In this document: positions 1 to 64,000 of the stretch, in pieces
Numbering within the stretch: position 1 is the first letter of the stretch
How the letters are laid out: every line of letters begins with the position of its first letter
DNA from: Stropharia rugosoannulata
Taxonomy: Eukaryota > Basidiomycota > Agaricomycetes > Agaricales > Strophariaceae
Assembly (NCBI GenBank): GCA_028532985.1
Contig: JANCIK010000010.1
Span: 992,001 to 1,056,000, forward strand
Length of the DNA stretch: 64,000 bases
Direction: 5' to 3'
Notes under the pieces: model-generated
What the model was told of the DNA's origin: nothing
Seen by the model: the letters and a program-made list of their open reading frames with translations, nothing else
The model's database searches: none
Position numbers and translations under genes: made by a program

Positions 1-3000
1 TAGTTAAATTAAATTAAATTACTATTACCTTTACTAATGAGCTGAATACAAGTAGCTCTGCTTCACCTGCCTCAAGGGTCTCTTCTGTGTGAACGCTCAA
101 TGATGTGTACATGTCCAAATTGAGATAGCTATGCAGAATCTTGAGAAGGAGGTACCCTTCAGGTGATATTGCTGGTGTAAGTATGTTTGAAGCTGTGTAG
201 AGAAGAACCTGTAAAATTCTTAAATGTCAATCTCGTTTCACAATCCAGATAATAGCAGCGACTGTAACAATATAAACATATAATAATAATTTATGCTTAC
301 CTTGGCCATGTCTTCGTGCTTTGTACCATCCAGAAATGTTGGTGCCTTTATTATTGAGATGAAATGATTCAATCCAGTCCAGCTCGGTGTTTTGTCTACC
401 CTATATTTAAATCTATATTAATATTGCTCCTCCCAATTAAAATTAATAATCTCGAATAATTACTGGTTATCCAACATCTTGGAGTACTTCTTATCTAGTG
501 ATCCAATAAAGAGAGACTTAATGCACTTAAGGATATGATCGGAAAAGAGGCCTTGATGGTACGCATGAAGCCAGTCCCAAGAAATTGCTAGATAGACATC
601 ATTGTTTTTTCCTAACATCCAGAAGACATTCTGAGACATGTCAACACACACAATAGATAATGATTCAAATTGTATTAATTTAAACCCACCTCTATGTTCT
701 GTAATCCATGCTGTTGCAAGTGCTTTTCTTTTTCATCTGCAGGTAGCCCTTGCACTTCTTCAAAGACAGCTTTCATTGAGTCAGTGGTATGTAATGGATA
801 CTTCTTTGAAAGATCAGCCTGATCTGTTTGCAGTACAAGACACACAGGGCACGGATATAAACTCCTGTGTCCACGGATAAGAGCCATAAATGTACTGCAT
901 ACGGCTAGTTAGAGACATAGAATACAAGTAATAAAATACTTACTGCTCCTCATAGTCAGCTGAAAGAATAAGAATGACCGGATATAGCAACCAAACTATA
1001 CCATCGCCACATTTGAAAAGATACCCTGTCTTTGCATGATCTGAAATTTCTTGAATAAGCTCATAAAATGCTTTGTGCCAGATAACTCGTTTGAGGTTGA
1101 CATACTCCGGCTTGTTGGTAAGCCCTGCCTTTTCTTTCACCTGTGAAAGGGATGCAATGAGATGTAATCAGTAAATTAAAAAGAAGGTTAATTTTGTTAT
1201 AATATAATTTATAACAGCTGTACTATAGGGAGCCAGCCAACTACTCTGCCACCAGCAAGACCCGTCCCATTCTGCACTTCAATTGGTAGGTTAAGTAGTC
1301 GTGCAATGACTGGGTAGCCCTGGGCTGTGCCAAATGATGAAAGCCGTGTTTTATCTGCGTAAATCAGCAAGCAGATAGGTACTGCACCATTTACCGGAAG
1401 GTTTGACTTTAAATTTGATTTTCACTGGGATTAATACCATAGATATACTTGCAATAATATGTCAATTTGCTTACTTGGATCTCCCACCATGCATCTCCAC
1501 TCCATGGCTCGTCCCAGAACCGTTCAAGTTTTACCCCATCATACTTAAACTGGCACTCCGCATCCCAGTGACACTGTGAAGCAATGCTTGCGTTGCCTAA
1601 GAGCTCCAATACCCAGTCCCATATTGACCAAGTCCACACATCAAATGATACCTCTTCATTCCCATAGGTAGCAGTGTCCGATGTCTTCACTAACTAAATT
1701 ATATAAATTAAATTGAGTTACACTGAATTAACTTATTTGAATAAAAGGGGAGCAAGCAACGACACCCCAGAACACGTATATAGAGCCAAGATATCAGTTA
1801 AATTAAATCATGAAATTTAAACTTACTCCTTTCGTCCTCTTGCAAGCAAGATCCCAGATCTTCTGCATGTCCTTGTCACTCTCCAACGTAAAATCACTGG
1901 GGGATTTGGTGGCGCGCTGAATAATATCTAGTAAGCGATTCTTCTGCTTTGCATTTAGATGGGTGTCAAGAGAGAACTTGGCAATGTCGAAGTCGAGTTT
2001 GCTGCTAAAAGGATGCCACGGTTCGCGTTTTGGTTGACCATCACCATCGGGCTGGTTGTGTGATGGTCTCTGTGCTGATGTATTGCCTCGTGCAGATGGC
2101 GGAAAGGCACGGCGGGAGGTTGTCGATGCACTGGAATTTTTTTGCAGTGTCTGATTCTATCGGAATGTGCTTCGTCGGTTTCTTGCTCTTCGGATGGTAC
2201 TGTATGATGATGTCGTCCTCGTGCAAATTCGGATGTGCTTGTGCCAGATTTGTTGCATTTGCAATGGATTCCGGCGTTGCAGCTTGTGGACCATGGCTTG
2301 GAACCTCGTGGTGTATGTAATCAGATGCTGTCAGGATTACAGGATTTATAGATTCAGTTAATATTAAACATTAAGTGTACGTAGTCCGAACTTACGTTCA
2401 AATGGGAGGGGGGGAAGCAGGTCGTCTTCATCCTCAATTTGAGAGCTGCCATCTGAATGGATTGATTCAGCCAGCTTCTTGGCATGAAAGTCCCCGTAGT
2501 CGTCAATGGTCCCATATTCTGAATGGGATGATGGGCTATCACATTTAATAGGGCTACTGTCAGAAACAATTTCTGTGAAATGTAAATAACCCATTGTGCC
2601 TCAACTAATACAACGACTTATTACCTGGCAATGGGTTTGAGACCTGATCAGGTGTTGATAGTCTAATACCAAGATTGTGATCAGACTCCACTCTAGTGTC
2701 CAGGTTAGGACTGTGTTCCTGGAGGTCCATTTTACCTAATATAGCGAGCAGGTACCATAGTCAGTCTAAACAGAGAGGTACAATTTACTGCTAACATTAA
2801 TTATTCTTACCCAATTTAGACGATGAAGAATCCTGTTGGCGTTGAGCTTGCAAGTTCACGGCTAATTCTTCTTGAAGTTTGGTATAATATGCCTCAGCAA
2901 GAGCTTCAGCTTTGCTGGTCCTAGGGGCTTCTTCTTCGACGGCGGCAAAGCATTTTCTCTTGTGGGATGCCATTCCGCGTCGGGGGTACAAGTTCTTACA

Positions 3001-3093
3001 TCGCAGACAGATATCATTGCCCGCAGGAACGCGCATCGTGGTGACTTGCAATGGGTTTCGATTATTCCTCTTTGCCTTAGGTTCGCAGCCCAT
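1..3093 (-). CDS. Plavaka-family (CACTA-clade) transposase, 5' part, runs off window
   Basis: This is a multi-exon transposase of a cut-and-paste DNA transposon. My exon model on the minus strand is 3093-2811, 2735-2625, 2572-2396, 2327-1828, 1693-1475, 1406-1224, 1140-944, 894-690, 630-464, 400-301 and 208-29, with the rest beyond the window edge. The N-terminus has a C2H2-like finger (CLRCKNLYPRRGMASHKRKC). Plavaka landmarks follow in order: QYHPKSKKP, EPWHPFSSKLDFDIAKF, FWDEPWSGDAWWEIQ, CLLIYADKTRLSSFGTAQGY, CGDGI, ILSADYEEQ, MALIRGHRSLYPCPVC and WDWLHAYHQGLFSDH. The start is the first ATG before the finger. Exon 4 needs a one-base frame change near a run of seven A at about 2135 to join its two halves, so this copy is probably broken there. 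The family call rests on motif recognition. The junctions are inferred from GT/AG sites and reading frame. Confidence 0.85.
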
Positions 3094-3307
3094 GATCGAT
3101 GTGAAGGGATGGGGCTGGGAGGGCTACAGTCTCAGAGATGGCAATGCACTATCAACCGTGTCAATTTGGTTTAACAAATGATCATTTCTCACAAATGGAC
3201 TTTGTTGATCATTCTAATAATATAATACATTACAAGATATTACCGACTAAGACAAGTGTATATCTATTATTATAACTTTAGATCAGTTGTTCCAAGAGAA
3301 ATCAGAC

Positions 3308-3396
3308 CCTTACAAGGTCCTTGTAAGGAAACAACGCCCTGTAAGGCACATTACAAGGCTATATCGCGTCATTGTAAGCTATTTGCCTTATAAGGC
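3308..3396. repeat. Cluster of CCTTGTAAGG-like motifs upstream of the Plavaka gene
   Basis: Within 90 bp there are six related words in both orientations: CCTTACAAGG (3308-3317), CCTTGTAAGG (3319-3328), CCTGTAAGG (3338-3346), TTACAAGG (3351-3358), ATTGTAAG (about 3371-3378) and CCTTATAAGG (about 3386-3395). The first two form a perfect 10-bp inverted repeat around one T. CACTA-type elements typically carry short subterminal repeats in both orientations that bind element proteins. The position just outside the transposase start fits that role, but the element terminus itself was not identified. Confidence 0.5.
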
Positions 3397-3419
3397 TAAC
3401 ATGGATTTTCCGACATTCG

Positions 3420-6330
3420 GGACAAAGGAGCAGGTAGATGACAAGGGTGGTAGGTGTTAGTGAGGCTGGAGTACAGGCACAGTGAACCCAGAGGTGCATG
3501 AAGAATCTGTCCATGGGCTGGGAGCAGAGCGAACAATTGATAGCATGCCGTCTGCTTTGTGATTTATGCGTGCTGAATATTGTAGAAGCCTACCTGTGCC
3601 TCTTAGGCATTCCTTCACGTTTACATGCATCCTGCGTACAGTGTATTGTCCGCAATGGATAATCTGTACATCATGGTTGGAGAGTTGGTCTATTGTTGTT
3701 GTTGTAGTTGAAGAGAGAGATCAGCAGAGAGAGCAGGCAAGAGCAGGGCGCGTATGCCGGGATATGCTTATGTCATTGCTTGACACTGTCGAGCATTCCA
3801 AACAACGCATCCGCGCTTCCTTGGCGTTCTCTGCTTCTGTGTCTCTCTTAGTTCTCTATGCGCAGTCTCCTGACTAGGTGACTCACCCAACACAGAGCCA
3901 TCCATTGCTCAAGCTCAAGCACAATCACAGACAATCATCCATATGCCTAGGTACTTGGACCAGTCCAATCATTCAAGAAACGGTGAAAGACGACCCGCCC
4001 GTCTCACATTGGTCTCACGTTAGGTGCACGTCCTGCTTGCTATCCTGCTTATATGCGCGCAGATCCTGTGTGAAACACCTTTCTCTGCATGCGCACGTCC
4101 TCCCCTTCAGATTACCTCATCTCTGCATGACAGCTCCCATGTTTCATTGACTACGGAACTACCACACGCACATACGGGAGTCGGATGAGCGGGATGTGTT
4201 GGAGGAGACAGAGGACACCGGGGACAACCAATGGGCTCGGGGTCAAGACCAAAGCATTCTACAGGTCCCAGAATAACGTACATGTATGTTAACTATCAGC
4301 CATTGATTCTTTGAATTGTACACAGCTGTGGGCACGACTCGACTGACTCAACTGCAAAACAGAAACAGCATCCTTGAGAGACCGTGAAGGCGGGAGCAAG
4401 AAGCGAATGCCATCCATGCTGAATTTGTGGATAAAGTCGTGCTTGCAGTTCCCCAGGTTCGTGATCGTCGTTGCATACTTCAGGAGGTAGTATAGGAGGC
4501 GGTATGCTCGCGGACATGGGCGAAACTTATGTAGTGGATGTATCCATGACCCGGGAGCAGAGGGGGAGGCGACTGGACTGCGCTCCGTCTACTCTATTGT
4601 CTTCCCCGTGTCGCTATCTGCAGTAGCAACAAATGGGACGATCATGAATCTGGGGTGGGTATATGCGCGCTTACTGCAGCAGCCCGCCTGTGCGTCCGAG
4701 CGCAAATTCAACGTGCCATGTCTGCGTTAGATAACACTATGCAGGTCAGTTGTCATTGCCTACTGGTTAGATCCAAAACTTATGAAGGAAAAGAGGTGGA
4801 TCGATGGACAAGGAGCAGAGAAGAGGAGGACGTGCACAGAGGGCAGAGAAGAGGAGGACATGTAATTAACGGATTGTGCATCATCTGCTCCAAGGCTTTG
4901 CATCGTCTTTGACCAATCTTGCCCGCGCCTTTCTCTATGGCAAGCAAGATAGAATAGTTATGTGTCTCGCCTCAATCATCCTGAGCAAAGGGAGGGAGGG
5001 CGCATACATAGACTTCCTGTATATGGCCGGACACAGATAGACGGATCAGAATGGCTCGCCCCGCCTCCTGGCGAGCGGGGTGCTTGTTGAATCACAGTTC
5101 GCGCTGGCAAAGATAACCTTGGACTTATGATGAGAGGCCCTAATTTTCAGATCCAGTAATTTATGCATGTATCCATCACTGAATATGAAGGGTGAGCAGG
5201 GATGCGCACAGTGGGGCCTGGTAAAGGTCCTGACAGAGAGCTGCGGATTCGTAGTGGTGATGCCCATCGGCGGTGGTACGACACGGCCTTGGATCGGTGA
5301 GATTTGTTCCTCATGCTTTCCATAGTGCTTGGAGACGTCATATCTTGGGGAAGACACAGGCAGACCCGAGTACCAGGAGAGGCGGAGTACTCATCCAGAC
5401 CGCCGCAAGGAACACAGGTTGAAGAAGAGTGCCGCGCCTCTCTTCAGGGAAGACAAAGGGGGTCTGATTGGCCATGCAACGTCCCTAATAGTTGTTATAT
5501 TACCGGGCCTGGTAGATGAAAGACACGCAGAGGAGGATGGGACGTAGCAGTGACGTGACTGCGGGCAGCATTAGTGCTGTAGCATTGCCTGTGCCGTGTA
5601 CTTTGCGCTGATTCACGCTGGATTTCACTTGAATAACAAGGGTGGATCCGCTTGGCTTTTGGTGACGATGAAATGCAGTTAGGAATAGTGCCGGCCGCGT
5701 ATGCCGGGCCGGGCATTACCTTATCACGAGCAACGGCACGCGTCGGCCTCGGGATATGCCGGATAGCCGGGGAACGCTCTCTCAACGTTGACTTCCGTTT
5801 CTGTTTTGACATCACCCGCTATGTACGTCGAAGCGATAAAAACGCGGTGTGCATAGAGTAGGCGTTGCTACAAACTACTTGACATGGCGCTCCGTTCTAG
5901 TTCCTCTACGATAATGTTCGACATGGAACATAAACCCTTGTTCGCAATCATTTTACTTATTAGTATTGGAACGTCAAATATTATGCCCAGGCGCTCAATG
6001 GGCGTTTATGAACATGGAATGTTGGGTGGATGTTCTCATGCGGGCTTTGCTGTTGATTTTGTTTCAAAAATAGTTAATTATACACTCTACTCAGTATTTA
6101 TAGATCGTACAGTGACAGTGGGAAGATTCATTATTAACCGGGTGTGCAGTGGTACCCAACCTCACGGTTGAACGCAGTTCATTACAACCTTTCCCAGACG
6201 ACAACCACAGATATGCCAGCGTGGTGCATACCGAAACGTAGCCAAAAGTCTCAAAACCGAGTATCCAAGGTTATAGGCAAGCTTCCATTAGCCCTGTCTG
6301 CAAGCTCACAAGCTCTCTTCCGTCCCTAGG
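3420..6330. repeat. Decayed GC-rich dispersed repeats; no credible gene
   Basis: Short ORFs occur on both strands but none has recognisable domains or consistent coding frames. About 3748-3830 is a copy of a unit that also occurs at about 13316-13400, 16219-16282 and 19924-20025, and inverted at about 38895-38990. All share words such as GCCGGGCCGCGCTTATGTC and ATTCCAAACAACGC with substitutions and small gaps. A second shared word is a CCATGGGCTGGGA-type segment near 3510. I read the stretch as old, mutated transposon or satellite-like sequence. Confidence 0.5.
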
Positions 6331-6359
6331 ATGCCGTTCAAGGTCCGCCAACCAAAACT

Positions 6360-9155
6360 ATGTACGTTCTCGAAGCAACAAAAGCCACCTCAACTACTTT
6401 GAAAAGTTTGTCGAGCTTCATTCCAGTACCAGCGCTGAGTCCAGTATTGGAACTTGCTACCCGTATTGTCGAAGCATGAGAGGTAAGTCAGATTTGTGCT
6501 GAAATGGGTCACGCTAATTTGAACAAAAAGGATGCAACTTCGATCGAAGAAGATGTTGAAGAGCTTCGCAAGCGGGTTGTTTCCCTGAGCATTTTAATCG
6601 TCAACAACCTTCCATCGGATCGCAATATCAGCAAAGAACTTCAAAGTAGAATCGACAGTCTTCAATCGTGCGTTCGATCTTATTCATCCTGATTCACCTT
6701 AATTACAGTTTTCAATAGCATCCTGGAAGAAATCGAGAGCGCGTTAAACGCTATCAAGCAGCAATGGAGATGGCTTCTGGTTATATTTCCGCAGTTGAAC
6801 AAAGAGAGGGTCGATAAGTGTGTCAAGGATCTTGGTGTCGCACTTGAAGCGTTTGATGTACGTCTTCTGTCTACTATCTAGTCATAGAAAATAATCCCTG
6901 TTTAGATGTCCCATAGGCTCCAAGTCGAGGGAATACTCGACAACATTTTAAGAAGCACCAGCGACATACGCGAGGATATGAAAGAGATGAAGACAGAGTT
7001 CAGAAAACTGGCCGAGTCTCTAGGACCCCACGCATCTCCGTACGCCGTTGGTCGACAGGACATGCCATCTTTACCCAAGATATTTTTTGGGCGTGACGAC
7101 GATGTTTCCACCATTGTTAAACGTCTGTCAACCGATGACGGGTCTCATGTGTGTATTACCGCGTCCGGTGGAATGGGCAAAACACGGCTAGCGCTCGCTG
7201 TCATCCATGATCCTACTATTTGTAACTCCTTTGGGCGCTATCGATTCTGGGTGCCGTGTGTAACGGCAACAACGGCAGATGCGCTCCGCCGATTGCTATA
7301 CATCCAGCTTTCTATTACAGCAGAAAATTTCGACAGCCTCGACATCCTCCTCACTGAGCTGAAGGCTACAGAGGATAAACGGCTCATCCTACTAGATAAC
7401 TTCGAAACCCCATGGCAATCGAACGGAGAAGGAGATAAAATTAGTGACATCCTCATCAAGATTGCCGACGTCCCCCATGTTACTCTGCTAGTCACGATGA
7501 CCTCCGCATTTCCTCCCATGCAGGATATTGACTGGAAGCATCACCATCTCCATCCGCTGGATGCCCTGGCTGCACAAAAAGCTTTCCTGGCCGAGTGTCC
7601 GTCCTCGTCGTCAGATTTGGCAGGTGTCGACAAACTCACGCATGCTGTTGGATATGTTCCATTGGCCATCAATCTCATGGCGCGCACTAGTCAAGGATCA
7701 TTCCTACCAACACGATCTCTTCTGAAGGAATGGAAATCAAGTGGAACAGGCATGCTAAACGGCCTGAACGACCGTATTCAACGATCCATAGACCTGATTC
7801 GTGCAAATGACACCAGAGGCGACTCGGCACTAAAACTCCTCGCTATCCTTTCGATGCTGCCCCTCGGGACAACAATCAAGAATCTGGAATCAGTGTGGGC
7901 CACTGTAATATCGTCACTGTCCAGTGCCCTTAGTGATTTGCGTCGCACGGCGCTTGTAGAATGCGACGATGGAGAATCTAGCCGTGTCCACATTATTCCG
8001 ACTATTCAAGCATACATGAAGCAGCATGGGCTCATACCAAAGGATGTTCAAATACACGTACGACGTGCTTGTCAAGAATTTGTGCTCGTACACAAATTCT
8101 ACATAGGCGACGAGCCTGATTACAGAGCAAGGGTGACAGCGCTTTCCGAGGAACACAACAACATAGAGGTTCTTTTGTTGCAGGATGTAGTCGAAGATGA
8201 CCAGGAACGTCTGCGGCGCGCCGAAGCACTCGTAGCATTTTGTTTTTATTTACGCGACGTCAAACCGAGTATCACAATTGCCCAGCTGGCACTAGAAGCT
8301 GCGGAAGCTACCAAGAGCCGTCGCTGCATAGCTGAAGCACACGAAGCTCTTGCGGATATGTACGACATAGCTGATCAGTTTGACACAGGCTATCATCATT
8401 ATGCGGAAGCCCATCAGCACTTCATTGATATAGGAGACTTTGCGCGGGCAGGCCAGTGCACCTATGGCATGATGTTTTGCTCCATGTTTTCGAGCCGCTC
8501 CTTAGCACCAGGACTGACAGTCAAATCACTCGCTGATCAAGCACAGGCCGAGCTATCCCATGACCAGGGTGATGAATACAGTATGGCTCGTGGTATGCTA
8601 GTACGTGGAGAATATCTTTGGGATACCAGTGAATGGGACGACGCTTGGACAACATCAAGCAACGCGCTGCAGTTGTTCACGATGTTGGAGTGTCCGTACA
8701 GCACTGTTCACTGTCTCCGACTACTCGCTAGGACAGAAGCAATATGCAGAAACTACGAACTTGCACTTGACCTATGTTGTGAAGCACTAGAAATTACAGA
8801 ACAGCATGGTCTCAGCACTGGATTGACTGGCTTAATTTTAAGCCAACAGTCATCTTACTTGATAGTCCTGGAGCGTTATGACGAGACTGAACGTGCTCTT
8901 CAAAAGTCCCTCAAATTTGCACAAATTCAAGGCTCATTCCTGAAAATTGCACAGGTTCTGGATAAGCTTGCCTATATCTCTACCAAACAAGGGGATATAG
9001 ACCAAGCAATTCAATTCTACACCGAGGCGAAGGTACAGTTCACAAAGGTGCAACCACAATTAAGTGGAGAAAAGCAAAAGCTGAGATGTGAAAGGAATGT
9101 CCAAGCACTAGCTAGTGGTCGCCTTGATGATATTGAAGAGCTATTCCGCTATTAG
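6360..9155 (+). CDS. Fungal NLR: NB-ARC/STAND NTPase with C-terminal TPR-like repeats; first exon damaged
   Basis: A signal-transducing NTPase of the kind used by fungi in nonself recognition and cell death. Proposed exons are 6360-6482, 6531-6667, 6719-6857 and 6906-9155, and phases agree across the last three joins. Exons 1-3 give a helical N-terminal region (KSLSSFIPVPALSPVLELA, then EIESALNAIKQQWRWLL). The last exon has 749 codons. In it, residues about 86-93 are the P-loop (SGGMGKT), about 158-170 are Walker B (LILLDNFETPW), and about 248-255 hold a GLPL-like VGYVPLAI. Residues from about 400 to the end are TPR-like helical pairs. Exon 1 has an in-frame TGA at 6477-6479, one codon before its splice donor. 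An ATG at 6331 that would give a familiar start is out of frame. Either the N-terminal module is lost or translation starts at 6906. NB-ARC identification is firm; the 5' model is not. Confidence 0.85.
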
Positions 9156-12100
9156 CCTTTTTTTTGTATATATGCCTTGTATCAATTAACCCCTTTTGAT
9201 CTTAGCAATCTTAGCAGGCATTCTAGCTACACTTATACTATGACTTTCTTTTATTTTCATTCTAGCATAACATTCAGGAAGATTTCAGATGGAAAATTAT
9301 GTGCACCATATAGAACCTACCAGTGCTTCTACACATCTTTCATGGCCGGCTGTTTGATCTCGTTGAATACACAATTATTGAAGAAATTAGGTCTACTATG
9401 TACCATGATTAGCGCAACAAGTTGCTATGGCCGATATACTACTCTACTGTAGTATATATATTCAAATTTACATTTCTTAAAACAAGTTGTTCCCGAGCTA
9501 GATCTGCCTATACGCATATCCCATAATATTTCCACTCGCCATACCTGGTCTGCACCGTGCATGCAGAGCAAGCGGCGAGAATCCTCTCCTCGAGCGCACC
9601 TCCTCAACTCTCGCGAAAGAACGTCTTGAAAACGTGTGGACGTTTCGGCAGCTACATGTAAAATGATGAACCACGTAGCACTCCGGGAATGTACGCTGCC
9701 ACAGAAGATAACCAGTAAGGGAAAACCGAGAGCGATCTGACCAGGGAGCATAAACAGGACACACACTGTAAATGACAAAACGTACAACGAAGACAAGCGC
9801 GTGCACGGCGTCCAGGATTCAACCGGAAAATGAGCGTAGGGACTATGCCACGGTGCAAACTGGTACTAGTGGACAGGAGAGCACGGGAAGAAACAATCTT
9901 GTAATGCGGGATTTCCGGGGTTGACACGGCAGTGTTTCCCGACGGGGCAAGAGTAAGCCGAAGACATACTCTAGACGCAACTAAGTTCCTGCGCATTCCT
10001 TGGTGCTTGGAGAATGTATATCTCGAAGAACAAACATGCACTGCCGCTCAATACCCCGGATGTCCACACAATCACAAACAGTGCGCCAGCACCCCCGTGC
10101 CCACTATTAATGCGCGCTGTGTGGGTTTATCACCCAATGAGAATATGCACAGCAAGAGTTCAAGCACGGAATGCCCGAGCTACACGCTGACTAGACCTGG
10201 ACCAATTCAGAGGGAATAGAGCCGCTTTCAGCATGCATGCACATGGTGCATTTCCCAACATGGACGGATATGATACAACAGTCATACGGGAGCAGAGGAA
10301 AGCTTGCCCGAGCCTGTTAAATGGTACTTGCTGTATCGCCATCGACCGGAGATGGACTTGAGTGCCAAATGGTCATGCGCGACAGCTGCACATGGCAGCG
10401 TCGGGTAAGAGAGCACCGGGGGGACATGCTTGCGGACCTCCGACGGTCAATATAGCGGTCAGCCAATTTGGGGGCGACAACAGTGACTGCGCAGATGAAG
10501 ACACGCCCGCACCTTCCGTGCGTTCAGGACAAGGGTAGAATGAGATAATAGCTATAAGGGATGCGCGTGCATGTTCACTCTTTCCCTCGTGCTTGGGGAC
10601 ATGTCTATGTCGGGAACACGCATGGGCCGATGCGGTTGCTTGCCTAAGTAGGCGGATACGCAGACCCGCACTTTTCCCGTGCCCAGAAATAACAGGCTGA
10701 AGACCAGCACCAGCAGTATGAAGGGCCGTATATTTCAAAAACGCGTTCTACAACGGGCTCGGAGGGGACGGTCATGTAGCGTGCACCACGGTCATTGGTG
10801 TACTTCATGACATACGTACTGATCACTGATCAACATGACCGCGGCGGCGCGTAAGGACGCGAAAGCGAGCGCAAATGCGACGACAAGGCACTGTACACTT
10901 CAGAGTTGCGTTGTCGCAACGGGGACAAGAGACATTGCCACGCGAGCGCGACGCGCATATATTTTCGAGACCACTGTGTCCTGGGCGAGGAAGGGTACAC
11001 GTAGATCAACGGGACGTAGGGACAGCAGATACTTTCCGTGCAGGCCACTTCGTGGACATTGCTACAACGGTGCGCGCAGTCCAGGGATCAAGATTACGAC
11101 GTACCCCAGGACGTGATGAGGAGCTTGGTCACGGCAGGAGTGTATGGACGAGAACGTACGGACTTCATGGCAATGAGATTCGGCAAAAGTGAAGGGCTCA
11201 GTGTCGCGTCTTCGCGAGTAGAGGAGGGGACGGCGGTGACCTGCGGGAACAAAGGAGGCGTAGGTACAGACTAGACGGGAGACAGGGACAAATGCGGAAG
11301 AATAGGCTAGGTGCACCCCACTTCGCAGTTCTGGCGTTAGACGTGTTGTGTCCTGGAATCTATATCAGAGCAGGCTTAAATTTCAGGAAACGATGAGAGA
11401 TGTGGTAGGGTATGGGCGCAAAAGCGAACGCGAACTCCGATGCAGGGATAGACGTAGAGACGAGCATGCAGAATACGTCCATGGTAGAGCGGGGAGGACG
11501 TAGAGGAAGCGAACTTTCGTGCGGACATCGGACGCTGGTGTGGTGCTTGGGCAGTCCCGGGCTCGGGATCGTGGCGTACTTCTGGACACAGTGAGTGGGG
11601 TAGTCATGGCGGGGGTTATGCACGCAAATGGACCGGCTTCAGGGCGAAGGCGCCAGAGCAAGTCCATGATCTCGTTTTTCTTGCTGCTCGTGGTATACCC
11701 ATGTCCGGAAATCTGTAGACAAATAACAGATAAGTGTGGGAGCCTCACGATGGGATGAAGCGGCTAACCGGGTATGCAGGCAAAAGCCTAAGAGCGCGCT
11801 GTATACGCCAATGTCGCGAAGGAGAGGAGAGCGAGGTAGCGTACAAAGATGGCGGGGGTCTCCTTCATGTTTACATGCATCCTGCGCGCAGCGTGTGATC
11901 CGTGATGGGTAGCACAACGTGAGCTATGCAGAATCCGACTCAGAGCTGGGATACGAAAATGTGGATGCGCAGACTCGACCAGAACGCAGCGCAGGTGCGG
12001 ATTCAAGCTCAAGAACGACGTAAACGGACGCCAGGTCAAGACTCAAGACCACCAGGACGTGCCGTACACTCCAGAGTTACTTTATCGCAACGGGGACAGA

Positions 12101-15100
12101 AGAAACCGCCACGCGATCACGACACACATGCATTTTGAAGTCTACTCTGTCCTGGGCGGGGGCGGGGGCCCATGGGTCCACGAGACGTAGGTACGACGCC
12201 GGGAAAGGGAAGTAGATGCTGTCCGAATAGAAACTAGAGGTTGGGATTGCTGGGGTGGTTCTTGCGCAGCTTATTTCAGGATGTGATGAGAGGCTTGATC
12301 GCAGCGGAGGATATGCACACGGATGGATTGGATTCACGGTAGGTGTGGACAGTGCAAGTTCATGTTCTCGTTTTACTGCTGCTTCGTGGTACACGCATGC
12401 CAGGGGACCTGTAGACAAGTAACAGGTTAACAGGTAAATTCGGGGAACTGGAACTCACTACGACATATAAAGAGACTACGCGAGTCAAGCCAACCGAAAA
12501 AACGCGGGTGAAAGACCAAGACTGCGGTGTAGTATATACCAATATCACGCCTTCATGGGGCGAAGGAGGGGAGAGCAAGGTAACGTGCAGATATGGCGGG
12601 GGGTCGATGGAGCCGAGTTGGGTGCGTCGCTAAGTAGCAGACCATTTTCCTTCGTGACTACGTGGTAGGCGTGTGGGAACAACCAAGAGCCTTGTATTCC
12701 CCAATGTCGCGCCGTCACAGGGAGAGGAGGAAGAGACGACGTACATGCACGTCCGAGAAGAGGGGATGCAGAGTTAGAGACTAGATGTGAGACGAGGAGG
12801 TATGCAGGGAAAGGAATGGGTGGACGGTGTATGGTCTCGGACTCGGGACTGGGGCCATGCTTCAGGACGCAGTCAGAGATGCGATGGGGCGGTGTTATGG
12901 ACGCTGTGAAATCAAATGCAGGGAGGGAAATAGACCCGGATGAAGAATCCTGCGATGGGCTGAGACTGGCAGAGCGAATGATGGAGGTAGTGCCAAGGTA
13001 GTGAATGAAGCAGCCAGCATGACGTCTGCTTCACCGCTTTATACATTTATTTATCTGCCGAAGCGGTACAGAGAGAATGGGTATGAAATCTGACGTTAGT
13101 AGAGAACTAGGGTACAATGTATGCGTGCTTACCATCATGGAAGCCTACTAGGCATTCCACCGCTACCTATTAACATGCGTACTCCATCAGCGTGATTTGA
13201 GTCGCGTCCGGTCAGTGTATTGTGATTCTTTGTGGAGACATCTAGGAGACATCGCACTTGTGTTGTGGTGGAAGCAAAGTATAAGAGGTTGATAGGTTGA
13301 GCAAGGAGAGAAGGACGCGTATGCCGGGCCGCGCTTATTTATGTCATCAGTTGGCACCATCGAGGATTCCAAACAACGCGACGCGTGTTCTTGGCGTTCC
13401 GAGCTGTTCACTGCGTCCACGTGTCTCTATGCCCGTTCTCCTCGCTTCTTCCTTGAAACGTACCATTGTCTATGGTACACGTCCTATGTGTCGATGTTCC
13501 CTGAAGACGTGTCCCTTTATACCATAATGCATGTTCCCCAGCACGCGGCCCTGCTCCGGAGTCAGAGTTAAATATAGAAATGGACCCGCGACTACTGTAT
13601 GCTGCTTCGGAGTTGCTATCCTACCTCTCCCATACGTCCATCATCCACGTCGCAGGCCTCTTTCTACATCATTCTTGTTCCATAACCCCATACCTCAGGC
13701 CTCAGTTCCAACTTTTCTCCTGTACGTACTGACGGCTGCGCCTGCCGCTTGCTGCGAAAATATTCCGTCTCTCCCCACCTCACCATACTCACATGGCCCA
13801 TCCTACCAAGACCAAGGCCCGTATCTCGACATGTCTCATCTGCTTGGCCGTTGCCCCGAGTCTCGCCGCCGCGTCGCGCCCGCCCCATGTGCGCTCCGCT
13901 CAACACCTGCCCACGCTTTAGGACCCGCCCCGCCTGGTCACAGCAATTCCTTTCCTGTCTGTAGCCTTCCCCGCGTTCCAGTCTTTTTTAATGCCCAAAT
14001 GGTGCGATGATGGCTCCACCGTCTCCCGCGCTGAGCATAAGAGTCTTTCCAAGGTCTTTCCTAGTTCTCTCTGTTGTCACAGACCGCACCTGTGTCTGTT
14101 CTCGCCCCGGACTCACGGTTACTTGATCTGTATTTAGTGTGGCTCTAAAGAGGTCAGAATCTCATATTCAAATCGCATTTTGTTCAAGGAAGCAATACAC
14201 ACTATTACTACTACCAGATGGTTCCAACTTCGAGACTCGGTAGAGAGCTTTTCTTTCCCATTCTTGACCTTTTAAATACTAATACAAAAGTATCTCGACT
14301 ACGTCGGTGCATGGTTCTTGCGTAACAGACACAGACTCGAAGCCACACAGGGATTATACGGAAGACTGCTACACACTTCCCTTGTCACTTCTGTGGGACA
14401 TTCAGGACTTTGCCACCTCGAGCACATGCTCTGGCTATTCTTGCACCGATCATTTTCTCTTTAATTCATGCGTGTCTGTACTTCGTAGATATAATGTGAT
14501 CTTGTTGTGATCTACTAATTCCCTACTTCAAAGCTCTTCTAAACCTGTAGAATATACCAGCGCGCAATGGCCTTCACTGACCATATTCCGGCCTTTGCAC
14601 TGCCACACACTGACATAGACTGACTTTGGTTTATCCGTACATTGACCTTTACACTGCCCTTTTACTGTGCCCTCCATAGATAGGGTACAGAGCGGGAGAG
14701 GATGTCTATTCAGTTAGGACGAAGCAAGGTCTGACATGATCCAACAGTCGACGTGAATGAGCCCGTTAACCGAGCTTGTCGCTGCATCACCATGGGAGGG
14801 AGATGGGCGCGAGCTGCAGATGGTCACGGGCGCAACGTCGGGTGGGAGAGCACCGGGGGGACATGCTTGCGGGGACTGTGAGGGTCGATACGGTGGTCAG
14901 CCAAGTTGGCAGGGGCAACAGTGTCGGCGTAGGCGAGGACGGTGTGAGTATATGCTCGGGCCTTTGGGCATGTACATCTCAGGGAACACGTTTTTGAATG
15001 CGGATGCGGGCCTTTAATCGTTGAAATGCAGGAGGAGCGCGTACTTACTGAGCCAAAAGACCCAAAAGAACGGAGGTTACAGCTTCAAGCTCAAGTCAGC

Positions 15101-16500
15101 AGCGCCCGCTGTACAGCCTGTATACTCCATAGTCGTGTACCTTCAGGGGGACGAGGGTAGGACGAGAGTATGGCTGCGAGGATGCGAGGGCATGTTCACG
15201 CTTTTCTCAGAGCTTGGGGACATGCGCATGTTGGGAACACATAGGAGGATGAGAAGAGGAGAAGCGGGTACGGATTCAGAGAAGATGTAAACGCATGCAT
15301 GCGGACTAAGGCCAATAGTATGTGCCGTACATCCCAAAGTCGCGTCCTGCAACGGGACTCAGGAGGAGACGACCACGCGACGTGCAGACGACGAGGGGGG
15401 AGCAGGGACGAGGCTATCAGAGCTAACCTCGCGGTGGGCGTCCCGAGAGTCGTGCTTGCGTGGGCTGGTATTCAGAATCGGAGCGTACTTCAGGACGTAC
15501 GTGATGAGGAATGTCGCTGTGGTAGGGCGTATGGACGCGAGAGCGAACTCAAATGCAGGGACAAGGCAAAAGCGAACGCAGGATCCGACTCGGGGCTGGG
15601 ATTTACGCAGATGCAGATGCGGAAACTTGACCAGAGCGAGGCACGGGTATAGATTCAGAAACGACACCAAAAGAATGATTTAAAAACGCGGGCCAAGACC
15701 AGCAGTATGCAACACACAAGAGTCACTTTTCTGCATGGGGCATTGGGGAGATGGCCACGAGACCACGACGTGCATTTATTTTGGGGGATCAACTGTGCCC
15801 AGAGGATGCGTAGGTAAACGGGACGTAGGGAGGAGGGCGGGCGGGATGCAGATAGACCCGTTGACGTCCTCGGGCTTGAGCTTGAGAGCGTACTTCAGCA
15901 CGTGCGTGGTTGTGGCAGGGCGTCTGCTCGCGAAGGCGAAGACGAGCTTGTACACAAGGACCGAGGCAGAAGAGAATGCAGAGTATGTCTATGAGCTGGG
16001 AGTATAGCAAAGCGGACAGAGTGATGATGCATGTCACGGCGAGGATGGATATGAGGTCTGGCATTTGGGTAGGGGTATATCCATGCTTACCGTGACATCC
16101 TGCCCATGCCTACTAACTAATTGTATGCGTATTCCGCGTTCAACACATGTCTGCGTAGGAATACATCGGTAGTAGCAAAATTGGTAGTGGAAGGGAGCAA
16201 GTAGCGAGAGACTCGGCGAGTAGGGCGCATATGCCGTGCCGCGCTTATGTCATTGCTTGACACGGTCGGGCATTCCAAACAACGCCCCAGAATGAAATTT
16301 GAATCCCGCTTGAATCCCGCCTATTATTTTGATACTCCCTTATCCACATAAAGTGCACTAAATAATTAAAGAAAAATGAGTTATCTTGTGGGATACCAGA
16401 ACTACAGCATTGCGTGAGTGCGTGATAAATGCGTGAGATCTTGAGATTGACTCAATGGCTCACTCACGCACGCATCACGGCTTTTTCGCTTTGCCGAGCC
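9156..16500. repeat. Long stretch of decayed dispersed repeats, no gene supported
   Basis: The first 300 bp are AT-rich flank of the NLR gene. From about 9.5 kb the DNA is GC-rich and full of diverged copies of the same blocks. Examples: about 10390-10500 matches about 14825-14940 (shared GAGCACCGGGGGGACATGCT), and units occur at about 13316-13400 and 16219-16282. About 11270-11580 is repeated inverted at about 40180-40460. ORFs up to 159 codons exist (for example 13531-14010) but are Pro/Ser/Arg-rich, lack domains and overlap ORFs on the other strand. I see no tRNA or other RNA gene here. Confidence 0.5.
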
Positions 16501-16501
16501 A

Positions 16502-18233
16502 TGTTATATATTTAGCATTGAGATCAATCTGGGATACAAATAGAGAGACCAAGACGATTGGTATGGCTTTTGATTGCTCAATCGGAGCAAGTAAGTGAAC
16601 GCCATACCCATCAAATTCCCAGAATCAATTACACCTTAAAATGCTTACTAGCTCCTGCAAATCACTCACAAGAACGACAACGACGATTGAGATATAGATT
16701 TGTTTTACAAAATAGCGTGCCAGTATGTACCGCTTCAGCACGAGACCGTGACAAGCCTACTACGGGTATACTAGTTGAGAGAAAAATCTTTGCACGCTCA
16801 GCTCAAATGCACAACTCGGAGATACACAGACTATCAATCGATGTTAATAGGCTGGCCTGGGACAGCGAGGACAACTTCAAGGGGCGTTCCTCCGGCCGTG
16901 TCCCTCGCAATGAAAGCAGCCTGCCACTTGCCCCTTCGCCACACCTCAGCGTTGGCTGCGGGGACCGCGAAGAAGGAACTATCGCCGCCATCGTTGTTTT
17001 TGGTGATACGGACATTGACAACCGCACCGGAGTCGTTTGTAACGGTAACTGGGTCCATGCTTTATATGTCTGGAGGTCAATAGAACTTTACAATCTGTAT
17101 ACTTCGTCAACTGGTAGTAGTGGTAGTACTCACTGTGATACAAGTCAATTTATCGGGTGGGGTGCACTGTGTTATGCGTGAGATGGCGTATTTTATCAGA
17201 GCAGGAGTGAAGATCGCTTACAGTTGTTCGTCGTCTGCAACACTGGATGAGGTCCTTGATGATTTTCAAGACATTTTATACATCGCAGCACACGTAAGGT
17301 TTATTATTATCTTTGCTGTTTTACGTGTTGTACCGAATAGTGGTACCTACCCGTTTGCTTCTTGGATGAATGTAGAGCCATGCCATAGAGTCACAGTATA
17401 TGACTTGCCTGATGTATTCCTCATCACGTTACATCGTTCACTTGCACCAGTAATGCGGCGGAAACCCAGAATTTCAATGTTACCCTTCTGTCGAAGTTAG
17501 AGATCTGTAAAGGAACAAAGTATCCCCGTGTTAATCTATTGCCACAGGCTCAGGCAAGTACAAATCCTATTTGAGCAACCGTCAACGTACGTAGATGGCT
17601 AGACTACTCATTCCAGTCTGAGTTGGACATCACCTACGTAAAAGGTCATGAAGAGAAGGGGTCGAAATGATTAACAAAACGGTTAGCTCCGAAGTCAAAC
17701 AGTATCAGCACATTGCACATTGTATTCTGATCAATTCATGTATTTTTCACGGAAGCTGTTATGCGCCGAGTACTAACTGAACTGAATTGTTTGAATGAAT
17801 GGAAGTATCACACTCTCTGGTCTTGTTCAATAGAACAAATAGTTCCATCGATTTTCAAATATAAGTGGCGCTGCTTCTTGTTATCTGAGCATCTTCTACG
17901 GTGTTGAACTTCACGGAATTTAATATCAAGGACCATATGATTTACTAAGACAGGGCTTTTCAACCGATTCTTTTTGTATCGATGCGAGTAAGTCCGCCGC
18001 AATACACTTTTTCTGGGAAGAGGTGAAGTGGAATATTCCAGTCTTTCATATCATGATTACGATACCCATCGCAGGATGTAGTAAGCGAACACTTTCATTT
18101 TACCAAACGTTTGTTCGTAAGGCAGGGGGTGCGGTCATATACTCCAAGGATCTGATTAGCATTGTGGGAAATTCACAGTTCAAAATCACTCAATAAGCTA
18201 GGTTTATATGAATGACTTGTTAAAACCATGTAC
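16502..18233. repeat. Left arm of a long inverted repeat
   Basis: This arm matches the reverse complement of 20270-21945. The outer ends share ATGTTATATATTTAGCA, and homology stops abruptly outside it. The inner homology ends near 18233, after a shared ATTGTGGGAAATTCAC region. By eye the arms are roughly 90% identical with scattered substitutions and small indels. The arm carries one copy of a 74-codon ORF. No target-site duplication was found at the outer ends. It could be two insertions of one element in opposite orientation, or one element with very long terminal inverted repeats. Confidence 0.8.
16834..17058 (-). CDS. Small conserved protein, 74 codons, left inverted-repeat arm
   Basis: The ORF starts MDPVTVTND and ends PGQPINID. 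Its partner in the right arm (21406-21630) has the same length and no frame-breaking change, and the differences are mostly single residues near the N-terminus and middle. The predicted protein is soluble, beta-rich in feel, with a VNVRITKNNDGGDSSFF segment and a WRRGKWQAAFIAR segment, and has no signal peptide or membrane span. It resembles in style the small single-domain beta proteins that are common and uncharacterised in mushrooms, but I cannot assign a function. It faces outward from the repeat. The antisense strand is also open across this stretch (part of a 207-codon ORF). I prefer the minus-strand reading because it has a tidy ATG and stop in both arms. Confidence 0.5.
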   Translation of the reverse strand: MDPVTVTNDSGAVVNVRITKNNDGGDSSFFAVPAANAEVWRRGKWQAAFIARDTAGGTPLEVVLAVPGQPINID

Positions 18234-20269
18234 AGTTGTTGAGCAGGGCTTGGTCTATTTGTTCGTTGCGTAGTAGACTGGGTACATGAAGACTGAAAAT
18301 GTTCCAGGGCGAGCGTCCGCGGCTCTGTCTACTACAAAGTTGGCGTGACAGCGGGATGCGACCAGAGGACGCCGGCTAGACGGTGATGCACGGATATGGC
18401 AAATCATGCATCAGGCTACGCGAGCTTAAGCTTTGGGATCGCAATATGCGTGAGAAATGATTTCTGCGACTGATGTAAAGAGTATAACCCCTGGAGAGAG
18501 CACAGTCAGATAGCAGACACGAGAAGATATGGCATATTTGTACTACTCAAAATGAACGGGATGAGAGGAAAGAAGGTTCTGCGTACCAAGAACGTTAACA
18601 ATGGGCAGGACCGGAGACACTGTAGCAGCCACTATATCGCTAGCACCACGTATGAGCACTGTTTTCTATATATGGAGAACCCACCAGACAGGATACGCAA
18701 GAACAGTGGACGCGAAGCTAGCAGTGAAAATCAAGCGTGCAGTCCTGGAACGCAGACGCGGCTGTCAAATCAAATTACCAAGCATTCATTAAAGGGCCGT
18801 CATACACTTGCTGAAAATCCTAGCCAGGTGTGTGAATGGGAAGTGGGACGAAGTCATTGGTCGACTTGAACTGCGATGGAGGAATCGGCCTAGTATGGAA
18901 TGGCAGCGTTATCCTGCCCCATGCCCATTCTAAACCGGAGATTGCGACGAAATAGAAGTGTTTTTGTACAGCTGAGTCTGCTTGTGTATTGTCATGAGCG
19001 GAGATATGTGAGCATAGTCATTCTCAGAGAAACATAGAGAGAAGAAATTATGCGCCGCACAGAAAATGCGTGCCAATAATGACGCACACGACGAGGCAAG
19101 AACAATGGGATCCCAAGGAGCAGGGGCTAAGCAGGGTGTCCATGATGCAGCGGTACATTGGCCCGACATAAGCGCACGCAAGACGACTTAGAGGCGCTGC
19201 ATCTCTCTTCTTTCCCGCATACTGTAATATTTTAAGTGGTTACTCCAGCCGGTGGGCATGGGACGTGTATGCATAAACTTGTTATGTGCGTCGGAAACGT
19301 GTACCAGGCAGGGGGATGCACAGACTTGACAACTAGAGAAAGCGGGTACCAATTCAGAAACGATGTAAAACAACACGGGCAAGGCCAGCGGTATGTGTCG
19401 TACCCTCCGGGATTTCATCTCTGCAGGGGAGCCGGTGAGGATGGCCCCACGACTGCGACATGCAAATATTTTTGACGGTCAACTGTGCCCAGGGGACGCG
19501 TATGTCAACGGGACGTAGGTACGAAGGCGGGCGGGAAACAGATAGGGTGGTACGTGCCTGGTGTTGGCCTCGATATCATGGCATACTTCGGGATGCGCAG
19601 AGAGACGTAGTGGGGCGGGAGCACGGACGCGAACTCACAATGCACCGGGGATGCAGAATTCGTCCATGGGCCGAGACTCGGGCGCAGCGCGGAAGAGGAC
19701 CAGACTTCTCATTGACAGTCCTATCATTTTTTCATTCGTCGTTAACTGAGGTATTGGGTGAGACAGGGTGGATATAGTATGAGGTTAGAGTAGTAGGTAT
19801 ATGCGTAGTTATCATGGCAGCCTGCCTGTGTGTATTATGCGTTCAATCGTTGTCTGCTTTCGATGGCGCGACATCGGTCGTGTCTGGGGTGCATTGTGAT
19901 TTGGTGGTGAGGCGTTGTACGACGAGCAAGGCGCATATGCCAGGCCGCGCTTACGTCATAGCTTGACACCGTCGAGCATACTAAACAATGCGTCCGAGCT
20001 TCCTTGGCGTTCTCTGCTTCTGCGTCTCTTTGAGGTGCTTACATCACTTGAACCTGAGTTCTCTACACCCATCGTCCCTGTTGCTTATTCGAATGTTTAT
20101 GTCGTCCAAAGAACGCGTCCCGCTCATTTTTCGGATGATTTCAACGCAGGAGCATTGAAGCGGAATTTCTAGGCAAACAGATGCAAACTTGAATCTGCTC
20201 CGCCGCTTGTGCCCTATCTGTGCTTGGCCCAAACATACTCTCGCTTTATTCACACCTAACACCTGATAT
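18234..20269. other. Spacer of the inverted repeat; decayed repeats, no gene
   Basis: About 2 kb lies between the arms. 18.9-20.1 kb contains the GC-rich decayed repeat families seen elsewhere in the window, including the CCGCGCTTACGTC / CTAAACAATGCGTCC unit at about 19924-20025 and an ATGCAGAATTCGTCCATGGG block near 19639. Short ORFs here (up to 105 codons) have no recognisable features. Because the spacer is itself shared repeat DNA, the arms may flank an older landscape rather than delimit a single element. Confidence 0.45.
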
Positions 20270-21945
20270 ACATGTAGTTAACAAGCTACGCATATAAACA
20301 TAGCTCATTGAGTGATATTGAACAGTGAATTTCCCACAATGCTAATCAAATCTTTGGAGTACACGACCGCACCCCCTACCTTATGAACAAATGTTTGATA
20401 AGATGAAAGTGTTCGCCTGCTGCATCCTGCGATGGGTATCGTAATCATGATATGAAGGACTGGAATATTCCACTTCACCTCTTGCCAGAAAAAGTGTATT
20501 GCGGCGGGACTTACTCGCAGCGATACAAAAAGAAACAGTTGAACAATCTTGTCTTGATATTAAATTCGGTGAAGTTCAACACCCGGGTAGAAGATGCTCA
20601 GATGACAAGAAGCAGCGCCACTTGTATTTGAAAATCGATGGAACTATTTGTTCTATTGAACAAGACCAGTGAGTGTGATACTTCCATTCATTCAAGCAAT
20701 TCAGTCCAGTTAGTACTCGGCGCATAACAGCTTCCGTGAAAAATACATGAATTGACCAGAATACAATATGTAATGTGCCGATACTGTCTGGCTTCGGAGC
20801 TAACCGTTTTGTTAATCATGTCGACCTTTTCTCTTCATGACATTTTACGTAGGTGATGTCCAAGTCAGATCGGGATGAGTAGTCCAGTCATCTACATACA
20901 TTGACGGTTGCTCAAATAGGATTTGTACTTGCCTGAGCTTGTGGCAACAGATTAACACGGGGATACTTTGTTCCTTTACAGATCTCTAACTTCGACAGAA
21001 GGGTAACATTAAAATTCTGGGTTTCCGCCGCATTACTGGTGCAAGTGAACGATGTGACCTGATGAGGAATACATCAGGCAAGGCATAGAATGTGACTCTA
21101 TGGCATGATTCTACATGCATGTACTATTTGGTACAAAACGTAAAATAGCAAAGATAATAATAAACTTTACGTGTGCTGCTATGTATAAAATGTCTTGAAA
21201 ATCATCAAGGACCTCATCCAGTGTTGCAGACGACGAACAACTGTAAGCGATCTTCACTCCTGCTCTGATAAAATACGCCACCTCACACATAACACAGTGC
21301 ACCCCACCCGATAAATTGACTTGTATCACAGTGAGTACTACCACTACTACCTGTTGACGAAGTATACAGATTGTAATGTTCGCTTGACCTTCAGACATAT
21401 AAACCATGGACCCAATTAACGTTACAAACAACTCCGGTGCGGATGTCAATGTCCGTATCACCAAAAACAACGATGGTGGCGATAGTTCCTTCTTCACGGT
21501 CCGCGCAGGCACCACTGAGGTGTGGCGAAGGGGCAAGTGGCAGGCTGCTTTCATTGCGAGGAACACGGCCGGAGGAACGCCCCTTGAAGTTGTCCTTGCT
21601 GTCCCAGGCCAGCCTATTAACATCATTTGATAGTCGGTGTATCTCCGCGTTCTGTATTTGAGCTGAGCGTGCAAAGATGTTTCTCTCAACTAGTATACCC
21701 GTAGTAGGCTTGTCACGGTCTCGTGCTGAAGCGGTACATACTGGCACGCTATTTTGTAAAACAAATCTATATCTCAATCGTCGTTGTCGTTCTTGTGATT
21801 TGCAGGAGCGAGTAAGCATTTTAAGGTGTAATTGATTCTGGGATTCTTTCTTGCTCCGAATGAGCAATCAAAAGCCATAAAAATCGTTCTGGTCGCTCTA
21901 TTTGTATCCCAGATTGATCCCACTGCTAAATATATAACATACAAC
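20270..21945. repeat. Right arm of the long inverted repeat
   Basis: Reverse-complement partner of 16502-18233. The outer end is TGCTAAATATATAACAT at about 21929-21945; the sequence beyond differs from the left flank. It carries the second copy of the 74-codon ORF on the plus strand. If read through, a transcript of both arms could fold into a stem of about 1.7 kb with a 2-kb loop. Confidence 0.8.
21406..21630 (+). CDS. Small conserved protein, 74 codons, right inverted-repeat arm
   Basis: Partner of the ORF at 16834-17058, starting MDPINVTNN and ending PGQPINII. An ATATAA run (about 21398-21403) sits immediately before the ATG, too close to act as a normal TATA box for this start. Retention of the frame in both arms, with the WRRGKWQAAFIAR core unchanged, is weak evidence for coding. 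The minus strand is open here too (192-codon ORF 21111-21689), so strand choice is uncertain. No function is assigned. Confidence 0.5.
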   Translation: MDPINVTNNSGADVNVRITKNNDGGDSSFFTVRAGTTEVWRRGKWQAAFIARNTAGGTPLEVVLAVPGQPINII

Positions 21946-23300
21946 TAATTTTTGCGGACGCAAGGACAAGGAGGAGCACGGTGGCTTTGAAGTAATCTAG
22001 TGTTATTCTATTTAGCATTCAACATTAGTCCGGCAGTTCACTTGATGATTTCAATGTGTTAAGTTGTACCCTTGGCGTTACACTGTATTGCAGCCCCTGT
22101 TTTTGTTTGTGTCCAAATCTCTCCGAGCAGCTGTCATGTTCCGGACAGGTTCTCTTGTGTGTCTGGGACATGATCCGTTATAGGTACCTATGGACTGCAT
22201 CCTCGAAGATGTTGTTACCTTGAATGAGCTCGGCCATGGAGACAGTTGGCGATGTCGCGGCGAAGAGCTAGAAATGCCGACTTTATAAGCGCAGGTCACC
22301 AATGCATGTCACAGCGAAGGTACGGGATGTGTCTGCGCACGGAGGGGCGGACACACGTCCAGCACCTAGTGAGCCATCATCAAGATATTCCGTGCCTGCG
22401 GTCCTGCCCAATTTCGTTGCGAGGTCACGGTGCCGCATTGAATTGAAGATGGTCGCCGATGCCCGGAGAGCAGCGACTTGGAGGCGAGGACACGGACTTA
22501 TGTTCAGCCGGTGTGAGGCTGGAATGTGTGGGAGGGGTACAGGTAGTGTCGTTACAACTCAATGTACCATACGGTCCAGGGGAGCCCCCGATGTGGTCGA
22601 ACCAGTCGCATCGAGGGTCATCAGCAAATCTGGGACTTACTATACAGTACCTACTAGCATTATATAATGCCATAGTACCATAGTAAGGGTTCTTATCTAT
22701 TTAGCACGGCATAGCATAGGCTCATATCTACATAGTAACTCGGCTACATTATGTAGCATTATATAACACTCTGTAGAATTACATAGTACACGGTACCAGT
22801 ACTTAAATTCGAGCTGCATCCAGGTAGATCAAGCGCTATAATATTGTTTATTACTTATTCACACTTTATGTCTATTACAAATAATGATATTAAACTTATA
22901 TATATATGTAAGTACATTAAGGGCGCGGGGTAGACAGGGGCCGTTCCGTGATGAAGTGGGGTTGTATATGGCACGGCATGGGTCTCGTGGTAGTCGGGGA
23001 CATATGAGGCGGCAGGACCTGCATGGACAGATTGGGGAATTCAGTTACTCACCTATGTTTCACCCCTTTTCGTGCCTTTTCCTGCTCTCTGCAGCTTCGT
23101 CATCTTCTTGTCATTGGCGTAATTGGCGTCGTCGACATTGCTAAGGTGGTTGCACTATGGGGGAGAGGGAGGGGGAATTCGGCATGGTGGTGGTAGTGGA
23201 TGAAGAGAAAATGGCTGCGACGTGGCAAGAAATATCCATGACACAGCCTTCGGAAATAGCCGAGTAAAAGCGGTATATGTATTCTTTAGTTCAATCTAAA
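21946..23300. other. AT-rich intergenic DNA with repeat remnants
   Basis: No supported gene. Near 22566 there is an ACCATACGGTCCAGGG word that also occurs at about 40557, so part of this stretch is dispersed repeat. At 22.65-22.80 kb there are many short TATATAA/CATAGTA words. ORFs of 60-121 codons at 22.2-22.7 kb overlap on both strands and have no recognisable domain. Confidence 0.4.
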
Positions 23301-23305
23301 TAAAT

Positions 23306-23394
23306 CGTGGTATGGCCTAGGTGGTTTATTGTGGGCTTCTACTACATCAGTCCTTCGAGGCTTTGGGTTCAATTCTTGTTGGTCGCATTTTTTA
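23306..23394 (+). repeat. tRNA-like head with pol III box A and box B (possible SINE)
   Basis: TGGCCTAGGTGG at 23313-23324 fits the box A consensus TRGYNNARNNGG exactly. GGTTCAATTCT at 23366-23376 fits box B GGTTCRANNCC in 10 of 11 positions. They are about 53 nt apart, slightly longer than in a compact tRNA. A T-rich run follows at about 23387-23393. The ends do not pair into a convincing acceptor stem, so I read it as a tRNA-derived SINE head or a decayed tRNA pseudogene. Confidence 0.35.
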
Positions 23395-23609
23395 AAAAGT
23401 TAGTATACATAAGATTTGACTTACTGCTGGTTGTAAATTGTACGATACGTCGATATCACTATATCTACACACAGTATACTTTATTTAACTTGGTATATAG
23501 CGGCTCGAAAGCCTAGATGAGCCAAAGACATAACAAGATCTACGAACTTTGAAGACTGCTGAAGCTAGTCGTTATTAGATTAGTATTTATGGCATAACTT
23601 GCAGAGCCT

Positions 23610-23790
23610 ATTATAGAGTACTACGACATGCTATATAACGATTATACTTATACTATATAGTGCTACGTGACTATGGGCCATTTTAAGCCTAGCCTAATTA
23701 CTATGACATGCTATGAGATTGTACGGTATCACTATGCCGTTCTATGAGATCATGTGGTATTATTATGACATGCTATGAGAAAATGACTGG
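23610..23790. repeat. Short imperfect direct repeats (GACATGCTATGAGA unit)
   Basis: Variants of CTATGACATGCTATGAGAT occur at about 23701-23719, 23733-23752 and 23763-23781, separated by related ACGGTATCACTATG / GTGGTATTATTATG words. A further CTACGACATGCTATATAA lies near 23620. The array is AT-rich and lies just left of where the TCGGCC motif of element A begins, so it may belong to the left flank or left end of A. Confidence 0.5.
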
Positions 23791-24045
23791 ATTTGCTGAT
23801 GGTATCCCCTCCGTCCCTCATTTGCCCATTCCAAACATGGGCAACCATAGTCTAGGCTTATATAATAATGAGTCTACACTGTTAGTAAGTATATAATAAT
23901 ATTACTAGTAGTAAATTCAGGCCGAACATCACTCAATATTTCGGCCACATATCATGAATACAATATAAACATCAATGACTACAACAACTACTGTATTGTA
24001 TGTATGTATATTAAATTAAATACAAAAGGGAAGAGGGCAAGAATT

Positions 24046-27000
24046 TCAAGACATTTGCAGACGAACTGAACGACGAATTTCGGCATCGGCATCGTTTTGG
24101 TCATCGGCCTCGTGAGACTCCAACGTAACTGATGCACTGCGACCGGCCCCAGAACGGGACTTCGGCTTGACCGACGTCGACCTCGCCCGGGACTTTGAGG
24201 CAGCGGGAGCCTTCACAGAAGTAGACCGTCCCCTTGACTTGGGCGCTGCCGCAGCCTTCACCGAGGCGGACCTTCCTCTACGCTTTGGGGAAGTAGGAGT
24301 GTGGCCATCCATGCCGACAGGAAGAGGCGGACCAGCACTACCACTTCCTGCCATAGCCTCCGACAACTGGGCCACAGCAGTAGCATCAGCCCTGATCACG
24401 GCCAGCCCTACACTTTCATGAGGGCCACTTTTGGATCCTTCTTCCACAACATTCTCCCAGCCGACATGCTGCCTTTCCTGTGGTGAATTCAGAAACACAA
24501 TAGGAGGCAGCTCCATCTCCTTGTGCAGTGGCTGAATGACTTCCTGGGGCTCCGGGATCTCGTCATAGCTCTCCTCCGTTAAAGGCGACAGTGGCTGTCG
24601 CATCGGCCCGATCGGAAAGTTTCGTATCAACTCGGAAAATGTTGAAGCATTGAGCGAAGGGGCTGCGGCCACGGGAGAATCAACCACATTTGCGGTGTCA
24701 TCGGCCATGACAACATCTTCGCCCGCTTGCATTTTGGGCACGCCAGTCATGGGAGGGGCAATGTGGGCCTTGACGCAGGAACGTTGGACAATCTGGCTTT
24801 CAGCAAGATCCCTTTCCAAAGCTTCCAGTGTAGGCTCATCAACATTTTCAAAAGCGCGTTCGGCCTCGATACATTCCATCCCATCTGCTCAGAAGGCAAT
24901 GTTTTCAAAACAGACATGCAAATCAGAAATATAATGTACTTACTCCGGATTGTGAGATCAGTGCGGAGCGCATCCAACTCACCCAACTCTGCGGTTAGCT
25001 CCGCCGATCCCTCCTCAAAAGCGAATTCTTCAGCATGCGAGCTAATGTACTTCGCCCGGGATTTTGCTGCCGTGATAACATTGCACGATTGCGCATATAC
25101 TGCATCAGATATGGACTGGGCACGACGCAGTGCCGCCTTGACAATGATGTCAGCTGTCCTACGAGCATGTAGAATGTCATTCTCGGCCTCATCTTCCATG
25201 GCCGACTTCGTTTTGGACACCGAGGGCGCGCCGATGCCGAGAGCTGTCTCAATGACAGCTAAGCAAGTGGCTACGTCTTTCTCTAGATTGAAAATGCGTG
25301 CCTCCAGTTTATCGTATGTTTCTTTTAATTTCTTCGCATCAGACCCAACCTGCATCACACTTTCTTGAAATGACGCACTCGTGGTATAGAACTTCATTTC
25401 GGTCTTATTTTTATCCGAATAAAAGTATGACAGTTTGTTCTCGACATCGCGCAACCGATAGTCCATGCTCATGAACATATTTTCTTCGTATTCACCTAGT
25501 CACATGGTGGACACTTGTTTAGATAAAATGATGCCGCATGAATGGACAATGCACTTACAAGCAACATGTGTTCCTGCCGCCATCTCAGGTCGGCGGGCAT
25601 GCATGGGTACTGCACGTGCGTCGGCCACATCAGTAGCATGCCCCTCGGCATGTGGAACAGTGCGCACGTCGGCCTGGAACGCAGCGGGCGCTTCGGCATG
25701 CAGCAAAGTGCGCGCTTCGGCCAGATATAGACCCCCCTTTCTAACCGTGGGTGGTGGAAGGATATTCGGGGCGGGAGCGGAGTGTTGCCTTTCGGTGGCC
25801 ACCAATTCCGGAGCTAGACCAGATGCACCTGAGCGACATTCTTCTTGGACTTGACGAGCGTCTGAAACATATATTGTGTGCTCAGACGCTCTGACTTGAG
25901 GCTGAAAGGGTGCGTCCACTGTCTCGTTAACTGTTGCCTTGGATGATGATGCTTTTGCGTTGGAGTTGACAAGGACGTATGGGACACCTTTGTCGCGAAG
26001 GTTCGACGGTCCAGCAATATTAGTATTGTCTATGCAACAGTATTAGAACTAGTAAAAGTTCAATGATAACAACTTACCTGTTGTTTGGCCACCCCCTCGT
26101 GTTCGGCCACCTATCGCTTTTCGGCCACCTTCAGGTGTTCGGCCACCTGCCGACGCTCGGCCACCATCTTTCATCGTATTCTCTTCACGTATCCCTTGCA
26201 TCAGTTCTGATGGCAGAGTGACGCCTTTTCCTTTTGGCCGAGGCTGCTCTGGTGGTAGGATAGCCCGCTCTTTGCCTTTATTTCCAGATGAGGCGTCTGC
26301 AGGTGGGAGTGTCGCCTCTGCTGTCTTCGTGGCCGGGACCGAGCTCTTGTGGACAGGTGTTTCCGTGGCAAGCTTGGTATTCGCAGTTTTGTCGGTCGTC
26401 TTCTTCGTGGTCTTTTTGGCTCGCTCCGGCGCTTTACGCTTCGACGTTTTGTGGCCGCCTTTCACCGTCCGTTGTTGTGGCTGGGGGTCGGAGCCTAATA
26501 ATGTCATATATTGTAAGAATTTCATAATACCAAGCAATTAAAAACAGACTTACTTTCGTTATCGTCATCTCCTTGATCTATTTCTCCAGGGTTTTCGTCC
26601 ATATCTGGTACTCCAACTTGTACCGCATCCTTCCAATTCCCAAGAGAGCAGCTGGTTTTTCGATTCGCACACTCCATACATGCACTCTTTTTGTTCTTGC
26701 TCGGCGCGAGGTCTTCCTTCACATGGCAACGCTGCTCACTCTTCACACACCACGAGCATCGGGGCGACCAGAATAAACCCTTGAGTGCCTTCTTTGGAGG
26801 TCGGTCTCGGCCATGTTTCTCCCCTGACGTTGTATCTTCCTTCTTCTTCTTGGTCGCCGGGACTTCTGCATCAGGAGATGCCTTTCGCTTTCCTTTCTTC
26901 GGCTGCAAAGCTTGCTCGGTATCTCGTTTCGTCTGGTCTTTGTCTGCCTGTCGCATTCGGTTCGATGGGTCCATTGACATATCCCGTATACTGGATGCCA

Positions 27001-27429
27001 GCGAGACGACTTCGGGCGAGGGTTTAGGTCTGCTGGAGCGATCCAAAGAGGGCCCACCCTGGCCGAGACCTTTTCCGGTGCCCCTTGCCTTCAATTCCTT
27101 TGCATAGAACTGCTTGGCCGTGGCAGGAAATTCGTTCGCGCGGGTGTTTTTTTTGATTGCACGGTAATCCCGAATAAGGGTTAGGAATGACCAGCTGTCC
27201 CAGTCCACAAATTCGGCGAGGGGATCATTGCTGACAGAAGCCTTTACCTAGGTGAGAGATACATGAGATAGTATGAATATTCCTGACGCACCAATTCCGC
27301 CTTTTCTGCCCGGATCAGCTCATCAAAATCCTCATCCCCCAGACCTTGCCCGAACACATCTTCGAGGCATTGGAGCCGGTCCTTGAATTTTGCAATCTGC
27401 TTCGAGGTCAGTCGGAGTGAAGAAGACAT
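24046..27429 (-). CDS. M3-A: Zn2Cys6-like cluster and coiled-coil protein of element A
   Basis: Six exons by my model: 27429-27292, 27247-26554, 26494-26078, 26029-25559, 25495-24944 and 24884-24046. All phases fit and give about 1036 residues. The start is the ATG that aligns with the start in copy B. Residues about 60-75 (WDSWSFLTLIRDYR) match B. A six-cysteine cluster lies at residues 210-246 with spacing C-x2-C-x6-C-x15-C-x2-C-x6-C and basic residues around it (CSWCVKSEQRC ... CMECANRKTSC). The Zn(II)2Cys6 class has the same spacing with a shorter loop. Lys-rich stretches (likely nuclear) precede and follow it. Exon 5 is a long coiled coil (LAVIETALGI, ARRTADIIVKAALRRAQ). The C-terminus has Ser/Arg repeats (RGRSASVK, RGRSTSVK). 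It is probably a DNA-binding accessory protein. No enzymatic motif was seen. Confidence 0.75.
26087..26167 (-). repeat. Micro-array of the element A motif inside M3 coding sequence
   Basis: Four TCGGCCAC words and one decayed TTGGCCAC lie at about 15-17-bp spacing. On the coding strand they are GTGGCCGA-type words and encode a Gly-Gly-Arg series (GGRTPEGGRKAIGGRTRGG). The DNA word is better conserved than the intervening codons. Confidence 0.7.
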
Positions 27430-27629
27430 GTTTGTGATAATCAGCAGGAGGGATAGGAATAGCACAGACGTGTTACAATTCAAGTATGGGGTAAAAGCAG
27501 GTTGCAACGGCTACGGAGCATTCAACAAAGTCACGTTACCCGCGGCGCGTGCCGACCCGCAACTTGCCATGTGAATGTGCTAATGTTCGGCCAGTGCAAG
27601 TTTTTCTTTCACTCTTTGGTCTGCACATC

Positions 27630-28148
27630 ATGACACCCGCAGTAACTACAGTGAACAAGGAAAATCTTGGCCTTGCACAACAGCTCAGCAAACTCCTGGT
27701 TGCTGCAAGGCAGGAATGTGCGGTGAGGAATGCCAGCACTGAGGTAAATTCCTTGTTCTCACTTGTACAACCATTGATGGAATGTATTCTGTAGCTGCAG
27801 CCGGTTGTGGGCCGACGCTATGTTGAAGTGTCGCCATTGCGTGTTCGAACACCCAATGATCCAGTAAGCAGGATCAGGCTTCATACTTTGTTCGGCCCGG
27901 GAACTGATCGGCCTCGATTTTTGTAGCCATTGTCTGACCAAGAATTACTAGCACTACATGCTCGCATTCTGGCCTACCAGCGTTTGGATGGCATTTCATA
28001 CCTGCAGGCTTGCTCACTGGTTTACTTCGAGGAAATGCGCAGGCTGGAAATGGCTCAGGAAAAGAGTAGAGGATAGCAACAATTGAAAGACATGGCCGAA
28101 CAATTTAAATCAGAGTTGCAGGATTTATTACAAACAAAAACAAAGTAG
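27630..28148 (+). pseudogene. M4-A: small KDZ-element protein with a premature TAG
   Basis: Three exons match copy B: 27630-27743, 27795-27863 (69 nt in both copies) and 27927-28148 (222 nt in both copies). The product would have about 134 residues. Shared features are NAST at the end of exon 1, SPxRVxxPNDP in exon 2 and QELLALHARILxYQ in exon 3, followed by a charged helix. Exon 3 has an in-frame TAG at 28074-28076 where copy B has TGG (Trp), removing the last 24 residues. It lies between M2 and M3 but on the opposite strand, the strand of the transposase. No known domain. The last exon looks helical, perhaps a coiled-coil partner. The gene is too fragmented by introns to be obvious from ORFs alone. 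Confidence 0.65.
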
Positions 28149-28208
28149 ATACAATGGGGCTTACAGAACAAAGATCGGCCTGAACTTATTTTTGTGATAA
28201 TACAAGTT

Positions 28209-30724
28209 CTAATGTTTGCTTCTGCTACGAGTGAGACATTGTGTTGAACCATCGGCTTTCTTCTCAGCATTTTTGCTCCGTGTCTGTCGTTGGGGTAATT
28301 GAGGTTCTTCAATATTTTGTTCCAATTGATCTTTCTTTGTCCTCCTTCCCGCTTGTTTTTTGGGCACTGATTGGGAAGTGGCCATGCTAGGGCCAGACGG
28401 CATAGGTGATGCAGATGGCCTCGGTGTGGGAAGCATGGAAGCAGGTGCGTGAATAGGGTTCAATGTAGGTTGCTGAACTACACTGGAGCTCTGCCCACAT
28501 GCCAGCAGTGGATTTATCTCAGCATGTATTGTCGGCACCGCCATCAATGGCTGTTGACCCCACACTAATGGTTCTCCAGGTGGGGTGCCTGATGGGGGTG
28601 GACGTGTGAGTGGTGACAGGTACATTCCATGCGCTGGTTGCAATGCAATGTCCCAAGAAAGTGCATTTTGTGAAGGAGCAATTGCGGTCAATGATGAAGT
28701 ATCGGGCTGATGGCCGACGCTTGGCAATAATAGACGTGGGTCGATGTTTGCATCTGTCTGTTGATTCAATAGTAAGTATGGCTTGCTAATAGGATGATAC
28801 CACTTACTATAACATCAGCATGCGGAAGTTTGTTGTGTATATATGGCTGTGCAGCTGCCGATACAGATTCCGCAACGTCTGGCCGAAGTGAAGTGGCTGA
28901 ACTTTGAGCATCAATGGTAGGCAAGGCCGACATATCAGAGGGTGTGGATACATCTCGCCCATCCCATGGAACAAGTGGTACACTTGGCTGCATATCTTGT
29001 GATGAAGGTGGTTCAATCTGAAAGGTAAACATGTATCCATCCAAGGACACAGGAGGCTCCTGTGGTGCAGTGTTGCTGTTTGACGATGAGGCGGCATGTT
29101 CTGCCTATGACATAAAAAGATCTGAGTAAAGACTTCCTTCCCACGACTACATGCATACTAACAAACAATGCTTTGAGTATCGGCCCCTGTTCGGCCAGGT
29201 CCCCACGCTTTGCCTTGCTCTTCTGCTGGTGGACTTTCTTCTTATTTTCCTTTATCACATCGGCATTATATTCTGGATCGCAAGGATATACGGCCCGTGT
29301 AAGCTCATTTTCATCCCCCTTTCTACTCACATTCACCATTTTAAAACGGAAAACGTCTTCTATAGGATGCACATATTGACGTTCGACTATCCAAGTAATA
29401 AACTGGACCAAAGCGGGCTTATTGATTGCTTTTGATGACATAAAAGTGAATTTCGGAGGCAAGTATTTCTTGTCAATATAAGTTTTTGGCGAAGTAGTTA
29501 TATCGATCCAGGGTGCGGCTTGATATTTCATTTGACTAGCAACCGCTGTTCGGCAATGTCAATATTGATCGGGCCGACATGTACATCAGACTTACCATAG
29601 TGGGTGTTAATATACGCACGATACACGGCTGCTAGTCGCTTGCTACTGATAGTATAGAGGTCCGATGGAACATTAATTATCACAGGAAACTCTCCTCCTT
29701 CAGTTCTGACAGAAATGTCTCCGTTGGCCTCGGCAGGCCCAACTGGCGCGCCGATCACTTTGTTAATCTTGCGTGTGTATGCTTTTAAGCTCCGAAGAAC
29801 TTCATCACAAAGATCACCATACTCCTCCTGGAATGTTGGGCAATGTAAGCCAACTACTTTAGTTATATTGTCATGGCTATTGCAAGGGTGTAAAACTGGC
29901 AGTGAAAGGAACGATATGAGAAGCATGTACTCACGTGGTGTACCCATACTGAAAACCGTCATGCCGTCCTGCGGAGAATGTGACTGATAATAAACCCATT
30001 TCCAACCAATGCCGACGATCAGAATCAGCCACCCTGATAGTGCTATACTTCTTGCATCGCCTGAACAAAACATAAGAGGTCGATAAGCAAACCTTAACAC
30101 TATATTAACACAGAACATACTCGGCACGCAGTTCAAAGGGGAACCCTTGTTCGGCCATCCGACGCTTTTCGGCCACCAGGCGGTCAAGGTCTTTCGGCGC
30201 CATTGTCTTCAGCAAGTGTCCGATGGCTTTTGATTTAAAGGGAAAGTAGTTGTCTGGACAAACGTCTTCAATTGGTGTTTTATTTTGTAGACGATATATC
30301 TCCTTGTATACTAAATTGCGATGATTCATCCACAAGACTTCTGATATCTTAACAGAAAGCTTAGACAATTTCTTGCTAGATTTTGATCGCCAATTGTTCC
30401 TGATGTAATCCATCAAAGTCTCTGTAAAACATTTTAGTAACGCATATCCTGTTATTGCTTCGAGGCCGATACCTTTGAAACACCCCTCCTGTCAATGTTA
30501 ACTCTTCCCCCAGGAACCTCTGAGTCCCACTTCGCAAATAAATCTTCCAACATGCCTTCACATATAATTGCACGACGCTCGATTGCCGAAGACACTTTGA
30601 AATATTGTTCTCTGTGGTTGTTCATGATTCTCTTCTCATCATCTGAGTATCGCCGGTGGTTCTTCCTGTGTGGGCCGTGTTTACACGGTGGGTAGACTGA
30701 ATCTGGGGCTTCAAAGTAAGACAT
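28209..30724 (-). CDS. M2-A: conserved KDZ-element accessory protein, 728 residues
   Basis: Seven exons: 30724-30473, 30419-30121, 30060-29935, 29876-29596, 29545-29163, 29104-28808 and 28757-28209. They sum to 729 codons, all in frame. The start aligns with copy B and lies 193 bp from the divergent transposase start. Conserved blocks are RRYSDDEKRIMNNHREQYF, VKISEVLWMNHRNLVYKEIY, PDNYFPFKSKAIGHLL, DRRHWLEMGLLSVTF, APWIDITTSP with YLPPKF, and PPSGTPPGEPLVW near the Pro-rich C-terminus. A basic tract (KENKKKVHQQKSKAKRG) suggests nuclear location. The family recalls uncharacterised proteins encoded beside KDZ transposases in mushrooms, but I know no established function. The first 84 codons and exons 2-5 have exactly the same lengths as in B. 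No stop or frameshift was found in this copy. Confidence 0.7.
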
Positions 30725-30917
30725 TTGGGATGTTATTGTCGTTGAACGATCAATCAGGCTGCTTATAAGGTGTACACGCATCTTTAATTGATCGCATCAC
30801 ACGTTACATCCAACGTGTTGATGCATGCCTCAGCATGAAAATTGTGGCATGAGGACACCACGTTTTTACAAAACCTCATATATAATGCAAGACAGGAAAG
30901 TGTCCATTCAATACTCA
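30725..30917. promoter_or_regulatory. Divergent promoter between M2-A and the transposase
   Basis: The 193-bp gap between two divergent starts must hold both promoters. A TATATAA lies at about 30879-30885, 33 bp before the transposase ATG. The equivalent gap in element B also has a TATA-like run close to its transposase start. No TCGGCC word was seen inside this gap. Confidence 0.45.
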
Positions 30918-33900
30918 ATGGCATACAGTACTGATCGACCAAGCAAGCGCAGTAGGAAACAGAAAGGAACCATTTATGATTCCGATCCTCGGATGCAACC
31001 CGACGTGTTTTACAGAATTCAATCAAGCACTGTCGGAGGCCGTGATAGACAGATAGTCACCAAGCGCGGCACATCACACCAAGTTGCTACTGCCACAAGT
31101 CAGACGGCACCTAGTCAGGTCGACTTTGAGTTCTTGTCTGCTTTGCATTCCGATCATGCCAAACTGCAGCTGATCATTGAAACCGTGCATGCTGTGAGGC
31201 CGAAAAGGGTATGTTCAAGCCGATTGCATTGCCTCAACATGTATGCAACGTGCGCTAATTGTACATATATTCCAGACAGGGGAACAGTGCATTCAAGAGT
31301 TTGTTCAGCGTGCAAATCCTATATTGGCTGCTTTACTGAGCCGGGAAGCCTTGCCCTTGGGACTACAGACCTGCCGATCATGCGACAAGTCAAACTTTGC
31401 CCTATGGCGCTGCAACGATTGCAGTCTCCCAACATTGATGTGCAGAATGTGTCTGCGACTTTCGCACTGGGTCAACCTGTTTCATAGGGTAGAATACTGG
31501 GAAGGAACATACTTCAGAAAAGCCGAGCTATGGGAAGCAGGTTGCTACCTGCTCATAAAACACCAGGGCCAGCATACTTTGTGTTCACGTTTGAACCAAC
31601 AGGTTGAGTGGTTAGAAGAGAATGAGCACTACAGAGACTTAGCTGAGCAGGACACCTGCCGACATAGAGAGCATCACGAACCACAGGATAAAGGGGCAAA
31701 TACGGATATGCCAGAAATTCAGGCCAATGAATATTTCCGCGCCGAGGTGAATCCTGACTGTACCATGGCCGAACCCGACATGGCCGAAAGGGAGACCGAA
31801 GACACAAGTGGCCGAAATGAAGAGGACTACGACCGGTACTTTGACAAGGCCTTTTCGGCCGCCTTGAATCCTGATTTGCCAGAAGAGCAATCAGATGAAT
31901 TTGTGTTGGCTGAAGAAGAGCTGTGCATGATAGACGATGATGAGCTGGACTTGCAATTCGGAGTGAAACCCAGTTATCTGGCCGACCACCATCTGTCAGA
32001 TGCTGATTTGCTGCAAAATAATTATGTTAGAGTTGTCCACAATAATGGCTTACATCATTTGGCGCTGGTTACCTGCTCATGTGCACACACATCAACAGAT
32101 GGAGTCATATACAACCTCATTGCAGAACGTTTAATCCCGGCCAGTTTCTTATGCATTCACACAATTTTCTCGGCCTCTGTCCTTGATCATTATCGGCTCT
32201 GCAACTTGGAATTGAAGGCATCAGCTTATCAGTTCTTTTTAATGCTTCGTAGGCTCACGTCCCCCATGAAACCTTCAGGTGTTGCAAACATCTACAATAT
32301 ATTCAGGAGAATGACAAGGCTTTGGAGGTGGTTTAAAAAATTGAAATGGAGTGGGTTTGGGCACAACCAGAGAAACCCCATGAAGGTTGAGCCTGGAGAA
32401 TTAAGTATCTTTTGTCCAGCTTGCCCTACACCTGGAGTAAATTTGCCACCGAACTGGAAGGAACAATCACATGATCGGTCAGTATCTCCCATCTTTTCTG
32501 TGCAGAACAACAAGTCATTCTTTGTTTGCAGATTTGTATATCGGCGCATCTTCGTGGCCGATGGCAATTTTAAGGCCGATCATGTTAAAAATGAACGTGC
32601 CGCACCCGATATATGGTTGTCAGAAGGTGGACTTATGGATCCGGTCCACGACAATTATCAGGAATTTCTAGCCAGCGCGCATGAGAAATTGACGGTCAGA
32701 CATTTCTACATTCCAATATATGACTCAATAATTTATTCATATATGTTGCCTGTACAGAAAGCACCATGTGAAAACTCTTTCCGTGCGATAATGATGTCCT
32801 TGCTAGCTTCATCGGCATGTGATTGTACCGGGAAGGTTGCATTTGCATGTGCACGTCATGGATGCTACGCCCCCAATAGCCTTGTTGACTTGTTCAAGGG
32901 TGAGCAGCAAAAAAATGTCGACTATGCCTTGCTGAGGGCACTGGACACGACAAATGTCGACCCTGCCCAAGGGCTACTGATTATCTATGACATTGTTTGT
33001 CAATACATCATCTATCTCCAAGACTGCATTGGTGATAAACTACCATCGGGCCTCGACATTGATGCTGCAATTGGCCTATTTCATGTTCACGCACATAAAG
33101 ATGAATGCTTCTTCCGCTACGCAACATCATTTATTCCAGGGGCCGGGGTCACAGCAGGAGAGATTTTGGAGTCAATGTGGTCAACATTGAATTCGATTTC
33201 ACCCACTGTCAGAACTGCAACATTGGCGCACAGAGCAGAAGTCTTGGATGACCATTGCAACGATGCCAATCATAAAAAATGCCTCGGGATTGTGGATGCC
33301 CTGGTCCGACGACACGGTCACGCAAAGTTTGAATTCACCAAGGCCCTGGAGTACTATGAAAATCTCACAAGTTCCATACCTTCTGATACCATAGACTTAT
33401 GGACAAAGACAATTGAAGATGCCGAACGGTGCTGAAAGACAGATGTTTCGGCCATGGATATATATGCAGCGCAGATCAATTTGGGCAATGAGCAGGACCT
33501 GCAGTGGCCATCCCAGTATGTCCCTACGCCTATTGAACAATGGCTTGAACTGGCGTTTAATATTGAAGAGCAACAGTACGTGTTTCGTTGATATCAATAT
33601 ATGTGGCCGATTCCATGTTGGTCATTTTCGGGCCGAGATTGTTGTACTGTGCCGATTGATATGCACACACAATCACTGACCGATGCCCTAATTTCTGTAT
33701 TTTTATTCCAATGACGACTATGCTAATTCTTATTCTGTACATTGCAGGATGTCTATCCAATTTAGTATTCGCCGTTACTTCAAAGACAAGCGCGATTCAT
33801 CAATAGAATCCATTCAGAAATCACGTATGGCATTAATTCCACAGTTCACTTTGCTCTCACAACACGAAAAGAACATTGGCATCTCCCCCATTCCCTCTGC

Positions 33901-34925
33901 AAGCAGACAAGGTACAGCACATGTCACGGCTAATTGTGAAATTGTGGCGCAATGGGATGAGTTGGATACAGTGGAGAGGCCGGACCCGATTCCTGGAGCG
34001 TCTTTGCCTGGAACTGACCCAATTCCTGCTAATAATGTTGGCATCCCATTCGAGAAACATCATACATCAGGCCATCGCAAATCTCGGCAAGGCGAAGTTG
34101 ATGGAGATGTACCACCAGAACATCTTGAATTATATCTTCCGTCTTATCTCAATGTCTCACAGCAGTACCGGGAAGCAGAGTTGGCAATGCGGCGAAGACG
34201 AGCCCATCATTATCTTAGTCAGATTCGAGAGCTCATTGCGGAAAAGTCATTTAGATATACAGACCAACTAAGAAGCGCACCTCGCAAAGGTGTGAAGACA
34301 AGGGCAAGAACTACAATATCCAACCTGAACCATCAAATCTCCCACCTATGCCAAATATACACCTGGACACGGACTAGACTGGCAGTATTGGGCGCTACTG
34401 AACAAGATGCGCTTGGAATATACAAGGAATTAACCAAAGCAGATGTTCGGTGTAGTACAGCAATTCTACAGCCAAACCAACGCGGGTCGACCAAGCTTAC
34501 ACTGTCCTGGATATGGCAGTCTATCAACCGGCACTTACACTCTGGAGCTTCAATCAATATCAATGCTGAAGACGAAGCCACAGTCCTTGAATGTATGTTT
34601 GTACATAAAGTTCATTTTCTTGCTCCAACTAATGGCTGGCCGAAATCTGATTTTAGTTAAAAGAATTCATTGGCTGCGTGCCAGAGCCAGCAAAGACCGC
34701 TGGTGCGAGGAACGTGTTTTTGTCCAATATGAGATGCAATTTACCGTCCAGTACTTTCTGCACCGCAAAATGTTCTGGGCCGATGCAGTGAATGAGGTTG
34801 CCGACATTGCGCCCGGGCCGAGAGCATATGCACAAAGGAAACAGCAAGAATGGGACACCTTAGCAAAGGATGCCGATCATTGTTTTCGGACATGTTCTTC
34901 GGACTATGAATCACCGCTAATGTAA
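30918..34925 (+). pseudogene. M1-A: KDZ-superfamily transposase with one premature TGA
   Basis: KDZ (Kyakuja-Dileera-Zisupton) transposases move large DNA transposons in basidiomycetes. Exons are 30918-31208, 31276-32477, 32532-32694, 32758-33575, 33748-34592 and 34657-34925, summing to 3588 nt, exactly as in copy B. A CxC2-like cysteine cluster lies at about residues 130-170 (CRSCDKSNFALWRCNDC, CRMC, then H and W). Then come CPACPTPGVNLP, GNFKADHV, LSEGGLMD, PCENSFRAI, LLIIYDIVCQY, HAHKDECFFRYATSFIPG and AGEILESMWSTLNS, the typical KDZ core. At 33433-33435 there is an in-frame TGA (codon 778) where copy B has CGA, a C-to-T change at a CpG. The frame stays open for about 400 more codons, so the lesion looks recent. 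The ATG was chosen by alignment with B. Confidence 0.85.
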
Positions 34926-35011
34926 TCACATGATACATGTACAGTAAGATTCCGCTCGAAATTGAATGATTATCGTGATCGCGATCACTTGCTACCTCCT
35001 TTCTTGCCGCA

Positions 35012-36727
35012 ATGTCAGTCATCATCAATGTCTTTAACCCCTCAACAACTGCATCACTTTCTGACCATCCTCTGCGCAAACATCTGTCCGAGGTAATTGC
35101 TTACTGCAAGTCCAGGTTTCGAGCAATCATCCCTGCGATCGCGAATTTACCTGTTCACAAAACCGCTGTACGGAAGGAAATGTTGGACCGCTTACGCAGA
35201 GAAACTGCAAGTATAGTTCGTTTTGCCTTCTAATTTACCTTTACTTACAGGCAAAATGTGCAGAAATTTGCCATGAGTTACATTGGGATCTCCATGTCGT
35301 TGTCATTGGGGATTCCGACGCCGATCATTACATGATCACTGGCCCATCAGTTTGCTTTGTCGAACTCCACTGATGTTACCTTCGGTGAGGACTTGATGCA
35401 ACAAATTGCACTGTATCCATCGGCCTTGGATCAAGACGAAAAATATATCGTGGTCGATAATTATTTGTGCAACTGGTGGAAGGATGGCAATATTAGGACT
35501 ATGTACCTGGATGGGTACAATCTTGCCTCTTGCTTGTCAACCCATCGGAGCGCCAAGATGCCGACAGAGCTGGCCAATGCCGAACCCAGGAAACAGAAAG
35601 AATACTCTTCAAAATACACAACTCCCCCGACTGCTAAGGAATATGAAAAATTCCTTCTATCCAATCTCCCTGAATCAAATTGTAGTAACTGCATCCGATT
35701 GAAGGCCATTTGCTACAATGCCTATAGCAAGCTGGAAGTAATGGGACAATATGCCGAAGGCATGCTGATGTTTTCCGAGGCCGATCAAAATATAGCAGGA
35801 AGAACAATGGTGGCCGCTGGCAAGTTTCGTGAGCTTCTCCTTAGTAAACTTGACACAGATTCTCTCACTAGAGACGACATTCTCCTTATGCGACCTTCCA
35901 AACTCACTGGAGAAGGTAGTCATTCAGATTATCATCATCCACTGCCTGAGGCATTTGACAAGGAGTGGTCGGAGGATATACCACTGGGCCGCCCCAACAG
36001 GCGAGATCTCATATCCATTGCCGAAAGTCAACATTATGTCCCCGACGTTGATCCAACACTTCCAAGGGACGCTCGATTCCGCGAATTGAATGTTCAGTCA
36101 GATGAAGATGATATTCAGATTCCGGTCTCACCCATTGACGTTGACATCGGGCCGAAGAACACTGCACCATACCAGAGCAAACGACCCAATGTTGGGGAGT
36201 TTGATGGCACAGACTCCGCGCCAGCCTCTCCGTCTGCTGAACATCCCTTGCGTGGCAACAAACACCCTGTTGTAGGCGAGTTTGATGACTTGTCCGACTC
36301 CCCGCCGGCCTCACCCTCTGCATCACGTCCTGCTAAGGATAAACGACCGATTGTTGGGGAGTTTGATGATACCAACTCAACATCGCCCTCGCCTGTGCAT
36401 TCGGCCAAAGGTGTGGGCCGGTGCACTACAGCAGAATCCGATTCCTCAGATGCCAGCTCTAATGAACAATCCTCGGGCACACGAGCTGGTGCCGATGACT
36501 TGGACAAAGAACAGAAGTTTGTCGCGCAACGTTCTGGACAAGCCAGCGAGTTTTATCAATATATTGATCTGGACGAAGTGGTATCACCAGAGGATGACAT
36601 TGGCTATGGGTCTGCTTTAGATGTTAGTTCTTCCGAAGGGGAAGATGATGAAGATCTTGCATCGGAGGGAGAATCTTATTACAGCGAGTCTTCGGATGAT
36701 ATGTACTTGGATATTGACAATGAGTAA
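35012..36727 (+). pseudogene. M5-A: repeat-bearing acidic protein of element A, premature TGA
   Basis: Two exons, 35012-35206 and 35264-36727. The intron appears to be GC-AG (donor GCAAGT); the same join in B uses GT. In exon 2 a TGA at 35333-35335 sits where B has CGA. The rest is open for 464 codons. Blocks shared with B are SRFRxIIPxIAN, LGIPxPIIT, IALYPSALD, a C-x2-C-x6-C run (CSNCIRLKAIC), and GSHSDYHHPLP with FDKEW. The C-terminal half has three imperfect copies of about 29 residues with a KRPxVGEFDD core and an SPSA tail, then a very acidic end. It starts 87 bp after the transposase stop on the same strand. No known domain. Confidence 0.7.
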
Positions 36728-36900
36728 GATAACTTTTGTAAACACAATTTGTACACTTTTAAACACAAAACATGAATCATAAGCATGTTCTGATGGATCG
36801 GCAACATCTTGGTTGTAAGATATCGGCATGTACATCGGTAAGCACGGTGGCCGATTTGAAAGTGGCCGGTGCAAAAGGAGTTGCCGATCGAAGGAAGGCT

Positions 36901-39424
36901 AGAAAGGAGGGGCCTCCCTAGAGTCGTGTGAGACGCCTACACTGTAAGCTGCCTATTATAGGGTATACTATGAGGGACTGAGGGGCTTCCCGGAGGTCGA
37001 CTCATTCGTATACAACGGGGGCGTCCCCCCGTACGTCTTATACACCACACTGTGTCTACACTATGTGAGGGGTACAGACAGGCCCACAGCAACCGTGAGG
37101 CAGGGTTGCATGGTGTTGAGTGTCGGAAGGCGGGGGGATCGTGAATAGGAAGGGATCGGCTCTGAGGCGAGCGTCGATATGGAAGTGCGGGGGCGGTACT
37201 CAGAGCAAAGGTCCTGCGGACGGCAGTAAGCACGTACAGGTGAGGACGGGTGTGTAGAACAAGGCGGATGAAGCGGAGCGTACTGGGCATACACGTGCCT
37301 ATTAGACGAGGATATGAGGGAGGGCACAAGCCTCGGAAGTCTAGGAGCATTCCCTGAGCGGCGTGAGCAGGTCCGCGCTCCGGGGAGCAAGCATTTATAA
37401 GTATTCACGACTAGATGCAAAATAGACACCGAGCATCCGAGAAAGGACGGGATACGTACTCTAGACAGTGGTGAAGTCCAAGGAAGAACCAGAAAGGACA
37501 GGCATAGAGAGAACAGCATAGTGCAAATTCATAATCTATGCATTTCAATCCCCCTCAATTTCCAATCTGGGAAGCACATTGGGGGAAATAAATCATATGC
37601 TACCCGAGACATTCACCTGTATATTCTCCATCTCCTCTAGTTTTTACACTCATTGAATCTTCAAAGGACTCTGAAAGACAAATGTCCGAAATTGTGTTAC
37701 CAGAAAACGGGTTGGGGTTTCGTTTCACAGTCTACGTCATACGACATTCCATGTATTTGTGAATGCATCCCAATTTTGTATCAAAAACTATTATGTCAAC
37801 TGTTATTCACGTGCGTGCAGCACCCTAGTGAGCCATGATCAATGCCTGCAGTCCTAGCCGATCAGTGAATAGAAGACGGCCGCCAAAGCGCAGAGGGGAA
37901 GGGCTCAGAGGGGGATGTGCCCGTGTTGATAAGGCTGCCGACTCGCAAGGGGATCAGGGTTAATAAAGTGGTAGGCGGGGCATTGGCGTTCCTAGTGCAG
38001 TTTGTGCAGCATGCATGGGGGTGCGACGTGGATATTGCACAAGTGCGAGAGGGAACTTCAGGAGGGCGAAGGGTGCAATGGGGCGAGACGAGGAGAGGGG
38101 GGCAAAAGACGCCAGCGGAGCAGCGGGAACGTGGTGTAGTGGGTAAAGCATGCACGGGCAGAGCGGAGTCGGGCTGTGATGCGACCCAGTTAGTATACTC
38201 AAGCGGGAGAGGAGGACCCGCGCTGACTGGCAGTCAGCGCCGGTGTAAAACAAGGCGTACATGCGCCTATGGGACAGAGTGTCGTAAGCAGAGGCTAGTG
38301 AGGTGAACGACGGACCGAAGGAGACGCAGCATCGACACAGAGCATCCAAGGAGAAACGAGACGCGTACCTACAGTCCAAGAAAGACGTGGACGCATTGAA
38401 CGCTGATGAGCACCGCGCCGCGCTGTGCTCGGAAACAGCCGTTTCGGCATGTTGCGGATTAAGCGCCCGTTAAGCGCCCGCCTCGAGGAACATGCGTGCT
38501 GCACAGAGCCGTAGCATTCCGTGCCACGCTTTTACAGGAACAATAAGCATAGGAACGATTAGAAACTATTACAGTAGGATTACAGGGTACATATGGTATT
38601 TAAAGAGTGTAATAAGTAGATACATACACACAATAGATCCCCCACATTCGTTTATCTTCAGTTTAGCGTCCCCGTTGCGTCCTCGCTGCGTCCAGCGTCC
38701 GAGAGTGGTTCGAAGCTGTCGTAGCAGCTTACACTCTCGCGTTTTCGTCTCGCTTTTAGCTCGTTCCGGCTCGCAATTGTGAGTTGTTTTGGGGTTTGGC
38801 TAGAAGCCGTGTGAAGCGCCCTCGCATTCAGCGCTTTGAGTGTGTGTGTGTGTGTGTGGTGTGGTTTCCGCGCCCATGGCACGCACGAGCGTATCAACGC
38901 TGTGTCTGCGTTGCTAGAATGCCCCACAATGCCAATCAATGACATAAGCGCGGCCCGGCATACGCACCCCTCTTCCAACCCTCTTCGCAACCTCTTCCAC
39001 CTTGCCTTCACTGCAACGTCTTCCCAACAACAATCATCATGCACCAACCAGACGTGTCTGAATTCGCGCCATGCAACGCTGAAAACACGCCGACACAAAT
39101 GTGAATAGGTAGTAGTAGAATTCCTAGTAGGCACAGGCAGGCTTCAATGATGGTAAGCATGCATACACCCAGTACCTCTACCAATGTCAGATCTCACACC
39201 AATCCTCTCTGTCCCGCTTCCGAAGATAAAGCCATGCATTAAACAACTCAGTGGTCGGTTTCTTCATTTGGTTCTGTCTCCGTCCCCGCATTTGAGTTCA
39301 AGCATCACTGCATCTCTCACTGCGTACGTCCCCACGAGCCCGGGACCACACACCTTTCACTCATAGTCATGTATCAAGTCAGCATGAACAGCATCAGATG
39401 CTTTTCCCTGCCCTCCCTGTCTCC
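36901..39424. other. Spacer between elements A and B; repeats, no gene
   Basis: GC-rich decayed repeat DNA. About 37240-37500 and 38230-38390 share diverged blocks (for example GAGCATCC followed by a purine-rich run and a GTACT/GTACC word). About 38895-38990 is an inverted copy of the unit seen at 3.75, 13.3, 16.2 and 19.9 kb. A perfect 10-bp-arm palindrome (GCGCTGACTG, one G, CAGTCAGCGC) lies at 38220-38240, and a short GT run at about 38839-38858. No coding frame is convincing. Confidence 0.45.
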
Positions 39425-39426
39425 TA

Positions 39427-40177
39427 TGGTGCGGTTTCTGCACAAGTATTCCCACGCGCGCACGACACTCGTTGGGACTACCTTCGTAACACCAAGCATA
39501 GATTTTTTCCTAGTTTTGCTATATAATAAGTATAGAGGTCTCCGGGGGGTACACCTTCCATGCTTATAGAGCATTCCCACTACTTCTGGCAGGAGGATAC
39601 ATCTCATCAGTGTATTTGTATCAAAATTCCCACGATATGCTCATGCGTGCGCCACATTTGTTGGGACTACGCGCGCAACACAAACTGAGGGGACATTTCT
39701 CCTTCACTATTTCCTGGGCATTTATATTTTGTTTAGAGCAAGAGTACACTGTTTTGAGCATGGTTATAGTACATGTACACTTTCTTCTAACTAAAAATAA
39801 CATAATGCATCATCATCAATGTGATGTAAATGCGTATAAGTAATGTTTTTGCTCCCTATTTTGTCATTATGATCACATGAAAACAGCTAAGATCACTTGT
39901 ATTTAGAACAGCATGGATTCAAGCTATATATATGTCTCTTAAAATTCAATAGATTGTAGTCTCACTCTGGTACATTGAAAGGATATTAGCAATAATTCAT
40001 TGTGTTGTTTCTACTGATAATATAGGTCTAAACACTGGATTTGATCTCTCTAGCCATTATTCAGATTCTATATATGCCGAATGCAGTGAATCAAGGAATG
40101 TCCTCCAAGTTTGAGACGCGCGCGCGGCCCCATCAAAGTGTGGCGCGCGTGGGAATACTTGTGCAGAAACCGCACCA
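39427..40177. mobile_element. MITE-like insertion, 35-bp perfect terminal inverted repeats, TA at both sides
   Basis: The left terminus 39427-39461 (TGGTGCGGTTTCTGCACAAG, then TATTCCCACGCGCGC) is the exact reverse complement of the right terminus 40143-40177. Both ends are flanked by TA (39425-39426 and 40178-40179), the target duplication of Tc1/mariner-type elements. The 751-bp body is AT-rich and has no transposase ORF. An internal imperfect repeat of the subterminal region (TTGTTGGGACTACGCGCG near 39657) resembles the left end. It interrupts a dispersed repeat whose other copy at about 11.58 kb lacks it. Confidence 0.6.
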
Positions 40178-40179
40178 TA

Positions 40180-40460
40180 CTGCCCACGCACCACATCAGC
40201 GTCCGGGGTCAGCATGAAAGTTCGCTTTCTCCACGTTCTCCCCAGCTATACCATGGAAGCATTCTGCATCCTTGTCCTTACTCCTGTTCCTGCATTGCAG
40301 TTCGCATTCGCGGTCTTACCTCGTGACATTTCTCACTATTCCCTGAATCCTGCTCTGACATAGATTCCGGAACCACACATTTACCACCCTACCAACGAAG
40401 TGGGGTGCACCTAACTCACTCATCCGCATCTGTCCCTGTCTCCCTTCTAGTCTCTACCTA
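40180..40460 (-). repeat. Inverted copy of the repeat at about 11.27-11.58 kb
   Basis: Read on the minus strand, this segment follows 11270-11580 over some 280 bp: GGGAGACAGGGACA, AGGTGCACCCCACTTCG, GAATCTATGTCAGAGCAGG, GAACTGCAATGCAGG, TCCATGGTA and GCGAACTTTC occur in the same order with substitutions and small gaps. Its distal end meets the MITE-like insertion. Confidence 0.65.
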
Positions 40461-40936
40461 CCCGGTCATATTCCCGGAGGAGTGGGAAAACTGCGCGGGA
40501 AGGGGTCATCAATTAGGGTACAGAACTAGCACATAGTGTAGCTACATAGGACCGTACCATACGGTCCAGGGAACCACCCCAGTGTAGTCGTATGATACGG
40601 GTCAAGGGAACTCCCTTGTTCCCTCAAGAACATGTCCTAAACGAGAAATCTACACTGTGTACGAGTGATACGAGTCCAGGGAGGCCCTTCCCAGTTAAAA
40701 CATGGGGCCGATAATATTCCCCCTCACCACCTACGGCGGTCGGTTATACATTGGGGGCCGAGAATATCTTGCATACAACGGTTGGTTATCAGCGGACACC
40801 CATCCAACCAAATGAGTGCCTACGAAGTAGTCACATAACTAGCTGATGTACATGATATATAAGTTAATAGTGAAACGAGCAGTAGTAACAGATATGATTG
40901 AGTTGCTATGTAGCAAGGTCCAAGGTAACTTATTAA
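40461..40936. other. Left flank of element B, no gene
   Basis: It contains an ACCATACGGTCCAGGG word shared with about 22.57 kb, short repeats of GGTCCAGGG / GAGTCCAGGG type, and two GGGGCCGA words (about 40704 and 40756). It may include the left terminus of element B, but I could not find a matching inverted terminus because the right end of B is missing. Confidence 0.4.
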
Positions 40937-43241
40937 TTAATCATCTACATCCTCATCCATGTATACCTCTCTGCCCTCCGCCGAGCTTGTGTAATACAAC
41001 TCCTCCGTCCCATTGTAAACATCTTCTTGGTCTGAGTCGCGATTCTCCATGATAGACCCATACAAATCATCATCCTCTGGTGATACTAGATCTGCAAGAG
41101 GTACATAATCATAGAAATTTCGAACCCGTGGAGGGGCAGAGGTGGACGAAGTATGCGGCCGAATATCAATGCCGACGCTAGTTTCGCCGAGTGGGGCATC
41201 CCAAGCAATGTCTACGTCCATGGCTTCTTGAAGAGGCAGTCGAGATGCATGGGTTGATGCTTCGCCGACAGACTTTTGCCGTGGACTGTCGGCTTTCACC
41301 TGATCTGCATGGTCATCCACAATTTCTTCCTGCCCTTCCTGCTCGTCTTCATGGGTGACATATTCTTTGTATGCACCAGGAGAGGGACGATCCCCATCGT
41401 CGCTGTCATCATCATCGTGAGGGAGGTACTTATCATATGCACTGGGTGATGGACGCTCGCTGTCTTCAATGATTTCATCAGCCTTATCATCTTGGCCTAT
41501 GTACTCAGCGTACATGCCAGGAGAAGGACGATTATCATTGTCACTCTCGCGAGTGCGGTGCTCATCATAAGCGTCCGGCGAAGGGCGCCCGTCATCAGCA
41601 GTGGCTTCGCCTTCGTCCCCACCATGATGAAGGTTTTCATCATATGCGCCGGGAGTGATGTACTGAAGATAGGCGCTCGGCGATGGGCGCTCGTTGTCGT
41701 CTTCACGAGTCAGATATTGATCATAGGCACTCGGCGATGGGCACTCGCTATCATCTTTGCGTGTGACGTATGCGTCATAGGCACTGGGTGATGGGCGGTC
41801 ATCGTCGTCTTCGTGAGTCAGATATTGGTCATACACGCTCAGCGATGGGCGCTCGCTATCATCTTTGCGCGTGACATATGCGTCATAGGCACTGGGCGAT
41901 GGGCGGTCGTCGTCCTCTTCACGAGTCAGATATTCGTTGTATGCACTCGGCGATGGTCGGTCTTCATCGTCTTGGCGAGCGATATATTCTTCGTATGCGC
42001 TCGGCGATGGGCAGTCAAGGTCATGTTCCTGAGCAATAAATTCATTGTAAGCACTCGGCGAAGGGCGGTCATCATCATCATTGAACTCGGATTCCGGTGG
42101 GGGTAATATTGGATCACCATGAAGAGATGTAGGGGATGTAGGAATTTCAATGTCATCTTCTTCCGAATCTGTATTCAATTCACGAAAGTTGGGATCTCGG
42201 CGAAGGGTGGGGTCTACATCAGGAATCAAAGTTTGACTGTTGGCGTTGGAAAATGTTGCAAGGCCGGAAGTAGATATTGATGCGTAGGCGGACCATTCTT
42301 TGTCAAAGCCTGAAGGGAGGGGATGGTGGTAATCTGAATGACTTCCCTCAGGATTGAGCACCGATGGCCGAAGTGACATAATATCGGCGATCGTGAGTGA
42401 GTCAGTCCCAGGTTGGCTTAGAATTGCTTCTCGTACTTCGCCGGCTGCTGCAACGTACCGGGTGGCAAGATTTGCGTCTGCGTTCGATGCTGCGACCATC
42501 CCATCGGCGAATTCAATTAGCTTTTCCACCCTGTCATATGCTTGATAGCAGATGGCTTTCAGTTTGAGGCAATTTTTGCAAGAGTCATCCGAGAGTCCCA
42601 CTTTCACCTGTTCCTTGTAGCTCTCCAGCCCTGCTGGAAGGCTGTTCTTCTTGGTCCAGAGCCTTTGTGCTTCTAGAGTATCTCTGGCAATGTTCGGGGG
42701 CATTCTCGCTTTCCTGTGGACCTCCAAGCAATTTCTAATAATGCTGTTGTCCAGAAACATATATATCATGTTGGCATCCCTCCACCAGTTGTGTGCATAT
42801 TCCGAAACTACTCTATACTCCTCCTTGGGGTCGAGCGCCGAAGGGTATAACGCAATCATTCGAAGAAGATCTTCGCTGAAGGAAAAATCACTTCTTTCAT
42901 CGAAGGAAAACTGATGGGCCAATGATCGCGTGATAATTGGCACCGGAATCCCCATACACAAGCTAGATGCAAGGCCAATTTTTGACATGGAATATTTCTG
43001 CGTAACGTGATCTATATAATTTTTTGAATGCCGAAATATATTAACGCACCACTTCATTACGCAAATAGCGCAACATTTGCTGTTTCTTCTCCTGCTGACC
43101 TTTGAAATTGGCTATGACAGGAATAATGGTACGAAAACGGGATTCAGCATAAGCAATAATTTCCTGCAAGTGTCGGCGTTGAGGGTGCGCAGTCAGAGAC
43201 TGCTCGGTTGCTGGGTTGTAAATATGAACCACTTCGGTCAT
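40937..43241 (-). CDS. M5-B: acidic protein with twelve 18-residue RPSPSAY repeats
   Basis: Exons 43241-43050 and 42997-40937 give 750 residues with no interruption. The N-terminal part aligns with M5 of element A (ESRFRTIIPVIAN, GIPVPIITRSLAHQF, IALYPSALDP, GSHSDYHHPLPSGFDKEW) and includes CKNCLKLKAIC (C-x2-C-x6-C), half of a Zn2Cys6-like pattern. The middle holds about 12 tandem units with consensus DRPSPSAYDxYxTRxDD, where A has unrelated KRPxVGEFDD units. The end is strongly acidic (EDDDLYGSIM region). No signal peptide or membrane segment. It follows the transposase by about 80 bp on the same strand. Function unknown; the acidic, repetitive C-terminus would suit a flexible interaction or activation region. 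Confidence 0.75.
41340..42095 (-). repeat. 54-bp tandem repeat array within M5-B
   Basis: About twelve units encode (D/E)RPSPSAY(D/N)xYxxxxDDx. The most regular run (about 41660-42070) has 54-bp spacing; outer units are longer and degenerate. On the plus strand nearly every unit begins with an ACTCGGCGATGGGC-type word, so the element B hexamer TCGGCG is itself part of the repeat unit. Confidence 0.9.
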
Positions 43242-43319
43242 TTCTGCTGAGAGGGGGAAGTGATGGTAACAGGATAAGAAAGATAGCGATCACTAGTATG
43301 CAATTGTTCTACAAATACA

Positions 43320-46300
43320 TTATTCACGTGACATTATATCATTTATCGGCGAATCATAATCAGTGGATGCATTCGAGAAGCTTTGATCGGCTTTGTCAGC
43401 CATTGAAAACCAGTCTCGGCGCTTTCTTTCGGCGTACCCTCGAGCGCCGAAACTCATATTGGCAAACGCAGATATGGCATTTGCCCAGAACATTTGCCTG
43501 TGTAAGAAATACCTCACTGTCCATTGCATTTCATATTGAATGAATATGCGTTCCTCTCTCCATCTATCATGATTTGCTCTGGCTCGAAGCCAGTGAATCC
43601 TCTTGACTGTGAAGTAAATGAAATTGTCAATACTGAATCCAATAATAAAAAACACGGCATACATTCCAGGGCCGTGTTTTCATTTTCTACTTCTTCTTCA
43701 TGGACACTTATACCCGCCATGATACGCCGACTGACAGAATGCCAAATCCAAGATAGTGTGAGTTTTGTTGACTCCCTTTGATTTGGTTGCAATATTGCTG
43801 TGCTGCACCGTACATCGGCCTTGGTGAGTTCTTTGTAAATGGCAAGCGTGTCATTCTCAGTAGCGCCGAGAACAATGAGACGGTCTCTTGTCCACGCATA
43901 CATCTGACATAGGTGTGATATGCAGTGATTCAAGTCCACTATGATAGCTCTGGCTCGGGTCCTTACACCTTTGCGAGGTGCAGTTCTGATTTGATCAGTG
44001 TACCTGAATGATTTCTCGGCAATTAGTTCACAAACTTGACAAAGATAGTGGTGCGCTCGTTTGCGCTGCATGGCTAATTCAGCCTCCCTGTGCGTATCAG
44101 AGACATTATGATACGATGGTAGGAGCAATAGCATATGTTCTGGTGGAATATTGTCTTCATCGTCATTTAGTGTTACATTGGCGCTTGCCAATGCAGCTTG
44201 ACCTTCCTTCGTAGTTCGGTCAATCCTCACCGACTGTCGGAGGCGATCGAAAGGCAAGGTATTATTACCACTTTCGTTGGGTGGAGCTGCGCTAGATGTG
44301 CTGCTTTCTGTGTCCAACGTATCCCAGAAGGAGAGATCCACCTGTGTGCTGCATGGAGTCGGTAAATCTCGGCGCTCGGCTGAAGTGAGCGCAACAATGC
44401 CGAGCTGCTGTTGTACCTGTGCTAGTGCATTTAACTGAGTCAACAGTGATTCCCTAGCTTTTTGAATGGATTCTAGTGAAGCATCACGTTTATCCTTAAG
44501 ATATCGGCGAATGCTGAACTGAATGGAAAATCTGTGAATCCACCGCCGAGAAAATACACAATTAGGCGCACAAAGCAGATATATGTAAATGATTACTGAC
44601 TGTTGCTCTTCCACATTAAACGTTTGATCTAACCATAGCTCGACAGGTGTAGGGACATAGCTGGGTTCCCATTGAAAATCTTGTTCGTTACCCTTGTCGA
44701 TTTGTGCTGCGTAGATGTCCATGGCCGGAAGATGAACTCGTCGGCAGAGCTCGGCAGTCTCTATCATTTCGGTCCACTCGGCGATTGTGCTTGCAGGAAC
44801 GCTGTGTGATAAATTTTGGAAATACTCCAACGCCTTTGAAAACTCTGATTTTGCGAAATGGTGTCGGCGAACAAGGGAGTCAACAATACCCAAGCATTTT
44901 TTATGGTTGCTATCATTGCAGTGGTCATCCAGTACTTCTACACGATGAGCTAATGTTGCGGTCCGAACAGTCGGCGAAATTGAATTCAGTGTTGACCACA
45001 TTGATTCCAGAATTTCCCCTGCTGTAATGCCTGCTCCAGGAATGAAGGATGTGGCATAACGGAAGAAGCATTCGTCTTTGTGCGCATGCACGTGGAATAA
45101 GCCGATGGCAGCATCAATGGTTAGAGAGGTTGGAAGTTTGTACCCTATACGGTCCCTGAGGTGTACGATATATTGACAGGCAATGTCATAGATAAGAAGT
45201 AATCCTTGGTCAGGATCAACCTTTGTGGTCTCGAGAGCCTTGAGAAGCGCAAAATCAACATTCTTTTGTTGTTCGCCCTTGAACATGTCTACCAGACTGT
45301 TTGGTGCATAGCATCCATGACGAGAGCAAGCAAAGGCTATTTTACCAGTTCGATCACAGGCTGATGACGCCAATAATGCTGTCATTATGGCACGAAAAGA
45401 GTTCTCGCAAGGCACTTTCTATGAAGCATCGAGAAAGATATCATAGTTTCGGCATTCAGCATTCGAAGTAATTGTTGGTGGATGGCATTGCATTCCTTAG
45501 CGCCATCAAAGTCATCAACACAAAGCACTCACCGTATTCATTTCAATAGCCTTGTCCAAAAAGGCTTCATACTCAGAGTCTTTGGGATCCATGAGTCCAC
45601 CTTCTGACAGCCAAATATCTGTTGCAGAACGATCATTGCGGACATGGTCGGCTTTGAAATTTCCGTCAACAACAAAGATTTGCCGATACACAAAACTGTA
45701 AGATGTACATACATATGTGTTATATATAATATTGTGCGAGCAAGTATGACAGGCATCACTCACCTGTCTTGCGGTAGTTTAGCCTTCCAATCTCGGGGTA
45801 AGTTGACCCCAGGTGTTGGACAGGCTGGACAAAATATACACAACTCGCCCGCCGAGACTTGCATGGGGTTTGTGTCGTTGTGAGAAAAACCATTCCATTT
45901 GAGCTTTTTCAGCCAGTGCCAGATCCGAGTCATTCGGCGAAAGAGATTATAAACATTGGCCACCGCCGAAGGTGACATCGGCATAGTTATGCGGCGCAGT
46001 AGCATGAAGAATTGATATGCCGATGCCTTGAGCTCAAGGTTGCATAGCCTGTAGTGATCAAGTACTTGCGTTGTGAAGATGGTGCGCACTTTGACGAAGC
46101 TACCAGGCAACATCCTATGTGCAATAATGTCATATACCCTCTCATCAGTAGCACTACTGCGACATCCACAAGAAACCAGAGCAAGATGATGAAGGCCATT
46201 GGTGTGAATGACGCGAACATAGGAATTCAACAAGACATCAGTTGTAGGAACAATACCATCGAGCTCCTCTTGACTGAGGTACCTTGGTAGCTCAGAAAGT

Positions 46301-47270
46301 TCGCTGTCCAGCTCGTCCTCATCAACAGCTGCATTTTCATCATTAAACCAGGAGGAAACTGCTTCAGTTTGTGATTCAGGGTTATCGCCAGGAATACCAG
46401 CGCCGACCGCTGATGCAAACGTGGGACCATACACTTCGTCGTCAATGTCAACATCGGCATTCATAGTGGATGTCGGTGCAGTGTATCTTTTGGACCTGAA
46501 GGTGTTGCTTGAACCAGACTCTTGGCAGGCTTCTTGTTCTGCTTCATTCTTCCTAAGTTGAAACGCTCCCAACCTGGCAACCTGACTTTGCAGTTCGGCG
46601 CACATTCGAGGGTACTGTCTGTGTTTGACAAGCAAATAGCAACCTGCTTGCCATAAATCGGCCCTCTCGAAATAGGAGTTGTTCCATCGCTCAACGCGGT
46701 GAAAAGGATTTGACATATGAGTGTGACGAAGACAGCCACGGCAGACAAGGTCTGCATCAGTGCAATCTCGGCATTGCCACAACACAATCCTGGAGGCCGA
46801 ACAGGTAGGACAAGTGCGTGGCCCATTGCCCAATCCCTCACGTTCAAGAAGTGCCTCCAGGATGGGTTTAGCGCGCTTAACATACTCCTCCATGTAATCA
46901 GCGTTTTTCTTTTACAATGTTGGTTGATCAGTATACAGCGATCGCGTTACACAGAGGAATATACCTTTTTCTGGGCCGAGGGCCGATATGAGTTGTCACC
47001 GCCGATGTCGTCTATAGTCATCTCGAAATCCGGAACACATTCAACAGTCACAGACTTTGGTTTTTCTTGTGATTGTGGTTGCGCAGGACGATCTGCTAGG
47101 CGCTCATGAACAGGATTTATCCTCGTTTCCACATCCTTTTCAACGCCGTTCAGATATACTGTTTTGTTTCGAATCAGTACCGTCGGCTGTAGGCTGGGAT
47201 GGTCGATATTTTTTGCACCGCCTTTTCTCTGAGGCTTCTTCCTCTTTGCTTTCTCACCGGTTGAGTCCAT
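43320..47270 (-). CDS. M1-B: KDZ-superfamily transposase, apparently intact
   Basis: Six exons: 47270-46965, 46908-45764, 45695-45533, 45418-44601, 44531-43663 and 43606-43320. They sum to 3588 nt (1195 residues), the same total as copy A, with exons 3 and 4 identical in length. A CxC2-like cluster is in exon 2 (CPTCSASRIVLWQCRDC, CRGC, then H...H...W). Then follow CPACPTPGVNLP, GNFKADHVRNDRS, LSEGGLMDP, PCENSFRAIMTALLAS, LLLIYDIACQY, HAHKDECFFRYATSFIPG and AGEILESMWSTLNS. The C-terminus has FSIRRYLKDKRDAS, IAEKSFRYTDQ and VKRIHWLRARA. No stop or frameshift was found, and where copy A has TGA this copy has CGA. Protein identity to A is high in the core and low at the N-terminus, so the copies separated long ago. 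It is probably the only complete transposase in the window. Confidence 0.85.
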
Positions 47271-47466
47271 AGTAGAATGTGATCTATAAGTGTACACAAA
47301 TACGTAGCTTTTTATATAAGTTGTACTTACATGTGTATGCAGCATGGCGGCCTGCATGCAAAAAATCAGTTCGGCGAACAATCAGAAACGAAGCTGTCAA
47401 GCCTCATGTCACAAGTCCTGCTCATTAAAAAAGCATGTAACATAATCCTGGTTATCGACTGCCATC
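47271..47466. promoter_or_regulatory. Divergent promoter between the transposase and M2 of element B
   Basis: A 196-bp gap between divergent starts, the same size as in element A (193 bp). On the minus strand a TATATAAAAAG run (about 47308-47318) lies about 40 bp before the transposase ATG. One TCGGCG word lies at about 47371. Confidence 0.45.
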
Positions 47467-49877
47467 ATGCCTGCTTTCATCGTAGCAGATATCAACACTC
47501 TGCCCTGCAGACATGGAGGAAAGCTCAACCGGCGAAAATATTCAGAAGAGGAGAAGACCATTATGAACAAATTCAAAGCCGCGTATTTCACTGCGCCGAC
47601 CATAAATGACCGCCAAGACATCCTTTGCGGAAAGGGTGGCATGCTGGAAAATCTCTTTGCATTTTGGGATTCCAATGGACCCGACCGTGATTTTGATCAA
47701 GATAGGCATATATCCAAGGTATGATCCATTTATCTCTCTAGCCCCGATCGGCCTACATTGTCGGCCTAGACTGTGGTTGACTACATATGAAATAATTGGC
47801 GCCCGCAATCAATAAAAAGAATGTCGAAACTAAACGTGAAGATTTCAGAGGTCTTGTGGTTAAAGCACAGTGATTTGGTCTACAAAGAAATATACAGGCT
47901 TCAGGGAAAAGAAGCTATAACTGACACCTGTCCAAGCAATTACTTTCCCTTCAAATCGAAGGCGATTGGGAATATACTAAAGGAAATGTCCGCCGAACAG
48001 TTGAAAATGTTGAGAGCCGAACAGACACAAATCGCGGATGCGGGATTGCCTTCAGACTTGCGTCCAGAGTAAGATTACTTATTATCAAACACATTTATCG
48101 TGTTATTGTGTTAATTTGTCTGACTGGTTAGGCGCTGCAAAAAATTGCATGTATCCAGGATCGCCAATAACGATCGCCGAAACTGGTTGGAAATGGGAAT
48201 GCTATCCCTTACATTTACTGCTGGTCGTCAGGACGGCGAACAGTTTTCTTTCAAGGTGTAAGCATTAACTAAATTGGTTCTTTAACATAGAATACTTATT
48301 CCTGACGATAGTCATGACAATATGAGCAAAACCCTCGGTGCTCGGTGCAAAAAATTTGTGGAAGAACATGAAGCCGAATGTGATTTAATTCAATGTCTAC
48401 TGCTTGCCTACATCAAAAAGCTATATGCTCTTGTCGGTTTAAAGCTGACTGTCAATGATGACGATGCACCATTAATTGTCATGAAAGCCCCAAACGAGTA
48501 CCCGGAGATCAAGTGTAATGTTTCTGATCTTGATCAAATGCAGCGTGATGTTCTGGAGAAAGTGTATGCCGATTATATCAATTATCATTATGGTATGTTT
48601 CCATTCTCGGCGCTGCGGTCATCGGCTCTGAATCGATGTTGCAGAACTTGCGTCTAACCACCAATTCAAATCGGCGCCCTGGAAAGATCTCTGTTCTACT
48701 CCAAAGTATACCTATGTCAGCAAGGAATACCTGCCTCCAAATTTCGTCTTCAGCAATTATAAAGAGATGGGGAAAAGGCAGTTTATTACCTTCATATCGT
48801 GGATTATTGATCGACAGACTGTCCACGGCATTTGCAATGCATTTCGATTTAAAACAATAAACAAATCGAGGAAAGCAAATCAGGAGGCTCATGAAACTGC
48901 ATTTTACTTCGATGATGAAGGTTTTGATGCTAGTAAGAACGAAGCTAACAAAAAGAAAGCCGACCGCCGAAGCGGAAAGAAAAAAGCAAGTGTTGCAGTG
49001 CAAGGTCCCATTCTCATGAATTTGGTTGTAAGTTTCAATGGCATTACATTTCTTGATTACACTTATATCATTAACACAGGGAAACTCTCTTCCTGGCCTC
49101 ACTGGGCCGGTTGACATTGGAACAGCTGCGAGGACAGCGCCGACCGCCGGGACAACAGACACAATTGCAATACATACACCACCACCGCCGACCGCCGGGA
49201 ATGTCCCCATATCTGAAACACTCTCCCGTAACACTCCAACTGATACACGACCCGATATCAGTGAATTCACTTTCACATTCCCTGTGCAGCCAAATGCCAA
49301 TGAGCCAATGCCGAATGCCGAAAATGACGTGGTCACCTATGCTTTGCATCAACCAACGCCGGACGCCGACATTGACTTCACCAATATCGATCCACGTTTA
49401 CTGGACATTACCCATTCTTCCCCATCTGATCGACAGGTTACTCCTGTCTCAGCACCAACACAACATGGTGTAATAGCAGCACACCAGTACTTGGGCCCAG
49501 TCATTGCTTCCCCTCCTTCTGGTGCCCCACCCGGCCCTCCACTTGTATGGGAAACACAAACAATCATGACTATACCACAGCCCGCCCCAATTAATCCACT
49601 TCCAGCCTCCGGACTTGGACTGACCAACATAGACATAACAGATGCTATGTTCGGCGATCGGCGATCGGCGGAGGAGGCGACGACAAGCTTTCCAGACCAA
49701 GGAACAGGCCCATCGTTGAGCGCCTTGCATTCAATTTCACGAGAATTTCCCTCATCACGCCAGCCGTGTATTGCAGCACCAACCAAAAAGAAAAGAATTA
49801 GAAAAACAGATGCAGAGCTGTTACAGCAGGCTACTGAAGAATACCAATCAAAACCTGCAAACATGCGCAGACATTAA
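47467..49877 (+). pseudogene. M2-B: KDZ-element accessory protein, premature TGA in exon 2
   Basis: Exons 47467-47718, 47770-48068, 48132-48257, 48312-48592, 48645-49027 and 49080-49877. The first five have exactly the lengths found in A (252, 299, 126, 281 and 383 nt); the last corresponds to exons 6 and 7 of A without the intron. Exon 2 begins TVVDYI, then TGA at 47788-47790 where A has AGG, then NNWR. Downstream the frame is open to the end. Conserved blocks match A: RRKYSEEEKTIMN, VKISEVLWLKHSDLVYKEIY, SNYFPFKSKAIG, DRRNWLEMGMLSLTF, APWKDL, YLPPNF and SPPSGAPPGPPLVW. If the ATG at 47821 were used, a product lacking about 100 residues could still be made. Function unknown. Confidence 0.7.
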
Positions 49878-49961
49878 TATTAATGTACATTCAGCGATCG
49901 AATGCTACGGCGCAGTTGGAGTCTATATTTATGATCGGCGATCGATTACATCGGCACAGCT

Positions 49962-50511
49962 CTAGTCTACATCTCTTTGGAGTATTTGTAATATATCGTT
50001 CTTGAATTGATTTCCTGCCTTTGACAGTTCCTGCCACTCTTCACTTCGCTTCTTAGCCAATTTTAGTTTTTCTAGCTCTTCAAAGTACACCAAGGTGCAT
50101 GCATTCAGGTATGTTCTGCCGTCCAATTTCTGGTATGACAAAATTCTTGCATGCAATGCCAACAATTCTTGATCAGTGAGTGGCTGATTGAGATTCAGAT
50201 CATGAATGCAAGGCTCATAGACAAAGACATGACGTTGAACTCACCGGATCGTTCGGCGATTGGACACGCATCGGCGAAATTTGGATGCATTGACGGCCCT
50301 GAAGAGGTTGAGGCTGGGGAGGGGAGGAGATGAGACATAATCAAGATAAGAAGAAAAAGAAGGGGGCATATACCATTGTACTTGCATTGGAAATGTTACA
50401 TTCCAATCTGCTGTATTCTAACAGCTGTTCAAATTTTTGAGCCAATACATAAATGGCATCTGCACCGATAGCGGAATCAGACATTTTTTGAGTAAAGAGA
50501 GAACGTTCCAT
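49962..50511 (-). CDS. M4-B: small KDZ-element protein, intact copy
   Basis: Exons 50511-50374, 50313-50245 (69 nt) and 50183-49962 (222 nt). Exons 2 and 3 have exactly the lengths seen in A. The product has 142 residues, or 132 if the second ATG (50484) is used, which fits the A start better. Conserved features are FEQLLEYSRLECNISNAST, SPMRVQSPNDP and LTDQELLALHARILSYQKL, then a charged helix. It is read opposite to M2 and M3 and on the same strand as the transposase, lying in the gap between M2 and M3. No known domain. Its retention with exact exon lengths in two diverged copies argues that it is a real gene of the element. Confidence 0.65.
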
Positions 50512-50797
50512 CCTGTTAGCCGAAGTTTTTTTTTATTTGACACGTGCAGCATTTGTCATATCTCGGCTCCCGGCATTGAGGCAATTGAGCAAGGCAGCAT
50601 CATGTAATTCCGGCAGACTGCACCACAAGCCGATGTTTAATATCACATGCACGTTGTGGATACTTATTTGCACCTCGCCACGTGATAATGTTGACATCTG
50701 CACTTTCGGCCCACGGCGCTGCAACATCTTCACTCCTCTCTTTTCCCTCGCGTATTCCCACTCTCTGCTCCCATTCAACCACAGCCGATCACCCATC

Positions 50798-53227
50798 ATG
50801 TCCGCCCACCAGAGTGAATTAACTCTTGAAGAGTTTGTCGCCGTCATGGACCATCTGGATGCAATCTTTCGGCAGAGTGTGCGCGACCGGAACTTGGACG
50901 AGGTGCTTCAGGCAAACGGGGCCAAAATTGTGAGCTGTCAACGTAAGCATGCTGCTATTCCTGTACATTTAACACATTTTGCAGGCAAGACTTCTTCAAG
51001 AACCGGTTGGGAAAACCGTCAAATGGGGCCGATGGTCATTTCCCTCCCTTCATAAGCGCTATCGGGAGGTCATTCGCCAGACCACGCAGAAGCAGCGTGC
51101 GAGTGCCCTTAGCACATTCTACGCCGACGAACTCAAGAGGTGGATTGCGGATGCTAACAATGCAGAGGCAGAGGTGTCTCGCCGACAAGAGCGGTCGGCA
51201 GCTTCTCATGATCAAGGTAGCGAAGCCGTGGCGTCTTTGGAATCAAGCATATAACAACTCTCGATGGATCCTGGCAGCAAGCAAAGGGAAGCCGTCCCAG
51301 AAAAGAAGCAGGTAAAGAGAAAGACCGCAAACGCCGACAGCGCTCCCGCACCCAAGAAAAGAAAGAAGGCTAGTGGTACAGCTGATGGGGAAGAAGAAGA
51401 ACACCAACAGCGACAGCCTATAGCCGCGCGTTTGGAGGTGGAGGAAGCAGAAGGGCTATATTGGGTGCCTGGGTGCAAGTGGTGTCGCAACAAAGGCATT
51501 GATTGCCGCGTGAAGTTGGAACGCCGAGCCGATAGAAAGACGGTCGCCTGCGTTGCGTGTGCGCAAAGGAAAACATCGTGCTCTCTCAGCGTGGAGCCGT
51601 CAATGAAGGCTAGGTTTCCCAATCAAGGGCAAGCCGAGCGGATATCCGAAGAGGAGGAGGATGAAATTGAAGGTAACGTACTTCACCGAGCACCGAGAAT
51701 ATGCACTGACCAACCATGATCATATTGCAGCATCAGAACCGGAAGAACCAGCCCCCAAGTGTACTGCTGCGAAGAAGACAGCTGAGCAACTGAAGCCCCA
51801 ACCTCGGAAGAAGGTCACAAAAAAAGCCGCACCCGCAGAACCAGTGGAGACGGAGGAGGAGGAGGAGGTTTCACTCCCTCCTCGACCAAAAGTGCCGAAA
51901 TCGAGAAGGCGGACAGCACTGCCATCACAACTGATGCTGGCCATCCGTGCAGAGCAGGAGGCACTGCCAAAGGCGAAGAAGGGGACTCGCAAGCAGGCCT
52001 CAAAAGTGGTTCCACAGAATGCTGAGGCAGGCAGCTCAACTCAGCAACGCCAAGCGCCGAGCCCTGTGTGCAATGCAGAGGCTAGCAGTTCCACAGCTAT
52101 CGAGTGAAGGGTACCCACCCCCACCCCTGCCCCTGCCCCTCAGATGCGCATTATCCACACTGCGCAAACCATTTATGTTACACTGCCCGGAACACATGGG
52201 AGAAGCATTGCTGTTGCAGAACGTGTTCCAGAGCCGAGCGCCGACATCTCGCCTGAAGCTGGAATGGTCCCAAGTCCAAGGCCAATTGCCGAATCCTGCC
52301 AGCAGGCCCAACTTGCATCAGGACAGCATAGGCTGGAGAGCCCTGCAGAACAGCCCACTGCACCTCTCCCTGGCAGTGGACATCGCACTCCGGAACACCT
52401 GCAAGCGCAAGAGCACACGGTCGCAAGAATGAGCGATTTTGTAAGACAGCCCGTGCAACCAGCGCCGAGCGCCGGGCCCAGCACCAGGCCCTTCACAGCT
52501 GCTGAGAAAGGCAAGGCCCGTGATCTTGGGTCAAGAGCGCCGAGCGCCACGCCCAGCACCGGGCCCTTCACAGCTGCTGTGAAAGGCAAGGCCCGTGATC
52601 TTGGGTCGGTTGAAGCTGAGGGTTGGGGTTCGGCCGACTCACTGCAGAATTCGATTCCGGCCCCCCAGTCATCATCCATTGGTGAGTAAATACCTTAGTT
52701 GTAATAACATCCGCTTAATCAATCCTTTTTCTACATAAGAAAAAGGATTGCAAACTTTCCTTATCACACTGGACAACCGCATGCGCGAAGTGGAGAAACA
52801 AGTCGCATACGTGTACGGACAGCGGATGTATACACACGGTGTAGCAATGCAACAGATCGAAAAAGTGTTTGAGCAGTTCCGCGCAAGGGCATCAGGGCTG
52901 GACGAGGTCATTGCGCAGCATGAAGACCTGCGACGTAATCTGGAAGCCTCGACCGCCGAACAGCTTGCTGTCATCGAGGCGGCGCTCGGCATTCGCCAGA
53001 AGTCAACGACTGTAAGCGCCGGCAACAGCAGCGCATCATCAGACCCACTCAGTCCGGACGAGCATGTTCAGCAAGCCCGGCGCACCGCGGATAAAATCAT
53101 ACAGTCCGCCGAACGCCGAGCCCAAGTGATTTCTGATGCTGCGTATGCCCAGGCGTGCAGTATTTTGTCCGCTGCGAACTCATATGCGCTGAAGGTCCTT
53201 GTTTGGGTCTGGTCAAGTGCTCAGTGA
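50798..53227 (+). pseudogene. M3-B: Zn2Cys6-like/coiled-coil protein, premature TAA and truncated 3' end
   Basis: Exon 1 is 50798-50929 and exon 2 50985-51672. Later exons start at 51731, about 52143 and about 52740. Exon 2 matches A (KWGRWSFPSLHKRYREV) but has a TAA at 51252-51254, in frame with the downstream ATG at 51264, where A continues RDMSMDP. The cysteine cluster at about 51474-51581 is C-x2-C-x6-C-x14-C-x2-C-x6-C (CKWCRNKGIDC ... CVACAQRKTSC). TALPSQLMLAIRAEQE matches A exon 3. The 52.14-52.69 kb part is Pro/Ala-rich with two copies of a SxTGPFTAAxKGKARDLGS unit; its join to the exon before needs a frame change. The coiled coil (LAVIEAALGI, ARRTADKIIQSAERRAQ) breaks off at about 53190. 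A protein starting at 51264 could retain the zinc cluster. Confidence 0.7.
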
Positions 53228-55735
53228 TGGCCCGTTTGTATGTCCTGCTAGAAATGATCTAACACAACACAACCAACAACCACAACAAAAACACACAACC
53301 AATCTCAAACAAATGCTTCTTTAATGTGAAGTCGGGGGTCTATGTACAAAAGAAAGACACAGTTGTCTTTTATAATATAAGCCGGGTAAACATTTTCTTA
53401 ACACAAAGACTCAACCCAAGGGGCATGGTAGTGTAGTGTGATAAGTGTAGTTTGTGTGTGTATAACGCGAGGTGCTCGAATGAGACTTAGTCTGACACGA
53501 CGATCAGAAAGAGAACTGAAAACTGTTTAACCGCTCCAGGTATGTGCACGACGACACTGCCTGCAAAATAACCGCTCCAGGTATACACGTAGTGTTGCCT
53601 GCAAAATGACCGCTCCAGGTATGTGCGCGACAACATTGCCTGCAAAATTAAACCGCTCCAGGTATACGTTAAACGTTGCCTGCAAAACTGCTTCCAGACT
53701 CAAGACTTAGTCAAGTAATCCGTCAAAAGCTTTGAACTCTCTCTAAACTCGCAGTGAGGACTTTAACTGTATATATTCACTCTAGGTAAATCTACTTGGG
53801 GGAACCTACTATTCTACATTACATGCTGGGGTATTTATACATTTCTGGGAGACGGGTTTTCGTAGGCGCCCGGAGGTGTTCTCTACTAAAACCTCGCACC
53901 CGATTGGTTTGTAGGTCCATACGGTTCTGCCCGTTTAATTACATTTTAGTCGTTCTAGATGAGTGGAGTAAGAATTTGAAATAACTGAAAAAGGATAGAT
54001 TCTGAAGGCTTGTCAGGAACGAGCCTATTTTTAGAACGGTTAAACCGTCTTTTGGTGCCTGGGCGTCTGTCTGCCTCCTGAGTACAGTCAGTTTTACTAC
54101 ACCTTGGCTTTTTGGAATGTAAGCCGGGACAGAGTTACCCCACTGGTGAGTCATCTCGCCTCCGGCTGTACCCGCTTTTCAGGGTCTATCAGTCTCCTGC
54201 CAAATAGCCCGCTATATTCCCTCTGTATGGCCAGTACGAGGCCTCGCTAATTAGCCCGGTAGAACTGTCTAAGTTTTACTAGCCCGGCTTATTGACCTTT
54301 GCTAATTAACCCGGTATAACGTTCAATCAAACAGCCCGGTATAACGACTAAGTCATTTAGCCCAGTATAATGCCTAAGTCAAATAGCCCGGTATAATTAC
54401 TCGAGTTAAATAACCCGGCATAATGATTTGCTTTTCCTAATCTCTTGTTTTCGATGGCTGGTTTTTAGAAGACTGACCCGCTATAAGTCTCTAGTTGAGT
54501 TTTGTCGTTATGGTTGGTGTCATTTAACCCGGTATAATTTAACCCGGTATAATGTTCTGCCTTTGCACTCTGTTTAACCTGCTTATCTGACTTCCTCGAA
54601 ATTGACAACATTACTAAGTGTATTTCTTGGGCAGTAGCTTTACATTTAGCCCGGTATAATTATACTGGGTTAAACGCAAAGTGTACCTGTGCTCTCCTTT
54701 ATGCCAGGCTTATTATTATTCTAACTTTAAGCCGGTCAGATGTGCTTATAAGCCATACTGGTCCTGCGACTAAGTCCAACCGTAAAGGTTTATTAACCCG
54801 CTTGATTAAAGTCTCTTGGTTTACTTTCCAGTTAAGTTCTTTAACGTGGACGGTTACCGTCGTCACTTTTTACTTAAGCTTTTAGTGTGGTTTCGCTTAT
54901 AGTCAAAATAGCCTGCTTAATTGATTAAGTGGAGGTCTACACTTGTCTTCGTTATTCTCTGTCTCTCATTGGGTCATACTGAAGTCTTTAATACGACTTT
55001 AATAGTCTGGACTACTGAAATGATAGGATTTATAGTAAAATCGCAAAATTTCATGTCCAGGCACTTAGGTGCCCTATCATCTCCCCCAAACCATAACTCG
55101 ACTGTCCTCAGTCGATGCTGACTAATCTTTTTACTCTCGGACTTCGCCGGCCGTCTTTATTTAACCCGCCACGCTGCTTGTTGTGCCCTCCGTTGAGCGA
55201 TTACACTTCCTCATTGTTTATCACAATGAGTGACGTGTTTATTCATTGTGCTCATTGTTTGGCTATTTTTAGCATGTACTGCCGTCTACTATCTCCTTTT
55301 TAGGATAAAGTGTTGCGCCACCGCCACTTTTCCGCATATGCCTCTATTCTCCATTGTGCCCGCCTCTTTGTAAGATGACCGAATTGTTCTTCTGTTTATG
55401 ACGGGGACATAGGATAACCACTTTTGGGACGGTGTTCTTGCTATGTCAAAATGACTCTCGTTTCCAATGGTCTTTCAAGAGCCCGGTTAAGTGACTGGTG
55501 CCTAATTAGGCAACGATTCTTCCATTCTTGGTCGAATGACTCCCGTTGACCCGTCTTCTACTACTACCCGCTCTCTGGATCCTCATATGTTTTTCTTCTC
55601 CCTCCATTCTACTCTCTTTCTGGCAATGCCTCTCCCTTTCTTTTGCTTTCGCTCGTGCGGTCTTTTCGCCTGTTATTCTGTACTTAAACAGCCCGGCTTA
55701 GTGCTGCTTTCCTTCATTCCCCTCTACTTGTTATC
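53228..55735. other. Noncoding lead region of element C with motif arrays
   Basis: No gene is supported. 53.53-53.69 kb is a four-copy tandem repeat. From 54.20 to 54.93 kb about fifteen words of the type (A/G)CCCGGTATAA, (A/G)CCCGGCTTA or ACCCGCTATAA occur, including a directly tandem pair at about 54528-54553 (TTTAACCCGGTATAA). The region may hold a terminal repeat and the promoter of C1. Confidence 0.6.
53528..53690 (+). repeat. Four tandem copies of a unit of about 41 bp (ACCGCTCCAGGTAT ... GCCTGCAAAA)
   Basis: Four units, each starting ACCGCTCCAGGTAT and ending GCCTGCAAAA, at about 53530, 53569, 53609 and 53651. The middles differ but alternate between GTGCRCGAC-type and ACACGT/ACGTTA-type. 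A dispersed array upstream of a gene cluster suggests a protein-binding or terminal-repeat enhancer region. Confidence 0.85.
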
Positions 55736-57597
55736 ATGGCCGCGCCCTCTCCTTCTCCTGCCTTTTCTTCGCGCACCGTTTACAGCGAATTCTTTGAAGA
55801 ACTCGCCGAGGCCCTCGAACGCTCTCATATTCCGGCGGACACTGTCGACTACGCCCAGCCTTTTCGTCGCCTTCGTGAAGCCTTGATTAAGCGCCCCTTT
55901 TTGAACGACGTCTTTGCTGCTTGACAACTCTTGAAGACAATCCTCCTGCCCCTCTTTCGTGACGCCCGCAATGTTTTGTTGGCTCTCAACGGTGGCTCTT
56001 TCCGGAAAATCGAGGAAGCCGGCACTATGCTACCCAAGTTCAAGCAACTTTTCCGGTGGATCATTCTCGTTGTCCATTCCCTTCCGTCGGAGGTTTTGGC
56101 AGAGCTTGACTTAGACTGGTTGGTACTCCCCCGCGTAAGTGCTCTCTTATTAACTGTAGATCAGTCCGTTTTTACTGATTTATTCTATTTATTTTTAGAT
56201 TGACTATGGGGTCGTCTGCTTGGTTTCCGTGCTCCGCCAGCTCGAGTTCCCCTCTCCGGTGGTGGACCCCGCCCTGGTTCAAGGCTTTGATGGAGACTTT
56301 CCCCATCTCTTTGAAGGTCTACTGGATGGCTTCGGCCCTGGCTTAATAAATCTGGACGGTTATCGCCCTTCCGAGGATGCCCCCCTGTCCCCGCCTATCC
56401 CACAGGTGGCTGAGGTAGTGCTGTCAGGCCCCTCTACCCCTTTAACCGGTTTGTTTTTATTTCCCTCTTTTTGTCTCGCCTCATTTATCTTTTTAGTGCC
56501 GTCTCGTCCCTCAGTTCCTTCCGTTGAAGGTCCTGATTGGAACCTCCTTCCTGCCGAGGACTTGCGCGAACCAGTTCACCCTTTCACAGGGAGACCCCGG
56601 CCTTCTGTCTCTCGTGCAGTCCCTGTCCCAAGTGGTCAGGCAGATGGGTCTGCCTTCACTCCGCCGCCCATTCGTCCTGTGCACAGGAATACGGCGCGCG
56701 AAGGTCCTGCTTACGCGCACTATGCGCAACAGCACCGCTGGGAGGCAACGCGGCCTCTGGAGTTCAAAGATCCCCGCCCGCCTCAGTTAATAAACCGGGC
56801 ACAAGCTGAGGGACTTCAGGTCCAGCATAATATTCAGGTGAGTTTTCTTAAACCGGCTATTTTCTTCTGGCTCTCAACTCTTCTATTTAGTTACCAACTC
56901 CCTGTGCTGCCTGTCTGCTTCTCGGTCTAGAGGACCGTTGTGAAGTGCAGGAAGGTGAAGATCGGTGCACTCCTTGCATAGTGCGCAAATCTACTACCTT
57001 TCCTTGTACTTTCTTGGCTTCCCCGGATGAGCGGGCCCTTTTGGCTGAGCGCTGCCACTCTTTGGGTGGCACTTCCCTAGCTGGTAAGCCGTATCTCTTC
57101 TAACCCTCTTATTATCTCTCTGACTTATTTCTCTCTTTTTAGCTATCCAAGATGATTTCTCCAGCCTGCAACACCAGGCTGAACAATACATTGTCCAGAG
57201 TCGACTTGCCGAGGCCAGCTTCGCCTGGGCAGAATTTTACCGCGACCGTATCTATGCCCGCTTGGGCTTACTCCTCGAGTCAGACTTGCCCAACGCCATC
57301 TTTTCCACGCATGCCTCGATGGACCGCGCGTCTTTTGACGCCCTGGTAGAAGCAACGCGCGCCTCCGATGGTTTGGGGCGTGTACGCTCCCGGTTCTCCT
57401 TTGATTCTGTGGTGGAGAACTTGGCAGAATCTTACCTGCCCGAGGTGCCCCAAGTTGCACCCTATAACGACACCCAGCATGCCGACCCCGCTACTCTGGC
57501 TGAGTCTGAGATGGAGGCCGACAAATCTGAAGAGGTGGACCCGGCTCTTTTAGCTGACTCCGAAATGGAGGTCGATGGATCAGGGGAGACTGTCTGA
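55736..57597 (+). pseudogene. C1: six-cysteine-cluster protein of element C, one premature TGA
   Basis: Exons 55736-56134, 56199-56448, 56497-56837, 56891-57083 and 57143-57597 total 546 codons in frame, except for a TGA at 55922-55924 (after NDVFAA). The frame continues QLLKTILLPLFRDARNVLLAL. An intron removing the stop would be only about 27 nt, so I read it as a nonsense change. Residues about 330-370 contain C-x2-C-x8-C-x8-C-x2-C-x9-C (CAACLLLGLEDRC ... CTPCIVRKSTTFPC), a six-cysteine cluster reminiscent of Zn2Cys6. A helical region follows (IQDDFSSLQHQAEQYIVQSR). The C-terminus is acidic with repeated LAxSEMExD units. The gene organisation recalls M3 of elements A and B, but sequence similarity outside the cluster is not evident. 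The role as a DNA-binding accessory protein is inferred. Confidence 0.6.
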
Positions 57598-57849
57598 TGG
57601 GTCTTTTTGGTACTATTTTGTCTGCCTTGTTGTGTAATATTCTTTCTTGTGTACTTCATTAGTAGGAGTACAAATTTTATAATTCCTCTCTCTTGGTAAC
57701 TTCTTAAGTGTGAATTTTGAGTGAATGGTTTATTCTTTCAAGTTCTTTAAGAATTTTGTTATAAGTTTTCTACCCGGTTATTTGTCCACATTTGGGACTC
57801 TGTCTTTTGCTCCCTCTTTTAGCTGAGTCTTTTTGACTCTTGTTCACCC

Positions 57850-58410
57850 ATGGACAACTTGGAACTCTCTAATACCTTGCAGGCAATTAACCGTGCTAAA
57901 CAGTCCAACCCAGTTAGCTTAGATGACATCTATTGGCTTGCCGTTGGTTGTATGTCTGAGACAGTGAGCGGTCTGTTTTTATACCCGGCTATTTATTCTG
58001 ACTCTCCCCTTTCGTCTGGCTGGATCTCCTGGATCATTTGCCCGGCATATCCACTGGTCTACAATTCCGCAACCAGGTCATACAGTTACTCAAGGAGTAT
58101 CATTTGTGTCTTTATTACGCGGTCAATCCCCCTTCGTACCTGTCAGTCTATTATACCCGGTTGACTTCTGTCGTTCGCAATTGGTATGACTGGGATGCAG
58201 AGGAATTTGCCCGTCGTCTCGCAAGGGTATGTCTGTTCTTGACTTCTAGATTGTTCGCCAACAGCCCGGTTAATTTGTCTTTCTCAGCACATTCGCTCTG
58301 AGGCTTGCTTCCGCTCGTATCATGTGAACATGCTGCCCTACGATCTTACCCGTTACCATCCGTCAGGTAGTAGTGATCCCGGGGATATGGACTTAGATCT
58401 GTACATATAA
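57850..58410 (+). CDS. C2: small protein of element C, unknown function
   Basis: It starts MDNLELSNTLQAINRAKQSN. The first exon runs to about 57969 (MSETVS). The second exon contains FRNQVIQLLKEYHLCLYYAVNPPSYL and NWYDWDAEEFARRLAR. An intron containing AGCCCGGTTAAT separates it from HIRSEACFRSYHVNMLPYDL, ending at TAA 58408-58410. The acceptor of the first intron is not clear: the expected site near 58014 reads TTTCG instead of TTTAG, and the next usable AG (about 58077) would remove about 20 residues. The product would have about 150 residues with Tyr/Trp-rich helices. No known domain. Confidence 0.5.
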
Positions 58411-58460
58411 AATCCTGTATTTTTCTACCGGTTTTTACTTGTCTCTTTGACCGTCTATCC

Positions 58461-59078
58461 ATGTCTCCTCCTCGCAGGCCACGTTCCCCTCGGGTTTGCT
58501 TTTCTTCAGACATTATTGCCTCTCGTCTGGCTGATGCTATGGCTGATATTAACCAGCATTGCAATCGTAATGTCATAGACTTAGCAGGTCTTGCTCGACT
58601 TTTAGCCCGGGCCTCTTGTTTAATGGTCAGTCACTTTTCTTATTTCTAAGCTTTAAGTGGCCTGATTTTGTCATAGTCCCGTCTATTTGATGCTGTCGAG
58701 TCCTCTACTCCTACGGACGCCAATTATCCCCTTGCTTTCAACTCGATAACCCGCTATCTTCGAGCATTGTTGCGGCATTATCACCTCCTACGCTATTTCT
58801 TGCGTGATAGGGCGTATTTTTATCCCGCCAACTATCATCGTTTTGCACGTGTCAGGGTTATGCTTGGCTTTCTCTTTGATCGTGATACCCGGTTAATTGA
58901 GGCTGAGGTTCGGACTTATTATTCTCTCTCAGTCTCTCTGCTTACTCTCTCGTGTTTTTAGGACTGGTATTCTGAACGGTGCAAGTATCCGTTAGACCGG
59001 CACGTCACTTCTCGTGTGTTGACTTTGGAGGAGCAGAACCCATTTTGCCCGTGTGGTTTCTTAGTACACACATTGTAG
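58461..59078 (+). CDS. C3: small protein of element C, unknown function
   Basis: Three exons: 58461 to about 58625 (MSPPRRPRSPRVCFSSDII ... ARASCLM), about 58677-58908 (LFDAVESSTPTDANYPLAF, YHLLRYFLRDRAYFYPANYH) and about 58962-59078 (WYSERCKYPLDRHV, NPFCPCGFLVHTL). This gives roughly 170 residues, basic at the N-terminus and rich in Tyr/Arg helices in the middle. It starts only 50 bp after C2 on the same strand. The closing CPC pair plus an earlier Cys could bind a metal, but that is speculative. No family recognised. Confidence 0.5.
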
Positions 59079-59381
59079 ATCGTCAATTTGTTGATGTCAA
59101 TCGTGATCTGCCCGCTTAATTAAAGATTTAGTGTTTTTGGCTTGGCGTTGGATTTGTTTATGTGTATAGACGAATTAAACCGGTCTAAGTTTTAGCCCGC
59201 TTATTTCTCCTCTCCCCCAAACCAAAAATCGAGTGTCCCACTCGACCCGAGTGTGCCCGTGTCATGGCCTAGAATCCATGTGCGTTTGCCCTGAATTAAC
59301 CCGGCTAAATGTGTACCCATCTGGCCCTCCTTGCTTTCTTTAATATGAGGAACTTAGCGGATTCTGGCGTGGTGAGAAATG

Positions 59382-59389
59382 TATAAAAG
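59382..59389 (+). promoter_or_regulatory. TATA box of C4
   Basis: TATAAAAG lies 61 bp before the C4 ATG at 59451 and is the best core promoter in element C. The rest of the 59.08-59.45 kb gap holds no gene but contains AGCCCGCTTA (about 59194) and AACCCGGCTAA (about 59296), two words of the element C motif. Confidence 0.6.
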
Positions 59390-59450
59390 GCCGCGCCTTC
59401 CAACATCGAAGAACAGACCAACATTACTTGTCTGTGTCCTCCGTCGCAAC

Positions 59451-60938
59451 ATGGCTACTTTCGACATCTCTTCCACCCTTGAACGTGTTCAAGCGGGTCT
59501 CGCCCAATACAAGTCCACCCGGCTGTTATTGGGTACCGTTGATGCTATTACGCCCAAGCTCTTAGCCGACCAGTTAGTAGCCCAGGTTGTGCTGATGGTA
59601 AGCAAAATTCCAGCGCTCCTAAATAACCTGTCTCATCACTCCTTATTGTAGCTCCCGTGGGGCGAGGATATGCCGTCCCTACTTGCACATACCGCTGCGT
59701 GTGATGCGTTGTTATTCTGCCGGGCAGAGTTACTACACATTCACGCGGCTGGTGTGGCGTCTGGTTACGAGCATCCTTCGGAGTTCCACAAGCTTAGCTC
59801 GCTTACTATCCATATCCACAATCATCGCAAAGGTCAATCCCTCAAAACTCAGCAGCAAAAGGTACGTGCAGAAGCTGAAGCTGCTCTGTGCGACCAAGCG
59901 AAGCAGTCCCAGCGCGAGGTGAGCCAGTCGGATCCCAATTTTCATTATACCGGGCTAATTTAACCCGGTACAGATCCGTCATTGCAAGGTCAAATCCAAG
60001 GCGACCGTGGAAGACAGTGACGAAGAAATGGAGCCGGTTATCATCCTGGACGGTAATCCCCGTTCTCTCCAAGGATCTATGCATGCCCCAGCCACCCTGG
60101 TATGTTGTTGGAGTATTTAGCCCGGTAAAACACTTGTCTCACAGGTTGGGTTACTTAGGATGCGATGGTTATTGATGATGCCACTGCTACCCCCACTCAA
60201 GCGTCTGTACGTGCTGAGGCTAAGGCTGCGAGGAACACTCCTCCGACGCCTGGAACTCCCTCGTCTGTAAGTAGTGGCACCCTTCTATCTTAGGTGACTT
60301 ACTAACCACTCTTCTCTACCCGGTTCAGCGTGAACACAAGGCTGAGGTGCGCTATTTCCCTCTGGCACAGATCAGCGGTCTCAACACTGATACCCCGGCT
60401 TACCGTAAGGTCACCCGTGTTACCAGCAAGTCTGATCGTCCATCCTCCAAGCGCCCTCGTTCTTCTATGACGCCGCGCACTGTAGCAGGCGCTCCCGCTG
60501 GTGAAGGTACTGTGTATTTCCACCATTCTCAAGGGATACCCCGTTGACCCATGTTTTACAAAACAGGCGGCCTCGATGGACCCGTCAAGCTAGACGAATG
60601 CCTTATGCGGGTACGCGTCCTTCAATCCCAGGAGAAGCTCGCTATCTCATCCGTCCGTGGCGCACAAAAGGAAAAGGAGCTCTTACTTGCCCAGCTCGAA
60701 GAACACCACTATCACTTGCGCTACAACCTTCGTATGCGCGACTTGGTAGTCGAAAGCCTCCAGAAGTGGCAGGCCAAGCATGAACCCGGTATGTCATTCC
60801 CTCACAATACCTATCTCTACAATTGACCCGGTATGACTAGATGCGCCTCTTCTCTTCGCTTGACCAGCAGGTCCACAGCGAGATCGTCCGGTGCCCAGTA
60901 TCTACGTAGTCGAAAGCCCTTATAGTACCCTCAAGTAG
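59451..60938 (+). CDS. C4: coiled-coil protein of element C, unknown function
   Basis: It starts MATFDISSTLERVQAGLAQY. Exons are about 59451-59597, 59652-59920, 59974-60099, 60160-60265, 60329-60505, 60566-60785 and 60868-60938, joined by GT-AG introns; several joins were checked by phase. Four introns carry the element motif (TTTAACCCGGTACAG, AGCCCGGTAAAAC, ACCCGGTTCAG, ACCCGGTATGAC), two of them at or beside the acceptor. The product has about 370 residues: a helical N-terminal domain (LPWGEDMPSLLAHTAACDALLFC), an acidic patch (VEDSDEEMEP), a Ser/Pro/Lys-rich middle, and a C-terminal coiled coil (LMRVRVLQSQEKLAISSV, KEKELLLAQLEEHHYHL). No known domain. Its stop lies only 150 bp from the 3' end of the convergent pol ORF. 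Confidence 0.6.
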
Positions 60939-61088
60939 TGTTGTTAGACTTCATAGGATAGAAATACGAATAGAATCTCCATGTGTTAAAATCTGGACTC
61001 CTTTGAACAGAGCTTCAACATTTTACACCGGACAATTCAGTCGTCTTCGCTATTCTCAGAGTCGCTCAGATTCCCAGACAGGCCTTCA

Positions 61089-64000
61089 TCAGCCGGTGGT
61101 TCTGAAGCGTCCAAGATCCTTTGTAACCTGTCTTTTGAAATGTTTAACCTCTAATAAATTGTCCAGTAAGTCTATTTTTGACCGGGCAAAATAAGGTAAA
61201 ACCCTAAATTGTGCGACTTTGTGACTCCACAGGGCACCGTTTAATTCTGCCACAACATAGGATCCGCCTGTAGTCCGTCGGATGACAACCATCGGTCCAA
61301 GATATCGCGGCTTCATTTTCTTGTCTAGGCTAGACTCGATGCCTGTGTTGCAGACTAAAACCAAATTGCCCGGTTTAAAATCAAAGTCTTTTATAACAGC
61401 CTTGTGATCGGCTTCATACTTCAACAACCGGTCTACTTTGGCCTTAGTTATTTTAGCCTGCATTTCATCAATCAGAGTGGCTTGTTTAGCTAGCGCTTGA
61501 GCCCGAAAACCAATTAATTCTGCATCTGTTAGAATCCTACCCAGCAGTTTAACTAACCAGGTAGCTTCAACTATATCCAGAGGTATGGTAGGATGCACTG
61601 CTGTTACCATAAAGAAGGGTGAACAACCAAGCTGCTTCCTTACTGAAATACAGTCGGCCCACAGCACATGGTATAAGAACCAGAACCACTTCGAGATCTG
61701 ACTGCCTGTTGCTTTGTACAACATTTGACAGATATCCCAATGAGGCCTTTCCACTGTCCCATTTGCCCGTGAGTTATATGGAGAAATTCTGATACCCTGG
61801 ATGCCATATTTATCAGCTAGCCATTTGACCGCTTTAATAAACGGAGGTCCGTTGTCTGTCACTATCTCCACCATACAACCCCATCTTGTTATAATCTCTT
61901 CAAAGAGCCATTTGCCAATAGTTTCACTGTTTTCATTTTTAATTGCCCGGGCCTCCGGCCACGATGTAAGATTACATCGCCCGTGTACTATGTATTTGCA
62001 CCCGTTTGATGGCGGTGACATATTCATGGTATCACAATGCACGACTTGGAAAACGGACGGCGTATGAGTAACGACAGGGGGTATCTGGACCAGTATTTTC
62101 TGTCGCTCTTGACAGAAATGGCAAGTCTTGATATACCACACCACATCTCGCTCTAATTCCGGCCACCAGAATCTTCCCGCTAAAAGGTTCTTAGTGGAAT
62201 AAACTCCCCGGTGTCCTAAACTGTCATGCACTGCCTTCAACATATACATGCGGTCTTTCTTGGCGACCACTAGTCTGTGTTGAGAGTTCTTGCTCCGTCT
62301 GTACAGCCGTCCCTCTGCGTCTAAGAAGAAATGAGCTGCCCATCTTTTAAAGTTTTTAACCTTTTTAGATGTGTTGCAATAAGCGGGCAGGGTAGTCAAG
62401 TCTTTTAACCAGGTTGTTACGTCCGGTAACTTAGCATCATGATCTATGCCTATTTTAGTTCGTAGGTCCTCGGGATATGTATCCACAACCGGATCCTCGG
62501 TCCGCTCTGGCAGTAAGTCTCTACTGATTTGGTTTGTAAAGGCTGTCATCGCGGCTACCACTTGTTTATTTTGCCGGGTTGCTTCCTTTTTCAAGAACTC
62601 CCTTAGCTCTTTACAAGTTTCTTGTGCTAGGACTTTGGCAGTTTTAATTTCTGTCTCGAAGTCTTTGACACAAGTAGCTCGTGTATGTAGAAATCCCTTC
62701 CTAGAGTCTATTTGATCTGCAAACTTCTCTATTTCAAATGGAATAGGCCCGTTTGGATCATCTAAGACACATTTAGGAGGTAATTCTTCTGCCTCTTCCT
62801 CGAGATCTGGGTTAGAATATTCTTCGTCCCCTGGATAATATGATCTGCGAGATAGCCCGTCTGGTCCAAAGGTTGCTCCTACTTTGTGTACCAGTGTGAA
62901 CTGGAACAATTTAATATTGTCAATCCACCGGTTTATAGTAGCATTTGGCATCAGGTCTGGATTCTCTAACATCCCCTTTATGTAAGATGCATCGGTCTCC
63001 ACTACTAATTTTCGTACCCCCAGTAGCCAGTGTCGACAAGCGTACAAGGCTCTCATGAGGCCAAACAATTCTCTCTTAGGTTGAGAGAAGCGGGCTTCTC
63101 GTTCGTTCATAGGTATTGATCCGAATCGTACATAGTACTTCTTTTTAGGGTCATCTATATTGTGTTGATAAATATAATAGCCTATAGCCATATATGAAGT
63201 ATCAACCGCCAACACTACTTCTCCTTGCCCCTCATAGTCTATGGTTTTTAGGCATTCGACCACGTCTAGACCTTCCTTTATAAGTCGCATGCTTTCTTCT
63301 TGTTCAGCACCCCACTCAAACGGGTTATTGCTCTTGAGTAATTTTGCAATGTGTTGTGCCCGTTTCGCATAGTTAGGTATAAATATTCGCAATAGTCCCA
63401 GCGTTCCTAAGAATGCTCGTACATCGCTCACATTTTTACAAGTGCCCCAGTTTTTGATGACAGCTAGTTTATCTGGGGACGGTTTTCTTCCATCGTAGGA
63501 ACACAAGTGTCCCACGACGGTGATTTCACTTTCACATATGACGGATTTATGCCCGCTAAATGTTCCCCTGCAATACCTCATTCTCTGAAGTACCCGGTTC
63601 ACGTTATTCATATGCTCCCAGACAAACCGCCTAATCCCTGGATTTTCTTTGATAGTTTCATACGACCCGTCAGGTTGTTGGTAGCGTGAGGTGGGGCCTC
63701 TTACAGGTACGTCATCTATATATGGCATAGTAAATTCTGGTACTTCCTCTTGCAAAATGAAATTAACGTCATTGTGAAAGATTGGCACTGAATTTGTCCA
63801 TCCCATACATAGGTAGCATTACTAGCCTCATAGCTCCAAAAGGCGTTTGAAATGTAGTCAGATCTCTAGATTCTTCCACGAGAAGTCTTTCGTCGTATCC
63901 TACATATAAATCAAACATCCCTCCACAAGCCCAACCTGAGAAATGTATTGCCAATTCCTCGGTAGCCGGGGGAACCCCAGAGTGTGCAATGGTTACCGCG
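61089..64000 (-). pseudogene. pol: Ty3-type retroelement pol: RT, RNase H, integrase; frameshifted, runs off window
   Basis: The minus-strand ORF 63806-61089 (905 codons) and the ORF upstream of it (64000-63769) together encode a Ty3/Gypsy-type pol. Visible landmarks, in order: TTFQTPFGAMR and YIDD (reverse transcriptase), VLAVDTSYMAIGYY and VVETDASYIKGML (RNase H), an HHCC zinc-binding region (HDSLGHRG ... CHFCQE), and the integrase core with Asp, Asp and Glu in HCDTM, VTDNGPPF and NGTVERPHW. The two ORFs are out of frame because TATG is duplicated at about 63804-63811, right after the LPM of the RT, so this copy is probably not translated whole. The 5' part (gag, protease, start of RT) is outside the window. 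No LTR is visible after the stop, where only 150 bp remain before C4. The TAA-rich element C motif occurs several times inside the ORF. Confidence 0.85.

What the first reader, a model, noticed from the sequence alone, without database searches (positions are those of the whole stretch)
23920..53200. Two copies of one KDZ element each saturated with a different private hexamer
Counting by eye, element A (23.9-36.9 kb) has about 50 TCGGCC/GGCCGA words but only about 4 TCGGCG/CGCCGA. Element B (40.9-53.2 kb) has about 55 TCGGCG/CGCCGA but only about 10 TCGGCC/GGCCGA. Chance for one hexamer on both strands is about 6 per 13 kb. The words occur in exons, introns and UTRs and in both orientations relative to the genes, so codon usage does not explain them. 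They fall off sharply outside the elements. A motif that switched in one base between paralogous elements, while filling each of them, resembles the element-specific motifs that plant VANDAL elements use with their own anti-silencing proteins. Here that would be a fungal KDZ counterpart. The function is inferred.
Basis: partly seen in the sequence, partly recalled or inferred. Interest (0 to 1): 0.92.

Follow-up and report, generated by a model that had tools for sequence, protein, structure and literature searches.

The report
Fungal transposons carrying private DNA passwords
Several families of one kind of jumping gene in what appears to be a fungal genome are each peppered from end to end with their own short DNA word, and each encodes its own zinc-cluster-like protein that probably reads that word, which could be how such an element recognises and protects only its own copies.

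Summary
Element A (22540-37067, KDZ/Kyakuja-type, 7-bp duplication, CA..TG ends) has TCGGCC 53 times (Markov expectation 9.7) but TCGGCG 10. Element B (about 40.9-53.19 kb, inverted, apparently cut off at one end) has TCGGCG 58 (expected 5.8) but TCGGCC 13. Synonymous-codon shuffles keep the excess (z 10.3 and 15.0).

Other KDZ copies of this genome carry other words: TCGGC[C/A], TCGGCG, TCGGC[G/C], GCGGCAA, CCGCGGC, CCGGCGG, all containing CGGC. Few alignable sites are shared between families, so each family gained its own.

Of 20 KDZ places sampled, 18 have within 7 kb a match to a third gene; where read, it mostly encodes a Zn2Cys6-like cluster, a class known to read CGG. Many KDZ relatives also carry a TET/JBP dioxygenase.

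Best explanation: a private code in which the element's zinc-cluster protein binds its word along the whole element and marks it as self, most likely against CpG-methylation silencing. Selection for the words is well supported; binding and anti-silencing are inferred. It resembles plant VANDAL/VANC in logic, but transposase, protein class and word layout differ.

The parts
22540..37067 (+). Element A, complete Kyakuja-type KDZ transposon, 5'-CA..TG-3' ends
   Evidence: ends by comparison with 98% copy A3
22533..22539 (.). left target-site duplication AGGGGTA of A
37068..37074 (.). right target-site duplication AGGGGTA of A
22619..23797 (.). insertion inside A, absent from copy A3; 0 TCGGCC, 1 TCGGCA (internal negative control)
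23920..36854 (.). 53 TCGGCC words (27 +, 26 -); 32 TCGGCA in 23798-37067
30825..36727 (+). transposase gene of A (10-exon model, about 1777 aa; CxC2 PF18803 and KDZ PF18758)
   Evidence: exon borders predicted by own script
28229..30758 (-). gene 2 of A, no Pfam family found; 5' end uncertain
24046..27396 (-). gene 3 of A: long protein with a zinc cluster; 5' end uncertain
26648..26758 (-). zinc cluster of A, C-x2-C-x6-C-x15-C-x2-C-x6-C
40901..53191 (-). Element B, inverted relative to A, apparently cut off near 53.19 kb; ends and TSD not found
40979..53119 (.). 58 TCGGCG words (28 +, 30 -)
40937..47283 (-). transposase gene of B (KDZ PF18758, CxC2 PF18803); start uncertain (model starts at 47642)
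47486..49877 (+). gene 2 of B
50798..53142 (+). gene 3 of B (zinc-cluster protein, C-terminal part apparently missing)
51474..51581 (+). zinc cluster of B

Best explanation
Shown: the words, their family specificity, their excess over codon-preserving shuffles, and a family-specific gene of this kind in the elements. Inferred, likely: the zinc-cluster protein binds the word and, as its targets are spread over the element, coats the whole of it. Inferred, less certain: coating marks the element as self and counters CpG-methylation silencing of its own copies, by itself in families without TET/JBP such as A and B, and by guiding the element's own TET/JBP dioxygenase in families that have one.
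For: Word per family: in 17 of 20 KDZ places the top hexamer is, or overlaps, the own word (z 6.9-17.4); in C12 and C12b the own CGGCAA is second (7.9, 6.3) to another CGGC hexamer; L035 has none (C10x's word). 20 control pieces of the genome, the 11 from the left of the window overlapping each other, had top z 4.1-6.2 in 18, and 7.3 and 8.8 in two. Codon-preserving shuffles: own word z 8.8-19 in 7 of 7 elements. Words lie on both strands, in and outside model exons, with spacing no different from random in 6 of 7 elements, so density rather than position looks selected. Of the 20 places 18 have a gene 3 match within 7 kb; the cluster was read in A, B, C8, C4, C12 (one Cys is Tyr), K2 and C10x, among others. 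Zn_clus has the lowest E-value in 9 of 10 cluster peptides, above cut-off in 1. Weak fold matches: 13 of 27 are Zn2Cys6 proteins, the two best Pho7, which reads TCG(G/C)(A/T)xxTTxAA (PMC5559640, abstract). In pairs sharing a word the cluster is more conserved than the rest: A/C8 38/54 vs 94/258, K2/C7-2364 40/58 vs 183/463, B/C4 40/54 vs 348/599; A and B, with different words, are 35% identical over the cluster peptide. In one diverged pair words outlast even CpGs of the same context (C1a to C9m 37/40 vs 12/24). Silencing context: 102 of 150 A-to-A2 differences are CpG transitions, methyltransferase matches exist, and 24 of 33 listed KDZ places outside the A/B clade have a Tet_JBP match within 9 kb.
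Against: No binding, methylation or expression data. Better conservation of words is mostly a context effect: C4 to B 55/64 against 47/58 for same-context CpGs, K2d to K2 35/38 against 7/10 (not significant), A to A2 30/33 against 57/68; C12 to C12b 23/32 against 210/249 for all other CpGs; the eroded relic L049 kept 0 of 4. Gene 3 loci of C1a, C5a, C5b, C9m and C10y have no hexamer clearly above background (top z 5.3-6.3). Cross-talk: C4 also has TCGGCC (z 3.8) and TCGGCA (3.4). C10x has the CANRK half seen with TCGGC words but its word is CCGCGGC, so no simple residue code. C9m and C5b have a stop in the cluster frame. Two zinc-cluster genes, L061 and L062, have no own word. One KDZ+TET element in which I found no cluster gene still has TCGGCG 15 times in 10.1 kb and a partly clustered GGCGCCGA. 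A and B have no Tet_JBP match.
Confidence: 0.5

Rival explanations
1. The words are read by an element protein, but for transposition rather than anti-silencing: element-wide coating by gene 3, gene 2 or the transposase holds a 13-kb element together or lets a transposase pick only its own family.
For: The three genes travel together and their trees agree on A+C8 and B+C4. The transposase has its own cysteine cluster CxC2. Private words would separate families.
Against: Transposase sites are usually terminal (general knowledge); here words fill the exons and are not seen to concentrate at the ends. TET/JBP genes near many relatives point to methylation.
Confidence: 0.22
2. The zinc-cluster protein is a repressor: it coats sibling copies to limit transposition, and words are kept because uncontrolled families die out.
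For: Same sequence facts; self-limitation is known for other DNA transposons (general knowledge).
Against: Selection on single copies would favour losing words; instead words are many and, in one diverged pair, kept better than same-context CpGs.
Confidence: 0.1
3. The words answer to a host factor and not to an element protein.
For: Host zinc-cluster proteins also read CGG (general knowledge).
Against: Families in the same nucleus have different words, A and B 4 kb apart; the insertion inside A has no TCGGCC.
Confidence: 0.1
4. Artefact of composition, codon usage, repeats or CpG survival.
For: All words hold CpG, and CpG decay is active. A few words sit in short tandem arrays.
Against: Element G+C resembles its surroundings; codon shuffles do not reproduce the counts; counts are about tenfold above base composition in A and B (53 vs 5.2, 58 vs 5.1), which survival alone cannot give; neighbouring elements differ.
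Confidence: 0.03

Closest known systems
VANDAL elements and VANC anti-silencing proteins (Arabidopsis; PMC5735166 passages; PMC10398659 abstract)
   Same: A DNA transposon family with its own short motif and its own encoded protein; related families differ in motif.
   Different: There VANC21 binds YAGTATTAY in non-coding tandem repeats. Here: KDZ transposase, zinc-cluster-like protein, words spread over exons on both strands, mostly without arrays. Anti-silencing is shown there, not here.
Kyakuja (KDZ) transposons, with or without TET/JBP (Kojima 2025, PMC12730594: abstract, sections 3.2 and 4.2, passages)
   Same: KDZ transposase, 7-bp duplication, CA..TG ends; many KDZ places here have TET/JBP nearby.
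   Different: The main text has 0 uses of 'zinc', and nothing I saw of it reports private words; [quoted passage not shown] A and B have no TET/JBP match.
Fungal Zn2Cys6 regulators (Pho7: PMC5559640 abstract; Gal4, AlcR: recalled)
   Same: Six cysteines in two C-x2-C-x6-C halves; a conserved lysine in the second half; CGG-type words.
   Different: Halves apparently in swapped order in 8 of 10 peptides; below the Pfam cut-off in 9 of 10.
Bacterial DNA uptake sequence dialects (PMC7371117, search listing only)
   Same: A short word at high density, with dialects between lineages.
   Different: Different purpose and organisms; there the word fills a chromosome (recalled), here single transposons.

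Membership tests
Kyakuja (KDZ superfamily) | KDZ transposase domain PF18758 with cysteine cluster | tested here: met
   A 146.6 bits, B 138.2 bits (cut-off 26.6); CxC2 in both
Kyakuja (KDZ superfamily) | 7-bp target-site duplication and 5'-CA..TG-3' ends | tested here: met
   A AGGGGTA, A3 CTATTGT, C8 ACGAGTG, K2 GACAAAC. Not found for B; the scan of C9m and C12 gave none, C4 one doubtful candidate
TET-bearing Kyakuja | TET/JBP dioxygenase gene in the element | tested here: not met
   none of 32 PF12851 matches lies in A, B or at another A/B-clade place (six-frame, 36 candidates scored); 24 of 33 other KDZ places have one within 9 kb
VANDAL/VANC | MULE-type transposase | tested here: not met
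   KDZ instead
VANDAL/VANC | motif in non-coding tandem repeats | tested here: not met
   A: 44 of 53 words in model exons, spacing no different from random; only a few words in short arrays
VANDAL/VANC | encoded protein related to VANC | not tested
   no VANC sequence was compared
VANDAL/VANC | protein removes silencing from its own family | not testable with these tools
   no methylation or expression data
Zn2Cys6 cluster | six cysteines as two C-x2-C-x6-C halves | tested here: met
   16 cluster peptides aligned: Cys 1, 2, 3, 5, 6 invariant; Cys 4 is Tyr in L060; second half has x7 in L042 and L066
Zn2Cys6 cluster | Pfam PF00172 above cut-off | tested here: inconclusive
   reported for 10 of 10, lowest E-value in 9, above cut-off in 1 (L061); best stretch fits swapped halves in 8, not in L061 and L062
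Zn2Cys6 cluster | fold | tested here: inconclusive
Zn2Cys6 cluster | binds CGG-type DNA | not testable with these tools
   word content only

The most novel reading that the evidence does not exclude
A self/non-self password system of transposons: element-encoded, half-swapped zinc-cluster proteins read private CGGC-based words written over the whole element, coding exons included, and thereby direct demethylation (by the element's own TET/JBP where present) to their own family only. Families diverge by changing word and reader together.
Probability: 0.35. Interest if true: 0.95.

Novelty: new variant of a known kind. Interest (0 to 1): 0.88.

Why it matters
How transposon-encoded TET/JBP enzymes find their own element is open; a 2025 study speculates that the type found in mushrooms acts without target specificity (PMC12730594, section 4.2). 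A private word plus a private reader would offer an answer, would be an independent case of the logic known from plant VANDAL elements, and is directly testable, because one genome already supplies about six predicted protein-word pairs. It also suggests selection for short DNA words inside coding exons over more than 10 kb, which I know of no parallel for in eukaryotic transposons (recalled, not a full literature check). If binding holds, the pairs form a natural series for how zinc clusters change specificity.

Tried and rejected
Rejected: (1) a seeming zinc cluster/word pair at C5:3.738 Mb (L062, TGCGTGGC): the word is confined to about 1 kb next to the gene and recurs, mostly near contig ends, as a repeat. 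(2) L049 as a natural codon control: it is a copy eroded at CpG (8 of 85 CpGs left in the longer match, 0 of 4 words), so it says nothing about codons. (3) Words as footprints protected from CpG decay: not seen beyond context in young copies. (4) Regular phasing: not seen, apart from slightly even spacing in K2; short preferred distances (12 bp in K2, 18 and 24 bp in A) were listed but not tested against a control. (5) A clean rule 'no zinc-cluster gene, no word': the one well-covered element without a found cluster gene has moderate TCGGCG and a partly clustered GGCGCCGA. (6) Relatives outside this genome: two protein searches found none, and the alignment matched no solved-structure sequence; the other genomes held are prokaryotic, so no cross-species test was possible. 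(7) The first codon shuffle counted some exons of overlapping models twice; repeated with non-overlapping exons. (8) A width-14 motif model double-counts palindromic words and is not used for counts. (9) A TSD search for A before using copy A3 gave only chance-level pairs.
Full report
1. The observation. The two hexamer excesses are real, at the stated places, and far beyond chance. Each is the top hexamer of its element under a second-order Markov null. Permuting synonymous codons in non-overlapping model exons, which keeps protein and codon usage, leaves A with TCGGCC 40 against 10.4 and B with TCGGCG 52 against 8.7, while the other element's word stays near the null (9 against 7.7 and 10 against 7.6). 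Words fall in all reading phases and on both strands, in model exons and outside them (per kb: A 4.0 and 3.8; B 5.2 and 2.3; K2 4.7 and 5.5). Spacing does not differ from random in six of seven elements; K2 is slightly more even (P 0.026).

2. The elements. A is a complete Kyakuja-type transposon, 22540-37067, defined by comparison with its 98% copy A3; both have 7-bp duplications and CA..TG ends. A carries an insertion, 22619-23797, that A3 lacks, with no TCGGCC. C8 (TSD ACGAGTG) and K2 (TSD GACAAAC, 24 printed bases of perfect inverted ends) also look complete. B is a relative in inverted orientation, 88.7% identical to C4 over 7.2 kb, apparently without one end. Seven elements were read at 14-16.5 kb (A, B, C8, C4, C9m, C12, K2): each has a KDZ transposase, a second gene, and a third gene (gene 3) for a long protein. 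Weak Pfam matches of parts of gene 3 to coiled-coil families (DivIVA, ATG14) suggest coiled coils, not tested further. Gene 3 runs against the transposase in A, B, C8, C4 and C9m and with it in C12 and K2. Exon borders come from my own simple gene finder and are approximate.

3. The rest of the genome. A transposase search gave 102 matches from 60 scored of 181 candidates, a capped list. In 20 KDZ places (loci of 3.5-5.2 kb) the best hexamer is, or overlaps, the own word in 17; in C12 and C12b the own CGGCAA is second to CGGCGA; in L035 there is none, but it has 1 CCGGCGG, 4 CTGGCGG and 4 CCGGCAG, as if its words had decayed. Words: TCGGC[C/A] in A, A2, A3 and C8; TCGGCG in B, C9t, C4, C1b and at the transposase loci of C1a, C5a, C5b; TCGGC[G/C] in C9m; GCGGCAA in C12 and C12b; CCGCGGC in C10x; CCGGCGG in K2, K2b, K2c, K2d and in the gene 3 locus of a further subgroup on C7. 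The gene 3 loci of C1a, C5a, C5b, C9m and C10y are not clearly above background (top z 5.3-6.3). Per-element counts: K2 has 66 CCGGCGG and 3 TCGGCC; C12 has 48 GCGGCAA and 0 TCGGCG; the other word-bearing elements counted have 0-4 GCGGCAA; but B also has 21 TCGGCA and 17 TCGGCT, above the 0.2-0.4 per kb of the window outside the elements. C10x is weaker (17 CCGCGGC in 10.0 kb). C5a also holds an unrelated AGCGGA/CAGCGG repeat.

4. Evolution of the words. Word sites are mostly not homologous between families: of 4 A words alignable to B none falls on B's word; A and C8, which share the word, share 3 of 11; B and C9m share 4 of 13 TCGGCG. Between diverged copies of the same word, words are kept better than all other CpGs (C1a to C9m 37/40 against 67/132; K2d to K2 35/38 against 61/96; C4 to B 55/64 against 176/279; B to C4 58/74 against 173/279, p 0.1). 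Against other CpGs in the same TCGG/CCGA context the difference holds only in C1a to C9m (12/24; p 7.6e-5), not in C4 to B (47/58), B to C4 (40/48) or, significantly, K2d to K2 (7/10). In copies under 4% apart there is no consistent effect, and C12 to C12b leans the other way (23/32 against 210/249). So the case for selection rests chiefly on the codon shuffles and on independent gain, less on conservation, and there is no sign of mutational protection of single sites.

5. The candidate reader. Gene 3 has C-x2-C-x6-C and a second C-x2-C-x6-C. Pfam reports Zn_clus for all ten peptides tested, with the lowest E-value in nine and above cut-off only for L061. In 8 of 10 the best stretch fits a swapped order of the halves; in L061 and L062 it does not. 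The second half is CxECANRKT-C in A and C8, CFEC[A/T]NRK-QC in the C1a group, CxACAQRKTSC in B and C4, CLECASGKHQC in C12b (YLEC in C12), CVACANRKAKC in C10x, and CSTCQ(H/Y)MYKKPC or CTTCQLYKKPC in the CCGGCGG group; its lysine is kept in the 16 aligned peptides. In C9m and C5b a stop interrupts the frame there. That canonical clusters contact CGG through such a half is recalled, not tested. A low-confidence model (pLDDT 63.6) gives weak matches, 13 of 27 of them Zn2Cys6 proteins (Pho7, Leu3, Ppr1, Hap1, Gal4, AlcR, Put3), none at E 0.001 or below. Same-word pairs keep the cluster better than the rest of the protein. The trees of transposase, gene 2 and gene 3 agree on A+C8 and on B+C4, so co-variation cannot yet single out gene 3; the case for it rests on the domain type and on the CGG core.

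6. Silencing context. The genome holds 32 Tet_JBP matches, 31 above cut-off; 24 of the 33 KDZ places that I listed outside the A/B clade have one within 9 kb, 18 have a gene 3 match of the K2 type, 13 both, and 24 of the 32 Tet_JBP matches lie near one of those places. In K2d the CCGGCGG words also fall in and around the TET stretch, after about 2.25 kb without words that may be an insertion. None of the matches lies in A or B. DNA methyltransferase matches lie on C3, C4 and C6. Some copies decay mainly by C-to-T at CpG: 102 of 150 differences from A to A2, 73 of 131 from A to A3, but 23 of 73 from B to C9t. So CpG methylation, or a mutation process like it, appears to press on these elements. 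This is why I prefer anti-silencing among the possible functions, at modest confidence.

7. Limits. One genome without a name (fungal by its element types, not by a taxonomic test), no expression or methylation data, no other fungus available. Searches in papers listed nothing whose title or abstract start reports private words or zinc-cluster partners of KDZ elements; Iyer et al. 2014 is not held, so this is no proof of novelty. KDZ elements of Cryptococcus are described in PMC12810828 with CxC1 transposases (passages); KDZ with CxC2 in Pleurotus in PMC7641404 (passages).

Noticed in passing
L049 (C13:2003337-2006900) and A vs A2: Heavy CpG-directed C-to-T mutation: 8 of 85 CpGs remain in one relic match, and 102 of 150 A-to-A2 differences are CpG transitions. 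[quoted passage not shown] the class of this fungus was not established here.
   Followed up: partly
L062, L073 and places on C4, C5, C7, C13: A roughly 1-kb repeat dense in TGCGTGGC, in both orientations, mostly near contig ends (78 paired sites in the genome against 1 for the reversed control).
   Followed up: partly
L077+L079 (C7:2426500-2436600): KDZ+TET element with gene 2 but no zinc-cluster gene found in 10.1 kb; GGCGCCGA counted 10 times, partly clustered, and TCGGCG moderately raised.
   Followed up: partly
window 6906-9155 +: 749-aa reading frame with TPR_12 above cut-off and weak STAND/NACHT/NB-ARC matches, NLR-like.
   Followed up: no
window 61089-63806 -: LTR-retrotransposon polyprotein part (RNase H, Integrase_H2C2).
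   Followed up: no
window 41669-42067 and 52461-52607: 54-bp and 75-bp tandem repeats in B's transposase and gene 3, carrying some of the TCGGCG words.
   Followed up: no
L061 (C1:5014217-5017672): Zinc-cluster gene with the best Pfam score (22.3 bits, above cut-off), in a 488-aa open frame, with no word and no transposase match listed nearby; possibly a freed host gene.
   Followed up: no
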